Shown here: positions 1-48,898 of the stretch, piece by piece
How the letters are laid out: every line of letters begins with the position of its first letter
Position numbering within the stretch: position 1 is the stretch's first letter
From: Bacteroidetes bacterium GWF2_35_48
GTDB taxonomy: Bacteria > Bacteroidota > Bacteroidia > Bacteroidales > GWF2-35-48
Reading direction: 5' to 3'
Length of the DNA stretch: 48,898 bases
NCBI GenBank assembly: GCA_001769125.1
Contig: MEOG01000128.1
Location: 1 to 48,898 of the forward strand
Program-made: the position numbers and the translations under genes
Notes under the pieces: model-generated
What the model was told of the DNA's origin: nothing
Seen by the model: only the letters and a program-made list of their open reading frames with translations
The model's database searches: none

Positions 1-617
1 ATGGAATTTGTGCCCTGCCCCGTGGCTATGGTTGCGCCGGAGGGGACTGTCCAGTTATATCCGGTGGCTCCGGTAACGGCAGTAATGCTGTAAGGTACAC
101 CTGTTGCATTCTGGCATGGTGTGGTACTTCCGGTAATGGCGCCGGGCGTGGCAACACTGCCGGTATTGCCAAGGGTAATCCATGCAGCCCCGTTGAAATA
201 ATTGATAGCCTGACAATCGGTGTTATAGATAATAAGCCCCGTGGCAGGGGTGCAGGAACAAGCGGTTGCAATGGCATCACGCTGGGCAGTGGTCATGCAG
301 GGGATGAGCATACCTTGTGAAGTACTTTTCACATCGAGAATGGCGGATGAGTTGGCGGCGGAACCGTCGGTGTTGATGGCGACGCCTTGGGCTCGCCCTT
401 CGATTGATACGACTGCGCTCACCACAAATACGCTCAGGGTGACAAATGCAGTAAGAAGTAGGGCACTCGTTGCACTTCGGCAGGCTCTGTGTGACACAAA
501 CGAGCGCCAGCGGGCGCTCAGTACAAGTGTGCTGATGAATTGATCCCGAAAGGTCGGGACAAGTCGTGCTAATGCGATGATTAACACTACCCAAAATTTG
601 ATGTTACTATGCTTCAT
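1..617 (-). CDS. Secreted surface protein with PKD-like domain, 3' end outside window
   Basis: An open frame on the minus strand starts at the ATG at 615-617 and runs off the left edge without a stop (about 205 codons visible). After a long hydrophobic N-terminal region comes the sequence AQGVAINTDGSAANSSAILD, then a stretch GMLIPCMTTAQRDAIA and GLIIYNTDCQAINYFNGAAW. This is the usual opening of Bacteroidota cell-surface proteins, and a PKD-like segment (SITAVTGATGYNWTVPSGA) follows. The expected role is an exported adhesin-like or T9SS cargo protein, but the C-terminal sorting domain would lie outside the window. The gene is visibly GC-richer (GCC, GGC and ACC codons) than its neighbours. 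The signal region is about 60 residues longer than normal because a dispersed repeat is read through in frame (see 406-560). The domain type is fairly sure; the function is unknown. Confidence 0.75.
   Translation of the reverse strand, partial: MKHSNIKFWVVLIIALARLVPTFRDQFISTLVLSARWRSFVSHRACRSATSALLLTAFVTLSVFVVSAVVSIEGRAQGVAINTDGSAANSSAILDVKSTSQGMLIPCMTTAQRDAIATACSCTPATGLIIYNTDCQAINYFNGAAWITLGNTGSVATPGAITGSTTPCQNATGVPYSITAVTGATGYNWTVPSGATIATGQGTNS
406..560. repeat. Dispersed Bacteroidota-type repeat inside a coding region
   Basis: This stretch holds pieces typical of intergenic dispersed repeats in this phylum. They include a variant of CACCCTGAGCG...AGTCGAAGGGC (minus strand, about 400-450), TTCGGCAGGCTCTGTGTGAC on the plus strand (475-494) and a perfect short hairpin TCCCGA-AAGG-TCGGGA (544-559). 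All of it is translated without a stop as part of the signal-peptide region of the minus-strand gene. Recognition rests on memory of such repeats, not on a search. Confidence 0.6.
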
Positions 618-660
618 ATTGGTTTTGAATTAATAATTATTTCGTTGTTATACAATAGAT

Positions 661-704
661 ATTCATTGTCATACAATAGTCATTCAATAGACATTCATTG
701 TCAT
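661..704. repeat. Short direct repeats, ATTCATTGTCAT unit
   Basis: ATTCATTGTCAT occurs at 661-672 and 693-704. Between and around the copies are related pieces such as ATACAATAGTCATTCAATAG. The stretch lies between the orphan LuxR gene and the left-edge gene. It looks like decayed low-complexity intergenic repeat and has no visible function. Confidence 0.6.
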
Positions 705-1036
705 TAGTCATTCTGTTGTTGCTTGACACGAATTGCACGAATTGACATTGGTATTAAGTTGTCATTCTTCGCATCGGTTATCGGTGTTCTGTATTCGGTA
801 ACTGCTTGATGGTTGTTTGTTTGAATATTTAATAATTTAATTTTCTTGTTTTGGGCAAACAGAACCAGACAAACAGAATTATGAGTATTTGTTTTTTTAA
901 ATAATTTTCGTTTGTAAGTTTCGACGGTTCGTTTAGTTATATTCATTATACCTGCGATTTCAGAAGTTTTATAAGCATTACACAAGCAGGTTAAAACTTC
1001 GAGTTCCCTTTTTGTGAAACAGATTTGCGGCATCAT
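704..1036 (-). CDS. Orphan LuxR/GerE-type helix-turn-helix protein
   Basis: This 110-residue protein has a LuxR-type HTH at residues 5-62: FTKRELEVL, then a turn with EIAGIMNITKRTVETYKRKLFKK. There is no receiver domain and none lies upstream, so this is either a stand-alone DNA-binding module or the remains of a NarL-type response regulator. Either the first or second ATG could start it. Beyond residue 65 the tail is unconserved-looking and polar, and its last codons run into short intergenic repeats, so the natural C-terminus may have been replaced. It lies on the same strand as the T9SS gene, kinase and regulator to its right, but 126 bp away. The DNA-binding domain is well supported; the target is unknown. 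Confidence 0.65.
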   Translation of the reverse strand: MMPQICFTKRELEVLTCLCNAYKTSEIAGIMNITKRTVETYKRKLFKKTNTHNSVCLVLFAQNKKIKLLNIQTNNHQAVTEYRTPITDAKNDNLIPMSIRAIRVKQQQND

Positions 1037-1162
1037 AATTTATTGAGTTTATTAAAAACAAGCCGGGTATTGCATATAAAGAAGAATTGTTATAAAAAAA
1101 CCCATTATGTTCTCCGCAGATATGGAGAAAAAAGAAACAATACCACAGCATGTTTTATACAT

Positions 1163-2662
1163 TTAATTACCAATTTTCAATTGTTTACAATCCATAGACA
1201 AACCGTCTATAGTATTTATCTTAAAGAAATATAGGGCGCAGTTCAGGTTTGAAACATTCATGCTTAAATGGGTTACGCCTTTTTCAATGGGAAATTTTCT
1301 GAGTATAAGTACCCGCCCCAACACATCGGTAACTGAGGCCTCTACCTCTGTATTTTCAGAAGAACAAACCATAAAGTGCATTTCGTTAATTACCGGATTG
1401 GGATAAATGGAAATAATACTGAACGGTTCTTTATTGCAACTGGTAGAAACGGTATTGCTGTATTCAATGACGCCATTATAATCAATATTCCCAAGCCTGT
1501 AATAGTAAAGACCTTCCTCTGAAATATCCGTATCAGTATATGAATAAAGCAGGTTTTGATTGCTGTTTCCGGCACCCTGAATGGTTGCAATTACATACCA
1601 ATCCTGAGCATTTGTACTGCGCTCAACAGAAAAATAACTGTTATTTGTTTCGGAGGCGGTTTCCCAATTTATTACTACATTATTATTATTACAATTTGCA
1701 GAAAAAGCCAGCAATTCAATAGGTAAAGGATTTTTTCCTGTTTTTGAACCAAATGTAATAGGGCTGTAGCTTGAAAAAGCTGTAGTATTAGTGATTTGCC
1801 CGGTTGGCCAGGTACCTGATGCTGTACCTCCCATATCATCCCATTGCGAGCCATTCCAATGAACAAGTGTGAGGTCAGCTAATGCATCTGCATCGTAAGC
1901 TGTAGAAGAAGAATTAGGAATTGCATTACCAAGAATATCGCTTTTCACAGCATCTTTCCAATATAGGGTAATAGTTGGGGTTTGAGTTCCTGCACCTGTT
2001 CTGTCAATGAGCCAAAATTCTTTTCCACTCACATGGTCTAACCCGGCATCAAGGCTGTAACCATCCTGCCAAGTATGAATACCCAGCGAATCATTGGGCG
2101 ATTTGAAAGTATAGTGTGCAGTAAAATCATTCGAGTTATCCCAGGCAGCAATTTCGACAGGAGCCCAAACAACAGAGGCCTCCTGAATATCACCTGTTGG
2201 AAAAATGAATGAAGCGTTATTGCCTGTTTTTTTGATTTTACCATCAATGAAACTGGTTGCAGAACCTGTGGCAGGACTGAATGAAGCCGATGAAGGTAAA
2301 ATTAAAGTTTTTGTACCAGTGCAGACAATACCCCCAGAGAGAGAAGTTATACCATTCACAGTAACATCACCCAGCAATTTAAAGTTTGCAGAATTATTAA
2401 ATACTACATTCTGAAATGTATTCACACCCGAACTGCCTCCTATTTGCTGGAGTGCAGTACCGCAGAATTTTACTGTTGAAGATGAAGAGGCAGAAAATGT
2501 ACCATTTACTGTTAAATTTCCGGTAACAGACAATATTACATTGCCCGATAGAACATATTTAAAACCGGATGGAACAGAGATATGCACCGGAGTAGCATTT
2601 GCCACCAGACATAAAAAAGGTGCAATAAAAAGCAACGGAAAAAGATTTATTTTTTTTGACAT
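1163..2662 (-). CDS. T9SS type A sorting domain-containing secreted protein
   Basis: This 499-residue protein begins with a signal peptide (MSKKINLFPLLFIAPFLCLVANA). A beta-rich N-terminal region resembles the 'head' part of Bacteroidota surface proteins with repeated valine/glycine strands. Around residue 315 is LPIELLAFSA...VINWETASETNNSYFSVERS, the fibronectin-like module that commonly precedes the sorting signal. The last 80 residues (IYPNPV...VTDVLGRVL...LYFFKI...QLKI) form a T9SS type A C-terminal domain, so the protein should be exported across the outer membrane and anchored or released there. It lies 133 bp downstream of the response-regulator gene on the same strand and may be read with it or from its own promoter. 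Its specific activity cannot be told. Confidence 0.88.
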   Translation of the reverse strand: MSKKINLFPLLFIAPFLCLVANATPVHISVPSGFKYVLSGNVILSVTGNLTVNGTFSASSSSTVKFCGTALQQIGGSSGVNTFQNVVFNNSANFKLLGDVTVNGITSLSGGIVCTGTKTLILPSSASFSPATGSATSFIDGKIKKTGNNASFIFPTGDIQEASVVWAPVEIAAWDNSNDFTAHYTFKSPNDSLGIHTWQDGYSLDAGLDHVSGKEFWLIDRTGAGTQTPTITLYWKDAVKSDILGNAIPNSSSTAYDADALADLTLVHWNGSQWDDMGGTASGTWPTGQITNTTAFSSYSPITFGSKTGKNPLPIELLAFSANCNNNNVVINWETASETNNSYFSVERSTNAQDWYVIATIQGAGNSNQNLLYSYTDTDISEEGLYYYRLGNIDYNGVIEYSNTVSTSCNKEPFSIISIYPNPVINEMHFMVCSSENTEVEASVTDVLGRVLILRKFPIEKGVTHLSMNVSNLNCALYFFKINTIDGLSMDCKQLKIGN

Positions 2663-2724
2663 AATCGAGCTGGTATTTATTACGTAAAAATACGCTCAAT
2701 TGCTTCCAAAAGAAATAGAGTGAA

Positions 2725-2745
2725 CACCGTAATTAAGCTACGGTG
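2725..2745. promoter_or_regulatory. Inverted repeat upstream of the T9SS gene
   Basis: A perfect inverted repeat CACCGTA-N7-TACGGTG is centred about 73 bp upstream of the T9SS start codon at 2662. On the minus strand a -7-like TATTTTTA lies at 2694-2687, about 40 bp nearer the gene; no TTG at the usual spacing was found. Because it sits in the gap between the response regulator and its possible target, it could be an operator, but a weak terminator hairpin for the regulator gene is an alternative. Confidence 0.4.
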
Positions 2746-2795
2746 ATTAACGTAATTGAAAAGGGAAGAATGAGGGAGAAAAGGGATGAAAAATA

Positions 2796-3449
2796 TTAAA
2801 CAATGCCATTTTTGAGGGCATATTTAATTAAAGCAGCCACATTATGAATATCCAATTTTTTCATAATATTGGTTCTGTGAGTATCCACAGTACGGCTACT
2901 AATGAATAATTTTTTGCTGATTTCCAGATTAGTAAAACCCTGGGCAATAAAAGAAATAATTTGTAATTCACGTTCTGTAAAAATATTAATATTGATATTA
3001 GCGGGTTGAGTATTTGATAATATTTCTTCTGAAGTATGTTTTAAAATTGTAAGCGGAATTTCCGAACTGAAATAAGTGCGACCTTCATATACATTAATAA
3101 TAGCATTCAGAATCTCTTCTTTCCCTGTATTTTTTAAGAGATAACCGGTGGCACCTGCTTTTATCATTTCATGAATAAGTGATTTTTCATTAAACATGGT
3201 GAGGGCAATAATTTTAATACCCGGGTATTTTTTAGCAATTAGCTGTGCCGCATCACGACCGTTCATAACGGGCATATCAATGTCCATTAAAATAACATCA
3301 ACCCTTTCGTTTTTCAAAAATTCTATTGCCTGTTTACCATCTTTAGCTTCGCCAACAATTTCAATGTTTTTTTCTCCGCACAATAATGATTTAATTCCAT
3401 CAATGATTAGTTGATGGTCGTCGGCGATTAGAACTTTTATTGCTACCAT
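2796..3449 (-). CDS. NarL/FixJ-family response regulator
   Basis: This 217-residue protein consists of a receiver domain followed by a LuxR-type HTH. The acidic pocket D10-D11, the phospho-acceptor D56 (in LMDIDMP), the switch T84 (ALTMFNE) and K106 (YLLKN) are all present, so the receiver should be active. The HTH is at about residues 150-212 (TERELQIISFIAQGFTNLEISKKLF, then RTVDTHRTNIMKKL). The gene lies 22 bp downstream of a TPR histidine kinase on the same strand, its obvious partner. Phosphorylation should drive dimerisation and DNA binding. The target is unknown; the T9SS gene just downstream is one candidate. Confidence 0.95.
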   Translation of the reverse strand: MVAIKVLIADDHQLIIDGIKSLLCGEKNIEIVGEAKDGKQAIEFLKNERVDVILMDIDMPVMNGRDAAQLIAKKYPGIKIIALTMFNEKSLIHEMIKAGATGYLLKNTGKEEILNAIINVYEGRTYFSSEIPLTILKHTSEEILSNTQPANININIFTERELQIISFIAQGFTNLEISKKLFISSRTVDTHRTNIMKKLDIHNVAALIKYALKNGIV

Positions 3450-3471
3450 GATTTTATTTAGGATTTATGAT

Positions 3472-5601
3472 TTATGATTGGGGATTTAGTGGAATGCGGA
3501 TAGTTATAACAGTGCCTTTTTCGTGACCAGGCTCAATTGAAAAACTCCCATTTAAAGAACTAATACGGGAAGTAATATTTAACAACCCGATTCCTTTGTT
3601 TTGTGAGTTTAATTTAAACCCTACGCCATCGTCCTCAGCAATTAGAATGATATTATTATTGTTTTGCATTAACTGAACTGATACTTTTTTAGCAGAAGAG
3701 TGCTTAATGATGTTATGTATGATTTCCTGCATTATCCTGTACAAATTAATTTCAATTTTTTCAGGCAATTTTCCGACCTGATAGAATTCATAGTTATATT
3801 CAATACCGGCACGCTTTAATGTATATGAAAGCAATTCGTCGGCAGCATTGACTAAACCCGAATTAGTTAATGATTTGGGCATCATCTCGTGAGATACTGC
3901 CCTTACTTCAGTGCAAACCTCATCAACCAGCAGGATAGTTTTTTCATATGTTCCCTGAGAATTATCAGTGGAATATGTGATGTCATTTTTAATACTGCTT
4001 AAATTAATTCTAATACCTGCTAAAAGCTGCCCAACCCCATCGTGAAGATCGCGAGCAATTCTTGTACGCTCTTTTTCCTGTGTTTCGCTAATTGCCTGTA
4101 AACCGAGATTTTGCTGATTTAACAATTCTTTATTGAACTTCGCTTTTTGTTTAGCCTTTGAATAAAGGTAAAATAATATAAAACTGATTATTAATAAGCC
4201 TGACACAATCGCTATAAGCATTGTTTTAATTTGTTGTTTGTTTAATAAAGCGATGTGGAGTTTATTGTCCTTTTCCAATAAAGATATTTTATGTTCTTTC
4301 TTTTCTGTCTGGTATTTTGTTTCCATTTCTGCAATAGCATTAGTTTTTTCTTTACTGAATAAGCTATCTTTCATTTCAGAAAAAAGTTTAAAGTTTTTTA
4401 ATGCTTCTTTTTTATTTCCGAGACTATCGTATGCCGCTGACAAAAGCTGATATGAGTCCATTTCACTTTCTAAAGAACCTATTTCACCTGCTATTAATTT
4501 AACTTCATTTGCATATTCGATAGCCTTAGAATAATTTTTAAGTTTAATATTCATATCTGCAATATTATTTTTTATAATTGCTTCGGCATTTTTATCTCCT
4601 TCTATTTTAATAAACTCTAATGATTTTAGACAATATTCAAATGCACGTGATATTTCACCCTGAGCTTTATAGATTATGCCAATATTCCCATAACAATATG
4701 ATATTCCTTTTTGATAATTAACATCTTTATAAAGTAATAATGCTTTTTGATAATTTTCAAGTGCCAATGAAAAATTTCTCTCACCATCGCAGGCCACCGC
4801 CCCAATATTTACGTAGCAGTCAGCCATTCCTTTTTTATCCCTTAATTCTTTGCGGAGATTAAATGATTTTGTATAATATAAAACAGCTTGTTTATAATCG
4901 TTTTGATTAAAGTATAGCAGACCAATATTACTGTAACAGTTAGCCATCCATTCTTTATTATCAGATACTTCATAAATATTTAATGATTTATGATAATACT
5001 CCATAGCTTTGGTATGATTGCCAAGACAGCTATATACCAAACCAATATCACTAAAAGTTCTTCCTTTTCCATTATTGCCCCAGATGGCAACTGTTTTGAT
5101 TTGCGAATGGCTCAATTCATCGTAAATATTTAATGCTTTTAGATAATAATCAAGTGCTTGGTGATAATCAGAATTTGAATTAATAATTGCAATATTCACG
5201 TAACAAGCACATACACCTTTTTTCCCTTCTATTGATTTTTTTTTATCGTTTGAACCACAAAGTATTTCACTTAGTTCTAAAGATTTAGTATAATATTCTA
5301 AAGCACGTTTAAAATCATTTTGTGATTTATAAGCAACACCCATAAATAGTAACACCTTTGATTGAATGGATATATTTTTTAATTTTTTCGCAAGTATTAG
5401 CGATTTTTCATAGAAAAATATAGCAGAGTCAGTTGATTTTATTTTAAATACATCGCCAATTTCAATATACAACCTTGCACGTATAGAGTCCTGCTTAGTA
5501 TTTTTGAGTTCATGAAAGAGACTATCAGCTTTTTTATTTTGCGAAAACACAAAGAGGGTACAAAACAAAGATATTGAGAAAAAGAGAATTATTTTTTTCA
5601 T
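3472..5601 (-). CDS. TPR-domain sensor histidine kinase (HisKA_3 type)
   Basis: The protein has 709 residues. A signal peptide (MKKIILFFSISLFCTLFVFS) is followed by about nine TPR units (residues 30-400: ALEYYTKSLEL, ALDYYLKALNI, AMEYYHKSLNI and so on) that should lie in the periplasm. A coiled segment (ETKYQTEKKEHKISLLEKD) leads to one membrane helix at 461-480. The cytoplasmic part holds the HisKA_3 dimerisation helix with phospho-accepting H520 (RIARDLHDGVGQ) and a HATPase_c domain (N630; D658-DGVGF; GIGLLNI near 670). This is the usual partner class for NarL-type regulators, and one follows 22 bp downstream. The signal sensed by the TPRs is unknown; protein-protein contact in the periplasm is likely. 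Confidence 0.95.
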   Translation of the reverse strand: MKKIILFFSISLFCTLFVFSQNKKADSLFHELKNTKQDSIRARLYIEIGDVFKIKSTDSAIFFYEKSLILAKKLKNISIQSKVLLFMGVAYKSQNDFKRALEYYTKSLELSEILCGSNDKKKSIEGKKGVCACYVNIAIINSNSDYHQALDYYLKALNIYDELSHSQIKTVAIWGNNGKGRTFSDIGLVYSCLGNHTKAMEYYHKSLNIYEVSDNKEWMANCYSNIGLLYFNQNDYKQAVLYYTKSFNLRKELRDKKGMADCYVNIGAVACDGERNFSLALENYQKALLLYKDVNYQKGISYCYGNIGIIYKAQGEISRAFEYCLKSLEFIKIEGDKNAEAIIKNNIADMNIKLKNYSKAIEYANEVKLIAGEIGSLESEMDSYQLLSAAYDSLGNKKEALKNFKLFSEMKDSLFSKEKTNAIAEMETKYQTEKKEHKISLLEKDNKLHIALLNKQQIKTMLIAIVSGLLIISFILFYLYSKAKQKAKFNKELLNQQNLGLQAISETQEKERTRIARDLHDGVGQLLAGIRINLSSIKNDITYSTDNSQGTYEKTILLVDEVCTEVRAVSHEMMPKSLTNSGLVNAADELLSYTLKRAGIEYNYEFYQVGKLPEKIEINLYRIMQEIIHNIIKHSSAKKVSVQLMQNNNNIILIAEDDGVGFKLNSQNKGIGLLNITSRISSLNGSFSIEPGHEKGTVITIRIPLNPQS

Positions 5602-5624
5602 ATTTTTCGATTTGGATTCATTTA

Positions 5625-5653
5625 CAAAATTAATAAGATGTACGGAATATCAA
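5625..5653 (-). promoter_or_regulatory. Candidate promoter of the kinase/regulator operon
   Basis: Read on the minus strand, TTG at 5653-5651 is followed after 18 bp by TAATTTTG at 5632-5625. This matches the Bacteroidota TTG-N19/21-TAnnTTTG pattern with a spacer one base short. It ends 24 bp before the kinase start codon at 5601. Confidence 0.45.
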
Positions 5654-5710
5654 ATTAACGACAAATAAGATGTTATGCACCAAGAAAAAATAAATGTGGT
5701 GGATCGGTTG

Positions 5711-5935
5711 TGACGTGCCGTTGACAAGCTGAGACGAAACCGTGTAAAAATTAGGATTTTTGAATAGTGAAAAGTGATTTATTGATAGGAAAGCGCTGTA
5801 GAAGTAGTGATCAAACGGTGTTTAATTTTTGAATAGCCATTTGTCATTAGACATTCGTGAATGAGAAAGCGGTTGAGAGGTTATGACGAGGCGTTGATAA
5901 GCTGCAACGAAACCGTGTCAAATTATTTTTTTGAA
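5711..5935. repeat. Direct repeat pair beside the integrase gene
   Basis: Two imperfect copies of about 53 bp lie at 5711-5764 and 5884-5935. Both contain TGACG, a ...GTTGA.AAGCTG..ACGAAACC core and GTGT(A/C)AAA, and both end in TTTTTGAA. The second copy overlaps the last codons of the integrase. The gene-free stretch 5602-5922 also holds short decayed pieces (TTGTCATTAGACATTCGTGAATG) similar to those near 670-710, but no open frame. The copies could be attachment-site remnants or an ordinary intergenic repeat family. Confidence 0.6.
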
Positions 5936-7173
5936 CTTTTCTTTGCTTTTTTCTTTACCGGTGGTTCTTCATCAAAAATATCCATTGCCTTATCTAAATC
6001 AGCATTTACAATTTTAGCATAAATTTGAGTGGTGCGGATGGAATTATGCCCCATAAGTTTTGATACATATTCAATTCTCATTCCCTTGCGAAGTGCACGG
6101 GTTGCCCAAGTGTGGCGTGAAGTATGAAAATGCAAATGCTTTTCAATTTTGGCAGCTTTTGCAAGGTCTCGCAAATCTGTGTTTGTGTAGGTAGTTATTG
6201 AAGAAATCCGGGCATGAAGAATTTTAGGGTCTTTCAGTTTATCGGTTTTGTCCAGAAACGGAAAAATAAAATCATCTTTCGGCACATCTTCTGAATAATA
6301 TTGCTGAATAATTTCAAGGGCTTTTTTTGGCAGTTTTACAGAGATTACAGAGCCGGTTTTTTGTGTGCTTAACAGAATATGATCGCTGGTGAAATTTTCC
6401 CATTTAAGTTGTATTAAATCAGAAATACGAATACCCCCGGCATGACAGGCAAAAATATACATGTTGCGGTGGTGGTACTTCATGGATTCGGGATCGAGTT
6501 TTAAATTTGCCAGAGCGTCAATTTCTTCCTCTGTTAGAAAAACCCTTTCGGATGGCTCCCAAAACAGTTTATAGTTTGCAAACGGGTTGCGCTTTGGCAG
6601 GATATAGTTTTCTTTAATGGCTTCGTTTATGATTCGGCGAATGGCTTTAAAATTGCTTACAATCGTATTTGGCTGATTTTTTAAAGTACCACGCATGTGG
6701 TTTTCATATTCCTGCAGGAACTTTATGTTAAACTGATTAAAGTTAAATTCTTTAGGGCCTGTATATGTTTGTAATTTGGTAAGGACAGCTTTAAACCTGC
6801 GGTAAGTGCCGATTTTACCTTTGCTCTCATACTGCTTTATAAAGCGAAAAGCATAAGTAAAAAAATCTTCAGGGGCAACACCCATCACTGATTGTTTTAA
6901 TGCAATGGCCGGGGCGTTTGGGTCATCTATTTCAACATCAAGCAGGGATTTCATTGCATCGTTGGTTCTTTCTACCAAGTAGGCATTCATCCTTGTAGAA
7001 TTTGGATGGCCGGGTTTTACCTTTTGACCGTCTTCATCCCAATATTTGGGAAGTATATAAAGCTTTAAAGAAACATACTTTGGTTTTCTGTCTTTTATAA
7101 GACGTAAATAAATAGGGGCTTCTTTATTTTTTTTTGCTTTATGTTCAAATAATATTAATTTTGTTGTTGGCAT
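5923..7173 (-). CDS. Tyrosine site-specific recombinase/integrase
   Basis: A start at MPTTKL (7173) gives 416 residues; an upstream ATG at 7236 would add a Phe/Tyr-rich stretch that does not fit the family. Domains in order: N-terminal arm-binding domain (LILFEHKAKKNKEAPIYLRL), SAM-like core-binding domain (about residues 105-205) and catalytic domain. Catalytic residues are visible: R249 (GGIRISDL), H350-x-x-R353 (HTSRHTW), H376 (MGHNS) and nucleophile Y385 (QIYAK). The gene appears intact. This family, common in Bacteroidota, serves integrative elements and also invertible promoters or shufflons. No element genes flank it, so it is an orphan or the last trace of an element; direct repeats lie at its 3' end. 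Confidence 0.93.
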   Translation of the reverse strand: MPTTKLILFEHKAKKNKEAPIYLRLIKDRKPKYVSLKLYILPKYWDEDGQKVKPGHPNSTRMNAYLVERTNDAMKSLLDVEIDDPNAPAIALKQSVMGVAPEDFFTYAFRFIKQYESKGKIGTYRRFKAVLTKLQTYTGPKEFNFNQFNIKFLQEYENHMRGTLKNQPNTIVSNFKAIRRIINEAIKENYILPKRNPFANYKLFWEPSERVFLTEEEIDALANLKLDPESMKYHHRNMYIFACHAGGIRISDLIQLKWENFTSDHILLSTQKTGSVISVKLPKKALEIIQQYYSEDVPKDDFIFPFLDKTDKLKDPKILHARISSITTYTNTDLRDLAKAAKIEKHLHFHTSRHTWATRALRKGMRIEYVSKLMGHNSIRTTQIYAKIVNADLDKAMDIFDEEPPVKKKAKKSSKK

Positions 7174-7343
7174 TTGCTTTTGTTTTCCACAAAGGTAATA
7201 AAAAAGGTTAAACTGGTAAAACAATAGGTAAAACAATTCATGTTTTATTTATCAACAAGGAGTAAATAGGGTGGAAAACAAAAATTATAAAGCACTGATA
7301 AACCGGAAATTAAAAACATTTAAAAGAAAATGGAGGAATAAGT

Positions 7344-7364
7344 TGTGATCCCTTCGGAGTCACA
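7344..7364. repeat. Small hairpin with CTTCGG loop
   Basis: TGTGA and TCACA flank a CC-CTTCGG-type loop. The element resembles a short dispersed hairpin seen between genes in this phylum. It lies in the 375-bp gene-free stretch 7174-7548, between the integrase start and the metal operon. That stretch also holds the strong hairpin at 7377-7409 and a promoter at 7490-7518. Confidence 0.45.
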
Positions 7365-7376
7365 TTGAAAATAAGA

Positions 7377-7409
7377 AATCCCGTGTAAACATAGTGTTTA
7401 CACGGGATT
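7377..7409. terminator. Perfect 15-bp stem hairpin between divergent genes
   Basis: AATCCCGTGTAAACA (7377-7391) pairs perfectly with TGTTTACACGGGATT (7395-7409) around a 3-base loop, followed by CTTTCTT. It has the shape of a terminator, but the genes on both sides read away from it. It may instead be an insulator, a cruciform recombination site for the adjacent integrase, or the end of a lost gene. Confidence 0.55.
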
Positions 7410-7489
7410 CTTTCTTAAAAAGCAAAAGGAAATAAGAAGTAAATGGATTATTAATCAGTTAAAAATTGTTAAGGGCTTGTTAAATAAAA

Positions 7490-7518
7490 TTGAATTTCCA
7501 GTAAAACAGATAAATTTG
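7490..7518 (+). promoter_or_regulatory. Promoter of the metal-efflux operon
   Basis: TTG (7490-7492), an 18-bp spacer and TAAATTTG (7511-7518) fit the Bacteroidota promoter pattern. They end 31 bp before the GTG start at 7549. No palindromic metal-regulator operator was recognised nearby. Confidence 0.55.
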
Positions 7519-7548
7519 AAAATCAAATGACAAAAAGACTTCATACAA

Positions 7549-8013
7549 GTGAGCCAACTGAGAAATAAAAAAATCATTAAAATTGTTGCAATATTCTTTT
7601 TTTGTATAGCAAGTTTTATTTATATCTCTCATTCTATAATTCCACACCATCACCATGAAGGAAATGCATGCATAGAAAAGGATCACAACCATCATGAGGA
7701 AAGTGATGACGACCACCACCATCCCTGCGATAACGAAAATAAAGAACAAAAATCAGATGATGAAAAATGTACTTTAAAGGAATTGGTTGTAGTTCAGGAA
7801 AAAACTTTCAATAAAAATTTATTCAATAAAAAAACCCACTCATCTTATACAAGACTTTTTTCGTTTTCAGATTTCATTTCATCACAGATTTCAGGCACTT
7901 GTCTTAGCCTTGTTGCTGCTTATTCGCGCGGCGATCCTGATATTTTTATTTCGTCTCAGCATATTTTTATTACTCAGAGCTTACTAAGGGCTCCACCAAT
8001 TACTTTTTCATAA
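7549..8013 (+). CDS. His-rich membrane-anchored protein of the metal-efflux operon
   Basis: The protein has 154 residues. One hydrophobic helix (about residues 9-28) is followed by a His/Asp/Glu-rich segment with HHHH, HNHHEE and DDHHHPCDN, then a region with SRLF/FSDF-like text. The histidine clusters suggest binding of Zn, Cu, Ni or Co in the periplasm. Small proteins of this kind often precede CusBA/CzcBA genes in Bacteroidota. No ATG is in frame near the start, so GTG at 7549 is used. A 13-codon ATG frame (7527-7568) overlaps that GTG in another frame and may be a leader or chance. The call as metal-related rests on composition and operon position. Confidence 0.7.
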   Translation: MSQLRNKKIIKIVAIFFFCIASFIYISHSIIPHHHHEGNACIEKDHNHHEESDDDHHHPCDNENKEQKSDDEKCTLKELVVVQEKTFNKNLFNKKTHSSYTRLFSFSDFISSQISGTCLSLVAAYSRGDPDIFISSQHIFITQSLLRAPPITFS

Positions 8014-8052
8014 AGGGATTCTTTTTTTTTGTACAAATTAAAATTAGATTTT

Positions 8053-8310
8053 ATGAAAAAGTTTATTATTGGCATAACTGCTATTATTTATATTACTGTA
8101 GGATGTAATTCCGGTACATCTCATGATCACACTGATGGATCTCATTCTCATGCTCCGGGCGAGACCCACGATCATTCAAACGATAGCTTAGAAAAAAAGC
8201 CTGAGCAAAAATCGTTTGATGTTTCTTCAGACACCGTAAAGGACAAGGATGAAGAGCAGCGTGAAGTAAATCATCACCACGATCATGGTGGTAAAAACCA
8301 CAAACATTAA
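8053..8310 (+). CDS. His-rich lipoprotein of the metal-efflux operon
   Basis: A start at MKKFIIGI (8053) gives 85 residues and places a lipobox-like TVGC about 18 residues in, so the mature protein should be a lipid-anchored periplasmic protein. The rest is almost only charged residues with many histidines (SHDHTDGSHSHAPGETHDHS, and NHHHDHGGKNHKH at the end). It lies 39 bp after the previous gene and 29 bp before the adaptor gene. A metal buffer or chaperone feeding the pump is the simplest reading. No fold is recognisable. Confidence 0.7.
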   Translation: MKKFIIGITAIIYITVGCNSGTSHDHTDGSHSHAPGETHDHSNDSLEKKPEQKSFDVSSDTVKDKDEEQREVNHHHDHGGKNHKH

Positions 8311-8339
8311 TCGTTAGTTTATAAATTTTATATAGTAGT

Positions 8340-9839
8340 ATGAAAATTATTGTTTTCATGTGCCTGGCTATTGCATTAATGGTAGCCTGCACGCCTGTTA
8401 ATAAGGATTCGCATAGCGACCATGGAGAGGAGGCTAAACTGTATCTTACTTCTTATTCTGATCTAATGGAAGTTTTTGCCGAAGCCGACCCATTGGTAAA
8501 AGGAAAGAATTCCGGAATTTTGTCTCATTTTTCCTGGCTGAAAGATTTCTCAGCACTGACCAACGGGGAGGTTACCATTAGTCTTATTGTGGGAAACAAA
8601 GGAATTCGGCAGACCTTATCTGCACCTACCCGTAAGGGAATTTATAGCTTTACACTTCAGCCGGAAGTTACGGGAGAGGGGCAAATCATTTTTGATATCA
8701 ATACACCTGAAGGCAAAACTCAATTAATTGTAAAGGGAGTAAGGGTTTTTGATTCAGAAAGCGAAGCCGCTAAAGATGCAGAAAAGATGCAAGCCTCAAA
8801 AACGAACACCATTGTTTTTACCAAAGAACAAACCTGGAAAATTGAATTTGCTACGGAACAGCCCGTTATTGAACCCTTCGGGCAGGTAATAAAAACGTCG
8901 GCACAGGTTCAGTCGGCGCAGGGCGATGAGGTAATTGTATCTGCAAAAGCAAATGGCATTTTAATTTTCACAAGCGAAAATATATTAGAAGGTAAAAATG
9001 TTGGCAACGGTCAAAATTTGTTTACAATTTCAAGCAGTGGAATGGCTGAAAATAATTCTGCAGTTCGTTATGCCGAAGCACAAAATAATTACGAGCGCAC
9101 AAAAGCAGATTACGACAGACAAAAGGAATTGGCAAAAGACAAAATCGTTTCTGAAAAAGAATTACAAAAAACCAAAAATGATTTTGAAAATGCAAAAGCC
9201 GTATATGATAATTTTAATAAAAATTTTAGTGCAGCAGGGCAATCTGTTTCAAGTCCAATGAGTGGCTTTGTTAAACAATTATTTGTAAAAAATGGTCAAT
9301 ACGTTGAAGCTGGTCAGCCTATAGTAAGCATTTCACAAAACAAAACACTTTTGCTGAAAGCTGATGTACAACAAAAATATGCACCGTTTTTAAGTTCAAT
9401 AAATTCTGCAAATATTAAAACAATTCAGGATTCAAAAACATACTCTTTAGAACAATTAAACGGAAAAATTTTGTCGTATGGTCGCAATGCAAACACCGAT
9501 AATTATTTAATTCCAGTGAGTTTACAAATTGATAATAAAGGTTGTTTTATTTCGGGCGGTTATGTGGAATTATTTTTAAAAACTATTACGAATACAAACG
9601 CATTAACAATACCTAATTCTGCAATAATAGAAGATCAGGGAAGCTTTTTTGTTTTTTCTCAGATAAATCCCGAATTGTTTGAGAAAAAAGAAATAAAAAT
9701 TGGTTCAACAGATGGTTTAAAAACCGAAATAATTAGCGGTATCAGCAAAAATGAACGAGTAGTTACAAAAGGAGCTATACTCATCAAGCTTGCTCAGGCT
9801 ACAGGATCTTTAGATGCTCATTCTGGTCACAATCATTAA
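8340..9839 (+). CDS. RND efflux periplasmic adaptor (CusB/CzcB-like) with extra N-terminal domain
   Basis: This 499-residue lipoprotein has MVAC as the lipobox (C17). Residues about 30-145 form an extra beta-rich domain (EAKLYLTSYSDLMEVFAEADPL..., SLIVGNKGIRQTLSAP, GEGQIIFDINTPEG) not found in short adaptors such as AcrA. Then come the adaptor parts: barrel-sandwich half, a coiled-coil hairpin (about 235-300, AVRYAEAQNNYERTKADYDR), the second lipoyl half (SPMSGFVKQLFVKNGQYVEAGQP), beta-barrel and membrane-proximal domains. The C-terminus is HSGHNH, and the N-terminus has HSDHGEE, both possible metal ligands. It bridges the RND pump (11 bp downstream) to the outer-membrane channel. Confidence 0.9.
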   Translation: MKIIVFMCLAIALMVACTPVNKDSHSDHGEEAKLYLTSYSDLMEVFAEADPLVKGKNSGILSHFSWLKDFSALTNGEVTISLIVGNKGIRQTLSAPTRKGIYSFTLQPEVTGEGQIIFDINTPEGKTQLIVKGVRVFDSESEAAKDAEKMQASKTNTIVFTKEQTWKIEFATEQPVIEPFGQVIKTSAQVQSAQGDEVIVSAKANGILIFTSENILEGKNVGNGQNLFTISSSGMAENNSAVRYAEAQNNYERTKADYDRQKELAKDKIVSEKELQKTKNDFENAKAVYDNFNKNFSAAGQSVSSPMSGFVKQLFVKNGQYVEAGQPIVSISQNKTLLLKADVQQKYAPFLSSINSANIKTIQDSKTYSLEQLNGKILSYGRNANTDNYLIPVSLQIDNKGCFISGGYVELFLKTITNTNALTIPNSAIIEDQGSFFVFSQINPELFEKKEIKIGSTDGLKTEIISGISKNERVVTKGAILIKLAQATGSLDAHSGHNH

Positions 9840-9850
9840 TCGTAGAAACA

Positions 9851-12800
9851 ATGTTAAATAATATTATAAAATTTTCATTAAACAACAAGTATTTTATCTT
9901 GTTGTGCTCGCTTGTGCTGATAATTGTCGGCGTACAAACGGCAAAAAAAATGGACGTGGATGTATTTCCCGACCTGACAGCTCCTACTGTTGTGGTTATG
10001 ACAGACGCTCATGGAATGGCTTCCGAAGAAGTAGAACGCCTGGTAACTTTTCCACTTGAAACAGCTGTAAATGGGGCAACGGATGTCCGCAGGGTGCGTT
10101 CATCATCAGCCCAGGGCTTTTCTTTTGTTTGGGTTGAATTTGATTGGGGAACCGATATTTTTAAAGCCCGTCAGATTGTAAGTGAGAAATTAATTACTGT
10201 TTCTTCTCAAATGCCTTTAGGTGTTGGTCAGCCAACGCTTGCACCACAGTCAAGCGTTATGGGTGAAATGTTTTTTATCGGCATTCAGGCAGATAGCACA
10301 AGCTTGATGGATTTAAGAACTATTGCCGATTGGAACGTAAAGCCTTTATTGCTTGCTACAGGTGGTGTTTCACAGGTTACAATTATTGGTGGCGATTACA
10401 AACAATATCAGGTTTTGGCAGACCCTTATAAAATGAAACACTATAATGTTTCAATGAGTGAATTGGCAGAAGTTTGTAAAAATATAAGCCAAAATTCATC
10501 CGGCGGTGCAGTTCGACAATATGGTAACGAATATGCTGTTCGTGGCATGGTTCGTTCGTCAGACATTGCAGTACTGGGAAGTTCATACATAAAATCAATC
10601 AACGGAAAGCCGGTAAGATTAAATGACGTTTCTGATGTTATTATTGGAAGTGGTATTAAAATGGGATATGCTTCAAATAACGGAAAGCCATCAATAATCC
10701 TATCTATATCCAAACAGCCGAATGCAAATACGGTTGATTTAACAAAACGAATTGAGGCGAATCTTGCATCCCTCAACAAAACATTACCACCCGATGTTAA
10801 ATTAGATACTAAAATTTTCCGACAGGCTGACTTTATAGAAACCTCTGTTAACAATGTACAACGGGCTTTACTTGAAGGATCTGTTTTTGTTATTATAATT
10901 TTGTTTTTGTTTCTGGGAAGTTTACGCACAACAGTTATTTCATTGTTTGCAATTCCTATCTCCTTATTGGGGGCAATCATTGTAATGAAATTTATAGGCT
11001 TAAACATCAACACTATGAGTTTAGGCGGGATGGCAATCGCTATTGGTGTTTTGGTTGATGACGCAATTATTGATGTCGAAAATGTTTACAAACGCCTGCG
11101 ACAAAACAGACTTAAAATTGAATCGGAACGACAATCTGCATTTACTGTTGTTTTTGAAGCTTCAAAAGAAATTCGTTCTTCAATTATAAATGCGACATTA
11201 ATAATAATAGTTGCTTTTGTTCCTTTGTTTTTTCTCTCTGGCATGGAAGGACGAATGTTAATTCCTTTAGGAATTGCTTTTATTGTTTCTTTATTTATAT
11301 CACTAATTGTTTCAATAACACTTACACCTCTATTATGTAAAATGATGCTTTCCGATGATAAATATCTTGCTAAAAACGAAAAGGATAAATGGCTTACTCG
11401 AAAGCTTACTGATATTTACCAGAAATCACTTGCATGGACATTGCATCATAAGCGCATTGTTGTATTTTCTTCATTGATTTTATTTATTGTTTCTCTGTTT
11501 TTATATTCTACAATGGGGCGCAGTTTTTTACCCGAATTTAACGAAGGCTCTTTGACATTATCTGTGGTTTGTAAGCCGGGGACTTCATTAGAAGAAAGTA
11601 ACCGTTTAGGAAATCTGGTAGAAACAGAATTATTATCTATTTCAGAAGTGTCGAGTACTGCCCGAAGAACAGGACGAGGCGAACTTGACGAGCATTCACA
11701 GACAGTCAATAGTTGCGAAATAGATGTTAATTTTAAGTTGAAAGACAATAAACGTGATGAATTTATGGCAACTGTAAGAAAAAAACTTGCAGGTATTCCT
11801 GGCATTGCTGCTACAGTAGGGCAACCACTCGGACATAGGATTGATCACATGCTGTCGGGAACAAGGGCAAATATTGCAATTAAAGTTTTTGGCACAGACC
11901 TAAATAAAATGTTTACGCTTGGCAACGAAATTAAATCTACAATTTCCGGTATTAAGGGATTAGTTGATGTAAATGTTGATCCGCAAGTTGAAATACCACA
12001 GATACAAATTCGTGCAAACCGTGAAATGCTGGCACAATACGGAATTACAATTGAAAAGTTCAATGAGTTTGTTGACATTTCGTTTGGTGGCGAAAAATTA
12101 TCTGACATTTACGAAGGACAACGGAGGTTTGACCTTGTTTTACGGTTGAATAAAGATTACACTGAAACAATAGAAGGTATTCGTTCTTCATTAATAGATA
12201 CCTACGATGGTAAAAAAGTTCCATTGGAACAAGTTGCCGAAGTTGTTTCAGTATCGGGACCAAGTAAAATCAGCAGGGAAAATGTACAACGTAAGGTTGT
12301 TGTATCTGCAAATGTTTCAGGTCGTGATTTGCGAAGTGTAGTTGAAGAAATTCAAAAAAATGTAACAGACAAAATTACTTTTCCCGAAGGTTATAGGGTT
12401 GAGTATGGCGGTCAATTTGAAAGCGAAGCAAGCGCATCAAGAACATTACTTATTACATCAATTCTCGCAATTCTGATTATTTTCTTGTTACTATTTCAGG
12501 AATTTAAAAATTTCAAACTCGCAGGGATTATTTTACTTAATTTACCTTTGGCATTAATAGGCGGAGTATTCACAATTTATTTCACAACAGGAGTTTTAAG
12601 TATCCCTGCAATTATCGGTTTTATTACACTTTTTGGTATTGCTACACGAAATGGAATATTATTAATTTCACGTTATCAGCAATTGCAAAAGCAAGGCGTT
12701 TCACTTATCGAAACGGTTACAAAAGGCTCGTCTGATCGGTTAAATCCAATTTTAATGACAGCCTTAACTGCTGCACTTGCATTGATTCCATTAGCATTAA

Positions 12801-12955
12801 AAGGCGATTTGTCGGGCAACGAAATTCAAAGCCCAATGGCAAAAGTAATTATAGGAGGACTTCTCTCTTCAACGCTTCTTAATATTTACATCGTGCCTAT
12901 TGTTTACAGTATTCTTACAAATCGTGGAATATTAGAAAAGAATGATAAGTTTTAA
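9851..12955 (+). CDS. CusA/CzcA-family heavy-metal RND efflux pump
   Basis: The protein has 1034 residues, normal for the family, with the N-terminal helix followed by the porter sequence MDVDVFPDLTAPTVVV. It has two sets of six membrane helices and two large periplasmic loops. The proton-relay motif in TM4 reads AIGVLVDDAIIDVEN, giving D403, D404, D408 and E410, which is the heavy-metal-efflux signature rather than that of drug pumps. It should export a divalent or monovalent metal ion across the envelope using the proton gradient, with the adaptor upstream and the TolC-like channel 45 bp downstream. Which metal is not decided by the sequence; the many histidines in neighbours favour Zn, Co, Ni or Cu. 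Confidence 0.95.
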   Translation: MLNNIIKFSLNNKYFILLCSLVLIIVGVQTAKKMDVDVFPDLTAPTVVVMTDAHGMASEEVERLVTFPLETAVNGATDVRRVRSSSAQGFSFVWVEFDWGTDIFKARQIVSEKLITVSSQMPLGVGQPTLAPQSSVMGEMFFIGIQADSTSLMDLRTIADWNVKPLLLATGGVSQVTIIGGDYKQYQVLADPYKMKHYNVSMSELAEVCKNISQNSSGGAVRQYGNEYAVRGMVRSSDIAVLGSSYIKSINGKPVRLNDVSDVIIGSGIKMGYASNNGKPSIILSISKQPNANTVDLTKRIEANLASLNKTLPPDVKLDTKIFRQADFIETSVNNVQRALLEGSVFVIIILFLFLGSLRTTVISLFAIPISLLGAIIVMKFIGLNINTMSLGGMAIAIGVLVDDAIIDVENVYKRLRQNRLKIESERQSAFTVVFEASKEIRSSIINATLIIIVAFVPLFFLSGMEGRMLIPLGIAFIVSLFISLIVSITLTPLLCKMMLSDDKYLAKNEKDKWLTRKLTDIYQKSLAWTLHHKRIVVFSSLILFIVSLFLYSTMGRSFLPEFNEGSLTLSVVCKPGTSLEESNRLGNLVETELLSISEVSSTARRTGRGELDEHSQTVNSCEIDVNFKLKDNKRDEFMATVRKKLAGIPGIAATVGQPLGHRIDHMLSGTRANIAIKVFGTDLNKMFTLGNEIKSTISGIKGLVDVNVDPQVEIPQIQIRANREMLAQYGITIEKFNEFVDISFGGEKLSDIYEGQRRFDLVLRLNKDYTETIEGIRSSLIDTYDGKKVPLEQVAEVVSVSGPSKISRENVQRKVVVSANVSGRDLRSVVEEIQKNVTDKITFPEGYRVEYGGQFESEASASRTLLITSILAILIIFLLLFQEFKNFKLAGIILLNLPLALIGGVFTIYFTTGVLSIPAIIGFITLFGIATRNGILLISRYQQLQKQGVSLIETVTKGSSDRLNPILMTALTAALALIPLALKGDLSGNEIQSPMAKVIIGGLLSSTLLNIYIVPIVYSILTNRGILEKNDKF

Positions 12956-13000
12956 ATGTTGAATTTTAATGATTCAGCGTTCATTCAAAATTTATAAACT

Positions 13001-14173
13001 ATGAAAGTAATAATTATTTTAATACTGATATTTTTAAACAGTCATTATGTTTTTGCTCAAAGCACCATTGATAAAATGCTGCTTGAAATTGAGAAAAACA
13101 ATCTGGTGCTGGCCGCACTTAAAAAAAAGACTGAAGCAGATAAGCTTGGAAACAGAACAGGTATTTATCTTTCCAACCCGGAATTTGATTTTTCCTATTT
13201 AGTTGGAAACCCTTCTATTCTTGGGAATAGAACAGATATTAGCCTTGTGCAGTCTTTCGACTTTCCAACAGTTTATTTTCATAGGAAAAAAATTGCAGGG
13301 ATGAATGACATGCAGGCAGACCTCGCTTATCAGAAACAAGTAAAAGATGTTTTGCATAATGCCCGTGTTATCTGCGCTGATATTGTTTACATGAATGCAC
13401 TCTGTTCCGAATATACCAGGCAAAAACTACAGGCTACGGAACTTGCAGAAATTTACAGGAAAAAACTGGAAAAAGGCGATGGCAACCAGTTGGATTATAA
13501 CAAAGCTATGATGAATTTGCATACAGTAGAAGATGTATTGGAGCATCTTGAAATTGAACGAACTGCTCTGCTTTCCGAATTAGCGTCCATGAACGGTGGC
13601 CAAAAAGTAAGCCTGACAGATACTGTTTTTTCATTACAGGTGCTTCCATCAGATTTTGAAACATGGTTTTCTGAGATAGAAAAAAACATACCAGAACTTT
13701 CTATTCTGCATCAGGAAACTGAAAAAAGTCTGATGCAGGAGAAGCTTAGCAAGGCGATAGGGCTGCCAAAGTTTTCAGCCGGTTATAAAAGTGAAAAAGT
13801 AGCCGGTGAGCAATTTCAGGGAGTCAGTGTAGGAATTACCATTCCATTGTGGGAAAATAAAAATAATGTGAAATATTCAAGAGCAAAATCAGTCGCATTG
13901 CAGGATTTGTCTGTCAGTACGAAAACTGCTTTGCACGATCTGTTAAAGAGTAAATTCGAAAAAATATTATCTACACAGAAATTGCTGACTGATTGCAGGC
14001 AGGCACTTAATAATTACGACAATACAGGTTTGCTTCGTAAGGCACTTGATCAAGGTGAGATTTCATTTATAACCTACTTACAGGAGTTGAGCATTTTTAA
14101 CGAAATAAAAATCAAATTACTGGAAACCGAAAATGAACTGAATACAAGTACCATTGAATTACTAAGATATTAA
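13001..14173 (+). CDS. TolC-family outer membrane efflux protein
   Basis: This 390-residue protein has a signal peptide ending at VFAQS and two repeats of long helices typical of TolC proteins. The second part contains FSAGYKSEKVAGEQFQGVSV and GITIPLWENKNN, the usual motif before the last barrel strands. It is shorter than classical TolC/CusC (about 430-480 residues), as many Bacteroidota metal-efflux channels are. As last gene of the operon it supplies the outer-membrane exit of the tripartite pump. There is no lipobox, unlike CusC. Confidence 0.9.
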   Translation: MKVIIILILIFLNSHYVFAQSTIDKMLLEIEKNNLVLAALKKKTEADKLGNRTGIYLSNPEFDFSYLVGNPSILGNRTDISLVQSFDFPTVYFHRKKIAGMNDMQADLAYQKQVKDVLHNARVICADIVYMNALCSEYTRQKLQATELAEIYRKKLEKGDGNQLDYNKAMMNLHTVEDVLEHLEIERTALLSELASMNGGQKVSLTDTVFSLQVLPSDFETWFSEIEKNIPELSILHQETEKSLMQEKLSKAIGLPKFSAGYKSEKVAGEQFQGVSVGITIPLWENKNNVKYSRAKSVALQDLSVSTKTALHDLLKSKFEKILSTQKLLTDCRQALNNYDNTGLLRKALDQGEISFITYLQELSIFNEIKIKLLETENELNTSTIELLRY

Positions 14174-14208
14174 TTTCATCAAGAATTGTAATTTTAAAAG
14201 TGTTAAAA

Positions 14209-14883
14209 TCAAAAATGTTTCGCCTCTTCTTTTTTCAGTCCTATCTTTACCCAAAGGTTCTGAGGCATTTCGCGAAAGTTGTCTTTCAGTAAAATAACAG
14301 AGACTGTAATATACAGGATCAATCCGGCTAAAATTAGAAGATGTACTCCTGTTATTTTTTGTATTTCGTGTTTCTGTTTTATTTCACAACTGTTACCGGG
14401 GCAATGTTTTGCTTTGTTTTTATGCATCCAATTATAAAAAATACAACCCAAACAAATACCAAATGCGGATTCAAAAAACAGAAAGATCAGGCATATCAGA
14501 CAAATGATTCCACTAATGGCACTGTAGGTATTCATTATGGGCATCAATACAAGCATTATTGTTCCCAGTAATAGTCCGATGATCCATGCAAATTTTTTCT
14601 GCGGCGCACCGGTGTATTCAGGCATCTGTTTGATTACTATCAGTCTTCCAATAATAAGTGTAGGCGCATATCTGGGGTTGACAAAAACCCGGATTATAAA
14701 ATCCAGCACAAAAATGAGAATAAAATATTTTATGGGTGCAAAATTTTTGCTTACCACAATGATGAAAAAAGAGATTAGCGCAAACAAAAATAATATCCCG
14801 GCTGAGGCTCTTATTTCTCTTTCGTTTAATACAGACACATCGTAACCTTCTACTTTTTCTCCGAATCCTATAATACTTTTCAT
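14209..14883 (-). CDS. DUF4395-type integral membrane protein
   Basis: This 224-residue protein has about six hydrophobic segments. The motif SAFGICLGCIFYNWM with a later KHCPGNSCE matches my recollection of the DUF4395 family, whose paired cysteines suggest a redox or metal role; this is not proven. It is convergent with the efflux operon (35 bp between stops) and belongs to a separate unit. It could act in metal or sulfur handling near the pump, but the position alone is weak evidence. Confidence 0.75.
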   Translation of the reverse strand: MKSIIGFGEKVEGYDVSVLNEREIRASAGILFLFALISFFIIVVSKNFAPIKYFILIFVLDFIIRVFVNPRYAPTLIIGRLIVIKQMPEYTGAPQKKFAWIIGLLLGTIMLVLMPIMNTYSAISGIICLICLIFLFFESAFGICLGCIFYNWMHKNKAKHCPGNSCEIKQKHEIQKITGVHLLILAGLILYITVSVILLKDNFREMPQNLWVKIGLKKEEAKHF

Positions 14884-14990
14884 TGTATTTGTTTTTATTG
14901 CAAAGTAAAGAATTTTTTTTCGTACAGGTTATAATAAAGAAAATTTTTATAAAATTCTGTTTATATTTGAAATTTTTAAAGCTACATGAA

Positions 14991-15425
14991 ATGAAAATAA
15001 ACATTTACCTCAATTTTAACGGAAATTGTGCAGAAGCGTTTGATTTCTATAAAACTATTTTTGAAAGGGAGTATAATAGTATAAGCAAATACAAAGATAT
15101 GCCCCCAATTGAAGATGTTCTGATTGCAGACGAGCATAAAGAAAAAATATTACACATATCACTTCCATTGAACAACAATTTTGTATTGATGGGTTGCGAT
15201 TATGTTGAGGGATTAGGTGCGCCATTGGTGGAAGGTAATAATTTTTCAATCTCAATTGCAGTTGAGGGTAAAGATGAAGCAGACAAACATTTTAATGCGC
15301 TGACCACCGGGGGACAGGTTGTAATGCCAATGGGAATGACATTCTGGGGCTCGTATTTTGGAATGACAATCGATAAATTCGGAATAAGTTGGATGATCAG
15401 CTTTGAAGAAAAGAATGAGAAATAA
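14991..15425 (+). CDS. VOC/PhnB-like family protein
   Basis: The start at MKINIYLNFNGNCAEAFDFY (14991) fits the fold better than the upstream in-frame codon; length 144. The sequence shows the two beta-alpha-beta-beta-beta units of VOC proteins: NFNGNCAEAFDFYKTIFE, ISLPLNNNFVLMGCD, then FSISIAVEGKDEADKHFNAL and WGSYFGMTIDKFGISWMI. This is the PhnB/3-demethylubiquinone-like subgroup, often annotated as glyoxalase-like, of mostly unknown substrate. The next gene begins 37 bp downstream and is probably co-transcribed. Confidence 0.85.
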   Translation: MKINIYLNFNGNCAEAFDFYKTIFEREYNSISKYKDMPPIEDVLIADEHKEKILHISLPLNNNFVLMGCDYVEGLGAPLVEGNNFSISIAVEGKDEADKHFNALTTGGQVVMPMGMTFWGSYFGMTIDKFGISWMISFEEKNEK

Positions 15426-15462
15426 AGATATTGATAATGCATATAAAGAAAAAATCAAAAAA

Positions 15463-16170
15463 ATGACAGTACAAGAAATTTTAAAAGAACTTGAAAAACT
15501 CGGTGATGCAAACACCAAGAAAGTTCTTATGACTCATGGAGCAAAAGAACCTTTCTTCGGAGTAAAAGTTGCTGACCTGAAAAATATTCTGAAAAAAACA
15601 AAGAAAAATCATCAGCTGGCACTTGACCTGTATAAAACAGGAAACTCAGATGCCATGTATTTGGCAGGCTTGATGGCTGACGAAACAAAAGTTACAAAAG
15701 AACAATTGGAAGAATGGGTGGAGCAAGCTTATTGGTATTATCTGAGCGAATTTGCTGTTCCATGGGTAACCGCAGAATCTAAATACGGTTTTGATATGGG
15801 TATAAAATGGATTGCTTCTGATAAAGAAACTATAGCTTCTGCGGGTTGGGCCACACTAGCACAAATGACAAGTCTGCAACAGTATTCAGAATTGGATATT
15901 GAAGCTTACAGCAAATTATTAGATAAGATTGAAAAGGAGATTGGCAATGCACAGCCAAGAGTAAAATATACCATGAACGGGTTTGTAATAGCAGTAGGAG
16001 CTAATATAGAAGCACTGCGTAATAAAGCTATAAAAGTAGCTGAAAAGAATGGCAAGGTAAGTGTTGATATGAGAGGCACAGCCTGCAAGGTTCCTGTAGC
16101 CAAAGATTACATTCAGAAGTTAATCAATGAGGGAAGAGCGGGTAAGAAAAGGAAAAGTTTTAGAAATTAA
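15463..16170 (+). CDS. AlkD-like DNA alkylation repair protein
   Basis: With the start at MTVQEIL (15463) the protein has 235 residues; a farther ATG at 15403 would overlap the VOC gene. All-helical HEAT-like repeats are evident, and motifs typical of the family are present: FFGVKVADLKNILKKTKKNH, DAMYLAGLMADE and the aromatic stretch WVTAESKYGFDMGIKWI. The C-terminus is very basic (GRAGKKRKSFRN), fitting DNA contact. AlkD removes N3- and N7-alkylated purines without base flipping; whether this homologue is an active glycosylase cannot be read here. Confidence 0.8.
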   Translation: MTVQEILKELEKLGDANTKKVLMTHGAKEPFFGVKVADLKNILKKTKKNHQLALDLYKTGNSDAMYLAGLMADETKVTKEQLEEWVEQAYWYYLSEFAVPWVTAESKYGFDMGIKWIASDKETIASAGWATLAQMTSLQQYSELDIEAYSKLLDKIEKEIGNAQPRVKYTMNGFVIAVGANIEALRNKAIKVAEKNGKVSVDMRGTACKVPVAKDYIQKLINEGRAGKKRKSFRN

Positions 16171-16200
16171 AACAAAAAATCATAATTAAAACAAAAAAAT

Positions 16201-16377
16201 ATGGACACAAAAGAAGTAGTTTTAACAACCTTAAAGAAATCGGATAAACCTTTAAAATCTGCCGAAATTGCCGCATTAGCAGGAATAGACAAAGCAGAAG
16301 TTGATAAAGCATTGAAAATATTAAAAAAAGATGAGAAAATCGTTTCTCCGAAAATGTGTTTTTATTCAGTAAAATGA
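16201..16377 (+). CDS. Small winged-helix DNA-binding protein
   Basis: A 58-codon frame, short but convincing. MDTKEVVLTTLKKSDKPLKS begins a helix, followed by AEIAALAGIDKAEVDKALKI (helix-turn-helix) and a wing KKDEKIVSPKMCFYSV. It resembles the isolated winged-helix domain found at the end of DprA or in small MarR-like proteins. It begins 30 bp after the AlkD-like gene and may be in the same unit; the gap holds two copies of TTAAAACAAAAAA. Function is otherwise unknown. Confidence 0.7.
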   Translation: MDTKEVVLTTLKKSDKPLKSAEIAALAGIDKAEVDKALKILKKDEKIVSPKMCFYSVK

Positions 16378-16467
16378 TTTGTAACAATGATTTTTATATT
16401 AAAATCTCATTACATGAGGCTTTTTGAAAACATAAAAAAACAATAACAATTGTTTCATTTTTACAAA

Positions 16468-18027
16468 TCAGGGCATTGCTGTATTTTGATCTGAGGATAT
16501 AGCCGTTCTCTGTTGTTTTATCGTATAAAAATAAATACTGTCTGTTACAAACTTTTTCTCCATAATTAAAATCCGGTCTCTTCCGCACCAGTTGGGATAA
16601 TAATCAATGTTGATATCCTGAGGTCCGAGCATAGCCGCAAATTGCCCTCTTATGTTTGCAACAGATGCGCCGGGTGGAACTTCGCTTAAATAGTATGCCA
16701 GATATGTATATTCATCATTCGTAATGTTATCAGGCATTTTGAGCTGTTCCTGAATTTTTCCTGAAAATAAAATTTTTGCATCTTGATATGATTCTGTAAA
16801 TTCTGTAAGCAATTTTTTCTCATCATCAACACTTCTTTTTCCAATTGTGGATGCTGCCTGCAGATTCAGAAAACAGGAATAAGCAGTGAAAAGAAAAATA
16901 ATAAGCGTAAGAATTGACTTTAGTTTATTGTTACTTTTTTCTAACAGATAAAAATATCCCAACGCAGCCATAACACTGAAAAAAGGAAGAATGTAAAGTG
17001 TGTTTCTGACAATCATTGCGCTAAAAGAAGACAGGTATAAAACATAAACAAGCATTACAACAAACAGTGAAGAAATCAGAATGTTTTTTCGGATAGCTCC
17101 ATAAATAAATCCAATAAAAACGAATAAAAAAAACAAACATGAAATGATTGTATTTTGTGAAAACATTTCCAGAATCACGTATTCGGTTATTTTTACAAGA
17201 TGATCTGTTCCTGCATGGATTGTATGCCCTAAATGTCCAGTCGAGTAAACACTTTTGACCCATACAACATCAGAAAAAAACAGTTTAAATTCAATAATTG
17301 CGCCTGGTGTTGTCAGAAAAAATGCTGCTAAAAAAAGTACAGGAATGCAACACATCCATATCAAACTTTGTTTGAAGGATATTTTTTTCTCAATGTATTC
17401 ATGAAGAAGAAACAAGGGATAAATAATAAGAATAAATGCAGCGGTATATTTTGTTCCGGCAGCTATTCCGGCAGCAATAGCACTTAGTATGATTTTTTTT
17501 CTGATGTGGTAATCTGTGAACAAAAGAAAAACAGATAAAAAAACAAACTGCACTGCTATTCCGTCTGACACTGCCCATCTTGAATGATAGCTGAATTCAA
17601 ACGATGAACAAAAAATTAATCCACCAATCAGTGCTGCGCGAATGGAACCGGATATTTTTAAAACTGTGAATACTACCCAAAACACGGTCAGTGCTGTTAA
17701 TGCAAGGTACGCCAGTCGCGACAGCATGTAAAACATCGTTTGATCTGCAAGCGCTGTGTTACTAAAAAATGGGACAAGCCATTTATAAAGAAAAGCAAGT
17801 CCTGTCGAATAATAAAAACAAAAAGAAGGATACACATAATTGTGCGGAAGGAAAATTCCGGTTTTAAAAGCTTCATCAACCTGCCTTACAAACATGTATT
17901 CATCCCAATGGCTTCCAAAACGAATTCCCAATGCCCCTGTTACAAAAAGAAATGCATATAGACAAATGCCTATAAGTAATGCTTTTCTGCGTACTACGTT
18001 TTTTGAGTTGAAATCTGATGTAAACAC
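16468..18027 (-). CDS. GT-C glycosyltransferase-like membrane protein (PMT/ArnT fold)
   Basis: This 519-residue protein has about ten to twelve membrane helices. The first periplasmic loop carries HWDEYMF, placing an acidic pair where GT-C enzymes of the PMT/family-39 type keep their catalytic acid. YPSFCFYYS and a later HSRWAVSDG are also typical of this clade. The C-terminal part (about residue 410 on) is a periplasmic domain with CGRDRILIMEKKF. It probably transfers sugars from a lipid-linked donor in the inner membrane. It is a single gene, divergent from the DUF4403 gene (181 bp between starts). Confidence 0.75.
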   Translation of the reverse strand: MFTSDFNSKNVVRRKALLIGICLYAFLFVTGALGIRFGSHWDEYMFVRQVDEAFKTGIFLPHNYVYPSFCFYYSTGLAFLYKWLVPFFSNTALADQTMFYMLSRLAYLALTALTVFWVVFTVLKISGSIRAALIGGLIFCSSFEFSYHSRWAVSDGIAVQFVFLSVFLLFTDYHIRKKIILSAIAAGIAAGTKYTAAFILIIYPLFLLHEYIEKKISFKQSLIWMCCIPVLFLAAFFLTTPGAIIEFKLFFSDVVWVKSVYSTGHLGHTIHAGTDHLVKITEYVILEMFSQNTIISCLFFLFVFIGFIYGAIRKNILISSLFVVMLVYVLYLSSFSAMIVRNTLYILPFFSVMAALGYFYLLEKSNNKLKSILTLIIFLFTAYSCFLNLQAASTIGKRSVDDEKKLLTEFTESYQDAKILFSGKIQEQLKMPDNITNDEYTYLAYYLSEVPPGASVANIRGQFAAMLGPQDINIDYYPNWCGRDRILIMEKKFVTDSIYFYTIKQQRTAISSDQNTAMP

Positions 18028-18208
18028 TATATCTTTTATCCTATTTACGAAATATGTTTAGAATAATATTGCAATTTTACGAAATATATATTAACGAACA
18101 TTTATTACTCTATAATTTATTTCTCATGAATCTTGCGCTGACTGCGACTGACATAAGAATATTTGATTATTGGTATTCAATGAATATATTTGTCAAAAAT
18201 CTCCGCTT

Positions 18209-19579
18209 ATGCATCGCAATACAATTTTTTATCTAATAATTTTCCTTGTCATTGCTTCATGCAAGGTTATTAAGCCTACTGCGCCTCCTGTGAAAATTAA
18301 GCCTCCGGTAATTGAACTCAAGCCGTCATTTATCAGTCTTCCTATTGAAATTGATATTAAAAATGTGGAAACCATGGTAAATAAAGAACTGCAGGGATTA
18401 CTATATGAGGACAATTCTTTTGCTGACGATGATTTGAAAGTAAAAGCATGGAAAAAAGAAAACTTTACGATTTCAATAAAAGGAAATGAATTGTATTACA
18501 GAATTCCACTTAAACTTTCGATAATATATAAAAAGTTTATTGAGTTTCCGGAAGTTTCGGCAGAAATAGCTGTAAAATTTAAAACGCAATTTGTATTAAA
18601 CAACGATTGGTCGCTGGGTACTAAAACAAACGCACTTGGTTATGAATGGATCAGTACTCCTGTTATTAAAGTAGGGAGTTTTGAAATTCCTATAAAGTCG
18701 CTTGCAGATATTGTTTTACTTTCAAGCAAAAACATGATTGCAAAAGAAGTTGATGCATCTATTAAATCGTATGTGAACGTGCGTTCCTATGCAGAAGAAG
18801 CCTGGGCAATGCTTCATAAACCAATTCATCTGAATAAAGATTTTAATTTGTGGCTAAAAATGGTACCAACTGAACTAATTGCAGTCCCTGTTATGGGTTT
18901 AAATAACAAAGTGAATATTGCGGTTGCTATAAAATCTGTAAATGAATTGCTCATGACAAAAGAGATTCCCCATTATACAGAAAAAAAATTTCCCGATCTG
19001 AAAATTGCAAAAAGTCTGGAGCCGGGCTTTTCCATGAATCTTAATATAGGAATACCCTTCACACAATTGAATGAAATTGCAAACAAAGAATTAACAGGTA
19101 AAACATTTGAGTCGGGCATGAAAAAAGTTGAAATAAAGAGAATCAATGTTTATGGAAGTGAAGATTCCTTTGTGATTGATGTTACACTCGATGGCTCTGT
19201 GAAAGGAGATGTATATCTGAAGGGCAAACCATTTTACGATAAAGAAAATAACATAATAAGTATTAAAGAGCTTTCTTTTGACTTAGACACAAAAAACAAA
19301 TTGATTAAAGCTGCAAACTGGCTTCTGCACGGTGGTTTTGTGAAGATGATTGAAAATCGAATGAAAATTCCGTTGAGCGAAAAAATAGGAGAAATAAAAA
19401 AACTAGCACAGGAAAATTTATCAGAAAACCGCTCTGTTAAAGGTCTTGTGCTTAAAAGTGATTTAAAAAATATCGAGATAGACCAACTCTATATTACCTC
19501 AGATGAATTAAGAGCTGTAGTGTTTATCGAAGGAAAACTTGCCTTTATTGTAGAAGATTTGATGAAGATTAGTGAGTAG
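18209..19579 (+). CDS. DUF4403 family lipoprotein
   Basis: The start at MHRNTIFYLIIFLVIASC (18209) places a lipobox IASC at residues 15-18, which decides the start over an upstream ATG at 18170. Length is 456. After KVIKPTAPPVKIKPP, the body shows repeated units with SFISLPIEIDIKNVETMVNK and GFSMNLNIGIPFTQLNEIAN, the two-copy layout of DUF4403. The fold is probably a lipid- or membrane-binding tubular one (BPI/SMP-like); that is inference. A periplasmic, lipid-anchored protein of unknown role. Confidence 0.85.
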   Translation: MHRNTIFYLIIFLVIASCKVIKPTAPPVKIKPPVIELKPSFISLPIEIDIKNVETMVNKELQGLLYEDNSFADDDLKVKAWKKENFTISIKGNELYYRIPLKLSIIYKKFIEFPEVSAEIAVKFKTQFVLNNDWSLGTKTNALGYEWISTPVIKVGSFEIPIKSLADIVLLSSKNMIAKEVDASIKSYVNVRSYAEEAWAMLHKPIHLNKDFNLWLKMVPTELIAVPVMGLNNKVNIAVAIKSVNELLMTKEIPHYTEKKFPDLKIAKSLEPGFSMNLNIGIPFTQLNEIANKELTGKTFESGMKKVEIKRINVYGSEDSFVIDVTLDGSVKGDVYLKGKPFYDKENNIISIKELSFDLDTKNKLIKAANWLLHGGFVKMIENRMKIPLSEKIGEIKKLAQENLSENRSVKGLVLKSDLKNIEIDQLYITSDELRAVVFIEGKLAFIVEDLMKISE

Positions 19580-19625
19580 GAATGATAGAAATTAAATTGA
19601 ACACCTACTGAATTCCTACTGAACA

Positions 19626-20954
19626 TCAACAAAATCGAATACCCACAACTAACACATCATCTATCTGCTTTTCGTTTTCTTTCCATTCAGAAAAAGTATG
19701 CACCAATTTTTCTTTTTGAACGGGTAAAGATAAAGATTGAATTTCTGTTATCAGGTTCGTGAAGTTTTTGAAGCCAAATTTACTATTGGTTGGTCCTCCA
19801 AACTGGTCGCAATAGCCATCCGAAAACATGTAAATAGTTGTTGGTATTTCTATTTTTATCATATATTCTTCAAAGCGAATTGCTTTAAAATCGCAAGGAG
19901 TTCCAATAGAGTAGAAGCCACTTTCAATAATTTGTGTTGTTTCTTTTTTTACAACAATAGCCCTGTGTCCTGCTTCTGCTTCTTTAAGTGCTATTTGCGT
20001 TTTTTGAACTTCAATTTCTTTTTGTTTGCGCTCCGTCTGGTATTTTGTTTTTATCTCTTCTATTTGCTTGCTTTTTTCGAGGTTATCTAAGGTATCTTTA
20101 AGAGCGATATATTTTTCCAGAGAAATAGATAAATTTTTAAAATCAGATTTTTCTTTGTACATTTTATACATATCACCATAACACAGATATTTTATCTTAG
20201 TTAAATTATTTGAATGGGCAATCGAAAGGGAAGAATCGTAATATAAAAATGCTTGATTTTCCTGTTTCAACAAATAAAACAATTTTCCCAGATCAAAATA
20301 ATTTATTCCGATGTTGTAAGGTTTATTCAGTGCTTTAAAAATGCTCAGCGATAATTGTGTGTATTCTATTGCTTGATTAATTTTATTTTGCATTTTAAAT
20401 GCAATACCGATATTCCCATAGGAGGCTGCAATGCCAATAGAATCTTTCAGTTCTATTTTTATCTGAAGTGATTTTTGAAAAAAATCCAATGCTCTATTAT
20501 ATTTTTTTTCTTCAACTGCAATCATACCAAGATTGTTTAGAATTTTAGATTGCATGGAAACATCATTGATTTCAATACAAGAATTTAAGGCCGATGTATA
20601 GTAATGAATTGCTTTAGGAAAATTTTTTCTGCTTTGGAAAATAGCACCGATATTTATCAAACAAAGGGCTGCTTCTTTTTGGAAATTATATTTTTCAGCA
20701 ATTGCGAGGGATTTATTGTAATTTACAATTGCCAGTTCATAATTACCCAAGTAATAAAAAAAAACTCCTTTTGACCTGTAATTATCTGTTAGTTGTTTGT
20801 TATTGTTTTCTTTTTTTGCGAGCAGAATACTTTTTTCAATCAAAAGTAAAAAGGAGTCCTTGCCTGTTTGTTGATATTTAGATGCCTGATGATATAGTTT
20901 TACGGATGGCAGTGTATCTATACTTTTGCAAACAGAAGGAAAGCAAAAGATCAT
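19626..20954 (-). CDS. TPR protein fused to the tail of a SpoIIE phosphatase, catalytic core missing
   Basis: The 442-residue protein carries about six TPR units (residues 40-270) and the coiled segment KTKYQTERKQKEIEVQKTQI. Normally a membrane helix, coiled coil and full SpoIIE (PP2C-like) domain follow. Here, at about residue 325-330 (nt about 19965-19985), the frame jumps to the C-terminal third of the phosphatase: IYMFSDGYCDQFGGPTNSKF, then DDVLVVGIRF at the end. The transmembrane segment and the first metal-binding motifs are absent. The frame stays open, so the protein may be made, but it cannot be a normal phosphatase. Possible explanations are an in-frame deletion, an assembly collapse, or a deliberate scaffold variant. 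The N-terminus has a weak signal peptide. Confidence 0.8.
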   Translation of the reverse strand: MIFCFPSVCKSIDTLPSVKLYHQASKYQQTGKDSFLLLIEKSILLAKKENNNKQLTDNYRSKGVFFYYLGNYELAIVNYNKSLAIAEKYNFQKEAALCLINIGAIFQSRKNFPKAIHYYTSALNSCIEINDVSMQSKILNNLGMIAVEEKKYNRALDFFQKSLQIKIELKDSIGIAASYGNIGIAFKMQNKINQAIEYTQLSLSIFKALNKPYNIGINYFDLGKLFYLLKQENQAFLYYDSSLSIAHSNNLTKIKYLCYGDMYKMYKEKSDFKNLSISLEKYIALKDTLDNLEKSKQIEEIKTKYQTERKQKEIEVQKTQIALKEAEAGHRAIVVKKETTQIIESGFYSIGTPCDFKAIRFEEYMIKIEIPTTIYMFSDGYCDQFGGPTNSKFGFKNFTNLITEIQSLSLPVQKEKLVHTFSEWKENEKQIDDVLVVGIRFC

Positions 20955-21053
20955 AAAAGAAAAAATATTTAAAAAACACTCCTCATTTATTAAGTCTGCA
21001 TGTTTCAGAAATCTCTCATTTTTATTTTCAAAGATAATAAATTATAGCAAAAA

Positions 21054-21137
21054 CTACGTATTAATACTTAGCTATACTACTTAATAAATATACTCATGTT
21101 TCTGTATTGAATCGGGTTTCGTAATACTGTACTTTTG
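21054..21137 (+). promoter_or_regulatory. Promoter with CTACGTAT-N3-TACTTAG upstream element
   Basis: TTG at 21107-21109, a 20-bp spacer and TACTTTTG at 21130-21137 are a perfect Bacteroidota promoter, ending 29 bp before the start at 21167. CTACGTAT (21054-21061), three bases, then TACTTAG (21065-21071) lie upstream. The element begins exactly 53 bp before TTG, as at the promoters at 31507 and 38681. Confidence 0.75.
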
Positions 21138-21166
21138 GAATATGTTAAACTTAATAAATGTGCGTT

Positions 21167-22120
21167 ATGAAAAAGAAAATTTTACAATTAATAGCTGGAT
21201 GGTTAATAATCCAATCCAATTTATTTTCTCAGGCACTGAGTTATTCATCTAATCTAACTGTTCCGCAAAACACTGCTGATGCTGCCTGGTATTTTAAACC
21301 TACTGCCGATTTACAAGAAGGTTATTATGGTGCAGCCAAATTAGTGTATATAAATTATGCTGTGAATGGGATGACAGAGTACCACAACTTAATGTATGTC
21401 CCTTCTTTGTATTCAGGCCAAGTTATGTTACTCCGAATTCTTTTGCCTCCGGGAACAAAACAAGCGACCATTTTTATGGAGTCTAATGACTGGATTTGTT
21501 CTTATCCAAATTGTGCTGTAATGAGAACGTTTAACACCGATCCAGGGACGTATTGTAATCAGTCAACAGGTGATGGAACGACTTGTGGAAGTAGTACTGG
21601 AACTTTTTATTACAATAGTGATTTATCGCCAGCCAGTGGCGGGTATAATGCTACTATTAATTCAACAACCGTATTGCCGGTTGCACAATATTTTTATTTT
21701 GTTCTTTATAATGGTTTGGATGGTGCCAATTTTACTCTTGGCTCCATGTCATATCAATTTAATATTATGGATACAGCATTGTATTCATGCTGGCGCGCAA
21801 AACGCCCATGGGCAGGAGGACCTGCTTCAAATAGCTGGGATGGAATAGGAGAAACGTGTACAACAAATATTAATGATATGTCTCAAAATAACAATGTAGA
21901 AATTTTTCCAAACCCAACCGATGGAAAAGTTACAGTAAATTGCCTTTCCGGAAATTCTTTTTCAGTTCAGATTTTATCCATGGAGGGTCAGATATTAAAA
22001 AATGAAGAATTTAGCTCCCCAAGTGCAGAATTAAGTATGGATGAATTTAATAAAGGAGTTTACCTTATTAGAATTCAAGATGGAAGTACTGTTCAATATA
22101 AAAAATTATTCAAACAATAA
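21167..22120 (+). CDS. T9SS type A sorting domain-containing secreted protein
   Basis: The start at MKKKILQLI (21167) is preferred to an ATG three codons earlier; length 317. A signal peptide ends near LFSQALS. The mature part (about 220 residues) contains four or more cysteines in pairs (WICSYPNCAVM; YCNQSTGDGTTCGS), suggesting disulfides, and aromatic repeats of unknown type. Residues about 240-317 are a T9SS type A domain (NNVEIFPNPTDGKVTVNC ... GVYLIRIQDG...KKLFKQ). It heads a two-gene unit with the next T9SS protein (11 bp gap). Confidence 0.85.
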   Translation: MKKKILQLIAGWLIIQSNLFSQALSYSSNLTVPQNTADAAWYFKPTADLQEGYYGAAKLVYINYAVNGMTEYHNLMYVPSLYSGQVMLLRILLPPGTKQATIFMESNDWICSYPNCAVMRTFNTDPGTYCNQSTGDGTTCGSSTGTFYYNSDLSPASGGYNATINSTTVLPVAQYFYFVLYNGLDGANFTLGSMSYQFNIMDTALYSCWRAKRPWAGGPASNSWDGIGETCTTNINDMSQNNNVEIFPNPTDGKVTVNCLSGNSFSVQILSMEGQILKNEEFSSPSAELSMDEFNKGVYLIRIQDGSTVQYKKLFKQ

Positions 22121-22131
22121 AATATACCATT

Positions 22132-24741
22132 ATGAAAACATTAAAATCATTAATCATCGGATTGCTGCTTATGTGTAGCATCGCTGTTAAGGCTCAGGTA
22201 AATTTGCCAATAACAGAAGACTTTTCAGAGATGGCTGTTCCTTCAGGTTGGACTGTTTCTAATTCATGGGACTGGTATTTTTCAAATGTCAATGAAACCT
22301 TTCCCAGCTATTCAAATGGTTACATCTGGACAAGTTTGTCTTCAATGCCATCTGATATGTTTATAATATCTCCTGTGCTGACAAGAAATGGAACAGATCC
22401 TGTAGAGTTGTCCTTTTATCAACATATTTCTATTCCGGAATACTCTATTGTTGACATTAAGGTACAAATAAGCATAAATAATGGCGTTAGCTGGAGTACC
22501 GTAGATTCAATAACTCCGGTGCAATTAGACACATTGGTAGATATTAACGAACAAAAAATAATAAATCTTACAGATAGTATTGGTAGTGCAAATCAATTTA
22601 AGGTACGATTTTTTACACGTATTATTTATGGTGGTATGGGAAATGTAAGATGGGCTATTGATGATATTTCAATTCATGAAATAATGCCTAACGATGCGGG
22701 AGTGATATCTGTTACAAATCCTGTTAGTGGCTGTGGTCTTGGCAATGAAAATCTGATAGTGAATATAAAAAATTTCGGAACAGCTACGATTCCATCTGGC
22801 ATTCCTGTTGAATACTCTACAGATAATGGTGCCAACTGGACCTCTGAAAACACAACGGCGTCAATTCTTCCAGGGGACACTATTTTACATACCTTTTCAA
22901 CCCCAGTAGATTTTAGTGTAATTGAAACGCATCATTTGTTGATTCGAACGAATTGGGCAAGTGATGAACAAAGTTTTAACAACCAGATTTCTCAAAATAT
23001 CATGAGTGAACCATTAGTAGCCACTTATCCCTATTTAGAAGATTTTGAGAGCAACAATGGTTATTGGTACACGCCTTTAGATACAAGTTATTCTTCATGG
23101 GAATGGGGGCATCCAAATTCAACAGGAATTATTGGGGGGGCAAGCGGCTCACAAAATGCTTGGAAAACGAATTTAACAGGACATCATTTAATGAATGAGA
23201 ATTCGTATATTTTAAGCCCTTGTTACGATTTTTCAGGCTTAAGCAATCCAATGATAGAATTTGATGTTTGGTATGAAGCAACGGCCTCTGCATATGGTGT
23301 GATTAGTGGGATGGTATTACAGGTATCAACAAATTATGGTACAACATGGCAGACACTTGGCGCAGCAGGCACAGGGGAAAATTGGTACACAGCAGCTGAA
23401 GGCTGGCATGGCTCAAGCTCAGAATGGAAACATGCAAAGCATAGTTTATCTACGTATGGAAATCAAAATAATGTTAAATTCAGATTTAAAATAAATGTAA
23501 TTAATCCATCATGGATTTCCCCTGAGGAAGGATTTTTATTTGATAATATACGGATTTATGAGCAGCCACAAATAGACATAAGTGTTACGGAAATAGAAAC
23601 ACCTGCAACTGGTTGCGGAATGACAAATCATGAATACGTTAAAATTAAGCTGAAAAATTTTGGTCTTGCAGATTCACCAAATAAAATACCGATTGCTTAT
23701 AGTATAAATGGAGGAACAAGTTTTGTGAGAGATACTGTTAATTATGTATTAACTCCGGGAGAAGAATTGTTGTACACTTTTTTCTCACAACCAGCTGATT
23801 TTTCTACAGTAGGTACGTATCATTGCGTTGCCCTTACAAGCATAGCAACAGATGGCAATTTGTTAAATGATACTGTTTACAGAACTATTATTCATAAGCC
23901 AATCATCTCCTCTTTTCCGTATTTTGAAGATTTTGAATCAAGTTCAGCAGAGTACTGGACAATAGGATCTTCAACAGGTGTCTCAAATTGGGTTTTAGGC
24001 TCTCCCATGAAAACTGAAATCCTACCACCACCTTCAGGCACACATGCATGGACAACCGGTTTAGTTGGAAATTATTCTTCAAGCCAGAATTCCTGGGTTG
24101 AAAGCCCTTGCTTTGATTTGACAGATGTTGATTATCCTGTAATTAGTATGAAAATTGCAGTAGCAATGGCAACGAATGATTATATATTAGTTGAATATTC
24201 CACAAATTCAGGTGCAACATGGCTTTCAGTTCCAATTCAGGATAGTTATGGCGATTCATGGTGGTATTCATTTTCAAGTGGCTGGTCTGGTTCATCAATA
24301 AATTGGACTGGGAACCCTCCAGTATCGGGTTATTTTACAGCAGTGAAGTGGGTGTATAGTGTTGCGAATGCACCTAATGTGAAATTTCGTGTTAAAATAA
24401 CTACTGATTCATATTCAAATAATGAAGGATTTGCATTTGATGATTTTGAAATTAATAATAATCCACTATTGTCTATTGCTGCGAAAGAAGAGTCAGATAA
24501 AACAGGAAAAGTATTAGTATATCCAAACCCTTGTTCCGATTATATTGTGATTTCCTCAGAGAAAATATCTCAAGGCATCTTAAAAATATCAGATTACTTA
24601 GGGAAACAAGTTTTTCAGACAAATATAGATTTGTCAAACGGAGATCTCAGTATTACTCTTCCCGAATTATCAACTGGAGTTTACAGGCTAAGCATTTATT
24701 CGAAAGAAGAATTGTTCAATCAGGCACTCATAATTAAATAA
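22132..24741 (+). CDS. Large T9SS type A sorting domain-containing surface protein
   Basis: The protein has 869 residues with signal peptide MKTLKSLIIGLLLMCSIAVKAQ. Three jelly-roll/MAM-like blocks open with an almost identical phrase (ITEDFSEM...WT; YLEDFESNNGYW; YFEDFESSSAEYW), each containing VSTN.G..W and VKFR. Between them are two CARDB-like Ig domains starting GCGLGNENLIVNIKNFGTA and GCGMTNHEYVKIKLKNFGLA. The C-terminus is a T9SS type A domain (VLVYPNPCSDYIVISS ... TGVYRLSIYSK...LIIK). Probably an adhesin or carbohydrate-binding protein at the cell surface. A strong terminator follows directly. Confidence 0.9.
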   Translation: MKTLKSLIIGLLLMCSIAVKAQVNLPITEDFSEMAVPSGWTVSNSWDWYFSNVNETFPSYSNGYIWTSLSSMPSDMFIISPVLTRNGTDPVELSFYQHISIPEYSIVDIKVQISINNGVSWSTVDSITPVQLDTLVDINEQKIINLTDSIGSANQFKVRFFTRIIYGGMGNVRWAIDDISIHEIMPNDAGVISVTNPVSGCGLGNENLIVNIKNFGTATIPSGIPVEYSTDNGANWTSENTTASILPGDTILHTFSTPVDFSVIETHHLLIRTNWASDEQSFNNQISQNIMSEPLVATYPYLEDFESNNGYWYTPLDTSYSSWEWGHPNSTGIIGGASGSQNAWKTNLTGHHLMNENSYILSPCYDFSGLSNPMIEFDVWYEATASAYGVISGMVLQVSTNYGTTWQTLGAAGTGENWYTAAEGWHGSSSEWKHAKHSLSTYGNQNNVKFRFKINVINPSWISPEEGFLFDNIRIYEQPQIDISVTEIETPATGCGMTNHEYVKIKLKNFGLADSPNKIPIAYSINGGTSFVRDTVNYVLTPGEELLYTFFSQPADFSTVGTYHCVALTSIATDGNLLNDTVYRTIIHKPIISSFPYFEDFESSSAEYWTIGSSTGVSNWVLGSPMKTEILPPPSGTHAWTTGLVGNYSSSQNSWVESPCFDLTDVDYPVISMKIAVAMATNDYILVEYSTNSGATWLSVPIQDSYGDSWWYSFSSGWSGSSINWTGNPPVSGYFTAVKWVYSVANAPNVKFRVKITTDSYSNNEGFAFDDFEINNNPLLSIAAKEESDKTGKVLVYPNPCSDYIVISSEKISQGILKISDYLGKQVFQTNIDLSNGDLSITLPELSTGVYRLSIYSKEELFNQALIIK

Positions 24742-24750
24742 TTAATACTT

Positions 24751-24797
24751 TTAAGACAGGTATTGGTGTTATTACTGATACCTGTCTTAATTTTTTT
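24751..24797 (+). terminator. Rho-independent terminator after the T9SS pair
   Basis: A 13-bp perfect stem, TTAAGACAGGTAT (24751-24763) with ATACCTGTCTTAA (24778-24790), is followed by a run of seven T. The following gene has a -7-like TAATTTTG at 24800-24807 without a clear -33 TTG. Confidence 0.9.
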
Positions 24798-24831
24798 ATT
24801 AATTTTGAAGGGTTGAGAACCAATCAGCCTT

Positions 24832-26685
24832 ATGAAAGGAATAATAATACTATATTTTTTATTTGGATGTTATTTCCGGCTATTTTCTGGAAATACAGAT
24901 AGCTTGTTCGTTTTGGCAGATAAACTTCCAGAAAAAGAAAAATGCAAATTTCATCTCGCCATAGGAAATCAAATGCTGAATTCTTCACCTACACAATCCG
25001 TTATTCATGCGAAAGAAGCATTGAAATTTGCTTTGAAATTTAAAAATAAAAAAGAAGAAGCCGATGCATTGAGACTTCTGGGTGCTTCCTATTTTATGAA
25101 AAGTAATTACGATACAGCATTGTTTTATTTATACAAATCATTACGCTTATCTGAAAAACAGGGAGAGTTTAAAGATAAAGCCAGTGCTTTGCTGAATATT
25201 GGCGCAGCACATACAAAGCTGAAAAAATGGGATGTTGCTCAGGGTAATTACAATGAAGCAATTCTTCTTTTTGAAAAAGTGGGAGATATACTTGGGATAT
25301 CTCGTGCACAAAATAATCTTGGATGGATTTATCTTGAGCAGAATAAATACGACAAAGCTCTTGAATCTTTTTTTCAATCAATAGATGCTAAAAAGAAATT
25401 GAATGATCAAAAGGGGATTGCACACTCTCTGGGAAATATTGCAATTGTATATTCTAGGAAAAACGAGTACCAGAATGCAATTAAGTACTATAATCAATCA
25501 ATAAAAATAACTGAAAAGGAAAATGATCTTGCCGGTACTGCAACAAATTATGAAGCTTTAGGGCAGCTTTATTTTAAAATGAAAAATTATAAATTAGCCG
25601 AAGACGCTTACAAAAAAAGTATTATTCTTGCAAAAAAATCTTTATTACGGAATCTTATTCGGGCAAATTATAGAAATCTTTATTTGCTGAAAAAACAACA
25701 GAGTCAGCTTGAAGATGCTTTGTCGTTTTATGAAAAATATATAGAGATAAAAGACAGTATCAGTAATGAACAAGCACTGAAACAAATTTCAGAATTGCAG
25801 GTGCAATATGGAACAGAGAAAAAAGAAAAAGAAATAATAATTTTAAAAAATGAAAAAATAATTCAGGCATTGGAAATGTCAAAACAAAAAAACATTAAAA
25901 ATCTTATTTTGATTATTCTTTTGTTAATTGCAATTTCCTCTTTTATTCTATATAGTCGCTATCTTTTAAAAAGGCAATCAGAGACAAGACTTAAGCTTTT
26001 GAATGCACAAAAAGATAAATTTTTTTCTATTATTGCTCATGACTTGAAGGGTCCTTTTGGCGCATTTTTAAATATTTCAGAAACAATAAGCACACATTTT
26101 AACACACTAGAAAAAGAAGATATTTATACATTATCCAAGCTTTCTTACGATTCTGCTATTCACGTACAGAATTTACTTCATAATTTGTTACAATGGGCAA
26201 TGACACAGACAAACTCATTGAATTTCTATCCGGAATCTTTGAATTTATCATTTATAATACATGCTAATTTATCGTTATTTAATGCTTCTGCGCTTGAAAA
26301 AAAAATTATTGTTAATACTGATATAAATAAAACAGCATTGGTGCATGCAGATAAGAATGTTGCAAACACTGTGATGAGAAATCTGATAAATAATGCTATT
26401 AAATTTACGGAAGAGTCTGGCACTATTAATATTTATGCGGTAAGCCAAGGGGATAAATTTGTCATAACAGTAGAAGATACAGGTATTGGGATTAGTAAAT
26501 CAGATATTGAAAAATTATTTAGAATTGATATTGAAAATTCTTCGATTGGAGTTTCTAAAGAAAAAGGAACAGGCTTGGGCTTGATTCTTTGTAAAGAATT
26601 TCTTGAAAAAAATGGAGAAAAAATATGGGTAGAAAGCGAAGAAGGGAAGGGTACAAAAGTTATTTTTACTTTAAAAAAGGCATAG
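24832..26685 (+). CDS. TPR-domain sensor histidine kinase (HisKA type)
   Basis: The protein has 617 residues. A short N-terminal hydrophobic segment is followed by six or seven TPR units (residues 40-300: ALFYLYKSLRL, ALESFFQSIDA, AIKYYNQSIKI). A coiled coil (QVQYGTEKKEKEIIIL) and one membrane helix (about 358-374) come next. The kinase core has H403 (FFSIIAHDLKGP), N521 (RNLINNAIKF), D549 (VEDTGIGIS) and GTGLGL at 579-584. This HisKA/HATPase_c architecture is of the EnvZ-like group, whereas the downstream regulator is NarL type, a combination that occurs in Bacteroidota. The ligand of the periplasmic TPRs is unknown. Confidence 0.95.
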   Translation: MKGIIILYFLFGCYFRLFSGNTDSLFVLADKLPEKEKCKFHLAIGNQMLNSSPTQSVIHAKEALKFALKFKNKKEEADALRLLGASYFMKSNYDTALFYLYKSLRLSEKQGEFKDKASALLNIGAAHTKLKKWDVAQGNYNEAILLFEKVGDILGISRAQNNLGWIYLEQNKYDKALESFFQSIDAKKKLNDQKGIAHSLGNIAIVYSRKNEYQNAIKYYNQSIKITEKENDLAGTATNYEALGQLYFKMKNYKLAEDAYKKSIILAKKSLLRNLIRANYRNLYLLKKQQSQLEDALSFYEKYIEIKDSISNEQALKQISELQVQYGTEKKEKEIIILKNEKIIQALEMSKQKNIKNLILIILLLIAISSFILYSRYLLKRQSETRLKLLNAQKDKFFSIIAHDLKGPFGAFLNISETISTHFNTLEKEDIYTLSKLSYDSAIHVQNLLHNLLQWAMTQTNSLNFYPESLNLSFIIHANLSLFNASALEKKIIVNTDINKTALVHADKNVANTVMRNLINNAIKFTEESGTINIYAVSQGDKFVITVEDTGIGISKSDIEKLFRIDIENSSIGVSKEKGTGLGLILCKEFLEKNGEKIWVESEEGKGTKVIFTLKKA

Positions 26686-26757
26686 AAAAATGATTTTATA
26701 AAAGCGTTAGGTCAAAAGTGGTAAATGGTTACCAGCAAACAACAATCTTCAACCTTC

Positions 26758-26783
26758 AACTTGTAACTTGTAACTTGCAACCT
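26758..26783. repeat. Tandem 7-bp repeat between kinase and regulator
   Basis: AACTTGT, AACTTGT, AACTTGC and AACCT run in tandem in the 127-bp gap between the kinase stop and the regulator start. Such short arrays are variable in this phylum. They could alter spacing or expression of the regulator, but no function is visible. Confidence 0.6.
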
Positions 26784-26812
26784 AAAAACACACACATACA
26801 TCCAAAAATTAT

Positions 26813-27478
26813 ATGGAAAACGAACAAATAAAAATAATACTTGTAGACGATCATCAGGTTGTGCGTGGCGGAACCAAAGCTGTACTGATACCACACAAAA
26901 ATATTAAAGTTCTTGCTGAAGCATCAAACGGTGAGGAACTTTTTAAATTACTGGAATCGCACAAGCCAGATATTGTTTTACTTGATATTTCCTTACCCAA
27001 AATGGATGGTATTGAAATAACCCGGATTTTACAAAAAAATCATCCTGAAATTAAAGTAATAATTTTTTCCGGGAAAACAGATGAAGATTCAATTTTTGAT
27101 GCGCTTGGGGCTGGTGCAAAATCTTTTTTACCCAAAGATACGATTGGCGACGAAATTGTAGAAGCAATTAATGAAGTATCAAAGGGAAATGAATATTTGA
27201 GTTTTAATATCCCCAATACTATTCTGATTAAATACATGAAAAAAGACAGAATGGCCGAACGCTTCATTGAAAAAGATGTTAACCGGCTTACCAATCGTGA
27301 GCTGGAAATTTTAAAATTGATAGCAGAAGGGTTAAGCAGCAAAGAAATAGCAGCAAAATTATTTTTAAGTTTTCGCACTGTTGACACACACCGCAATAAT
27401 ATTATGCATAAACTACAGTTATACTCTCTCCAGGATCTTATCAAGTATGCGATAAAAAATAAAATAATACAGTTGTGA
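26813..27478 (+). CDS. NarL/FixJ-family response regulator
   Basis: The protein has 221 residues. The receiver domain has D12-D13, phospho-acceptor D58 (VLLDISLP), S86 (IIFSGKTDE) and K108 (SFLPKD). The LuxR-type HTH is at about residues 155-217 (TNRELEILKLIAEGLSSKEIAAKLFL, RTVDTHRNNIMHKL). It is the probable partner of the kinase 127 bp upstream. Its target is unknown; the secreted-protein promoters described at 21054, 31507 and 38681 are candidates only by proximity. Confidence 0.95.
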   Translation: MENEQIKIILVDDHQVVRGGTKAVLIPHKNIKVLAEASNGEELFKLLESHKPDIVLLDISLPKMDGIEITRILQKNHPEIKVIIFSGKTDEDSIFDALGAGAKSFLPKDTIGDEIVEAINEVSKGNEYLSFNIPNTILIKYMKKDRMAERFIEKDVNRLTNRELEILKLIAEGLSSKEIAAKLFLSFRTVDTHRNNIMHKLQLYSLQDLIKYAIKNKIIQL

Positions 27479-27551
27479 AAAAAAGAAATACAATATTTAG
27501 CCCAAAAATTAATTGTGTTTTAGGAAAAGGAGTTTAAGCGATTGACGATAG

Positions 27552-27643
27552 ATAACTCAAAAGAGTTATTTAGATTACTTGCATTAAAAAATAAATTTAT
27601 TTGTTATATTTTTTTAATTTTGTCGTATTACTATTACGTAATA
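27552..27643 (+). promoter_or_regulatory. Palindromes and -7 box upstream of the methylase gene
   Basis: ATAACTC-AAAA-GAGTTAT lies at 27552-27569. A -7-like TAATTTTG lies at 27615-27622, and the perfect 12-bp palindrome TATTACGTAATA at 27632-27643, which ends 17 bp before the ATG at 27661. A palindrome just after the transcription start is where a repressor or the methylase itself might act. No -33 TTG was found at correct spacing. Confidence 0.4.
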
Positions 27644-27660
27644 ACTACAAAATTCTTTCA

Positions 27661-30600
27661 ATGAGTAATTCGTTAGAAAATATTTTAAATCAATTAAACC
27701 TGATTAAGCATAATGCCGTTTTTTTCAGAGAAGAGAAAAACGGACAGGTCTTTAATGGATTTTCATCAGAATTACAAAAGAAATTAGACATTATTAAACC
27801 AGATGCTTTTTTTGTTTTCAATCACCAACCGTTTATTTTATTTTTCGATTTAACACAAAATACAAAAACTGAAAAAGAAATCCATAAACAAGTTTGGTCT
27901 TTTGATAATGCGCCGGTTATTTTTATAATTAAACAAAAGGAAGTACAAATATTTAATGCTTTTCATTATAATAAAAACAATCAATGCTTAGATGAGATTC
28001 TTCTAACGGAAGAAGAAAGAAATAAGAAATTTTCATTTTGGAATTTACAAAGTGGTTTTACCTGGAAAAATTGGTTTCAGCAAGAATATTTAGAAAATAC
28101 AAGAAAAAATAATACTCGCAAAAGAGCCAACCAACAACTCTTCGAAAATATAAAACAAGTAAGAGAGGCTTTATCAGATCCTAAAACAAAAAATAGTTTA
28201 TCAGAGGATAACGCAAACACTCTAATATTACGGTTGATTTTTATACGCTACCTGATTGACAGAGGAGTCTGTATAGATGAGAATTATATTAGTGGAAAGG
28301 GTACAATAGAAAGGCGATTGAGTTTTTGTAAATTGATAGAAATTCCTTTAAAATTGAATCAATTATTCGATAAACTGAATGAAAAATTTAATGGCGTTTT
28401 ATTTAAAAACAACAACACTGCGCTTACAATAACTCAATCAAAGGCATTATCCAAGGTCTTTAATGGCGAAACTCCAGAGGAAGGCACATTATTTTATGGC
28501 TTTGGCTCTGAGTTTTATTTTGAAATATTCGATTTTTCAATTATACCTGTTGAGGTAATTTCCGGCATTTATGAATCATTAATTGATAAAGAAGCCCGAA
28601 AGTTGGATGCAGCTGTTTATACTCCTTCTTTTTTGGTAGAGTATATCCTTAATGACACAGTAGAGAAATATTTAAAAGATAATAACACTTCGGAATGTAA
28701 AATTTTTGATCCCTCAGTAGGGTCGGGTATTTTTCTGGTACAATCATTACGAAAGATGATTGATAAAGAAATTATTCTTAATAAAAAATTTAGTAAAAAA
28801 CAGTTTAGTGAGCGAATCAGAGAAATTGCCAAAAATAATCTGTTTGGAATAGACACAAATTTACAGGCATTAAAAGTAACTTGCTTTTCAATATATATTG
28901 CATTATTAGACTATCAGAAACCCAAAGATATAGATAAATACAAGTTCCCTGATCTTTTAGGTGAAAACCTATTTGAAGCAGATTTTTTTGATGAAGACAA
29001 ACCGTTTAATGAAATAATAAAAAAGCAAAATTTGAATTTCATTTTGGGTAATCCTCCTTGGAAAAGCGATAAAGAAGAAAAACATTTACAATGGCTCAAA
29101 AAGCATAAAAAAGTAACCGGAAGATTTGAAATTGCACAATCTTTTTTACTTCGTTCAAAAGATTTTATGCTGACACATACCCAATCTGCATTAATTGTAA
29201 CAAGTACTATTTTTTATAACGTAGCAAAAACAACAAAAGAATTTAAAAACGAATTTCTTACTACTTTTTGTATTAACAAATTTTTCGACTTATCTCCTGT
29301 TCGAAGATTAATTTTTGAAAAAAAAAATAGTCCGGCAAGTATTGTATATTATCGCTTATCCAAAGAAAAGGAATACCAGAATAATATAGTAAAACATCAA
29401 TCAATAAAATCTAATCTTTTTTTGAAACACTACAAAATGTTAGTGATTGAGAAATACGATCAAAAAGAGATTTTACAACACCATTTTATTGAAAACGATT
29501 GGATGTTTAAGGTGGCATTATATGGTAATACATTGGATTTCCATTTTTTGAAAAAATTTAAACATTTGCCGTGTAAAATTAAAGATCAGATTAATAAAGA
29601 TGAAGGATATACAGGAGCTGGAATTAAATCAAATATAGGAGATCATCATGCTGATTTTTTAATTGGAATGCCATTAATAGAGAACTCACAAATACAAGAA
29701 TATTATACATTTTTGAGCAAAGACCATAAGACTTTAACTAAAAAAGATGTTTATTATGAAAGTGGGAGGAAGAAGGAACTGTTTGTTGGTGGAAAAATAT
29801 TAATAAAAGAACAAGCTCGTAACGAAAGCGAAATAGTTATTTCATTCATTGATAAAAACTGCGTGTTTAAGAATGGAATATGGGGAATAACAGCTAAAAT
29901 AGAACTGCTGAAATTATTGTACGCAATTTGTATTTCAAAAGTATATACATATGATATATTTATGACATCTTGTTCTTGGGGAGTATCAACAAGACCTCAA
30001 ATAAGATTAAATGAAGAATATTTATCATTTCCTTTTATAGAGCCAAAGATTGAAAAACAAAAAGAATTAATTGGTTTAGTTAATAAATTTTTACAGCCAT
30101 TTAAGGATTATTATAAAAAGTTTACTTTAGGCGAACCAGAAGCGGATAAAAATATATTAAAGAAAATAAATGATGCTATCAATGACCTATACGGAGTCAA
30201 AGACTACGAGAAAGATTTGATAGATTATGTTCTAGATGTTTCACGTTATCAATTTCAGGAGAGCAAGCAGGAAAAATTTACCCGAGCCATACATAAGGAT
30301 TTACCATTCCTTGAAAAATATGCGGATGTCTTTTTAAAAGAATTTTCGAAAATATATACAGACGAATATATCCAAATTGAAGTATATCCGTTGGAGCATT
30401 TTATTGCCATGAATTTTGTTTTTTATAAAGAGAAACGGAACCTTGATAAAAGCATTATTTTTCCTACTGACAAAAAAGATGAAACAGCTATTCTTAAACG
30501 ATTAGCGAATAATTTGAGTATTTCTCAGATTACAAATTCTGAAGATTTTAGTAAAAATTTATTTGTACAAAAAGATATAAAAGGATTTGAAAAAAATTCA

Positions 30601-30732
30601 TTCTATATTATCAAGCCAAACGAATATAAATGCTGGCATCGGGCAATGGCTTGGTATGATGTTGCTGAAATTAAAGAGGCCATAGAAATCGCTGAAATAA
30701 ATCATTTAAAAGGAGTGCCAGATGAGTTTTAG
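27661..30732 (+). CDS. Eco57I-like N6-adenine DNA methyltransferase (type IIG-like)
   Basis: The start at MSNSLENIL (27661) gives 1023 residues. Motif I is D350-PSVGSG, and the catalytic motif IV is N464-P-P-W (NFILGNPPWKSD), so it should methylate adenine in DNA using S-adenosylmethionine. The region 560-780 looks like a target-recognition domain (IKDQINKDEGYTGAGIKSN; SRPQIRLNEEY-like stretch as in TaqI-type C-terminal domains). The N-terminal 120 residues resemble the nuclease part of type IIG enzymes (PFILFFDLTQ, then HKQVWSFDNAPVIFII), but no E-x-K can be seen there. The next gene overlaps by 11 bp and supplies a clear nuclease site. Together they look like a restriction-modification or related phage-defence unit. 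Confidence 0.88.
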   Translation: MSNSLENILNQLNLIKHNAVFFREEKNGQVFNGFSSELQKKLDIIKPDAFFVFNHQPFILFFDLTQNTKTEKEIHKQVWSFDNAPVIFIIKQKEVQIFNAFHYNKNNQCLDEILLTEEERNKKFSFWNLQSGFTWKNWFQQEYLENTRKNNTRKRANQQLFENIKQVREALSDPKTKNSLSEDNANTLILRLIFIRYLIDRGVCIDENYISGKGTIERRLSFCKLIEIPLKLNQLFDKLNEKFNGVLFKNNNTALTITQSKALSKVFNGETPEEGTLFYGFGSEFYFEIFDFSIIPVEVISGIYESLIDKEARKLDAAVYTPSFLVEYILNDTVEKYLKDNNTSECKIFDPSVGSGIFLVQSLRKMIDKEIILNKKFSKKQFSERIREIAKNNLFGIDTNLQALKVTCFSIYIALLDYQKPKDIDKYKFPDLLGENLFEADFFDEDKPFNEIIKKQNLNFILGNPPWKSDKEEKHLQWLKKHKKVTGRFEIAQSFLLRSKDFMLTHTQSALIVTSTIFYNVAKTTKEFKNEFLTTFCINKFFDLSPVRRLIFEKKNSPASIVYYRLSKEKEYQNNIVKHQSIKSNLFLKHYKMLVIEKYDQKEILQHHFIENDWMFKVALYGNTLDFHFLKKFKHLPCKIKDQINKDEGYTGAGIKSNIGDHHADFLIGMPLIENSQIQEYYTFLSKDHKTLTKKDVYYESGRKKELFVGGKILIKEQARNESEIVISFIDKNCVFKNGIWGITAKIELLKLLYAICISKVYTYDIFMTSCSWGVSTRPQIRLNEEYLSFPFIEPKIEKQKELIGLVNKFLQPFKDYYKKFTLGEPEADKNILKKINDAINDLYGVKDYEKDLIDYVLDVSRYQFQESKQEKFTRAIHKDLPFLEKYADVFLKEFSKIYTDEYIQIEVYPLEHFIAMNFVFYKEKRNLDKSIIFPTDKKDETAILKRLANNLSISQITNSEDFSKNLFVQKDIKGFEKNSFYIIKPNEYKCWHRAMAWYDVAEIKEAIEIAEINHLKGVPDEF

Positions 30733-31450
30733 TGCTTCTACATTTATAAGGGGTAGAAAAAGTATTACCTCAATTACAGATAATAGGATAAAGCATGTTT
30801 TATGGTATATTCTGGAATGCCATCGGATTTTTTTAAACGACAATATAACATATTCACTAAAGGAGATAAAAAATACCACCAAAATAAAACCGGAAGATTA
30901 TTTCAGAACAAAATTTGTAGATAATTATTTACGGAAAAATAGAGGTTTATTACAGAGTTTTCAAATGGAAGACATTTTTTTCGGCAAAGAAGAAGTGGAA
31001 ATTTATGAAGATAACAGTGGAATTAAACAGGAAGATAAAATTGATATTTATGTTCGGGATGCCGGCTTGCAAAAGTATTGGAGTAATGAGGGGGAAGTAT
31101 ATTTTGCAATCGAATGTAAAAGAATAAAACAATTGTCCGACTCAAATATTTATATTTCTGATATTGACAAGTTCTGCAAACGAAATTATACAAATTTAAG
31201 ATTGCCTTTTGTAGGGCAAATTGCATTTATTGAAAACACAACATTGTCCCATGATCTTGTCGCCATTGAAATAAACAGTTATTTGAAAAAATCTACTTCA
31301 ATTATTACTGACAAATATCTTTCAAATATTAAACTACACAGTACAATAGACTGTTCTTATCATTCATTACATAAGAAGAACTTCCTGAAAAAGGAATCAT
31401 TTTTAATCTATCATCTGTTATTTAACTATTCATCAATCGTAACCGACTGA
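30722..31450 (+). CDS. PD-(D/E)XK nuclease partner of the methylase
   Basis: This 242-residue protein starts inside the last codons of the methylase (11-bp overlap), which implies coupled translation. I do not recognise a named family. Residues 105-133 hold the nuclease signature: D108 in KIDIYVRD, then E131-C-K133 in YFAIECKRIK, with beta strands around both. The N-terminal part (about 1-90) is helical and might contact DNA or the methylase (TDNRIKHVLWYILECHRIFL). The C-terminal part has a conserved-looking LPFVGQIAFIEN strand. The likely role is cleavage of DNA lacking the methylase mark, assisted by the upstream protein's recognition domain. Other options are a McrC- or DISARM-like accessory nuclease. 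Confidence 0.7.
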   Translation: MSFSASTFIRGRKSITSITDNRIKHVLWYILECHRIFLNDNITYSLKEIKNTTKIKPEDYFRTKFVDNYLRKNRGLLQSFQMEDIFFGKEEVEIYEDNSGIKQEDKIDIYVRDAGLQKYWSNEGEVYFAIECKRIKQLSDSNIYISDIDKFCKRNYTNLRLPFVGQIAFIENTTLSHDLVAIEINSYLKKSTSIITDKYLSNIKLHSTIDCSYHSLHKKNFLKKESFLIYHLLFNYSSIVTD

Positions 31451-31461
31451 TATTTTTTTTA

Positions 31462-31488
31462 TTGTTTGAGTAATACCTTATCAAACAA
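31462..31488 (+). terminator. Weak hairpin after the nuclease gene
   Basis: TTGTTTGA (31462-31469) pairs with TCAAACAA (31481-31488) 12 bp after the nuclease stop; a T-rich stretch follows (ATTGTTTTC). The stem is AT-rich and moderate. Confidence 0.5.
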
Positions 31489-31506
31489 ATTGTTTTCTTG
31501 CATTCA

Positions 31507-31591
31507 CTACGTAAAAACACCTACTATTTCCTACTGACCCAAAATCCAACAATACCCGATTGATTCCACCTGCTTTTCAGCCGTATCTTTG
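31507..31591 (+). promoter_or_regulatory. Promoter with CTACGTA upstream element, ankyrin/surface operon
   Basis: CTACGTAA begins at 31507, exactly 53 bp before TTG (31560-31562). After a 21-bp spacer comes a perfect TATCTTTG (31584-31591), 16 bp before the ATG at 31608. The second half-site here is CACCTAC (31518-31524) instead of TACTTAG. Next to it is a further TCCTACTGA (31529-31537). Confidence 0.7.
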
Positions 31592-31607
31592 AATAAAAAA
31601 AGATACG

Positions 31608-32168
31608 ATGAAAAAAGTTATTACAATAGCGATACTGTTTTTTCTAACAATCGCGATTAAATCAGTACAGGCGCAAAACGAATTACTGACCGCTTCAGAA
31701 GTTGGAGATTTTTCTACTATAAAAAAATGTATTGAAAGAGGCGATGATGTAAATTTTTTTTTATATCATCCTCATTCCTCTGCCGATGATCATCATTCTT
31801 GCAACCACAGCGAAAATCGTACAGCTTTATTTTGGGCGGTACTTAGAAATGATTATGAGATTGCAGAATATTTACTACTGAACGGCGCAGATGCAAATCT
31901 CCATATTATTCATGGTACAACGGTTTTGCATTGGGCTGCTACAAAAGGAAATATCCAGATGATAAAACTGCTTCTAAATTACAAGGCAAATGTTAATGAA
32001 AAAGATGACAAGGGTCGCACGCCTCTAATGCTTGCCTGTTTTTACAATTTTTCAACAGATGCTGCTGATTTGCTCATGCTTTCTGGAGCCAGTTCGAAAG
32101 AAAAAGACGCCTTGGGAAATGATTTTGAATTTTATATTCAAAACAGCCTGAAAAAAAACAATCAATAA
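31608..32168 (+). CDS. Exported ankyrin-repeat protein
   Basis: The protein has 186 residues with signal peptide MKKVITIAILFFLTIAIKSVQAQ. Four ankyrin units follow: ELLTASEVGDFSTIKKCIER, TALFWAVLRNDYEIAEYLLL-NGADANL, TVLHWAATKGNIQMIKLLLN-YKANVNE and TPLMLACFYNFSTDAADLLM. A loop between units one and two is rich in histidine (HPHSSADDHHSCNHSE) and might bind metal or just be a spacer. First gene of the operon driven by the promoter at 31507; the CHU-type surface protein follows 10 bp later. It is probably periplasmic and binds a partner protein. Confidence 0.88.
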   Translation: MKKVITIAILFFLTIAIKSVQAQNELLTASEVGDFSTIKKCIERGDDVNFFLYHPHSSADDHHSCNHSENRTALFWAVLRNDYEIAEYLLLNGADANLHIIHGTTVLHWAATKGNIQMIKLLLNYKANVNEKDDKGRTPLMLACFYNFSTDAADLLMLSGASSKEKDALGNDFEFYIQNSLKKNNQ

Positions 32169-32178
32169 GCTAACAATT

Positions 32179-35100
32179 ATGGAAACTCAATATTTAAAAA
32201 ACGGAGATGAAAAAGACAATCATTCTGATGCGTTTTTTTCAGATATTAAAAAAATTAAAATTAAAAGAATAAATTTTACCTATAAATTTTTGTTCTCCTT
32301 TATCATTACCATTTTATTGATATTACTTATCTTAAACAATGTGTGTGCACAAAATTCTTGTGGCAATTCCGGATTTGAGTCCGATGATTTTACAGGTTGG
32401 ATCGGACAAACAGGAATTTCTCCTATGGGACCTGTTAATAATCCTGTAATGACAAATACCGGAATCGTTAATGGTCGTCATACAATAACAAGTGGAGGAA
32501 ACGATTGGGTATTGTCTCTGGCTGGTATTACATTGCCCAAAGTAGCTCCCAATGGAGGATTGCATAGTGTAAAGTTAGGGAATGAAAGCGTGGGCTCGGA
32601 AGCTGAACGATTAAGTTACAGATTTCTTGTTACACCCGATAATGCAAGTTTTGTTTATCAGTATGCAGTCGTTCTTAATGATCCGGGTCATGATGGAAGA
32701 CCCATGTTTACTATTTCTATTAAAACAACATTAGGAGAATCGGTTCCTTGTGGAGATTATAACGTGCAGGCCAATGCCGGAATTCCAGGTTTTTCTTATG
32801 TTAATATTGCAAACTATCCAACCGGACCTGCCAGTATAATTTACAAACAATGGACAAGTGTGCCTGTTAATTTGTATGACTACATTGGTGATTCCGTTGT
32901 AGTTGAATTTACAACAGCAGATTGCACCGCCGGAGAGCATTTTGGTTATGCTTATATTGATGCCTACTGCAACCAAATGGAGATAGAAACCAGTTATTGC
33001 GCAGGAGATCCTACCGCACAACTTACCGCCCCTTCGGGTTATCAATTTTATCAATGGATAAACGGACAATTAGGTCAAACAATTACATTGAATAATCCAC
33101 AAAACTTTGATAGTCTTACTGTGTTTATGACACCTGCAGAGGGTTGTGAGCAGATTCTTACGGTTTATATTGATTCGATACCAGTACCTGTTGCCTCATT
33201 TAACCATACGGAGGCTTGTGTTGATGAAATTATTCATTTTACAGATAGTTCGTATATTATTGGAATCGGTAATATTGTTACACATCATTGGATTTTTGAA
33301 AATGGGGATACTTCTGCAATTGCAAATCCTGATTACTCATTTTCATCGCTGGGGGATCATTTGGTGACACTTATCGTAACATCCGACAGAGGTTGTATTG
33401 ATACAATAATTCAAACAATAAATATTTCGGCTTGTCCATGTTTTACGCCTCCATTCACTATAGATATTATTCAACCTCCTTGCCATAACTCCAATGCTTT
33501 AGTACAATTTCAGGGAAGTGCAACAATTTCTGCTCAATTTATTTGGAATTTTGGACAGGGAACAGTACTGAATGGATCCGGTGCAGGGCCTTTCGAACTT
33601 TCATTTCCTCATGATAGTTTGGCTTATGTTGTTGCTTTATCGGTAACAGACTATGATACTTTAGGGAATGCCTGTGCGCCGGATTCTTCTTTTAATACTG
33701 TACTATTTCCGGCACCCATTTCAACATCAATATCTGTTGATAATGTTTCATGCCATGGTGGACAGGATGGTTCTGCAACTATAATTGCAAGTGGCGGAAC
33801 TCCTCCGTTTACGTATCAATGGAGCGATGCACAACAACAGCAAACGACAACAGCAGACAGCCTTTTTCAGGGAATGTATTATGTGAGTGTATATGATTTT
33901 AATAATTGTATTAAAACCGATTCTGCAATAATATCGCAACCATCTGCTTTTAGCGCAGTTTTAAACCCAACAGATTTGTTATGCTTTGGAAATAATTCCG
34001 GTTCTGTTTCTGTCTTTATGAATGGAGGAACTCCTCCCTTTTCGTTTGCATGGAGTAATGGACAAACAGTACAAAATCCTACAGGCTTGGCAGCAGGTAT
34101 TCATGTTGTGAATATTGAAGATGATGAAAATTGTATTTATACATATTCTGCAACGATTAATCAGCCAACACAACTAGCAGGACAAATTTCATTTATCGAA
34201 CCAAAATGTTATGGAGGTAGCGATGGCGAAGCCTTTGTTTCTGCAAGTGGTGGAACTCCTCCTTATACCTATTTTTGGAATACTTTTTCTGAGTCAGAGC
34301 ATATCACCGGGCTTTGGTCAAGCTTGTACAGTATGACCATAACTGATGCAAATAATTGCAGGCAGTATCTTTCATCTTCAATGAATGAACCGGAGCCTGT
34401 AATAGTAACGCTACCTTCCAGTTTTACAGCCTGTAAAAATCTGGTAACAACAATTACTGCTACTTCTATAGGAGGAACACCTCCTTACCTGTTTCATTGG
34501 AATAATGGAGCAACGGGTCAGCAAATTGTTTTAACACCAAGTAGTGTACACAATTTTAACGTTTATGTAACAGATGCAAATAATTGTATCAGCAATTCTG
34601 CCTATACAACGGTAAATGTTTATCCTGATATTGATATTTCACTTATACAAAGACTTGATTCTATTTGCCCGGGAGATACTGTAAGCATATTCCCACAAAT
34701 ACAAGGAGGGAAAGAGCCTTTTACTGTTTTACTGAACAATGGAGGTGTTCCTTCCCCATTTATCATTATTCCTGAATTTACACAAACATTCACTGTTTCT
34801 GTAAGAGACGATTGCGGACTGACAGATCAGGATTCGATTCATATTGTTGTTATGCCACTGCCTGAGATAAATATAGAAGCAGATATTTATAAAGGTTGCC
34901 AGCCTCTTACTGTTCATTTTCACGAAACAACACCCTTTACAGGTGAAACTTATATATGGCATTTTGATGATTGGGATGAAAACAATCTTTCACTTGCACA
35001 AAATCCCATTCATGTTTTTGATGAATTTGGAATTTATACAATTTCTCTTTTAGTAACATCAAAATTTGGTTGTAGGGCAAAATTAATTATTCCAAACATG

Positions 35101-35643
35101 ATAGAAGTTTATCCGAAACCAGAGGCTCGTTTTACTACCGATAAAAATCATGTTTCAATAAATTCTCCTTTGGTTTCTTACTTCGATAATTCCGTGGGAG
35201 CAGCGCAATACTGCTGGTCTTTTGGTGATGGAGATTCATCGTTGACGCAAAACCCTATGCATAGTTTTTACGATTATGGAGAATTTACAACAACCCTTAT
35301 AGTTACATCAGACAAGCAGTGTAAGGATACTGCAGAAGTTTTGATTATTGTGGAGGAAGATTTTACTTTTTATGCTCCATCTGCATTCTCACCCGATAAC
35401 GATGGACGGAATGATATGTTCAATGTTTTTGGTACGGGAATAAATGAAGACGATTTTTCTTTGATGATATATGATCGCTGGGGAGAACTAATATTCACTT
35501 CTGATAAATTGGAATATGGGTGGGATGGTAAAATTAAAGGAGAAAAAGTTGCAACAATTGGAACCTATGTGTGGATGGCAACATATCGCGACAGGAATAA
35601 AAATCAACACCAAAAATCAGGATATGTTACAGTAATACGATAG
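32179..35643 (+). CDS. Gliding-motility-associated C-terminal domain protein with SprB and PKD repeats
   Basis: The protein has 1154 residues. About 35 polar residues precede the export helix (FLFSFIITILLILLILNNVCAQ), an unusually long n-region. After a lectin-like head (SCGNSGFESDDFTGWIG...) come PKD domains (ACVDEIIHFTDSSYIIG...HWIFENGDTS), about four SprB repeats (VSCHGGQDGSATIIASGGTP; LLCFGNNSGSVSVFMNGGTP; PKCYGGSDGEAFVSASGGTP) and two more PKD domains. The C-terminal 90 residues are the gliding-motility-associated domain (FYAPSAFSPDNDGRNDMFNV...MIYDRWGELIF...GTYVWMATYRD), a T9SS type B signal. It is probably a surface adhesin. Confidence 0.93.
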   Translation: METQYLKNGDEKDNHSDAFFSDIKKIKIKRINFTYKFLFSFIITILLILLILNNVCAQNSCGNSGFESDDFTGWIGQTGISPMGPVNNPVMTNTGIVNGRHTITSGGNDWVLSLAGITLPKVAPNGGLHSVKLGNESVGSEAERLSYRFLVTPDNASFVYQYAVVLNDPGHDGRPMFTISIKTTLGESVPCGDYNVQANAGIPGFSYVNIANYPTGPASIIYKQWTSVPVNLYDYIGDSVVVEFTTADCTAGEHFGYAYIDAYCNQMEIETSYCAGDPTAQLTAPSGYQFYQWINGQLGQTITLNNPQNFDSLTVFMTPAEGCEQILTVYIDSIPVPVASFNHTEACVDEIIHFTDSSYIIGIGNIVTHHWIFENGDTSAIANPDYSFSSLGDHLVTLIVTSDRGCIDTIIQTINISACPCFTPPFTIDIIQPPCHNSNALVQFQGSATISAQFIWNFGQGTVLNGSGAGPFELSFPHDSLAYVVALSVTDYDTLGNACAPDSSFNTVLFPAPISTSISVDNVSCHGGQDGSATIIASGGTPPFTYQWSDAQQQQTTTADSLFQGMYYVSVYDFNNCIKTDSAIISQPSAFSAVLNPTDLLCFGNNSGSVSVFMNGGTPPFSFAWSNGQTVQNPTGLAAGIHVVNIEDDENCIYTYSATINQPTQLAGQISFIEPKCYGGSDGEAFVSASGGTPPYTYFWNTFSESEHITGLWSSLYSMTITDANNCRQYLSSSMNEPEPVIVTLPSSFTACKNLVTTITATSIGGTPPYLFHWNNGATGQQIVLTPSSVHNFNVYVTDANNCISNSAYTTVNVYPDIDISLIQRLDSICPGDTVSIFPQIQGGKEPFTVLLNNGGVPSPFIIIPEFTQTFTVSVRDDCGLTDQDSIHIVVMPLPEINIEADIYKGCQPLTVHFHETTPFTGETYIWHFDDWDENNLSLAQNPIHVFDEFGIYTISLLVTSKFGCRAKLIIPNMIEVYPKPEARFTTDKNHVSINSPLVSYFDNSVGAAQYCWSFGDGDSSLTQNPMHSFYDYGEFTTTLIVTSDKQCKDTAEVLIIVEEDFTFYAPSAFSPDNDGRNDMFNVFGTGINEDDFSLMIYDRWGELIFTSDKLEYGWDGKIKGEKVATIGTYVWMATYRDRNKNQHQKSGYVTVIR

Positions 35644-35680
35644 TAAAAAACAATGGCTATTATTTTATTTAATATTTATT

Positions 35681-35688
35681 AAAGGAGG
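35681..35688 (+). promoter_or_regulatory. Strong Shine-Dalgarno sequence
   Basis: AAAGGAGG lies 6 bp before the ATG at 35695. Clear Shine-Dalgarno sites are rare in Bacteroidota and in this window, so this gene may be translated unusually well or have been acquired. Confidence 0.7.
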
Positions 35689-35694
35689 AAAATT

Positions 35695-38253
35695 ATGTGT
35701 AAAAATTTGATGTTATTTTTGCTTGTCATACATTTCAATTGTTCTTTTTCTCAAACACCTGAAGCATTCAAATACCAGTCCGTAGTACGAAATAACCTGG
35801 GGCTTCCTTTGATAAATCAGGCAGTCAATTTCAGGATTACTGTTTTAAAAGGTGGGATTTCAGGTTTAGAGGTTTATGGAGAAACTCATTTGACAAGCAC
35901 GAATGAATTTGGACTTGTTTCTTTAGAAATTGGAGTGGGTACGCCTGTTGCCGGTCAATTTTCAAATATCAACTGGGCTGATGGACCTTACTTTTTAAAA
36001 ACAGAATTAGATATTAATGCCGGCAATAATTTTCAGGAAATGGGAACAATACAATTGCTTTCTGTACCCTTTGCTTTGCACGCAAAAACAGCAGAATCAC
36101 TTACGACAAATATCATTGAAACCGATCCGATTTTTTCTCAAAGCCCATCCAGTGGAATTTTAAACAGTAATATTACGAACTGGAATTCTGCCTATAGTTG
36201 GGGAAATCATGCAACAGCAGGATATTTAACTTCAGAAACTGACGGTTCAATTACCAACGAACTTCAATCATTAAGCATTATCGGAAATAATTTAAGCATT
36301 TCAAATGGAAATACAATTGCATTACCAACGACAAGCATAACAGAAACTGATCCGATTTGGAATACAGCGTCTCTTAATTATTATACAAAACTAAATATGC
36401 AGACATCAGGCGCATCTCAATTGCATTTTAATAATTTAATAAATAAACCTACAACATTAATGGGTTATGGTATTGCCGATGCAATTAATACATCGCATCC
36501 TGCAAATGGCATTACGAGTACAAATATCACAAATTGGAATTCTGCCTATAACTGGGGAAATCATGCAACAGCAGGATATTTAACAACCGAAGCAGATGGT
36601 TCTATAACAAATGAATTGCAAACTCTTAGTATTGTAGGTAATAGTTTAAGCATTTCAAATGGAAATACAATTACATTACCAACAGGAAGCAGTGATACGT
36701 GGACAATAAATGGCAATAATATTTACAACAGCAATTCCGGCTTTGTGGGCATAGGTACAATAACACCTACAGCAACATTGAATATTGCGAGTCTAACCAG
36801 TATCGCACTACGGCTGCAACCTGTAGGGGGAGGGAGTTCCACTACCAGCCTTCCCTCTGTATTAGATTTTTGGTCAACTTTCGATAATTTATCAACAGAT
36901 CAGGCACCCAGGCGCACGGCTTCCATAAGGGCAAAATTTGCAGGAGGAGCATGGGGTAATGAAACACTTATTTTTGGTGTTGGAAATAATGGAGCAAGTA
37001 ACGACGCTGCAACGGGTGTAATTGAAAGAATGAGAATAACCGGAACGGGACAGGTTGGCATAGGAACAACTGCTCCTCTTGCAAAATTGCATGTTGAAGA
37101 AACAGGGCTGAATGTCCCATCTTTTGCCGTAGGGAATAGTGTAAAATGGTTATTTACCTGCAATAATTTAGGAGCAGGGGTTGTTAATCCATTAATTCAA
37201 AATAGCGATATCGGTTTAATTGTAGGTAATGGTGCTCCTGAAAATAGTAACTTATTTATCGGGCCATGGTCTGCAAACCCAACAGGAATAAGGCTGACAG
37301 ATACATCAATAACCTTTGGCGGAAAATTAATTCATTCTTTTGGTGGGATTCACCCTGATAATATTCCTTTTCAGGATCAGGTTGCTTACGAGATTGGGAC
37401 TGCCGGAAAATACACAAACAATTTAGGTACAGGCTGGGGAAATAATTTTCATTTTGCATCGTGGGTTCAAAGCCAGGGTACCAAACCTTCGGTAGCTGTT
37501 TTTGGTGAAGGAGAAGGAATCGGGAGTGGCTCAAAAGTCTGGGGCGGTAATTTTGTTGCGTATGCGAATTATAATTCCGGAACACAAGGAGCAAATTCAG
37601 CAACAGCTATTGGTGTTGAAATTAATTTTGGTTCCATACAAGCGGGAGGGATTGCCCATGGCTTAGTGCTTGCATCTGCCGGCTACCATAAAACACAAAA
37701 TTACATACAAGTTCAAAGCAATACAACCGAGGCAATACCAGACAATGGAATTGTATTTGGGGGGTGGGGGCGCAGACCCGTTAATGGGAGTCTTATATCT
37801 ACTGCCGGACCTTTTTTATCAATACCCATAGGAATAGATTTTAGTGCTGCAACCTTTGGTCAATATGCTTTTATTTCTACGAATTTTAATGTCTCAGGAA
37901 GTGGTTGGGTAACCGCTTTAGGTGTAACTCAAACTTCAGATATCAGGACAAAAGAAAATATTTTTCCTATTAAAAATAGTTTAAAGAAAGTTCTTCAAAT
38001 ACAAGGTGTGGAGTTTAATTTTAAAGATGACGTTGTTGGTATTAATGCTTTTTTGAAAAACAAACAAATTGGCTTTATTGCTCAAGAGCTCGAAAAAATA
38101 CTACCTGAAGTTGTAATGACAGATAGCAATGGGAAAAAATCGGTTGCCTATCAAAATATGGTTGCATTAATTATTGAGGCAATAAAGGAACAGCAATTAT
38201 TAATAGAAAAGCAACAAAAAGAAATCGAAAACTTAAAAAAAACAAGCCATTAA
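35695..38253 (+). CDS. Tail-fibre-like surface protein with S74 intramolecular chaperone domain
   Basis: The protein has 852 residues with signal peptide ending at SQTPEAFKYQ, followed by an N-terminal domain common in Bacteroidota (YQSVVRNNLGLPLINQAVNFRI). Residues 150-350 repeat phrases such as NITNWNSAYSWGNHATAGYL and DGSITNELQSLSIIGNNLSI. The central region contains VGIGT-type turns. The last 115 residues (TSDIRTKENIFPIKNSLKKV, QIGFIAQELEKILPEVV, YQNMVALIIEAIKEQQ) are the peptidase S74 chaperone domain, which folds trimeric fibres and cleaves itself off, ending in a coiled coil. Probably a trimeric surface fibre. It lies 51 bp after the previous gene in the same operon. Confidence 0.88.
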   Translation: MCKNLMLFLLVIHFNCSFSQTPEAFKYQSVVRNNLGLPLINQAVNFRITVLKGGISGLEVYGETHLTSTNEFGLVSLEIGVGTPVAGQFSNINWADGPYFLKTELDINAGNNFQEMGTIQLLSVPFALHAKTAESLTTNIIETDPIFSQSPSSGILNSNITNWNSAYSWGNHATAGYLTSETDGSITNELQSLSIIGNNLSISNGNTIALPTTSITETDPIWNTASLNYYTKLNMQTSGASQLHFNNLINKPTTLMGYGIADAINTSHPANGITSTNITNWNSAYNWGNHATAGYLTTEADGSITNELQTLSIVGNSLSISNGNTITLPTGSSDTWTINGNNIYNSNSGFVGIGTITPTATLNIASLTSIALRLQPVGGGSSTTSLPSVLDFWSTFDNLSTDQAPRRTASIRAKFAGGAWGNETLIFGVGNNGASNDAATGVIERMRITGTGQVGIGTTAPLAKLHVEETGLNVPSFAVGNSVKWLFTCNNLGAGVVNPLIQNSDIGLIVGNGAPENSNLFIGPWSANPTGIRLTDTSITFGGKLIHSFGGIHPDNIPFQDQVAYEIGTAGKYTNNLGTGWGNNFHFASWVQSQGTKPSVAVFGEGEGIGSGSKVWGGNFVAYANYNSGTQGANSATAIGVEINFGSIQAGGIAHGLVLASAGYHKTQNYIQVQSNTTEAIPDNGIVFGGWGRRPVNGSLISTAGPFLSIPIGIDFSAATFGQYAFISTNFNVSGSGWVTALGVTQTSDIRTKENIFPIKNSLKKVLQIQGVEFNFKDDVVGINAFLKNKQIGFIAQELEKILPEVVMTDSNGKKSVAYQNMVALIIEAIKEQQLLIEKQQKEIENLKKTSH
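36170..36690 (+). repeat. Internal direct repeat in the tail-fibre gene
   Basis: A block of about 160 bp is present twice, near 36175-36330 and 36530-36685, with clear identity (both contain GGGGAAATCATGCAACAGCA). The encoded phrases differ by a few substitutions, so the duplication is fairly recent. Confidence 0.75.
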
Positions 38254-38408
38254 AAAGCACAAACTTAGAAACTGTTTTGAATTTTCATTTTTCTTCTTTT
38301 ACTTGTTGGTTACAGTATTATGTACACAGGAAAGCTGTTGATTAACCATTTTTTAAAACATTGTTGTCCATTTAAATATGCAACTACCTTCCTTTATATA
38401 ATAGGAAT

Positions 38409-38586
38409 GCCTCCGTAGGAGGCAAATAGCGATATAAAAAGAGTTAGATAGGTTTTCGCACCGCTCTGTAAGAGCGGAATAATATTTGGTTAAACTATTG
38501 CGCATCCTCACGTAGAACGTGACAGGTACGGAGCGCATTTTTACAGACTTTATCATTGTATTTTCGCTATTTTGCCTCTACGAGGC
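38409..38586. repeat. Cluster of palindromic repeat units in a gene-free stretch
   Basis: The gene-free stretch 38254-38790 carries four short hairpins: GCCTCC-GTA-GGAGGC (38409-38423), CCGCTCT-GTA-AGAGCGG (38461-38477), TCACGT-AGA-ACGTGA (38508-38522) nested in TGCGC...GCGCA (38499-38537), and GCCTC-TAC-GAGGC (38574-38586). The first and last are the same unit in opposite orientation: both stems are followed, in unit direction, by AAA(A)TAGCGA. The rest of the stretch holds the promoter at 38681 and no gene. Confidence 0.75.
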
Positions 38587-38680
38587 GGTTTTTACTAAAT
38601 TTTAAACAGTAGTTTTTCTTTGCAGCAATAATGATTTTAAAATCAAAACAGTTTCTTATCTTTTGCTTCTATAAATATTT

Positions 38681-38764
38681 CTACGTATAGTTACTTAGTG
38701 ATTTTCTTGTATTTAAAATCATTAGTTTTCTGATTGATTTAGGTCTCAAACAGGCTTATTTTTA
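38681..38764 (+). promoter_or_regulatory. Promoter with CTACGTAT-N3-TACTTAG upstream element, SUMF1-like gene
   Basis: CTACGTAT (38681-38688), three bases, and TACTTAG (38692-38698) begin exactly 53 bp upstream of TTG (38734-38736). A 20-bp spacer and TATTTTTA (38757-38764) follow, 26 bp before the ATG at 38791. The -7 box has A instead of the final G. Confidence 0.7.
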
Positions 38765-38790
38765 CATAATAATTTTTAAACCCTAACCCT

Positions 38791-40308
38791 ATGAAAACTT
38801 TTATTTTTTATGCAGCATGGACACTTTTATTGTTGTTAGGCTATAGTGTTACTGCAAACAATATTCAAATAAGCAATGTAACAACAACTTTGGTTACCGG
38901 ATCTCCTAATTATTATACAATACAGTTTAATATTAGTTGGGAAAACTCTTGGATGGTTTCGAGCGGTCCTGCAAATTTTGACGCAGCATGGTTGTTTGTA
39001 AAATTTAAAAATACCAGTGGCGACTGGAAGCGAGCATGGTTAAACACAACGTTTTCTAATCATACAGCACCCAGTGGAAGTACCATTTATTGCGATGACA
39101 ATACAGGTGTTTTCCTTTATCGAAGTACCTACGGAAGCGGAAATGTAAGTTGGCAAAATGTACAATTGCGTTGGGAATATACCTTAAATTCAGGGGTGCC
39201 AACAAACCCCGAAGTATGCGTATTGGGAATTGAAATGGTATATATCCCGGCGAGTCCTTTTTATTTAGGAGATGGAAATGGAGCGAATGAATCAACTTAT
39301 GCTTTACACGTTACAGATAATACAGCTGTTCAAATAACAAATACATTAGTTTCAGGAGTTAAAACAGATGCCTCTGGGGGTGATGCACAGATAACCGGTG
39401 CAGGTGTTGGAATTGATGGCGATGGTGGTATAGATACGGATAATAACGGAACAATTGATAATGCAAGTTTTCCTACAGGATATTTGTCTTTTTGTATAAT
39501 GAAATACGAAATTACGGCTCAACAATGGTGTGATTTTCTTAATAAGTTAAATTCTACAGAATATGCTTCAAGAACAACATCTATTGTTGATAATTATGGA
39601 AGCCATATCGGTTCTCAGTTTGGAGAATTTATTACGAATAACCCTTATAGAGCCCTTGGTGGATTAACCTGGATGGATGGATGCGCTTATGCAGATTGGG
39701 CAGGTTTACGCCCTATGACAGAACTTGAATATGAAAAAGCTTGCAGAGGTAGTAATTCTACAGTTTTGAATGAATACGCATGGGGAAATAGCATTAAAGT
39801 AAGCATTTCAAGCGTAGATGCGGCATTAGATGGAACCTCCGGAGAAATACCAACAATTGGCTCACTGTGCAACAGCAATATTTATAATGGATTTAATCGT
39901 ACAATACGTTCCGGGATTTTTGCAACACCAACATCTACAAGAGCTAGGGCTGGTGCTACTTATTATGGTGTAATGGAAATGAGTGGTAATTTATCGGAAC
40001 AATGTGTTACCATAGGAAATATTGCAGGAAGAAGCTTTACCGGACTTAATGGAAATGGAAATTTGAATGCAAATGGTCAGGCAGATGTTAATTATTGGCC
40101 CGGAATAAATGGAAATTCAAATACAAATATTGCAAATGGTACTTATACAACCGGTGTTACCTCTGGAGCAGGCTCCGGTCAACGAGGTGGTAGTTGGTGG
40201 CTTACGACTATTTATGCATATGTTTCAAACAGGAGTGTTGCAAGTTCTTTTTTAATAGGTTCAGACACTTATCAGCATGGTTTTCGCTGTGTTCGTTCTG
40301 TTCCTTAG
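38791..40308 (+). CDS. SUMF1/formylglycine-generating-enzyme-like exported protein
   Basis: The protein has 505 residues with signal peptide ending about TANN. Residues 20-140 form a beta-rich domain (NIQISNVTTTLVTGSPNYYT...FNISWENSW). From about 150 the SUMF1 fold follows: IEMVYIPASPFYLGDGNG, FCIMKYEITAQQWCDFLNKL, GLTWMDGCAYADWAGLRPMTELEYEKAC, GNLSEQ and the end GQRGGSWW...GFRCVRS. The two active-site cysteines of true formylglycine-generating enzymes are not seen in the stretch after GGSW, so sulfatase activation is unlikely. Related proteins are gliding- or T9SS-associated (GldJ/GldK fold). It sits among surface proteins and has its own promoter. Confidence 0.85.
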   Translation: MKTFIFYAAWTLLLLLGYSVTANNIQISNVTTTLVTGSPNYYTIQFNISWENSWMVSSGPANFDAAWLFVKFKNTSGDWKRAWLNTTFSNHTAPSGSTIYCDDNTGVFLYRSTYGSGNVSWQNVQLRWEYTLNSGVPTNPEVCVLGIEMVYIPASPFYLGDGNGANESTYALHVTDNTAVQITNTLVSGVKTDASGGDAQITGAGVGIDGDGGIDTDNNGTIDNASFPTGYLSFCIMKYEITAQQWCDFLNKLNSTEYASRTTSIVDNYGSHIGSQFGEFITNNPYRALGGLTWMDGCAYADWAGLRPMTELEYEKACRGSNSTVLNEYAWGNSIKVSISSVDAALDGTSGEIPTIGSLCNSNIYNGFNRTIRSGIFATPTSTRARAGATYYGVMEMSGNLSEQCVTIGNIAGRSFTGLNGNGNLNANGQADVNYWPGINGNSNTNIANGTYTTGVTSGAGSGQRGGSWWLTTIYAYVSNRSVASSFLIGSDTYQHGFRCVRSVP

Positions 40309-40373
40309 AATATTTATGGATTTTTCAATTCATAACAGTAGAGTGAGATTCTGAATAATAAATCCTTTCAATA

Positions 40374-40411
40374 CCCTATATTTTTTGATTTCAATAAACC
40401 CCTATATTTTT
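40374..40411. repeat. Direct repeat CCCTATATTTTT upstream of the SprB gene
   Basis: CCCTATATTTTT occurs at 40374-40385 and 40400-40411, 26 bp apart, in the 131-bp gap before the large SprB-repeat gene. It might be a tandem regulator site, since no standard promoter was recognised there. Confidence 0.45.
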
Positions 40412-40439
40412 CACAATAATTAATATCTTATTAATAATA

Positions 40440-43400
40440 ATGTTTTTTTTTAAAAGAAGATATTTATTTTTTTTGCTACTCGTATCTGGCTTTTTGATTC
40501 GTTCTTTTTCTTTTGCACAGTACCACGGAAGAATAGGAATGGGCTATACTTCTGGCAATTTTTATGAGTCTGTATATACAGGAGGTACGGGTCAGGGTTA
40601 TATTCAGTCTTTAAACAATTCGACTATGTATTTGGGTGGCTCAGGTCAGGGCTATCACCTATCTGGAACAGGCGAGAATAGTGTTGTCTTAGGAGGTGTA
40701 GGTGCAGGAACTGTTTGTAATTGTGAGGGTCACCAGATAACGTACCCCTTGCCAGTGCAAATAAGTATAACGGGTCCTTTAAGTGTTTGCCAGGGTTCTA
40801 TGGTTAGTTATGGCATAGCAACAACCCTTGTAAGCGGAATACAGTGGACAACTAGCGGAGGTGTTATATTATCAGGACAGGGTACATCAACAATAAACAT
40901 AGCATGGAATAATTCCGGAAATTATACAGTAGAAATAACAGCAACGGATTTTTTAGGATATACAACATCTGCGCATATTCCAGTTGTTGTTCATCTATAT
41001 GTACAAGCAAATGTAAGCATAAATAACAATATATCATGTAATGGTTTTTCAGATGGCAGTGCAACAGTAAATGTTATTACAGGCTCTGCACCATATTATA
41101 TTAATTGGAGTACTTCTCCGCCTCAAAATACACCAACAGTTACAGGCTTGGAAGCAGGTTCGTATTATTATGTCTCAGTTTCTGACGTTTTTGGATGCGC
41201 ATACACAGACAGCGTTTTATTAACACAGCCCTTACCATTGCAGTCGGCATTTGTGTCAGTACAAAATCCGTTGTGTTTTGGAGATGCAACAGGTTATGCA
41301 GAAATAGATGTGTCAGGAGGTACAACTCCTTACTCGTATATTTGGAACAATTCTGTTTCAGGCACAGACAGCCTCGCTACCGGATTATTGGCAAATCAGT
41401 ATTATACCGTAACAGTTCTCGACCATAACAATTGTATAAAAACAGATAGCATTATGCTGACACAGCCAGCCGCGATAGTGTCTGATGTTGATGTTTTAGA
41501 CAGTATTCCATGTTATGGCGACAAAGTAGGAACAGCCGTAGTAAATATACAAGGAGGAACAATTCCGTATACATATTTGTGGGATAATATTTCAGCCTCT
41601 ATAACCGACACGGCAGCAGCATTAATGGCAGGTGTGTATTATCATGTTACAATAACAGACAATCATAGTTGTGTAAGAACAGACAGCATTATTTTTACTG
41701 AACCACCAGCATTAACATTACTAATTTCAGATAGTGTAAATGTAACATGTTATGGCTGTAGTAACGGTACAGCTACCGTTCATGTAAATGGAGGTACACC
41801 CCCATATACTTATTTATGGAACAACAACCCTGCTTCAACCGATTCGATAGCAAGTGGCTTAAGCGCCAATACTTCTTTTCTCGTAACAGTAAGCGATTCG
41901 AAAGGTTGCAGCGGGGTTGTTTCTGTTATATTATCTCAACCGCCACCCTTGCAGGTACAAATTTTTCAACAAGCAAATATAAGTTGTTATAACATGACCG
42001 ATGGCTCTGCATACATAGTTGTTTCAGGAGGAATTGCTCCGTATATTTATACATGGGATAATAGTCCTGTTTCACACGACTCTGTTGCGGGTAATTTGTC
42101 TGCTAATATTTATTATCATGTTACAGTAACAGATGCCGCAGGAATGGTACAAATAGATAGTATTATTTTATCACAACCCTCACAATTAATAGCGCAAATA
42201 ACAGATAGCACAAATGTTACATGCTTTGGTTGCAATAATGGTTCTGCTATTATTACTGCTGGCGGGGGAACTTTTCCTTACACCTATTTATGGGACAATA
42301 CTCCTGCATCAACAGATACGGTTGCTGATAATTTGTCTGCAAATATAATATATCATGTTACCGTTACAGATGCAAATGGTTGCGTAGAAACAGATAGTAT
42401 AATGTTATCTCAACCTGATTATTTTGATATTTTTATTTCAGACAGTACGAATGTTTTATGCTTTGGTCAAAATAACGGAACAGCCCAAATATCAGTAATC
42501 GGAGGCATCGCACCATTTATTTATTTATGGGATAATATTCCTGTGTCACACGATTCTGTAGCGGGTAATTTATCTGCTAATGTTTATTATCATGTTACAG
42601 TTACAGATGCCACAGGAATGGTACAAACAGATAGCATAATGCTAAATCAGCCACCCGTGCTTGAATCAAACATAACGGTTGTATCAGAGATTCAATGTCA
42701 CGAAGACAGTTCGGGAATAGTTGCAGCAGAGGCATTCGGCGGCACTCCTCCTTATCAGTATTTGTGGAGTTCAACACAGTCAAACACCAATGATACTCTT
42801 GTCAATATATCTGCAAATATTTTTCATTCAATAACAATTACAGATTCACAATTTTGTTTTGTAACAGATAGTGTTTTGCTTACACAGCCTGATCCTATCG
42901 AATTATCACTTCATGCTGAAAATCCCACCTGCAACAATTCCAATGGTTTGGCAGGAGTCAGTGTTACAGGGGGCACAAGCCCTTATCAGTATCAATGGTC
43001 AACCGGCTCATCATCGGACACAATAAACGGGTTAATTACAGGAGTGTATAGCATAACAGTCACCGACCAGCACGGTTGCACTGTGCACGATTCTGTTACA
43101 ATACAAAATTTTTCGGCAGGAACTTTAATTACAACTGTTACTAATGTTTCCTGCGCTAATTTAAGTGATGGTTCTGTTTCTGCGCTTATTTCAGGTGGGT
43201 ATCCTCCTTTTGTATTTACATGGTCTAATGGTTCTTCCAATGCGACGCTGACAAATCTTGTCGCAGGTGTGTATGCAATAACAGTAACCGATAGTTTGCT
43301 ATGCAATTACTATCATACAGATACTGTGTTTGCGCCAGAATCCATTATTAGTACAATACATAAAGAGGATGTAACATGCCATGGATTTAATGATGGATCG

Positions 43401-44303
43401 GCTGATTTACTAGTTGCAGGAGGCACTCCGCCGTACACCTATTTATGGAATAACGGAGCAAGTAGCCAGTATATACAAAATCTTTCTGCCAACATTTATA
43501 CTGTTGTAATCACAGATGAAAACAATTGTATGGACTCAGCATCTGTTACAATCACAGAACCCGAATTTGCATTATCCCTACTATTAGAAGCAGATAGTTT
43601 GTCATGTTTTGGCGTTTCAGATGGTAAAATCACAGCAGCCATAAGTGGAGGAACGATTCCTTATCTTTGTCAATGGGAAGGAAATAACACTACTACTACA
43701 GATTCGACATTATCGGGACTATTAGCCGGTGTTTATACTTTAACCGTAACAGATAGTAATAACTGTGTGATTATAGATTCTGCCAGTATCGGTCAGCCAG
43801 CAAAAATTAATGTCGCAATCAATACAATATCCGCAAGTTGTGAAGAAGGGGAAGATGGAGTGCTTTTTATCTCAGCATCGGGAGGGCATGCTGGCTATTC
43901 GATCTGGCTTAATGATACACTTTTGGAAGAAGATACTGTTGTCTCGAATTTGCAGGCAGGGTCGTATATAATTACAGTTCAAGATTCAAAAAATTGCCAG
44001 ACAGAAATTGTCACAGAAATAGGTTTCGAACCGATTCCATGTATTGAAATCCCTACCTGTTTCACTCCAAATGCAGACGGAATTAATGACCGATGGAATA
44101 TAAAAAATCTTCATTATTACCCGGAAGTTGAAATTGAGGTGTACAACAGATGGGGTAATCTTATGTATCAGGGTGGTATTTCTGATCCGCGCTGGGATGG
44201 TTTATTTAAGGGTTCAGACTGTCCAACGGGTTCGTATATATTTATAGTGTCTCTTAAAAAAGGAATAAAACCGATACAAGGTATTGTTACTATCATCCGA
44301 TAA
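40440..44303 (+). CDS. Giant SprB-repeat surface protein with gliding-motility C-terminal domain
   Basis: The protein has 1287 residues with signal peptide ending SFAQ. Residues about 27-100 form a Gly-rich module with YHGRIGMGYTSG, YTGGTGQGYIQS, YLGGSGQGYHLS, LGGVGAGTVCNCEG. An Ig/PKD-like domain (about 110-185) is followed by 13 SprB-type repeats of about 80-86 residues, each with a Cys near the start and the core GGTPPYTYLWNN (first NISCNGFSDGSAT, last SASCEEGEDGVLF). The end is the gliding-motility-associated C-terminal domain (CFTPNADGINDRWNI, VYNRWGNLMY, GSYIFIVSLKKG), a T9SS type B signal. Likely a repetitive adhesin moved or displayed at the surface, similar in kind to SprB. Confidence 0.93.
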   Translation: MFFFKRRYLFFLLLVSGFLIRSFSFAQYHGRIGMGYTSGNFYESVYTGGTGQGYIQSLNNSTMYLGGSGQGYHLSGTGENSVVLGGVGAGTVCNCEGHQITYPLPVQISITGPLSVCQGSMVSYGIATTLVSGIQWTTSGGVILSGQGTSTINIAWNNSGNYTVEITATDFLGYTTSAHIPVVVHLYVQANVSINNNISCNGFSDGSATVNVITGSAPYYINWSTSPPQNTPTVTGLEAGSYYYVSVSDVFGCAYTDSVLLTQPLPLQSAFVSVQNPLCFGDATGYAEIDVSGGTTPYSYIWNNSVSGTDSLATGLLANQYYTVTVLDHNNCIKTDSIMLTQPAAIVSDVDVLDSIPCYGDKVGTAVVNIQGGTIPYTYLWDNISASITDTAAALMAGVYYHVTITDNHSCVRTDSIIFTEPPALTLLISDSVNVTCYGCSNGTATVHVNGGTPPYTYLWNNNPASTDSIASGLSANTSFLVTVSDSKGCSGVVSVILSQPPPLQVQIFQQANISCYNMTDGSAYIVVSGGIAPYIYTWDNSPVSHDSVAGNLSANIYYHVTVTDAAGMVQIDSIILSQPSQLIAQITDSTNVTCFGCNNGSAIITAGGGTFPYTYLWDNTPASTDTVADNLSANIIYHVTVTDANGCVETDSIMLSQPDYFDIFISDSTNVLCFGQNNGTAQISVIGGIAPFIYLWDNIPVSHDSVAGNLSANVYYHVTVTDATGMVQTDSIMLNQPPVLESNITVVSEIQCHEDSSGIVAAEAFGGTPPYQYLWSSTQSNTNDTLVNISANIFHSITITDSQFCFVTDSVLLTQPDPIELSLHAENPTCNNSNGLAGVSVTGGTSPYQYQWSTGSSSDTINGLITGVYSITVTDQHGCTVHDSVTIQNFSAGTLITTVTNVSCANLSDGSVSALISGGYPPFVFTWSNGSSNATLTNLVAGVYAITVTDSLLCNYYHTDTVFAPESIISTIHKEDVTCHGFNDGSADLLVAGGTPPYTYLWNNGASSQYIQNLSANIYTVVITDENNCMDSASVTITEPEFALSLLLEADSLSCFGVSDGKITAAISGGTIPYLCQWEGNNTTTTDSTLSGLLAGVYTLTVTDSNNCVIIDSASIGQPAKINVAINTISASCEEGEDGVLFISASGGHAGYSIWLNDTLLEEDTVVSNLQAGSYIITVQDSKNCQTEIVTEIGFEPIPCIEIPTCFTPNADGINDRWNIKNLHYYPEVEIEVYNRWGNLMYQGGISDPRWDGLFKGSDCPTGSYIFIVSLKKGIKPIQGIVTIIR
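42040..42650 (+). repeat. Recent duplication of a two-repeat unit in the SprB gene
   Basis: The stretch around 42050-42180 and that around 42520-42650 are nearly identical (both encode SHDSVAGNLSAN and YYHVTVTDA.GMVQ). The repeats just before each copy (near 41730-41920 and 42200-42390) also resemble each other (TYLW.N.PASTD). This implies duplication of a pair of repeats with a period of about 470 bp. Confidence 0.7.
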
Positions 44304-44381
44304 TAGTATCTTTGTTATTCGGAGGAATAAAAAATAAAATTACAGAAATAAGAATTCTCCGGTGTTTAAAAATAATTATCC

Positions 44382-45221
44382 ATGCGCTTTTGTTTGTTTA
44401 TATTGTTGTTTTCAATGCTCTGCCTACAATCTTTAGCACAGTTTCATGGAGGCATAGGGAATGGATATCACAAAATGAGCAGCAACGAAACGCAGTATAA
44501 AGGCGGTAGCGGAAAAGGGGATAACATGCAATCAACAGGAACTGTAATTTTTCAGGGCAATAAAGGACAGGGTTATTCAAAGAGTGAATATGGTACCAAC
44601 ACTTTTAGCAAAGGCGGCAGTGGCGGTGGCAGTTCTTGTAATTGTGAAGGAATGCAGTTGAAGATATCTGCGCTTCCAATACATCTTTTTTATTTTGATG
44701 CATTTTGTGATGGAGAGAACATAAAGCTTGTATGGACTACTGCGTCAGAAATAAATAATGATTATTTTACGATAGAAAAAAGTTATGATGCTATTACATT
44801 CGAAGCACTGAATCATATATCAGGAGCAGGCAACAGCAATAGTTTTATTTCGTATGAGTATAACGATTCCGAAGTAAATGAAGATGTTTGTTATTATCGT
44901 TTAAAACAAACGGATTATGATGGAAAGTATAGCTATTCACAAGTTATCTCTTTGAGTTGCGAAAAAACAAATGCGCTTGATTTTATTTTATATCCGAATC
45001 CAAGTAATGGAGAAATCTTTTTACGCTTGACAGGAAGTCCTGAACAAGAAATTATTATCATAATAGCAGATTTACATGGGAAAAAATATTGTCAGCAAAC
45101 TCTTCCTTTTATTTCAGGGGATATAAAAATTGAGGAAGCCCGAAATTTTCCTAAAGGAATGTATATTGTAAATGTGATAATAAATAAAGAAGCAAAATAT
45201 AAAAAAATGATTATCGAATAA
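44382..45221 (+). CDS. Small T9SS protein sharing the Gly-rich CNCEG module
   Basis: The protein has 279 residues with signal peptide MRFCLFILLFSMLCLQSLAQ. Residues 21-90 carry the same Gly-rich module as the upstream SprB protein: FHGGIGNGYHKM, YKGGSGKGDNMQ, FQGNKGQGYSKS, GGSGGGSSCNCEG. Then comes the fibronectin-like linker (LPIHLFYFDAFCDGENIKLV...TASEINNDYFTIEKSYD) and a T9SS type A sorting domain (FILYPNPSNGEIFLRL ... GMYIVNVIINKE...MIIE). It lies 78 bp after the SprB gene on the same strand, so the two may function together. Confidence 0.88.
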   Translation: MRFCLFILLFSMLCLQSLAQFHGGIGNGYHKMSSNETQYKGGSGKGDNMQSTGTVIFQGNKGQGYSKSEYGTNTFSKGGSGGGSSCNCEGMQLKISALPIHLFYFDAFCDGENIKLVWTTASEINNDYFTIEKSYDAITFEALNHISGAGNSNSFISYEYNDSEVNEDVCYYRLKQTDYDGKYSYSQVISLSCEKTNALDFILYPNPSNGEIFLRLTGSPEQEIIIIIADLHGKKYCQQTLPFISGDIKIEEARNFPKGMYIVNVIINKEAKYKKMIIE

Positions 45222-45328
45222 TTTCAAAAATAATTTTCCGTTCCAGCAAATATCAAACTTGTATCAGATGGGTTAACCCATCTGTTATGATGAAAAAAAT
45301 AAAATTGCTTTATCTTCAATCCTAACCC

Positions 45329-46183
45329 CTATTTTACCTCCAGCAATTCTACTTCAAAAACCAAAGTTGAAAACGGAGCAACAGGTCCTTTTTGTTTTTC
45401 ACCATAAGCTAATTTAGAAGGAATAATAAGTTTTGCTTTTCCTCCGGCTTTCATTTTCATCACACCTTCTTCCATTCCCTGAATAGCTTCATTAGCACCA
45501 ATTGTAAATGAAAATGGCTCGTTTCTTTCGTAGGATGTATCAAAAACTTTTCCGTCAATGAAGGTGCCAATATAATGCACATAAGCTTTTTTACCTTTTG
45601 CTGTCGGCTTTCCTTTTCCCGCTTGTTCTTCAATATAATATAAACCACTTGGCTCGGGTTTTGTTTGTATATTGGTAACCTTGAGATAATTTTCAAGCAA
45701 TTTATATTCCTCTGCTTCGCTGGCATGGTGCAAGGCTCTTACTTCTTCCTCAAGCTGATCGGATTTCAGTATTTTTTCCAGTTTTAAATCAAAAATAAGT
45801 TTATCACCTTCTTTTACAAATAAAGGTCTTTGAACTTTTTTTGTAAGCTCAAAAAAATTGATGGCATCTATCAGAAATCTCCCGCTGTCACCAACATGCA
45901 GCATAGCAAAAGCATCTTCAATACTCCCCCCGTTGTGAGAAGGCTGTTTCATGCGCATACGAAAAGGACCCGATATGTCTTTTGTACTGAAAAGAACGGA
46001 ATCTTTTTCTGTCCGATATGTCATTTTTAAAACAAGAATATCTCCGTCTACTGGTTTTTCACGATCTTTATTCTCAACAAAAATTTTGTATTTCAGCCCG
46101 GTGTCGTGGGTTTTATAAGAATCGCTGCAGGAAAATAAAGTTATTCCGGCAATCAGAAGTAATGAAATTTGTAATGATTTCAT
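45329..46183 (-). CDS. FKBP-type peptidyl-prolyl isomerase lipoprotein
   Basis: The protein has 284 residues with lipobox LFSC (C19). Two FKBP-like halves are visible. The first, residues about 30-135 (GDILVLKMTYRTEKDSVLFS ... LHVGDSGRFLI), is degenerate; the second, about 180-284, is a full domain (KAYVHYIGTFIDGKVFDTSY, IQGMEEGVMKMKAGGKAKLIIPSKLAYG, LVFEVELLEV). It should catalyse proline isomerisation in folding of envelope proteins in the periplasm or at a membrane. Similar lipoproteins include GldI, which is needed for gliding in flavobacteria; orthology is not shown here. Confidence 0.9.
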   Translation of the reverse strand: MKSLQISLLLIAGITLFSCSDSYKTHDTGLKYKIFVENKDREKPVDGDILVLKMTYRTEKDSVLFSTKDISGPFRMRMKQPSHNGGSIEDAFAMLHVGDSGRFLIDAINFFELTKKVQRPLFVKEGDKLIFDLKLEKILKSDQLEEEVRALHHASEAEEYKLLENYLKVTNIQTKPEPSGLYYIEEQAGKGKPTAKGKKAYVHYIGTFIDGKVFDTSYERNEPFSFTIGANEAIQGMEEGVMKMKAGGKAKLIIPSKLAYGEKQKGPVAPFSTLVFEVELLEVK

Positions 46184-46226
46184 GATTATTTTTTTCGCAA
46201 GTATAGTAAATTTGGGTTATTTATCA

Positions 46227-46272
46227 AAAGTAAAAGGGACATTGAGCGTAGTCTCAATGTCCCTTTTACTTT
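46227..46272. terminator. Perfect 20-bp hairpin between FKBP and four-helix-bundle genes
   Basis: Arms 46227-46246 and 46253-46272 are perfect complements around a 6-base loop. The stem contains GGGACATTGAG, and the whole element resembles a dispersed repeat (TTGAGCGTAGTC...) as well as a terminator for the minus-strand gene ending at 46298. Confidence 0.75.
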
Positions 46273-46297
46273 AAAAATGGCTTTTTCAGCCCCTTTT

Positions 46298-46657
46298 TTA
46301 ATCCTGCGACGCCTGTGTCAGTATCACAATAACATCTCTGCATTTTTCAGAAGCCGATTTTAAATCATCCGGTTCAGTGTTCACTGCTCCTCTGGCAGCC
46401 ATTTTCAACAATGCAATGGTTTCTTTAAGGTCTTTCATGCAAAGACTGATTTTTAGCATGTGTTCTTTGTCTTCTTTGGCTACCATGGCTTCTCCCAGAT
46501 TTATTACCGGAGCTACGCCACATTCAAGAAGTCTTTTTCTCAGATAATTTCCCGGCTTTGTCTCCGAGAAATTTTTAGTAAATTGTAGTATTTGCACCGA
46601 CAAATCAATCATTTGTTTTTCTGCCTTTGCTGCTGCGCTGAAATCAACCCGTCTCAT
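46298..46657 (-). CDS. Four-helix-bundle protein
   Basis: A 119-residue all-helical protein of the S23/four-helix-bundle family (KAEKQMIDLSVQILQFTKNF, NYLRKRLLECGVAPVINLGEA, HMLKISLCMKDLKETIALLK). Members are common in Bacteroidota genomes, sometimes inside rRNA operons, and some act as partners of diversity-generating retroelements. No such element is seen here. Its end lies 30 bp from the perfect hairpin, and the SSB gene is 30 bp upstream on the same strand. Confidence 0.8.
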   Translation of the reverse strand: MRRVDFSAAAKAEKQMIDLSVQILQFTKNFSETKPGNYLRKRLLECGVAPVINLGEAMVAKEDKEHMLKISLCMKDLKETIALLKMAARGAVNTEPDDLKSASEKCRDVIVILTQASQD

Positions 46658-46687
46658 AGTTTTTTATTTTTTTAAGATTCGTAAATA

Positions 46688-47074
46688 TTAAGCTTTAGCT
46701 TCGTTTTGTGCGTTTTCATTATTTTCAGTTTTAACAGCAACGTTTTCAAATGATTCTGCATATACTTCACTGCTCATTCTTTTATTGCCCGTTTTATCTG
46801 TATACGTGCGATTCACAATTCTGCCATTAAGTTTAATACATGCGCCTTTTTTTACAAGCACCATCGCCTGATCTGCCAGCTTGTTCCACATTACAATTTT
46901 ATGCCAGGTCGTTTCACTTATCCATTCGCCTGCTTTGTTCTGATAATTTCTTGTTGTTGCAAGAGAGAAACGCGCAATACGGTTATTTTCCCCTATTTTA
47001 GTAATTTCAGGATTAACACCTGCGTTACCTTTTAACTCCACACTGTTTGTTGATTTTTTTTCTACATTTTCCAT
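46688..47074 (-). CDS. ssb: Single-stranded DNA-binding protein
   Basis: The start at MENVEKKSTNSVELKGNAGV (47074) is preferred over a codon 14 positions upstream; length 128. A single OB fold is evident: VELKGNAGVNPEITKIGENN, RIARFSLATTRNY, WHKIVMWNKLADQAMVLVKKG and GRIVNRTYTDKTGNKR. The acidic tail of classical SSB is replaced by a short ENNENAQNEAKA. It binds single-stranded DNA in replication or repair. The chromosomal housekeeping copy is usually longer, so this may be an accessory SSB. Confidence 0.88.
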   Translation of the reverse strand: MENVEKKSTNSVELKGNAGVNPEITKIGENNRIARFSLATTRNYQNKAGEWISETTWHKIVMWNKLADQAMVLVKKGACIKLNGRIVNRTYTDKTGNKRMSSEVYAESFENVAVKTENNENAQNEAKA

Positions 47075-47116
47075 GATAATAAATTTTAAAAGTTTAACAA
47101 TCTTGTCACGTTTCAT

Positions 47117-47676
47117 TTTCGTTGACAGTGCAAAAGTATGCTGAGCCCAAAAGCTTATCCGGTTTTTAAATAAGTGTATTCGTATAAAGTTGTTTGCAAT
47201 TATTTGTTGTCGGATATTTAACTAAAAAAGAACGGCTTGAAAAAATTACCTAAAGAGAAGAAAAACATAAATATTTATTTGTTTGAGAAAATATTTAGAT
47301 TTGTAGGGTGTGATTTATCCGTATAAATTATATAAATCAAATAAAAAATCAAAGTGAAGATTATAACCTTCATAATACTTTTCATTTTACATCTTTCAGC
47401 GCAAGCCCTCACAGATACGTTGTTTTACTAAAAACCAGTTAATAAAATTAGTTTTAATAACAACAAAGGTAAACTTGAGTTTTAGTGAAATTTTGTGCTT
47501 TTGCGATTTCGTGGCAATAACAATTTTCAGCATGAAACCATGATTCCTTACCAAATATACCTATAATATTCAAAATATGTTGAAAAACTTTTTTTTTGCC
47601 AAAATGATTTCTTTAGTTTGTATATTATTCTATATTTTAATAAAGAAAACAGAGTTTTAAATTTAAAATATTTATT
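47117..47676. other. Gene-free stretch before the aminotransferase gene
   Basis: About 560 bp without a full gene. It holds a -7-like TAGATTTG at 47296-47303, a 25-codon signal-peptide remnant at 47354-47431, and otherwise AT-rich sequence. No hairpin of terminator quality was seen. Confidence 0.6.
47354..47431 (+). pseudogene. Signal-peptide remnant of a secreted protein
   Basis: A GTG-started frame of 25 codons reads MKIITFIILFILHLSAQALT and then DTLFY and stop. This is an ideal Bacteroidota signal peptide with the usual SAQA cleavage region and nothing after it. It may be a truncated T9SS gene or a tiny secreted peptide; a truncation is likelier. Confidence 0.5.
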
Positions 47677-48699
47677 ATGGTTAATTTAGATTGGGGCAAC
47701 CTACCTTTTGGTTACCAGAAAACCGATTATAATTTTCGTTGCTATTACAGAGATGGTAAATGGGGCGAAATTGAAACTTCATCGTCAGAATACTTTAGCA
47801 TTCATATTGCAGCAACTGCGTTGCATTATGGACAGGAAGCTTTTGAAGGACTAAAAGCTTACCGGGGAAAAGATGGCAAAGTTCGCCTTTTCAGATGGGA
47901 AGAAAATTGCAAACGCATGGAACGTTCGGCTGAAGGAACAAAAATGGCTGTTGTTCCTAAAAATATTTTTTATGAAATGATTTTGAAGGCTGTAAAGATG
48001 AATGCCCGCTTTATTCCTCCTTATGGAACAGGTGCCGCGCTTTATCTCAGACCTTTCCTTTTCGGTTCGGGCGCAGAAGTGGGCGTTAAACCTGCAAAAG
48101 AATACTTGTTCATGGTTTTTGCAACACCGGTAGGTCCTTATTTTAAAGGTGGCATGACTCCTGTTAAAATAGCGATTGTACGCGATAGCGATCGTGCAGC
48201 ACCGCTCGGAACCGGCAGTATAAAAGTGGGAGGGAATTATGCTTCCAGCTTAAAAGGAATTGTTAAATGTCACGAAATGGGTTATTCATCCCCAATGTAT
48301 CTGGATTCCAAAGAAAAAAAATATATTGACGAAATTGGCGCTGCCAACTTTTTTGGGGTTAAAAACAATACCTATATCACACCTAAATCCGATTCAATCC
48401 TTCCATCAATAACAAACATGAGCCTTTTGCAGCTTGCTGAACAGCTAGGCTTAAAAGTTGAACGCAGACCCGTTGCTTTGGAAGAAATTGAATCTTTTGA
48501 AGAAGTTGGTGCCTGTGGTACCGCGGCAGTAATATCTCCTATTGGAGAAATTAAAGATTTAGATACTGGTACATCCTATTATTTCTGTAAAGATGGTAAT
48601 CCCGGACCTGTTTCTAAAAAATTGTACGATACGCTTGTTGGAATACAACACGGTGAAGTAGAAGACACATTTGGTTGGACAGAAATTATTGATTTATAG
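47677..48699 (+). CDS. ilvE: Branched-chain amino acid aminotransferase
   Basis: A class IV aminotransferase of 340 residues, close to the eukaryotic-type BCAT length. Visible are LHYGQEAFEGLKAYRGKDGK, the PLP lysine K183 in GTGSIKVGGNYASSLKG, and EIGAANFFGV. It should interconvert leucine, isoleucine and valine with their 2-oxo acids using 2-oxoglutarate/glutamate. It is a single gene with a terminator 19 bp downstream. Confidence 0.95.
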   Translation: MVNLDWGNLPFGYQKTDYNFRCYYRDGKWGEIETSSSEYFSIHIAATALHYGQEAFEGLKAYRGKDGKVRLFRWEENCKRMERSAEGTKMAVVPKNIFYEMILKAVKMNARFIPPYGTGAALYLRPFLFGSGAEVGVKPAKEYLFMVFATPVGPYFKGGMTPVKIAIVRDSDRAAPLGTGSIKVGGNYASSLKGIVKCHEMGYSSPMYLDSKEKKYIDEIGAANFFGVKNNTYITPKSDSILPSITNMSLLQLAEQLGLKVERRPVALEEIESFEEVGACGTAAVISPIGEIKDLDTGTSYYFCKDGNPGPVSKKLYDTLVGIQHGEVEDTFGWTEIIDL

Positions 48700-48717
48700 T
48701 TTTCTGATAAAATTGCG

Positions 48718-48748
48718 AAAAGGCTGCCTTAAGAGGTGGCCTTTTTTT
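48718..48748 (+). terminator. Rho-independent terminator of the aminotransferase gene
   Basis: AAAGGCTGCCT pairs with AGGTGGCCTTT (with two G-T wobbles) and is followed by a run of T. Confidence 0.85.
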
Positions 48749-48840
48749 ATTTATACGAACTTTTTAATCCATGAGTTTTTTTAATGAGTTTGAATTTACA
48801 GGTAACTAACTAATGTTTCGGACTTCATATTTGTTTAATA

Positions 48841-48898
48841 ATGAATGATATGCAGTTAGAAAATATTTCCATTTTGCGTTGTTTTCCTATTTTAATCA
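48841..48898 (+). CDS. Possible acyltransferase-3 family protein, cut by the right edge
   Basis: An ATG at 48841 (or the second ATG at 48850) opens 19 codons, MNDMQLENISILRCFPILI, that run off the window. The phrase resembles the start of membrane acyltransferases (NI..LR.FAIL). No clear promoter was seen. The call is only suggestive. Confidence 0.35.
   Translation, partial: MNDMQLENISILRCFPILI

Follow-up and report, generated by a model that had tools for sequence, protein, structure and literature searches.

A putative NarL/FixJ-type operator at a fixed distance from three exported-protein promoters in a Bacteroidales contig

Described operators and the control of surface proteins

The heptamer rule of NarL, TACYYMT, shares its TAC with the half-site of the three promoter elements, S1, S2 and S3, that are the subject of this analysis. 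ComA of Bacillus subtilis, a regulator of the NarL family, activates from a hexamer inverted repeat with an optimal spacer of 4 nt and a second element slightly downstream (PMC4797271). S1-S3 resemble the ComA site in being 6-4-6 inverted repeats 5' of a promoter, with a further element downstream at S1 and S2 (PMC4797271); the half-sites differ, however, TTGCGG against TAnGTR, and ComA serves a quorum response in Bacillus whereas the system proposed here would link a TPR kinase to surface proteins of Bacteroidota. RcsB is similar in that a dimer occupies two half-sites (PMC5829831). NarL, VraR and RcsB all differ from the system proposed here in half-site, phylum and targets.

Two described systems bear on the type of gene controlled. 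PorXY-SigP of Porphyromonas gingivalis is, as proposed here, a two-component system governing genes related to type IX secretion (T9SS); PorX has a PglZ domain and no helix-turn-helix (HTH) and acts via SigP on secretion-machine genes (PMC4800418), whereas in the present case a DNA-binding regulator is proposed directly at cargo promoters. The PorX type, which lacks an HTH and works through an ECF sigma factor, does not describe either full response regulator considered below (RR 2796 and RR 26813, named by their start positions), as both carry a GerE HTH. The remFG-sprCDBF operon of Flavobacterium psychrophilum likewise shows regulated transcription of an SprB surface operon, from SM4 (sigma-54) and SM5 promoters, but PMC9723704 explains it by sigma factor motifs and not by an inverted repeat upstream; the words NarL, LuxR and 'response regulator' are absent from that text.

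The kind of system proposed here, a NarL/FixJ operator with nearby targets, is already known. In open-licence PubMed Central texts, we found no description of this operator, of its link to the present Bacteroidota regulator family or of its use at T9SS surface-protein promoters, and no paper naming a target site for Bacteroidota kinase/NarL-regulator pairs. Bacteroidota genomes are rich in such pairs, and a readable half-site would make their targets predictable from sequence. It would also reveal cargo-level control of T9SS surface proteins, distinct from the control already described for the secretion machine, and S1-S3 together with the neighbouring two-component regulator make up a candidate circuit, open to testing, for the control of secreted surface proteins.

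The inverted repeat and its phase to three promoters

The window, by which we mean the whole stretch of DNA analysed (48,898 nucleotides), is the complete contig MEOG01000128.1 (C128) of a draft genome of 5.98 Mb in 142 contigs, that of Bacteroidetes bacterium GWF2_35_48. Open reading frames (ORFs) in the window and in the loci compared with it are mechanical calls, and the genomes compared are drafts. The features discussed are collected in Table 1.

Table 1. Positions of the operators, promoters and genes in the window
Feature	Positions	Strand	Remarks
Operator S1	21054..21071	+	CTACGTA-TTAA-TACTTAG inverted repeat, 53 bp before TTG; matrix rank 4
S1 third half-site, degenerate	21078..21083	+	TACTTA at +24, assigned by eye
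T9SS-pair promoter	21107..21137	+	TTG-N20-TACTTTTG
Exported protein with Por_Secre_tail	21158..22120	+	320 aa
Exported protein with Por_Secre_tail	22132..24741	+	869 aa
Strong terminator-like hairpin	24751..24790	+	18 pairs, then T run; between T9SS pair and kinase gene
TPR sensor kinase (HATPase_c)	24832..26685	+	likely partner of RR 26813
NarL/FixJ-family response regulator RR 26813	26813..27478	+	REC + GerE; proposed binder of S1-S3
Operator S2	31507..31524	+	CTACGTA-AAAA-CACCTAC inverted repeat, 53 bp before TTG; matrix rank 7
S2 third half-site	31532..31537	+	TACTGA at +25, assigned by eye
Ankyrin/SprB/S74 promoter	31560..31591	+	TTG-N21-TATCTTTG
Ankyrin protein, SprB/PKD/CHU_C protein, Peptidase_S74 protein	31608..38253	+	signal peptide of ankyrin protein by eye
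Operator S3	38681..38698	+	CTACGTA-TAGT-TACTTAG inverted repeat, 53 bp before TTG; matrix rank 3
SUMF1-like promoter	38734..38764	+	TTG-N20-TATTTTTA
SUMF1-like protein	38791..40308	+	FGE-sulfatase domain; exported, per N-terminus by eye

An earlier note on this DNA had reported a CTACGTA element starting at 21054, 31507 and 38681 on the forward strand and followed in each case, exactly 53 bp on, by the start of a TTG; a check of the sequence confirmed this at 3/3 sites, and likewise that the -7-type boxes TACTTTTG, TATCTTTG and TATTTTTA stand 20, 21 and 20 bp behind the three TTGs. The box TAnnTTTG is described as the sigma-A -7 box in PMC9723704. In 800 kb of the same genome together with the window, it lies 5' of 160 of the 386 ORFs that have at least 60 bp of intergenic DNA, as compared to 39 after letter shuffling, and the distance from TTG to TAnnTTTG peaks at 19 (18 cases) and 20 (17 cases), with 0 to 7 cases at each of the 23 other spacings between 10 and 34. 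This frequency and this spacing peak indicate that the promoters behind S1-S3 are of the ordinary Bacteroidota type; with N20 at S1, N21 at S2 and N20 at S3, where the last base of the box is A, they agree with the housekeeping promoter TTG-N19/20-TAnnTTTG.

The heptamer itself turned out to be just the left arm of the element. At all three sites it belongs to an inverted repeat, TAnGTR-N4-YACnTA, and the CACCTAC that the earlier note had set down as an exception at the second site is indeed present there, as the right arm of the S2 repeat. A direct repeat with a 10-bp period (TACGTA / TACTTA) was also considered; S1 and S3 fit it and S2 does not, and it was rejected in favour of the inverted repeat, which fits 3/3. 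Short half-sites, inverted or in tandem, roughly one helical turn apart are a trait of NarL/FixJ-family operators, and inverted ones are found in 3/3 sites as well as in 28/37 promoters linked to related regulators (see below). The third half-site of S1 occupies, by eye, the same place (+24) as the TACGTG of promoters in other genomes such as that of locus L274; S3 has no third half-site. From the operator centre to the end of the -7 box, 74.5 bp (S1), 75.5 bp (S2) and 74.5 bp (S3) were counted. The sites themselves and their 53-bp phase, kept at 3/3, support the view of the earlier note that a regulator site stands in fixed phase to the promoters of three genes for exported proteins.

S1 and S3 agree at 15/15 defined positions and share ATTGA at the -33 box, as would be expected if S1 and S3, and perhaps S2, were copies of one duplicated promoter and owed their likeness to descent rather than to selection for binding. 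We regard this as very improbable: by eye, the 35 bp that separate the element from the TTG align poorly when no gaps are allowed, the genes behind the three promoters are unrelated, and S2 retains the half-site pattern and the phase though its other bases differ. Moreover, copies of a duplicated promoter would still carry the same operator.

Several observations concern the surroundings of the sites. The ankyrin, SprB/PKD/CHU_C and Peptidase_S74 genes would, from their spacing, form one transcript. Between the regulator pair and these genes lie, at 27601-31450, an Eco57I/MmeI-type methylase gene and then a 242-aa ORF for which Pfam gave no match. A gene for a TPR protein with a SpoIIE-like domain (19626-20954, reverse strand) runs divergently from the S1 promoter, and S1 could serve this gene as well. 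The perfect repeat is absent from the other exported genes in the window (1163-, 40440+ and 44382+). A look-alike before 44382 (10/15, 54 bp before a TTG) is weak and has no inverted repeat, and was dropped.

Occurrence of the repeat in this and other genomes

CTACGTA alone is not rare. Two further copies occur in the window, at 23450 (+) and 4816 (-), both within ORFs, so that 5 were found against 1.78 expected, and at least 5 appeared in 8/100 shuffles. The triple is a different matter: a 7-base run common, at one offset, to three of the 7 promoters called by scan in the window arose in 1/3000 dinucleotide shuffles and in 0/2000 random sevens drawn from 53 other promoters of the genome sample. 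An identity of 15/18 between two promoters, the weaker of the two coincidences, occurred in 7/3000 shuffles and in 71/2000 random sevens of real promoters.

Genome-wide (5.98 Mb), TAnGTR-N4-YACnTA occurs at 15 places, against 24 for the reversed control. Eleven of the 15 are within ORFs and four are intergenic, three of these being S1-S3. The fourth intergenic repeat (G000:C44:17881-17896; L324) is flanked by a TPR protein gene on one side and a divergent gene on the other and has no 53-bp layout. In the 800-kb sample of the same genome, the spacer-4 repeat was present 0 times in 110 kb of intergenic DNA and once in 690 kb of coding DNA, and in the window 3 times in 4.8 kb of intergenic DNA, where about 0.006 would be expected from the one intergenic copy elsewhere in the genome. 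The corresponding Poisson probability for 3 sites is 3e-8, or 3e-7 after allowing for nine spacers, values to be read in the knowledge that the half-site was chosen non-blind, with both data sets already seen.

The wider expectation of the earlier note, that CTACGTA would keep a preferred distance to promoters across the genome, did not hold. A genome-wide search for CTACGTA-N36..56-TTG gave 56 matches. The gap was exactly 46 bp in 6 of these, and 3 of those 6 were S1-S3. The longer form shared by S1 and S3, CTACGTAT-N3-TACTTAG, had no other copy in the genome when at most 1 mismatch was allowed; when as many as 3 were allowed, the two strands together yielded 51 matches, S1 and S3 among them, as compared to 235 for the reversed control. 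A genome-wide CTACGTA regulon was therefore rejected, neither a preferred distance nor an enrichment being found across the genome; as far as perfect repeats show, the regulon is local to its own contig.

Among 295 genomes of the order, the present one included, CTACGTA-N4-TACKTAG followed by the TTG/TA promoter spacing was matched three times, by S1, by S3 and by one site in genome G199, and its reversed control 0 times. In G199, which belongs to another family of the order, three CTACGTA/TACGTAG half-sites stand in a row about 450 bp 5' of a 246-aa ORF (L190 1501; G199:C25:7551). Eight whole genomes contained 3-14 spacer-3 and 2-21 spacer-4 copies each, fewer than the reversed control in 8/8 for spacer 3 and in 5/8 for spacer 4; few of these places were inspected, and we therefore make no claim of genome-wide enrichment.

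These counts bear on the reading to which we give the least credence, namely that the pattern is a product of chance, picked post hoc from a 49-kb AT-rich window. The 7-mer alone is not enriched, a pair as good as S1/S3 over 18 bp can be drawn from real promoters at the frequency given above, and the choice of half-site was non-blind, all of which speaks for such a reading. It does not readily account for a triple at one offset that was almost never reproduced by shuffling or drawing, for the location in the window of three of the four intergenic copies in the genome, for the high ranks of S1-S3 (3, 4 and 7) under a matrix built on other genomes, or for the single further match to the full layout in the 295 genomes.

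No orthologue of the whole cluster was found in 31 genomes (the present one included) searched with three of its proteins, so that conservation footprinting of S1-S3 was impossible. Matches of the T9SS protein covered just the sorting tail and those of the ankyrin protein the repeats, and hence provided no orthologues. For the SUMF1-like protein, ten homologous genes were scanned (of 16 listed; 19 loci), and one of them, in genome G011, had a perfect spacer-4 repeat, TTAAGTA-TCTT-TACCTAA, in non-coding DNA about 225 bp before its ATG. No scorable TTG/-7 layout was found behind the G011 repeat, and the other nine homologues had no perfect repeat in the fetched stretch. The G011 site slightly favours the operator reading.

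The candidate regulator and its relatives

RR 26813 combines a receiver domain with a LuxR-type HTH (Pfam Response_reg, 8.7e-28; GerE, 2.7e-20), and its nearest solved structures are VraR (3e-38) and NarL (5e-34), which it matches over almost its full length. In named genomes, its best match had 45% identity, too low for a near relative. Homologues were sought in 393 genomes of the order, 89 of which have one at 1e-50 or better. The 61 loci compared are L185 of the same genome and 60 foreign places, drawn from the best 61 with the omission of one in G346; several of the foreign loci share a family and are not independent. By sequence motif, 37/61 loci (36 foreign ones and L185) contain an ammonium transporter (AmtB) gene or a gene that we take to be TorF-like. 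One TorF-like protein submitted to Pfam had no match, and the AmtB neighbour was identified as Ammonium_transp.

The same half-sites, at spacer 3, recur in the promoters of these genes. The repeat was present at 9/10 positions or better in 28/37 lead-gene promoters of the TorF-like/AmtB loci, 13 of them perfect, compared to a mean of 1.43 and a maximum of 4/37 in 40 shuffles; the 9/37 below 9/10 include L185. Promoters with a repeat at 9/10 or better came from 21 families of the order. Spacers 0-2, 4-6 and 8 were each found in 0 to 4 of the 37 promoters, and spacer 7 in 9/37, above the shuffles, an excess that we interpret as a pairing between the right arm and a third half-site. Perfect spacer-3 repeats in the 60 foreign loci numbered 16 in 76 kb of intergenic DNA as opposed to 1 in 577 kb of coding DNA. 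Spacer 4, found in 3/3 window sites, sets these apart from the operators of the kinase-regulator-TorF-like-AmtB loci, where the spacer is mostly 3; perfect intergenic spacer-4 sites occurred in 2/60 foreign loci, one before a TorF-like gene and one before a receiver-domain gene.

The half-site was also recovered by a blind enumeration of 45,056 half-site/spacer words, the five best of which, each exact in just 4/37 promoters, included TnCGTG, TACGnG and TAnGTG with spacer 3 and CTnCGT with spacer 5; the last is the same repeat as TAnGTG with spacer 3 in another register, and CACGnA with spacer 8, which came first, corresponds to the right arm and the third half-site. A matrix was built on the best 28/37 promoters, as the highest in total score of twelve seeds; L185 scored below 0 and was outside them. 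Its consensus is nTACGTG with spacer 3. Over the window and the 800-kb sample (849 kb of the genome, coding and non-coding, spacers 0-12), this matrix placed S3 third, S1 fourth and S2 seventh, while the first automatic seed had converged on a different register and left S1-S3 unranked. The half-site recovered from other genomes thus yields a matrix, chosen from twelve seeds, that recognises the window sites.

In a tree of 68 rows, RR 26813 falls in a clade of 12 (98/96), together with L263-L267, L269, L285, L300, L307, L319 and the paralogue L184 from its own genome. In the stretch seen, no TorF-like or AmtB gene lies within 6 kb of any of the 12 clade regulators. A perfect spacer-3 repeat stands beside L300 and L307, and one at 9/10 beside L285, each before the gene of a PKD protein with Por_Secre_tail. 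A second repeat at L300 (9/10) and a perfect one at L343, in the genome of L319 (G071), both precede PKD proteins whose ends are out of view. At three of these promoters, two at L300 and one at L343, a TTG stands at +37 with a -7 box 20 bp on, and a fixed phase to a PKD/T9SS-type surface-protein promoter therefore recurs outside the present genome, at another distance. The promoters at L307 and L285 had no scorable TTG/-7 pair. Against this, perfect repeats around the 12 clade regulators themselves were confined to the window, L300 and L307; the fetched stretches of L184, L263-L267, L269, L285 and L319 had none. Repeats at 9/10 near other clade regulators are, by estimate, about as frequent as shuffles predict, so that only perfect ones were counted outside the TorF-like/AmtB set, L285 and the second L300 repeat being named as 9/10.

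The earlier note had suggested that one of the LuxR-type regulators in the window might be the binder. The homologues adjoining the same half-site argue for the NarL/FixJ type, and the tree favours RR 26813, leaving RR 2796 the less favoured candidate. The reader of S1-S3 as NarL-type operators might nevertheless be RR 2796, the GerE-like ORF at 704-1036 or a regulator elsewhere in the genome. The recognition helix of RR 2796 is nearly the same as that of RR 26813 (RTVDTHRTNIMKKL against RTVDTHRNNIMHKL), its kinase neighbour has HisKA_3, the genome encodes eight full-length homologues of the RR 26813 type (the two in the window included), and the T9SS pair and RR 26813 are probably on separate transcripts. 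We judge this unlikely, as RR 2796 lies far from the repeat-linked regulators in the tree, where it pairs with L189, the stretches around the six other paralogues are free of perfect intergenic repeats at either spacer, 3 or 4, and the operons flank the kinase 24832/RR 26813 genes on either side. The ORF at 704-1036 (reverse strand; 110 aa) resembles, by eye, a lone LuxR/GerE helix-turn-helix and would be the third LuxR-type ORF in the window.

We consider it probable that S1-S3 are operators of a NarL/FixJ-type regulator, most likely RR 26813, which would control the local surface-protein cluster. In such a circuit, the TPR sensor kinase 24832 would phosphorylate RR 26813, a dimer of which would contact the 6-4-6 inverted repeat with one helix-turn-helix per TAnGTR hexamer; the degenerate downstream half-site of S1 and S2 may take up a second dimer. 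Counted from the end of the -7 box, the operator centre is some 75 bp upstream and, in all three cases, on nearly the same face of the DNA, which would suit an activator contacting RNA polymerase from upstream. The targets switched would be the T9SS pair, the ankyrin/SprB/S74 genes and the SUMF1-like protein. Activation is proposed as the sign of regulation because the operator position resembles the upstream geometry of the ComA type; binding, the kinase-regulator pairing and a signal are likewise what we infer. Kinase 24832 has TPR repeats and a HATPase domain; a membrane segment and an HDLKGP-type H-box were recognised by eye. Regulators of the NarL type usually pair with HisKA_3 kinases; a search of Pfam gave no HisKA_3 match for kinase 24832 and one for the other kinase in the window, 3472, so that the pairing of 24832 with RR 26813 relies on gene order. 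The terminator-like hairpin would end the T9SS-pair transcript, and the kinase and RR 26813 genes are therefore probably not co-transcribed with the pair. Autoregulation of RR 26813 is not indicated.

A broader reading, possible rather than probable in our view, is that the Bacteroidota kinase/NarL-regulator pairs form one family of switches, acting locally and dedicated to surface proteins of the outer membrane and of T9SS. They would use one half-site code, TAnGTR, and paralogous circuits would be kept separate by the spacer (3 or 4) in combination with how far the operator stands from the promoter (37, 39, 53 or about 60 bp).

Two minor observations concern the neighbourhoods of these regulators. 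The loci in which TAnGTR-N3-YACnTA precedes a TorF-like or AmtB gene occur in many families of the order, and their operator may belong to a family-wide ammonium-transport switch. In 9/28 of these promoters, several of them close relatives and part of them without a scorable -7 partner, the TTG starts exactly 39 bp after the start of the repeat (L274, where the repeat is at 1285-1301, L275, L271, L294, L299, L314, L292, L296 and L317); in others it is found at about +59 to +63. Finally, a tyrosine integrase gene is present in two copies with 92% DNA identity, at 5923-7173 of the window (reverse strand) and at 5836-7086 of L189 (C64, same genome), and each copy adjoins a kinase/NarL-regulator pair.
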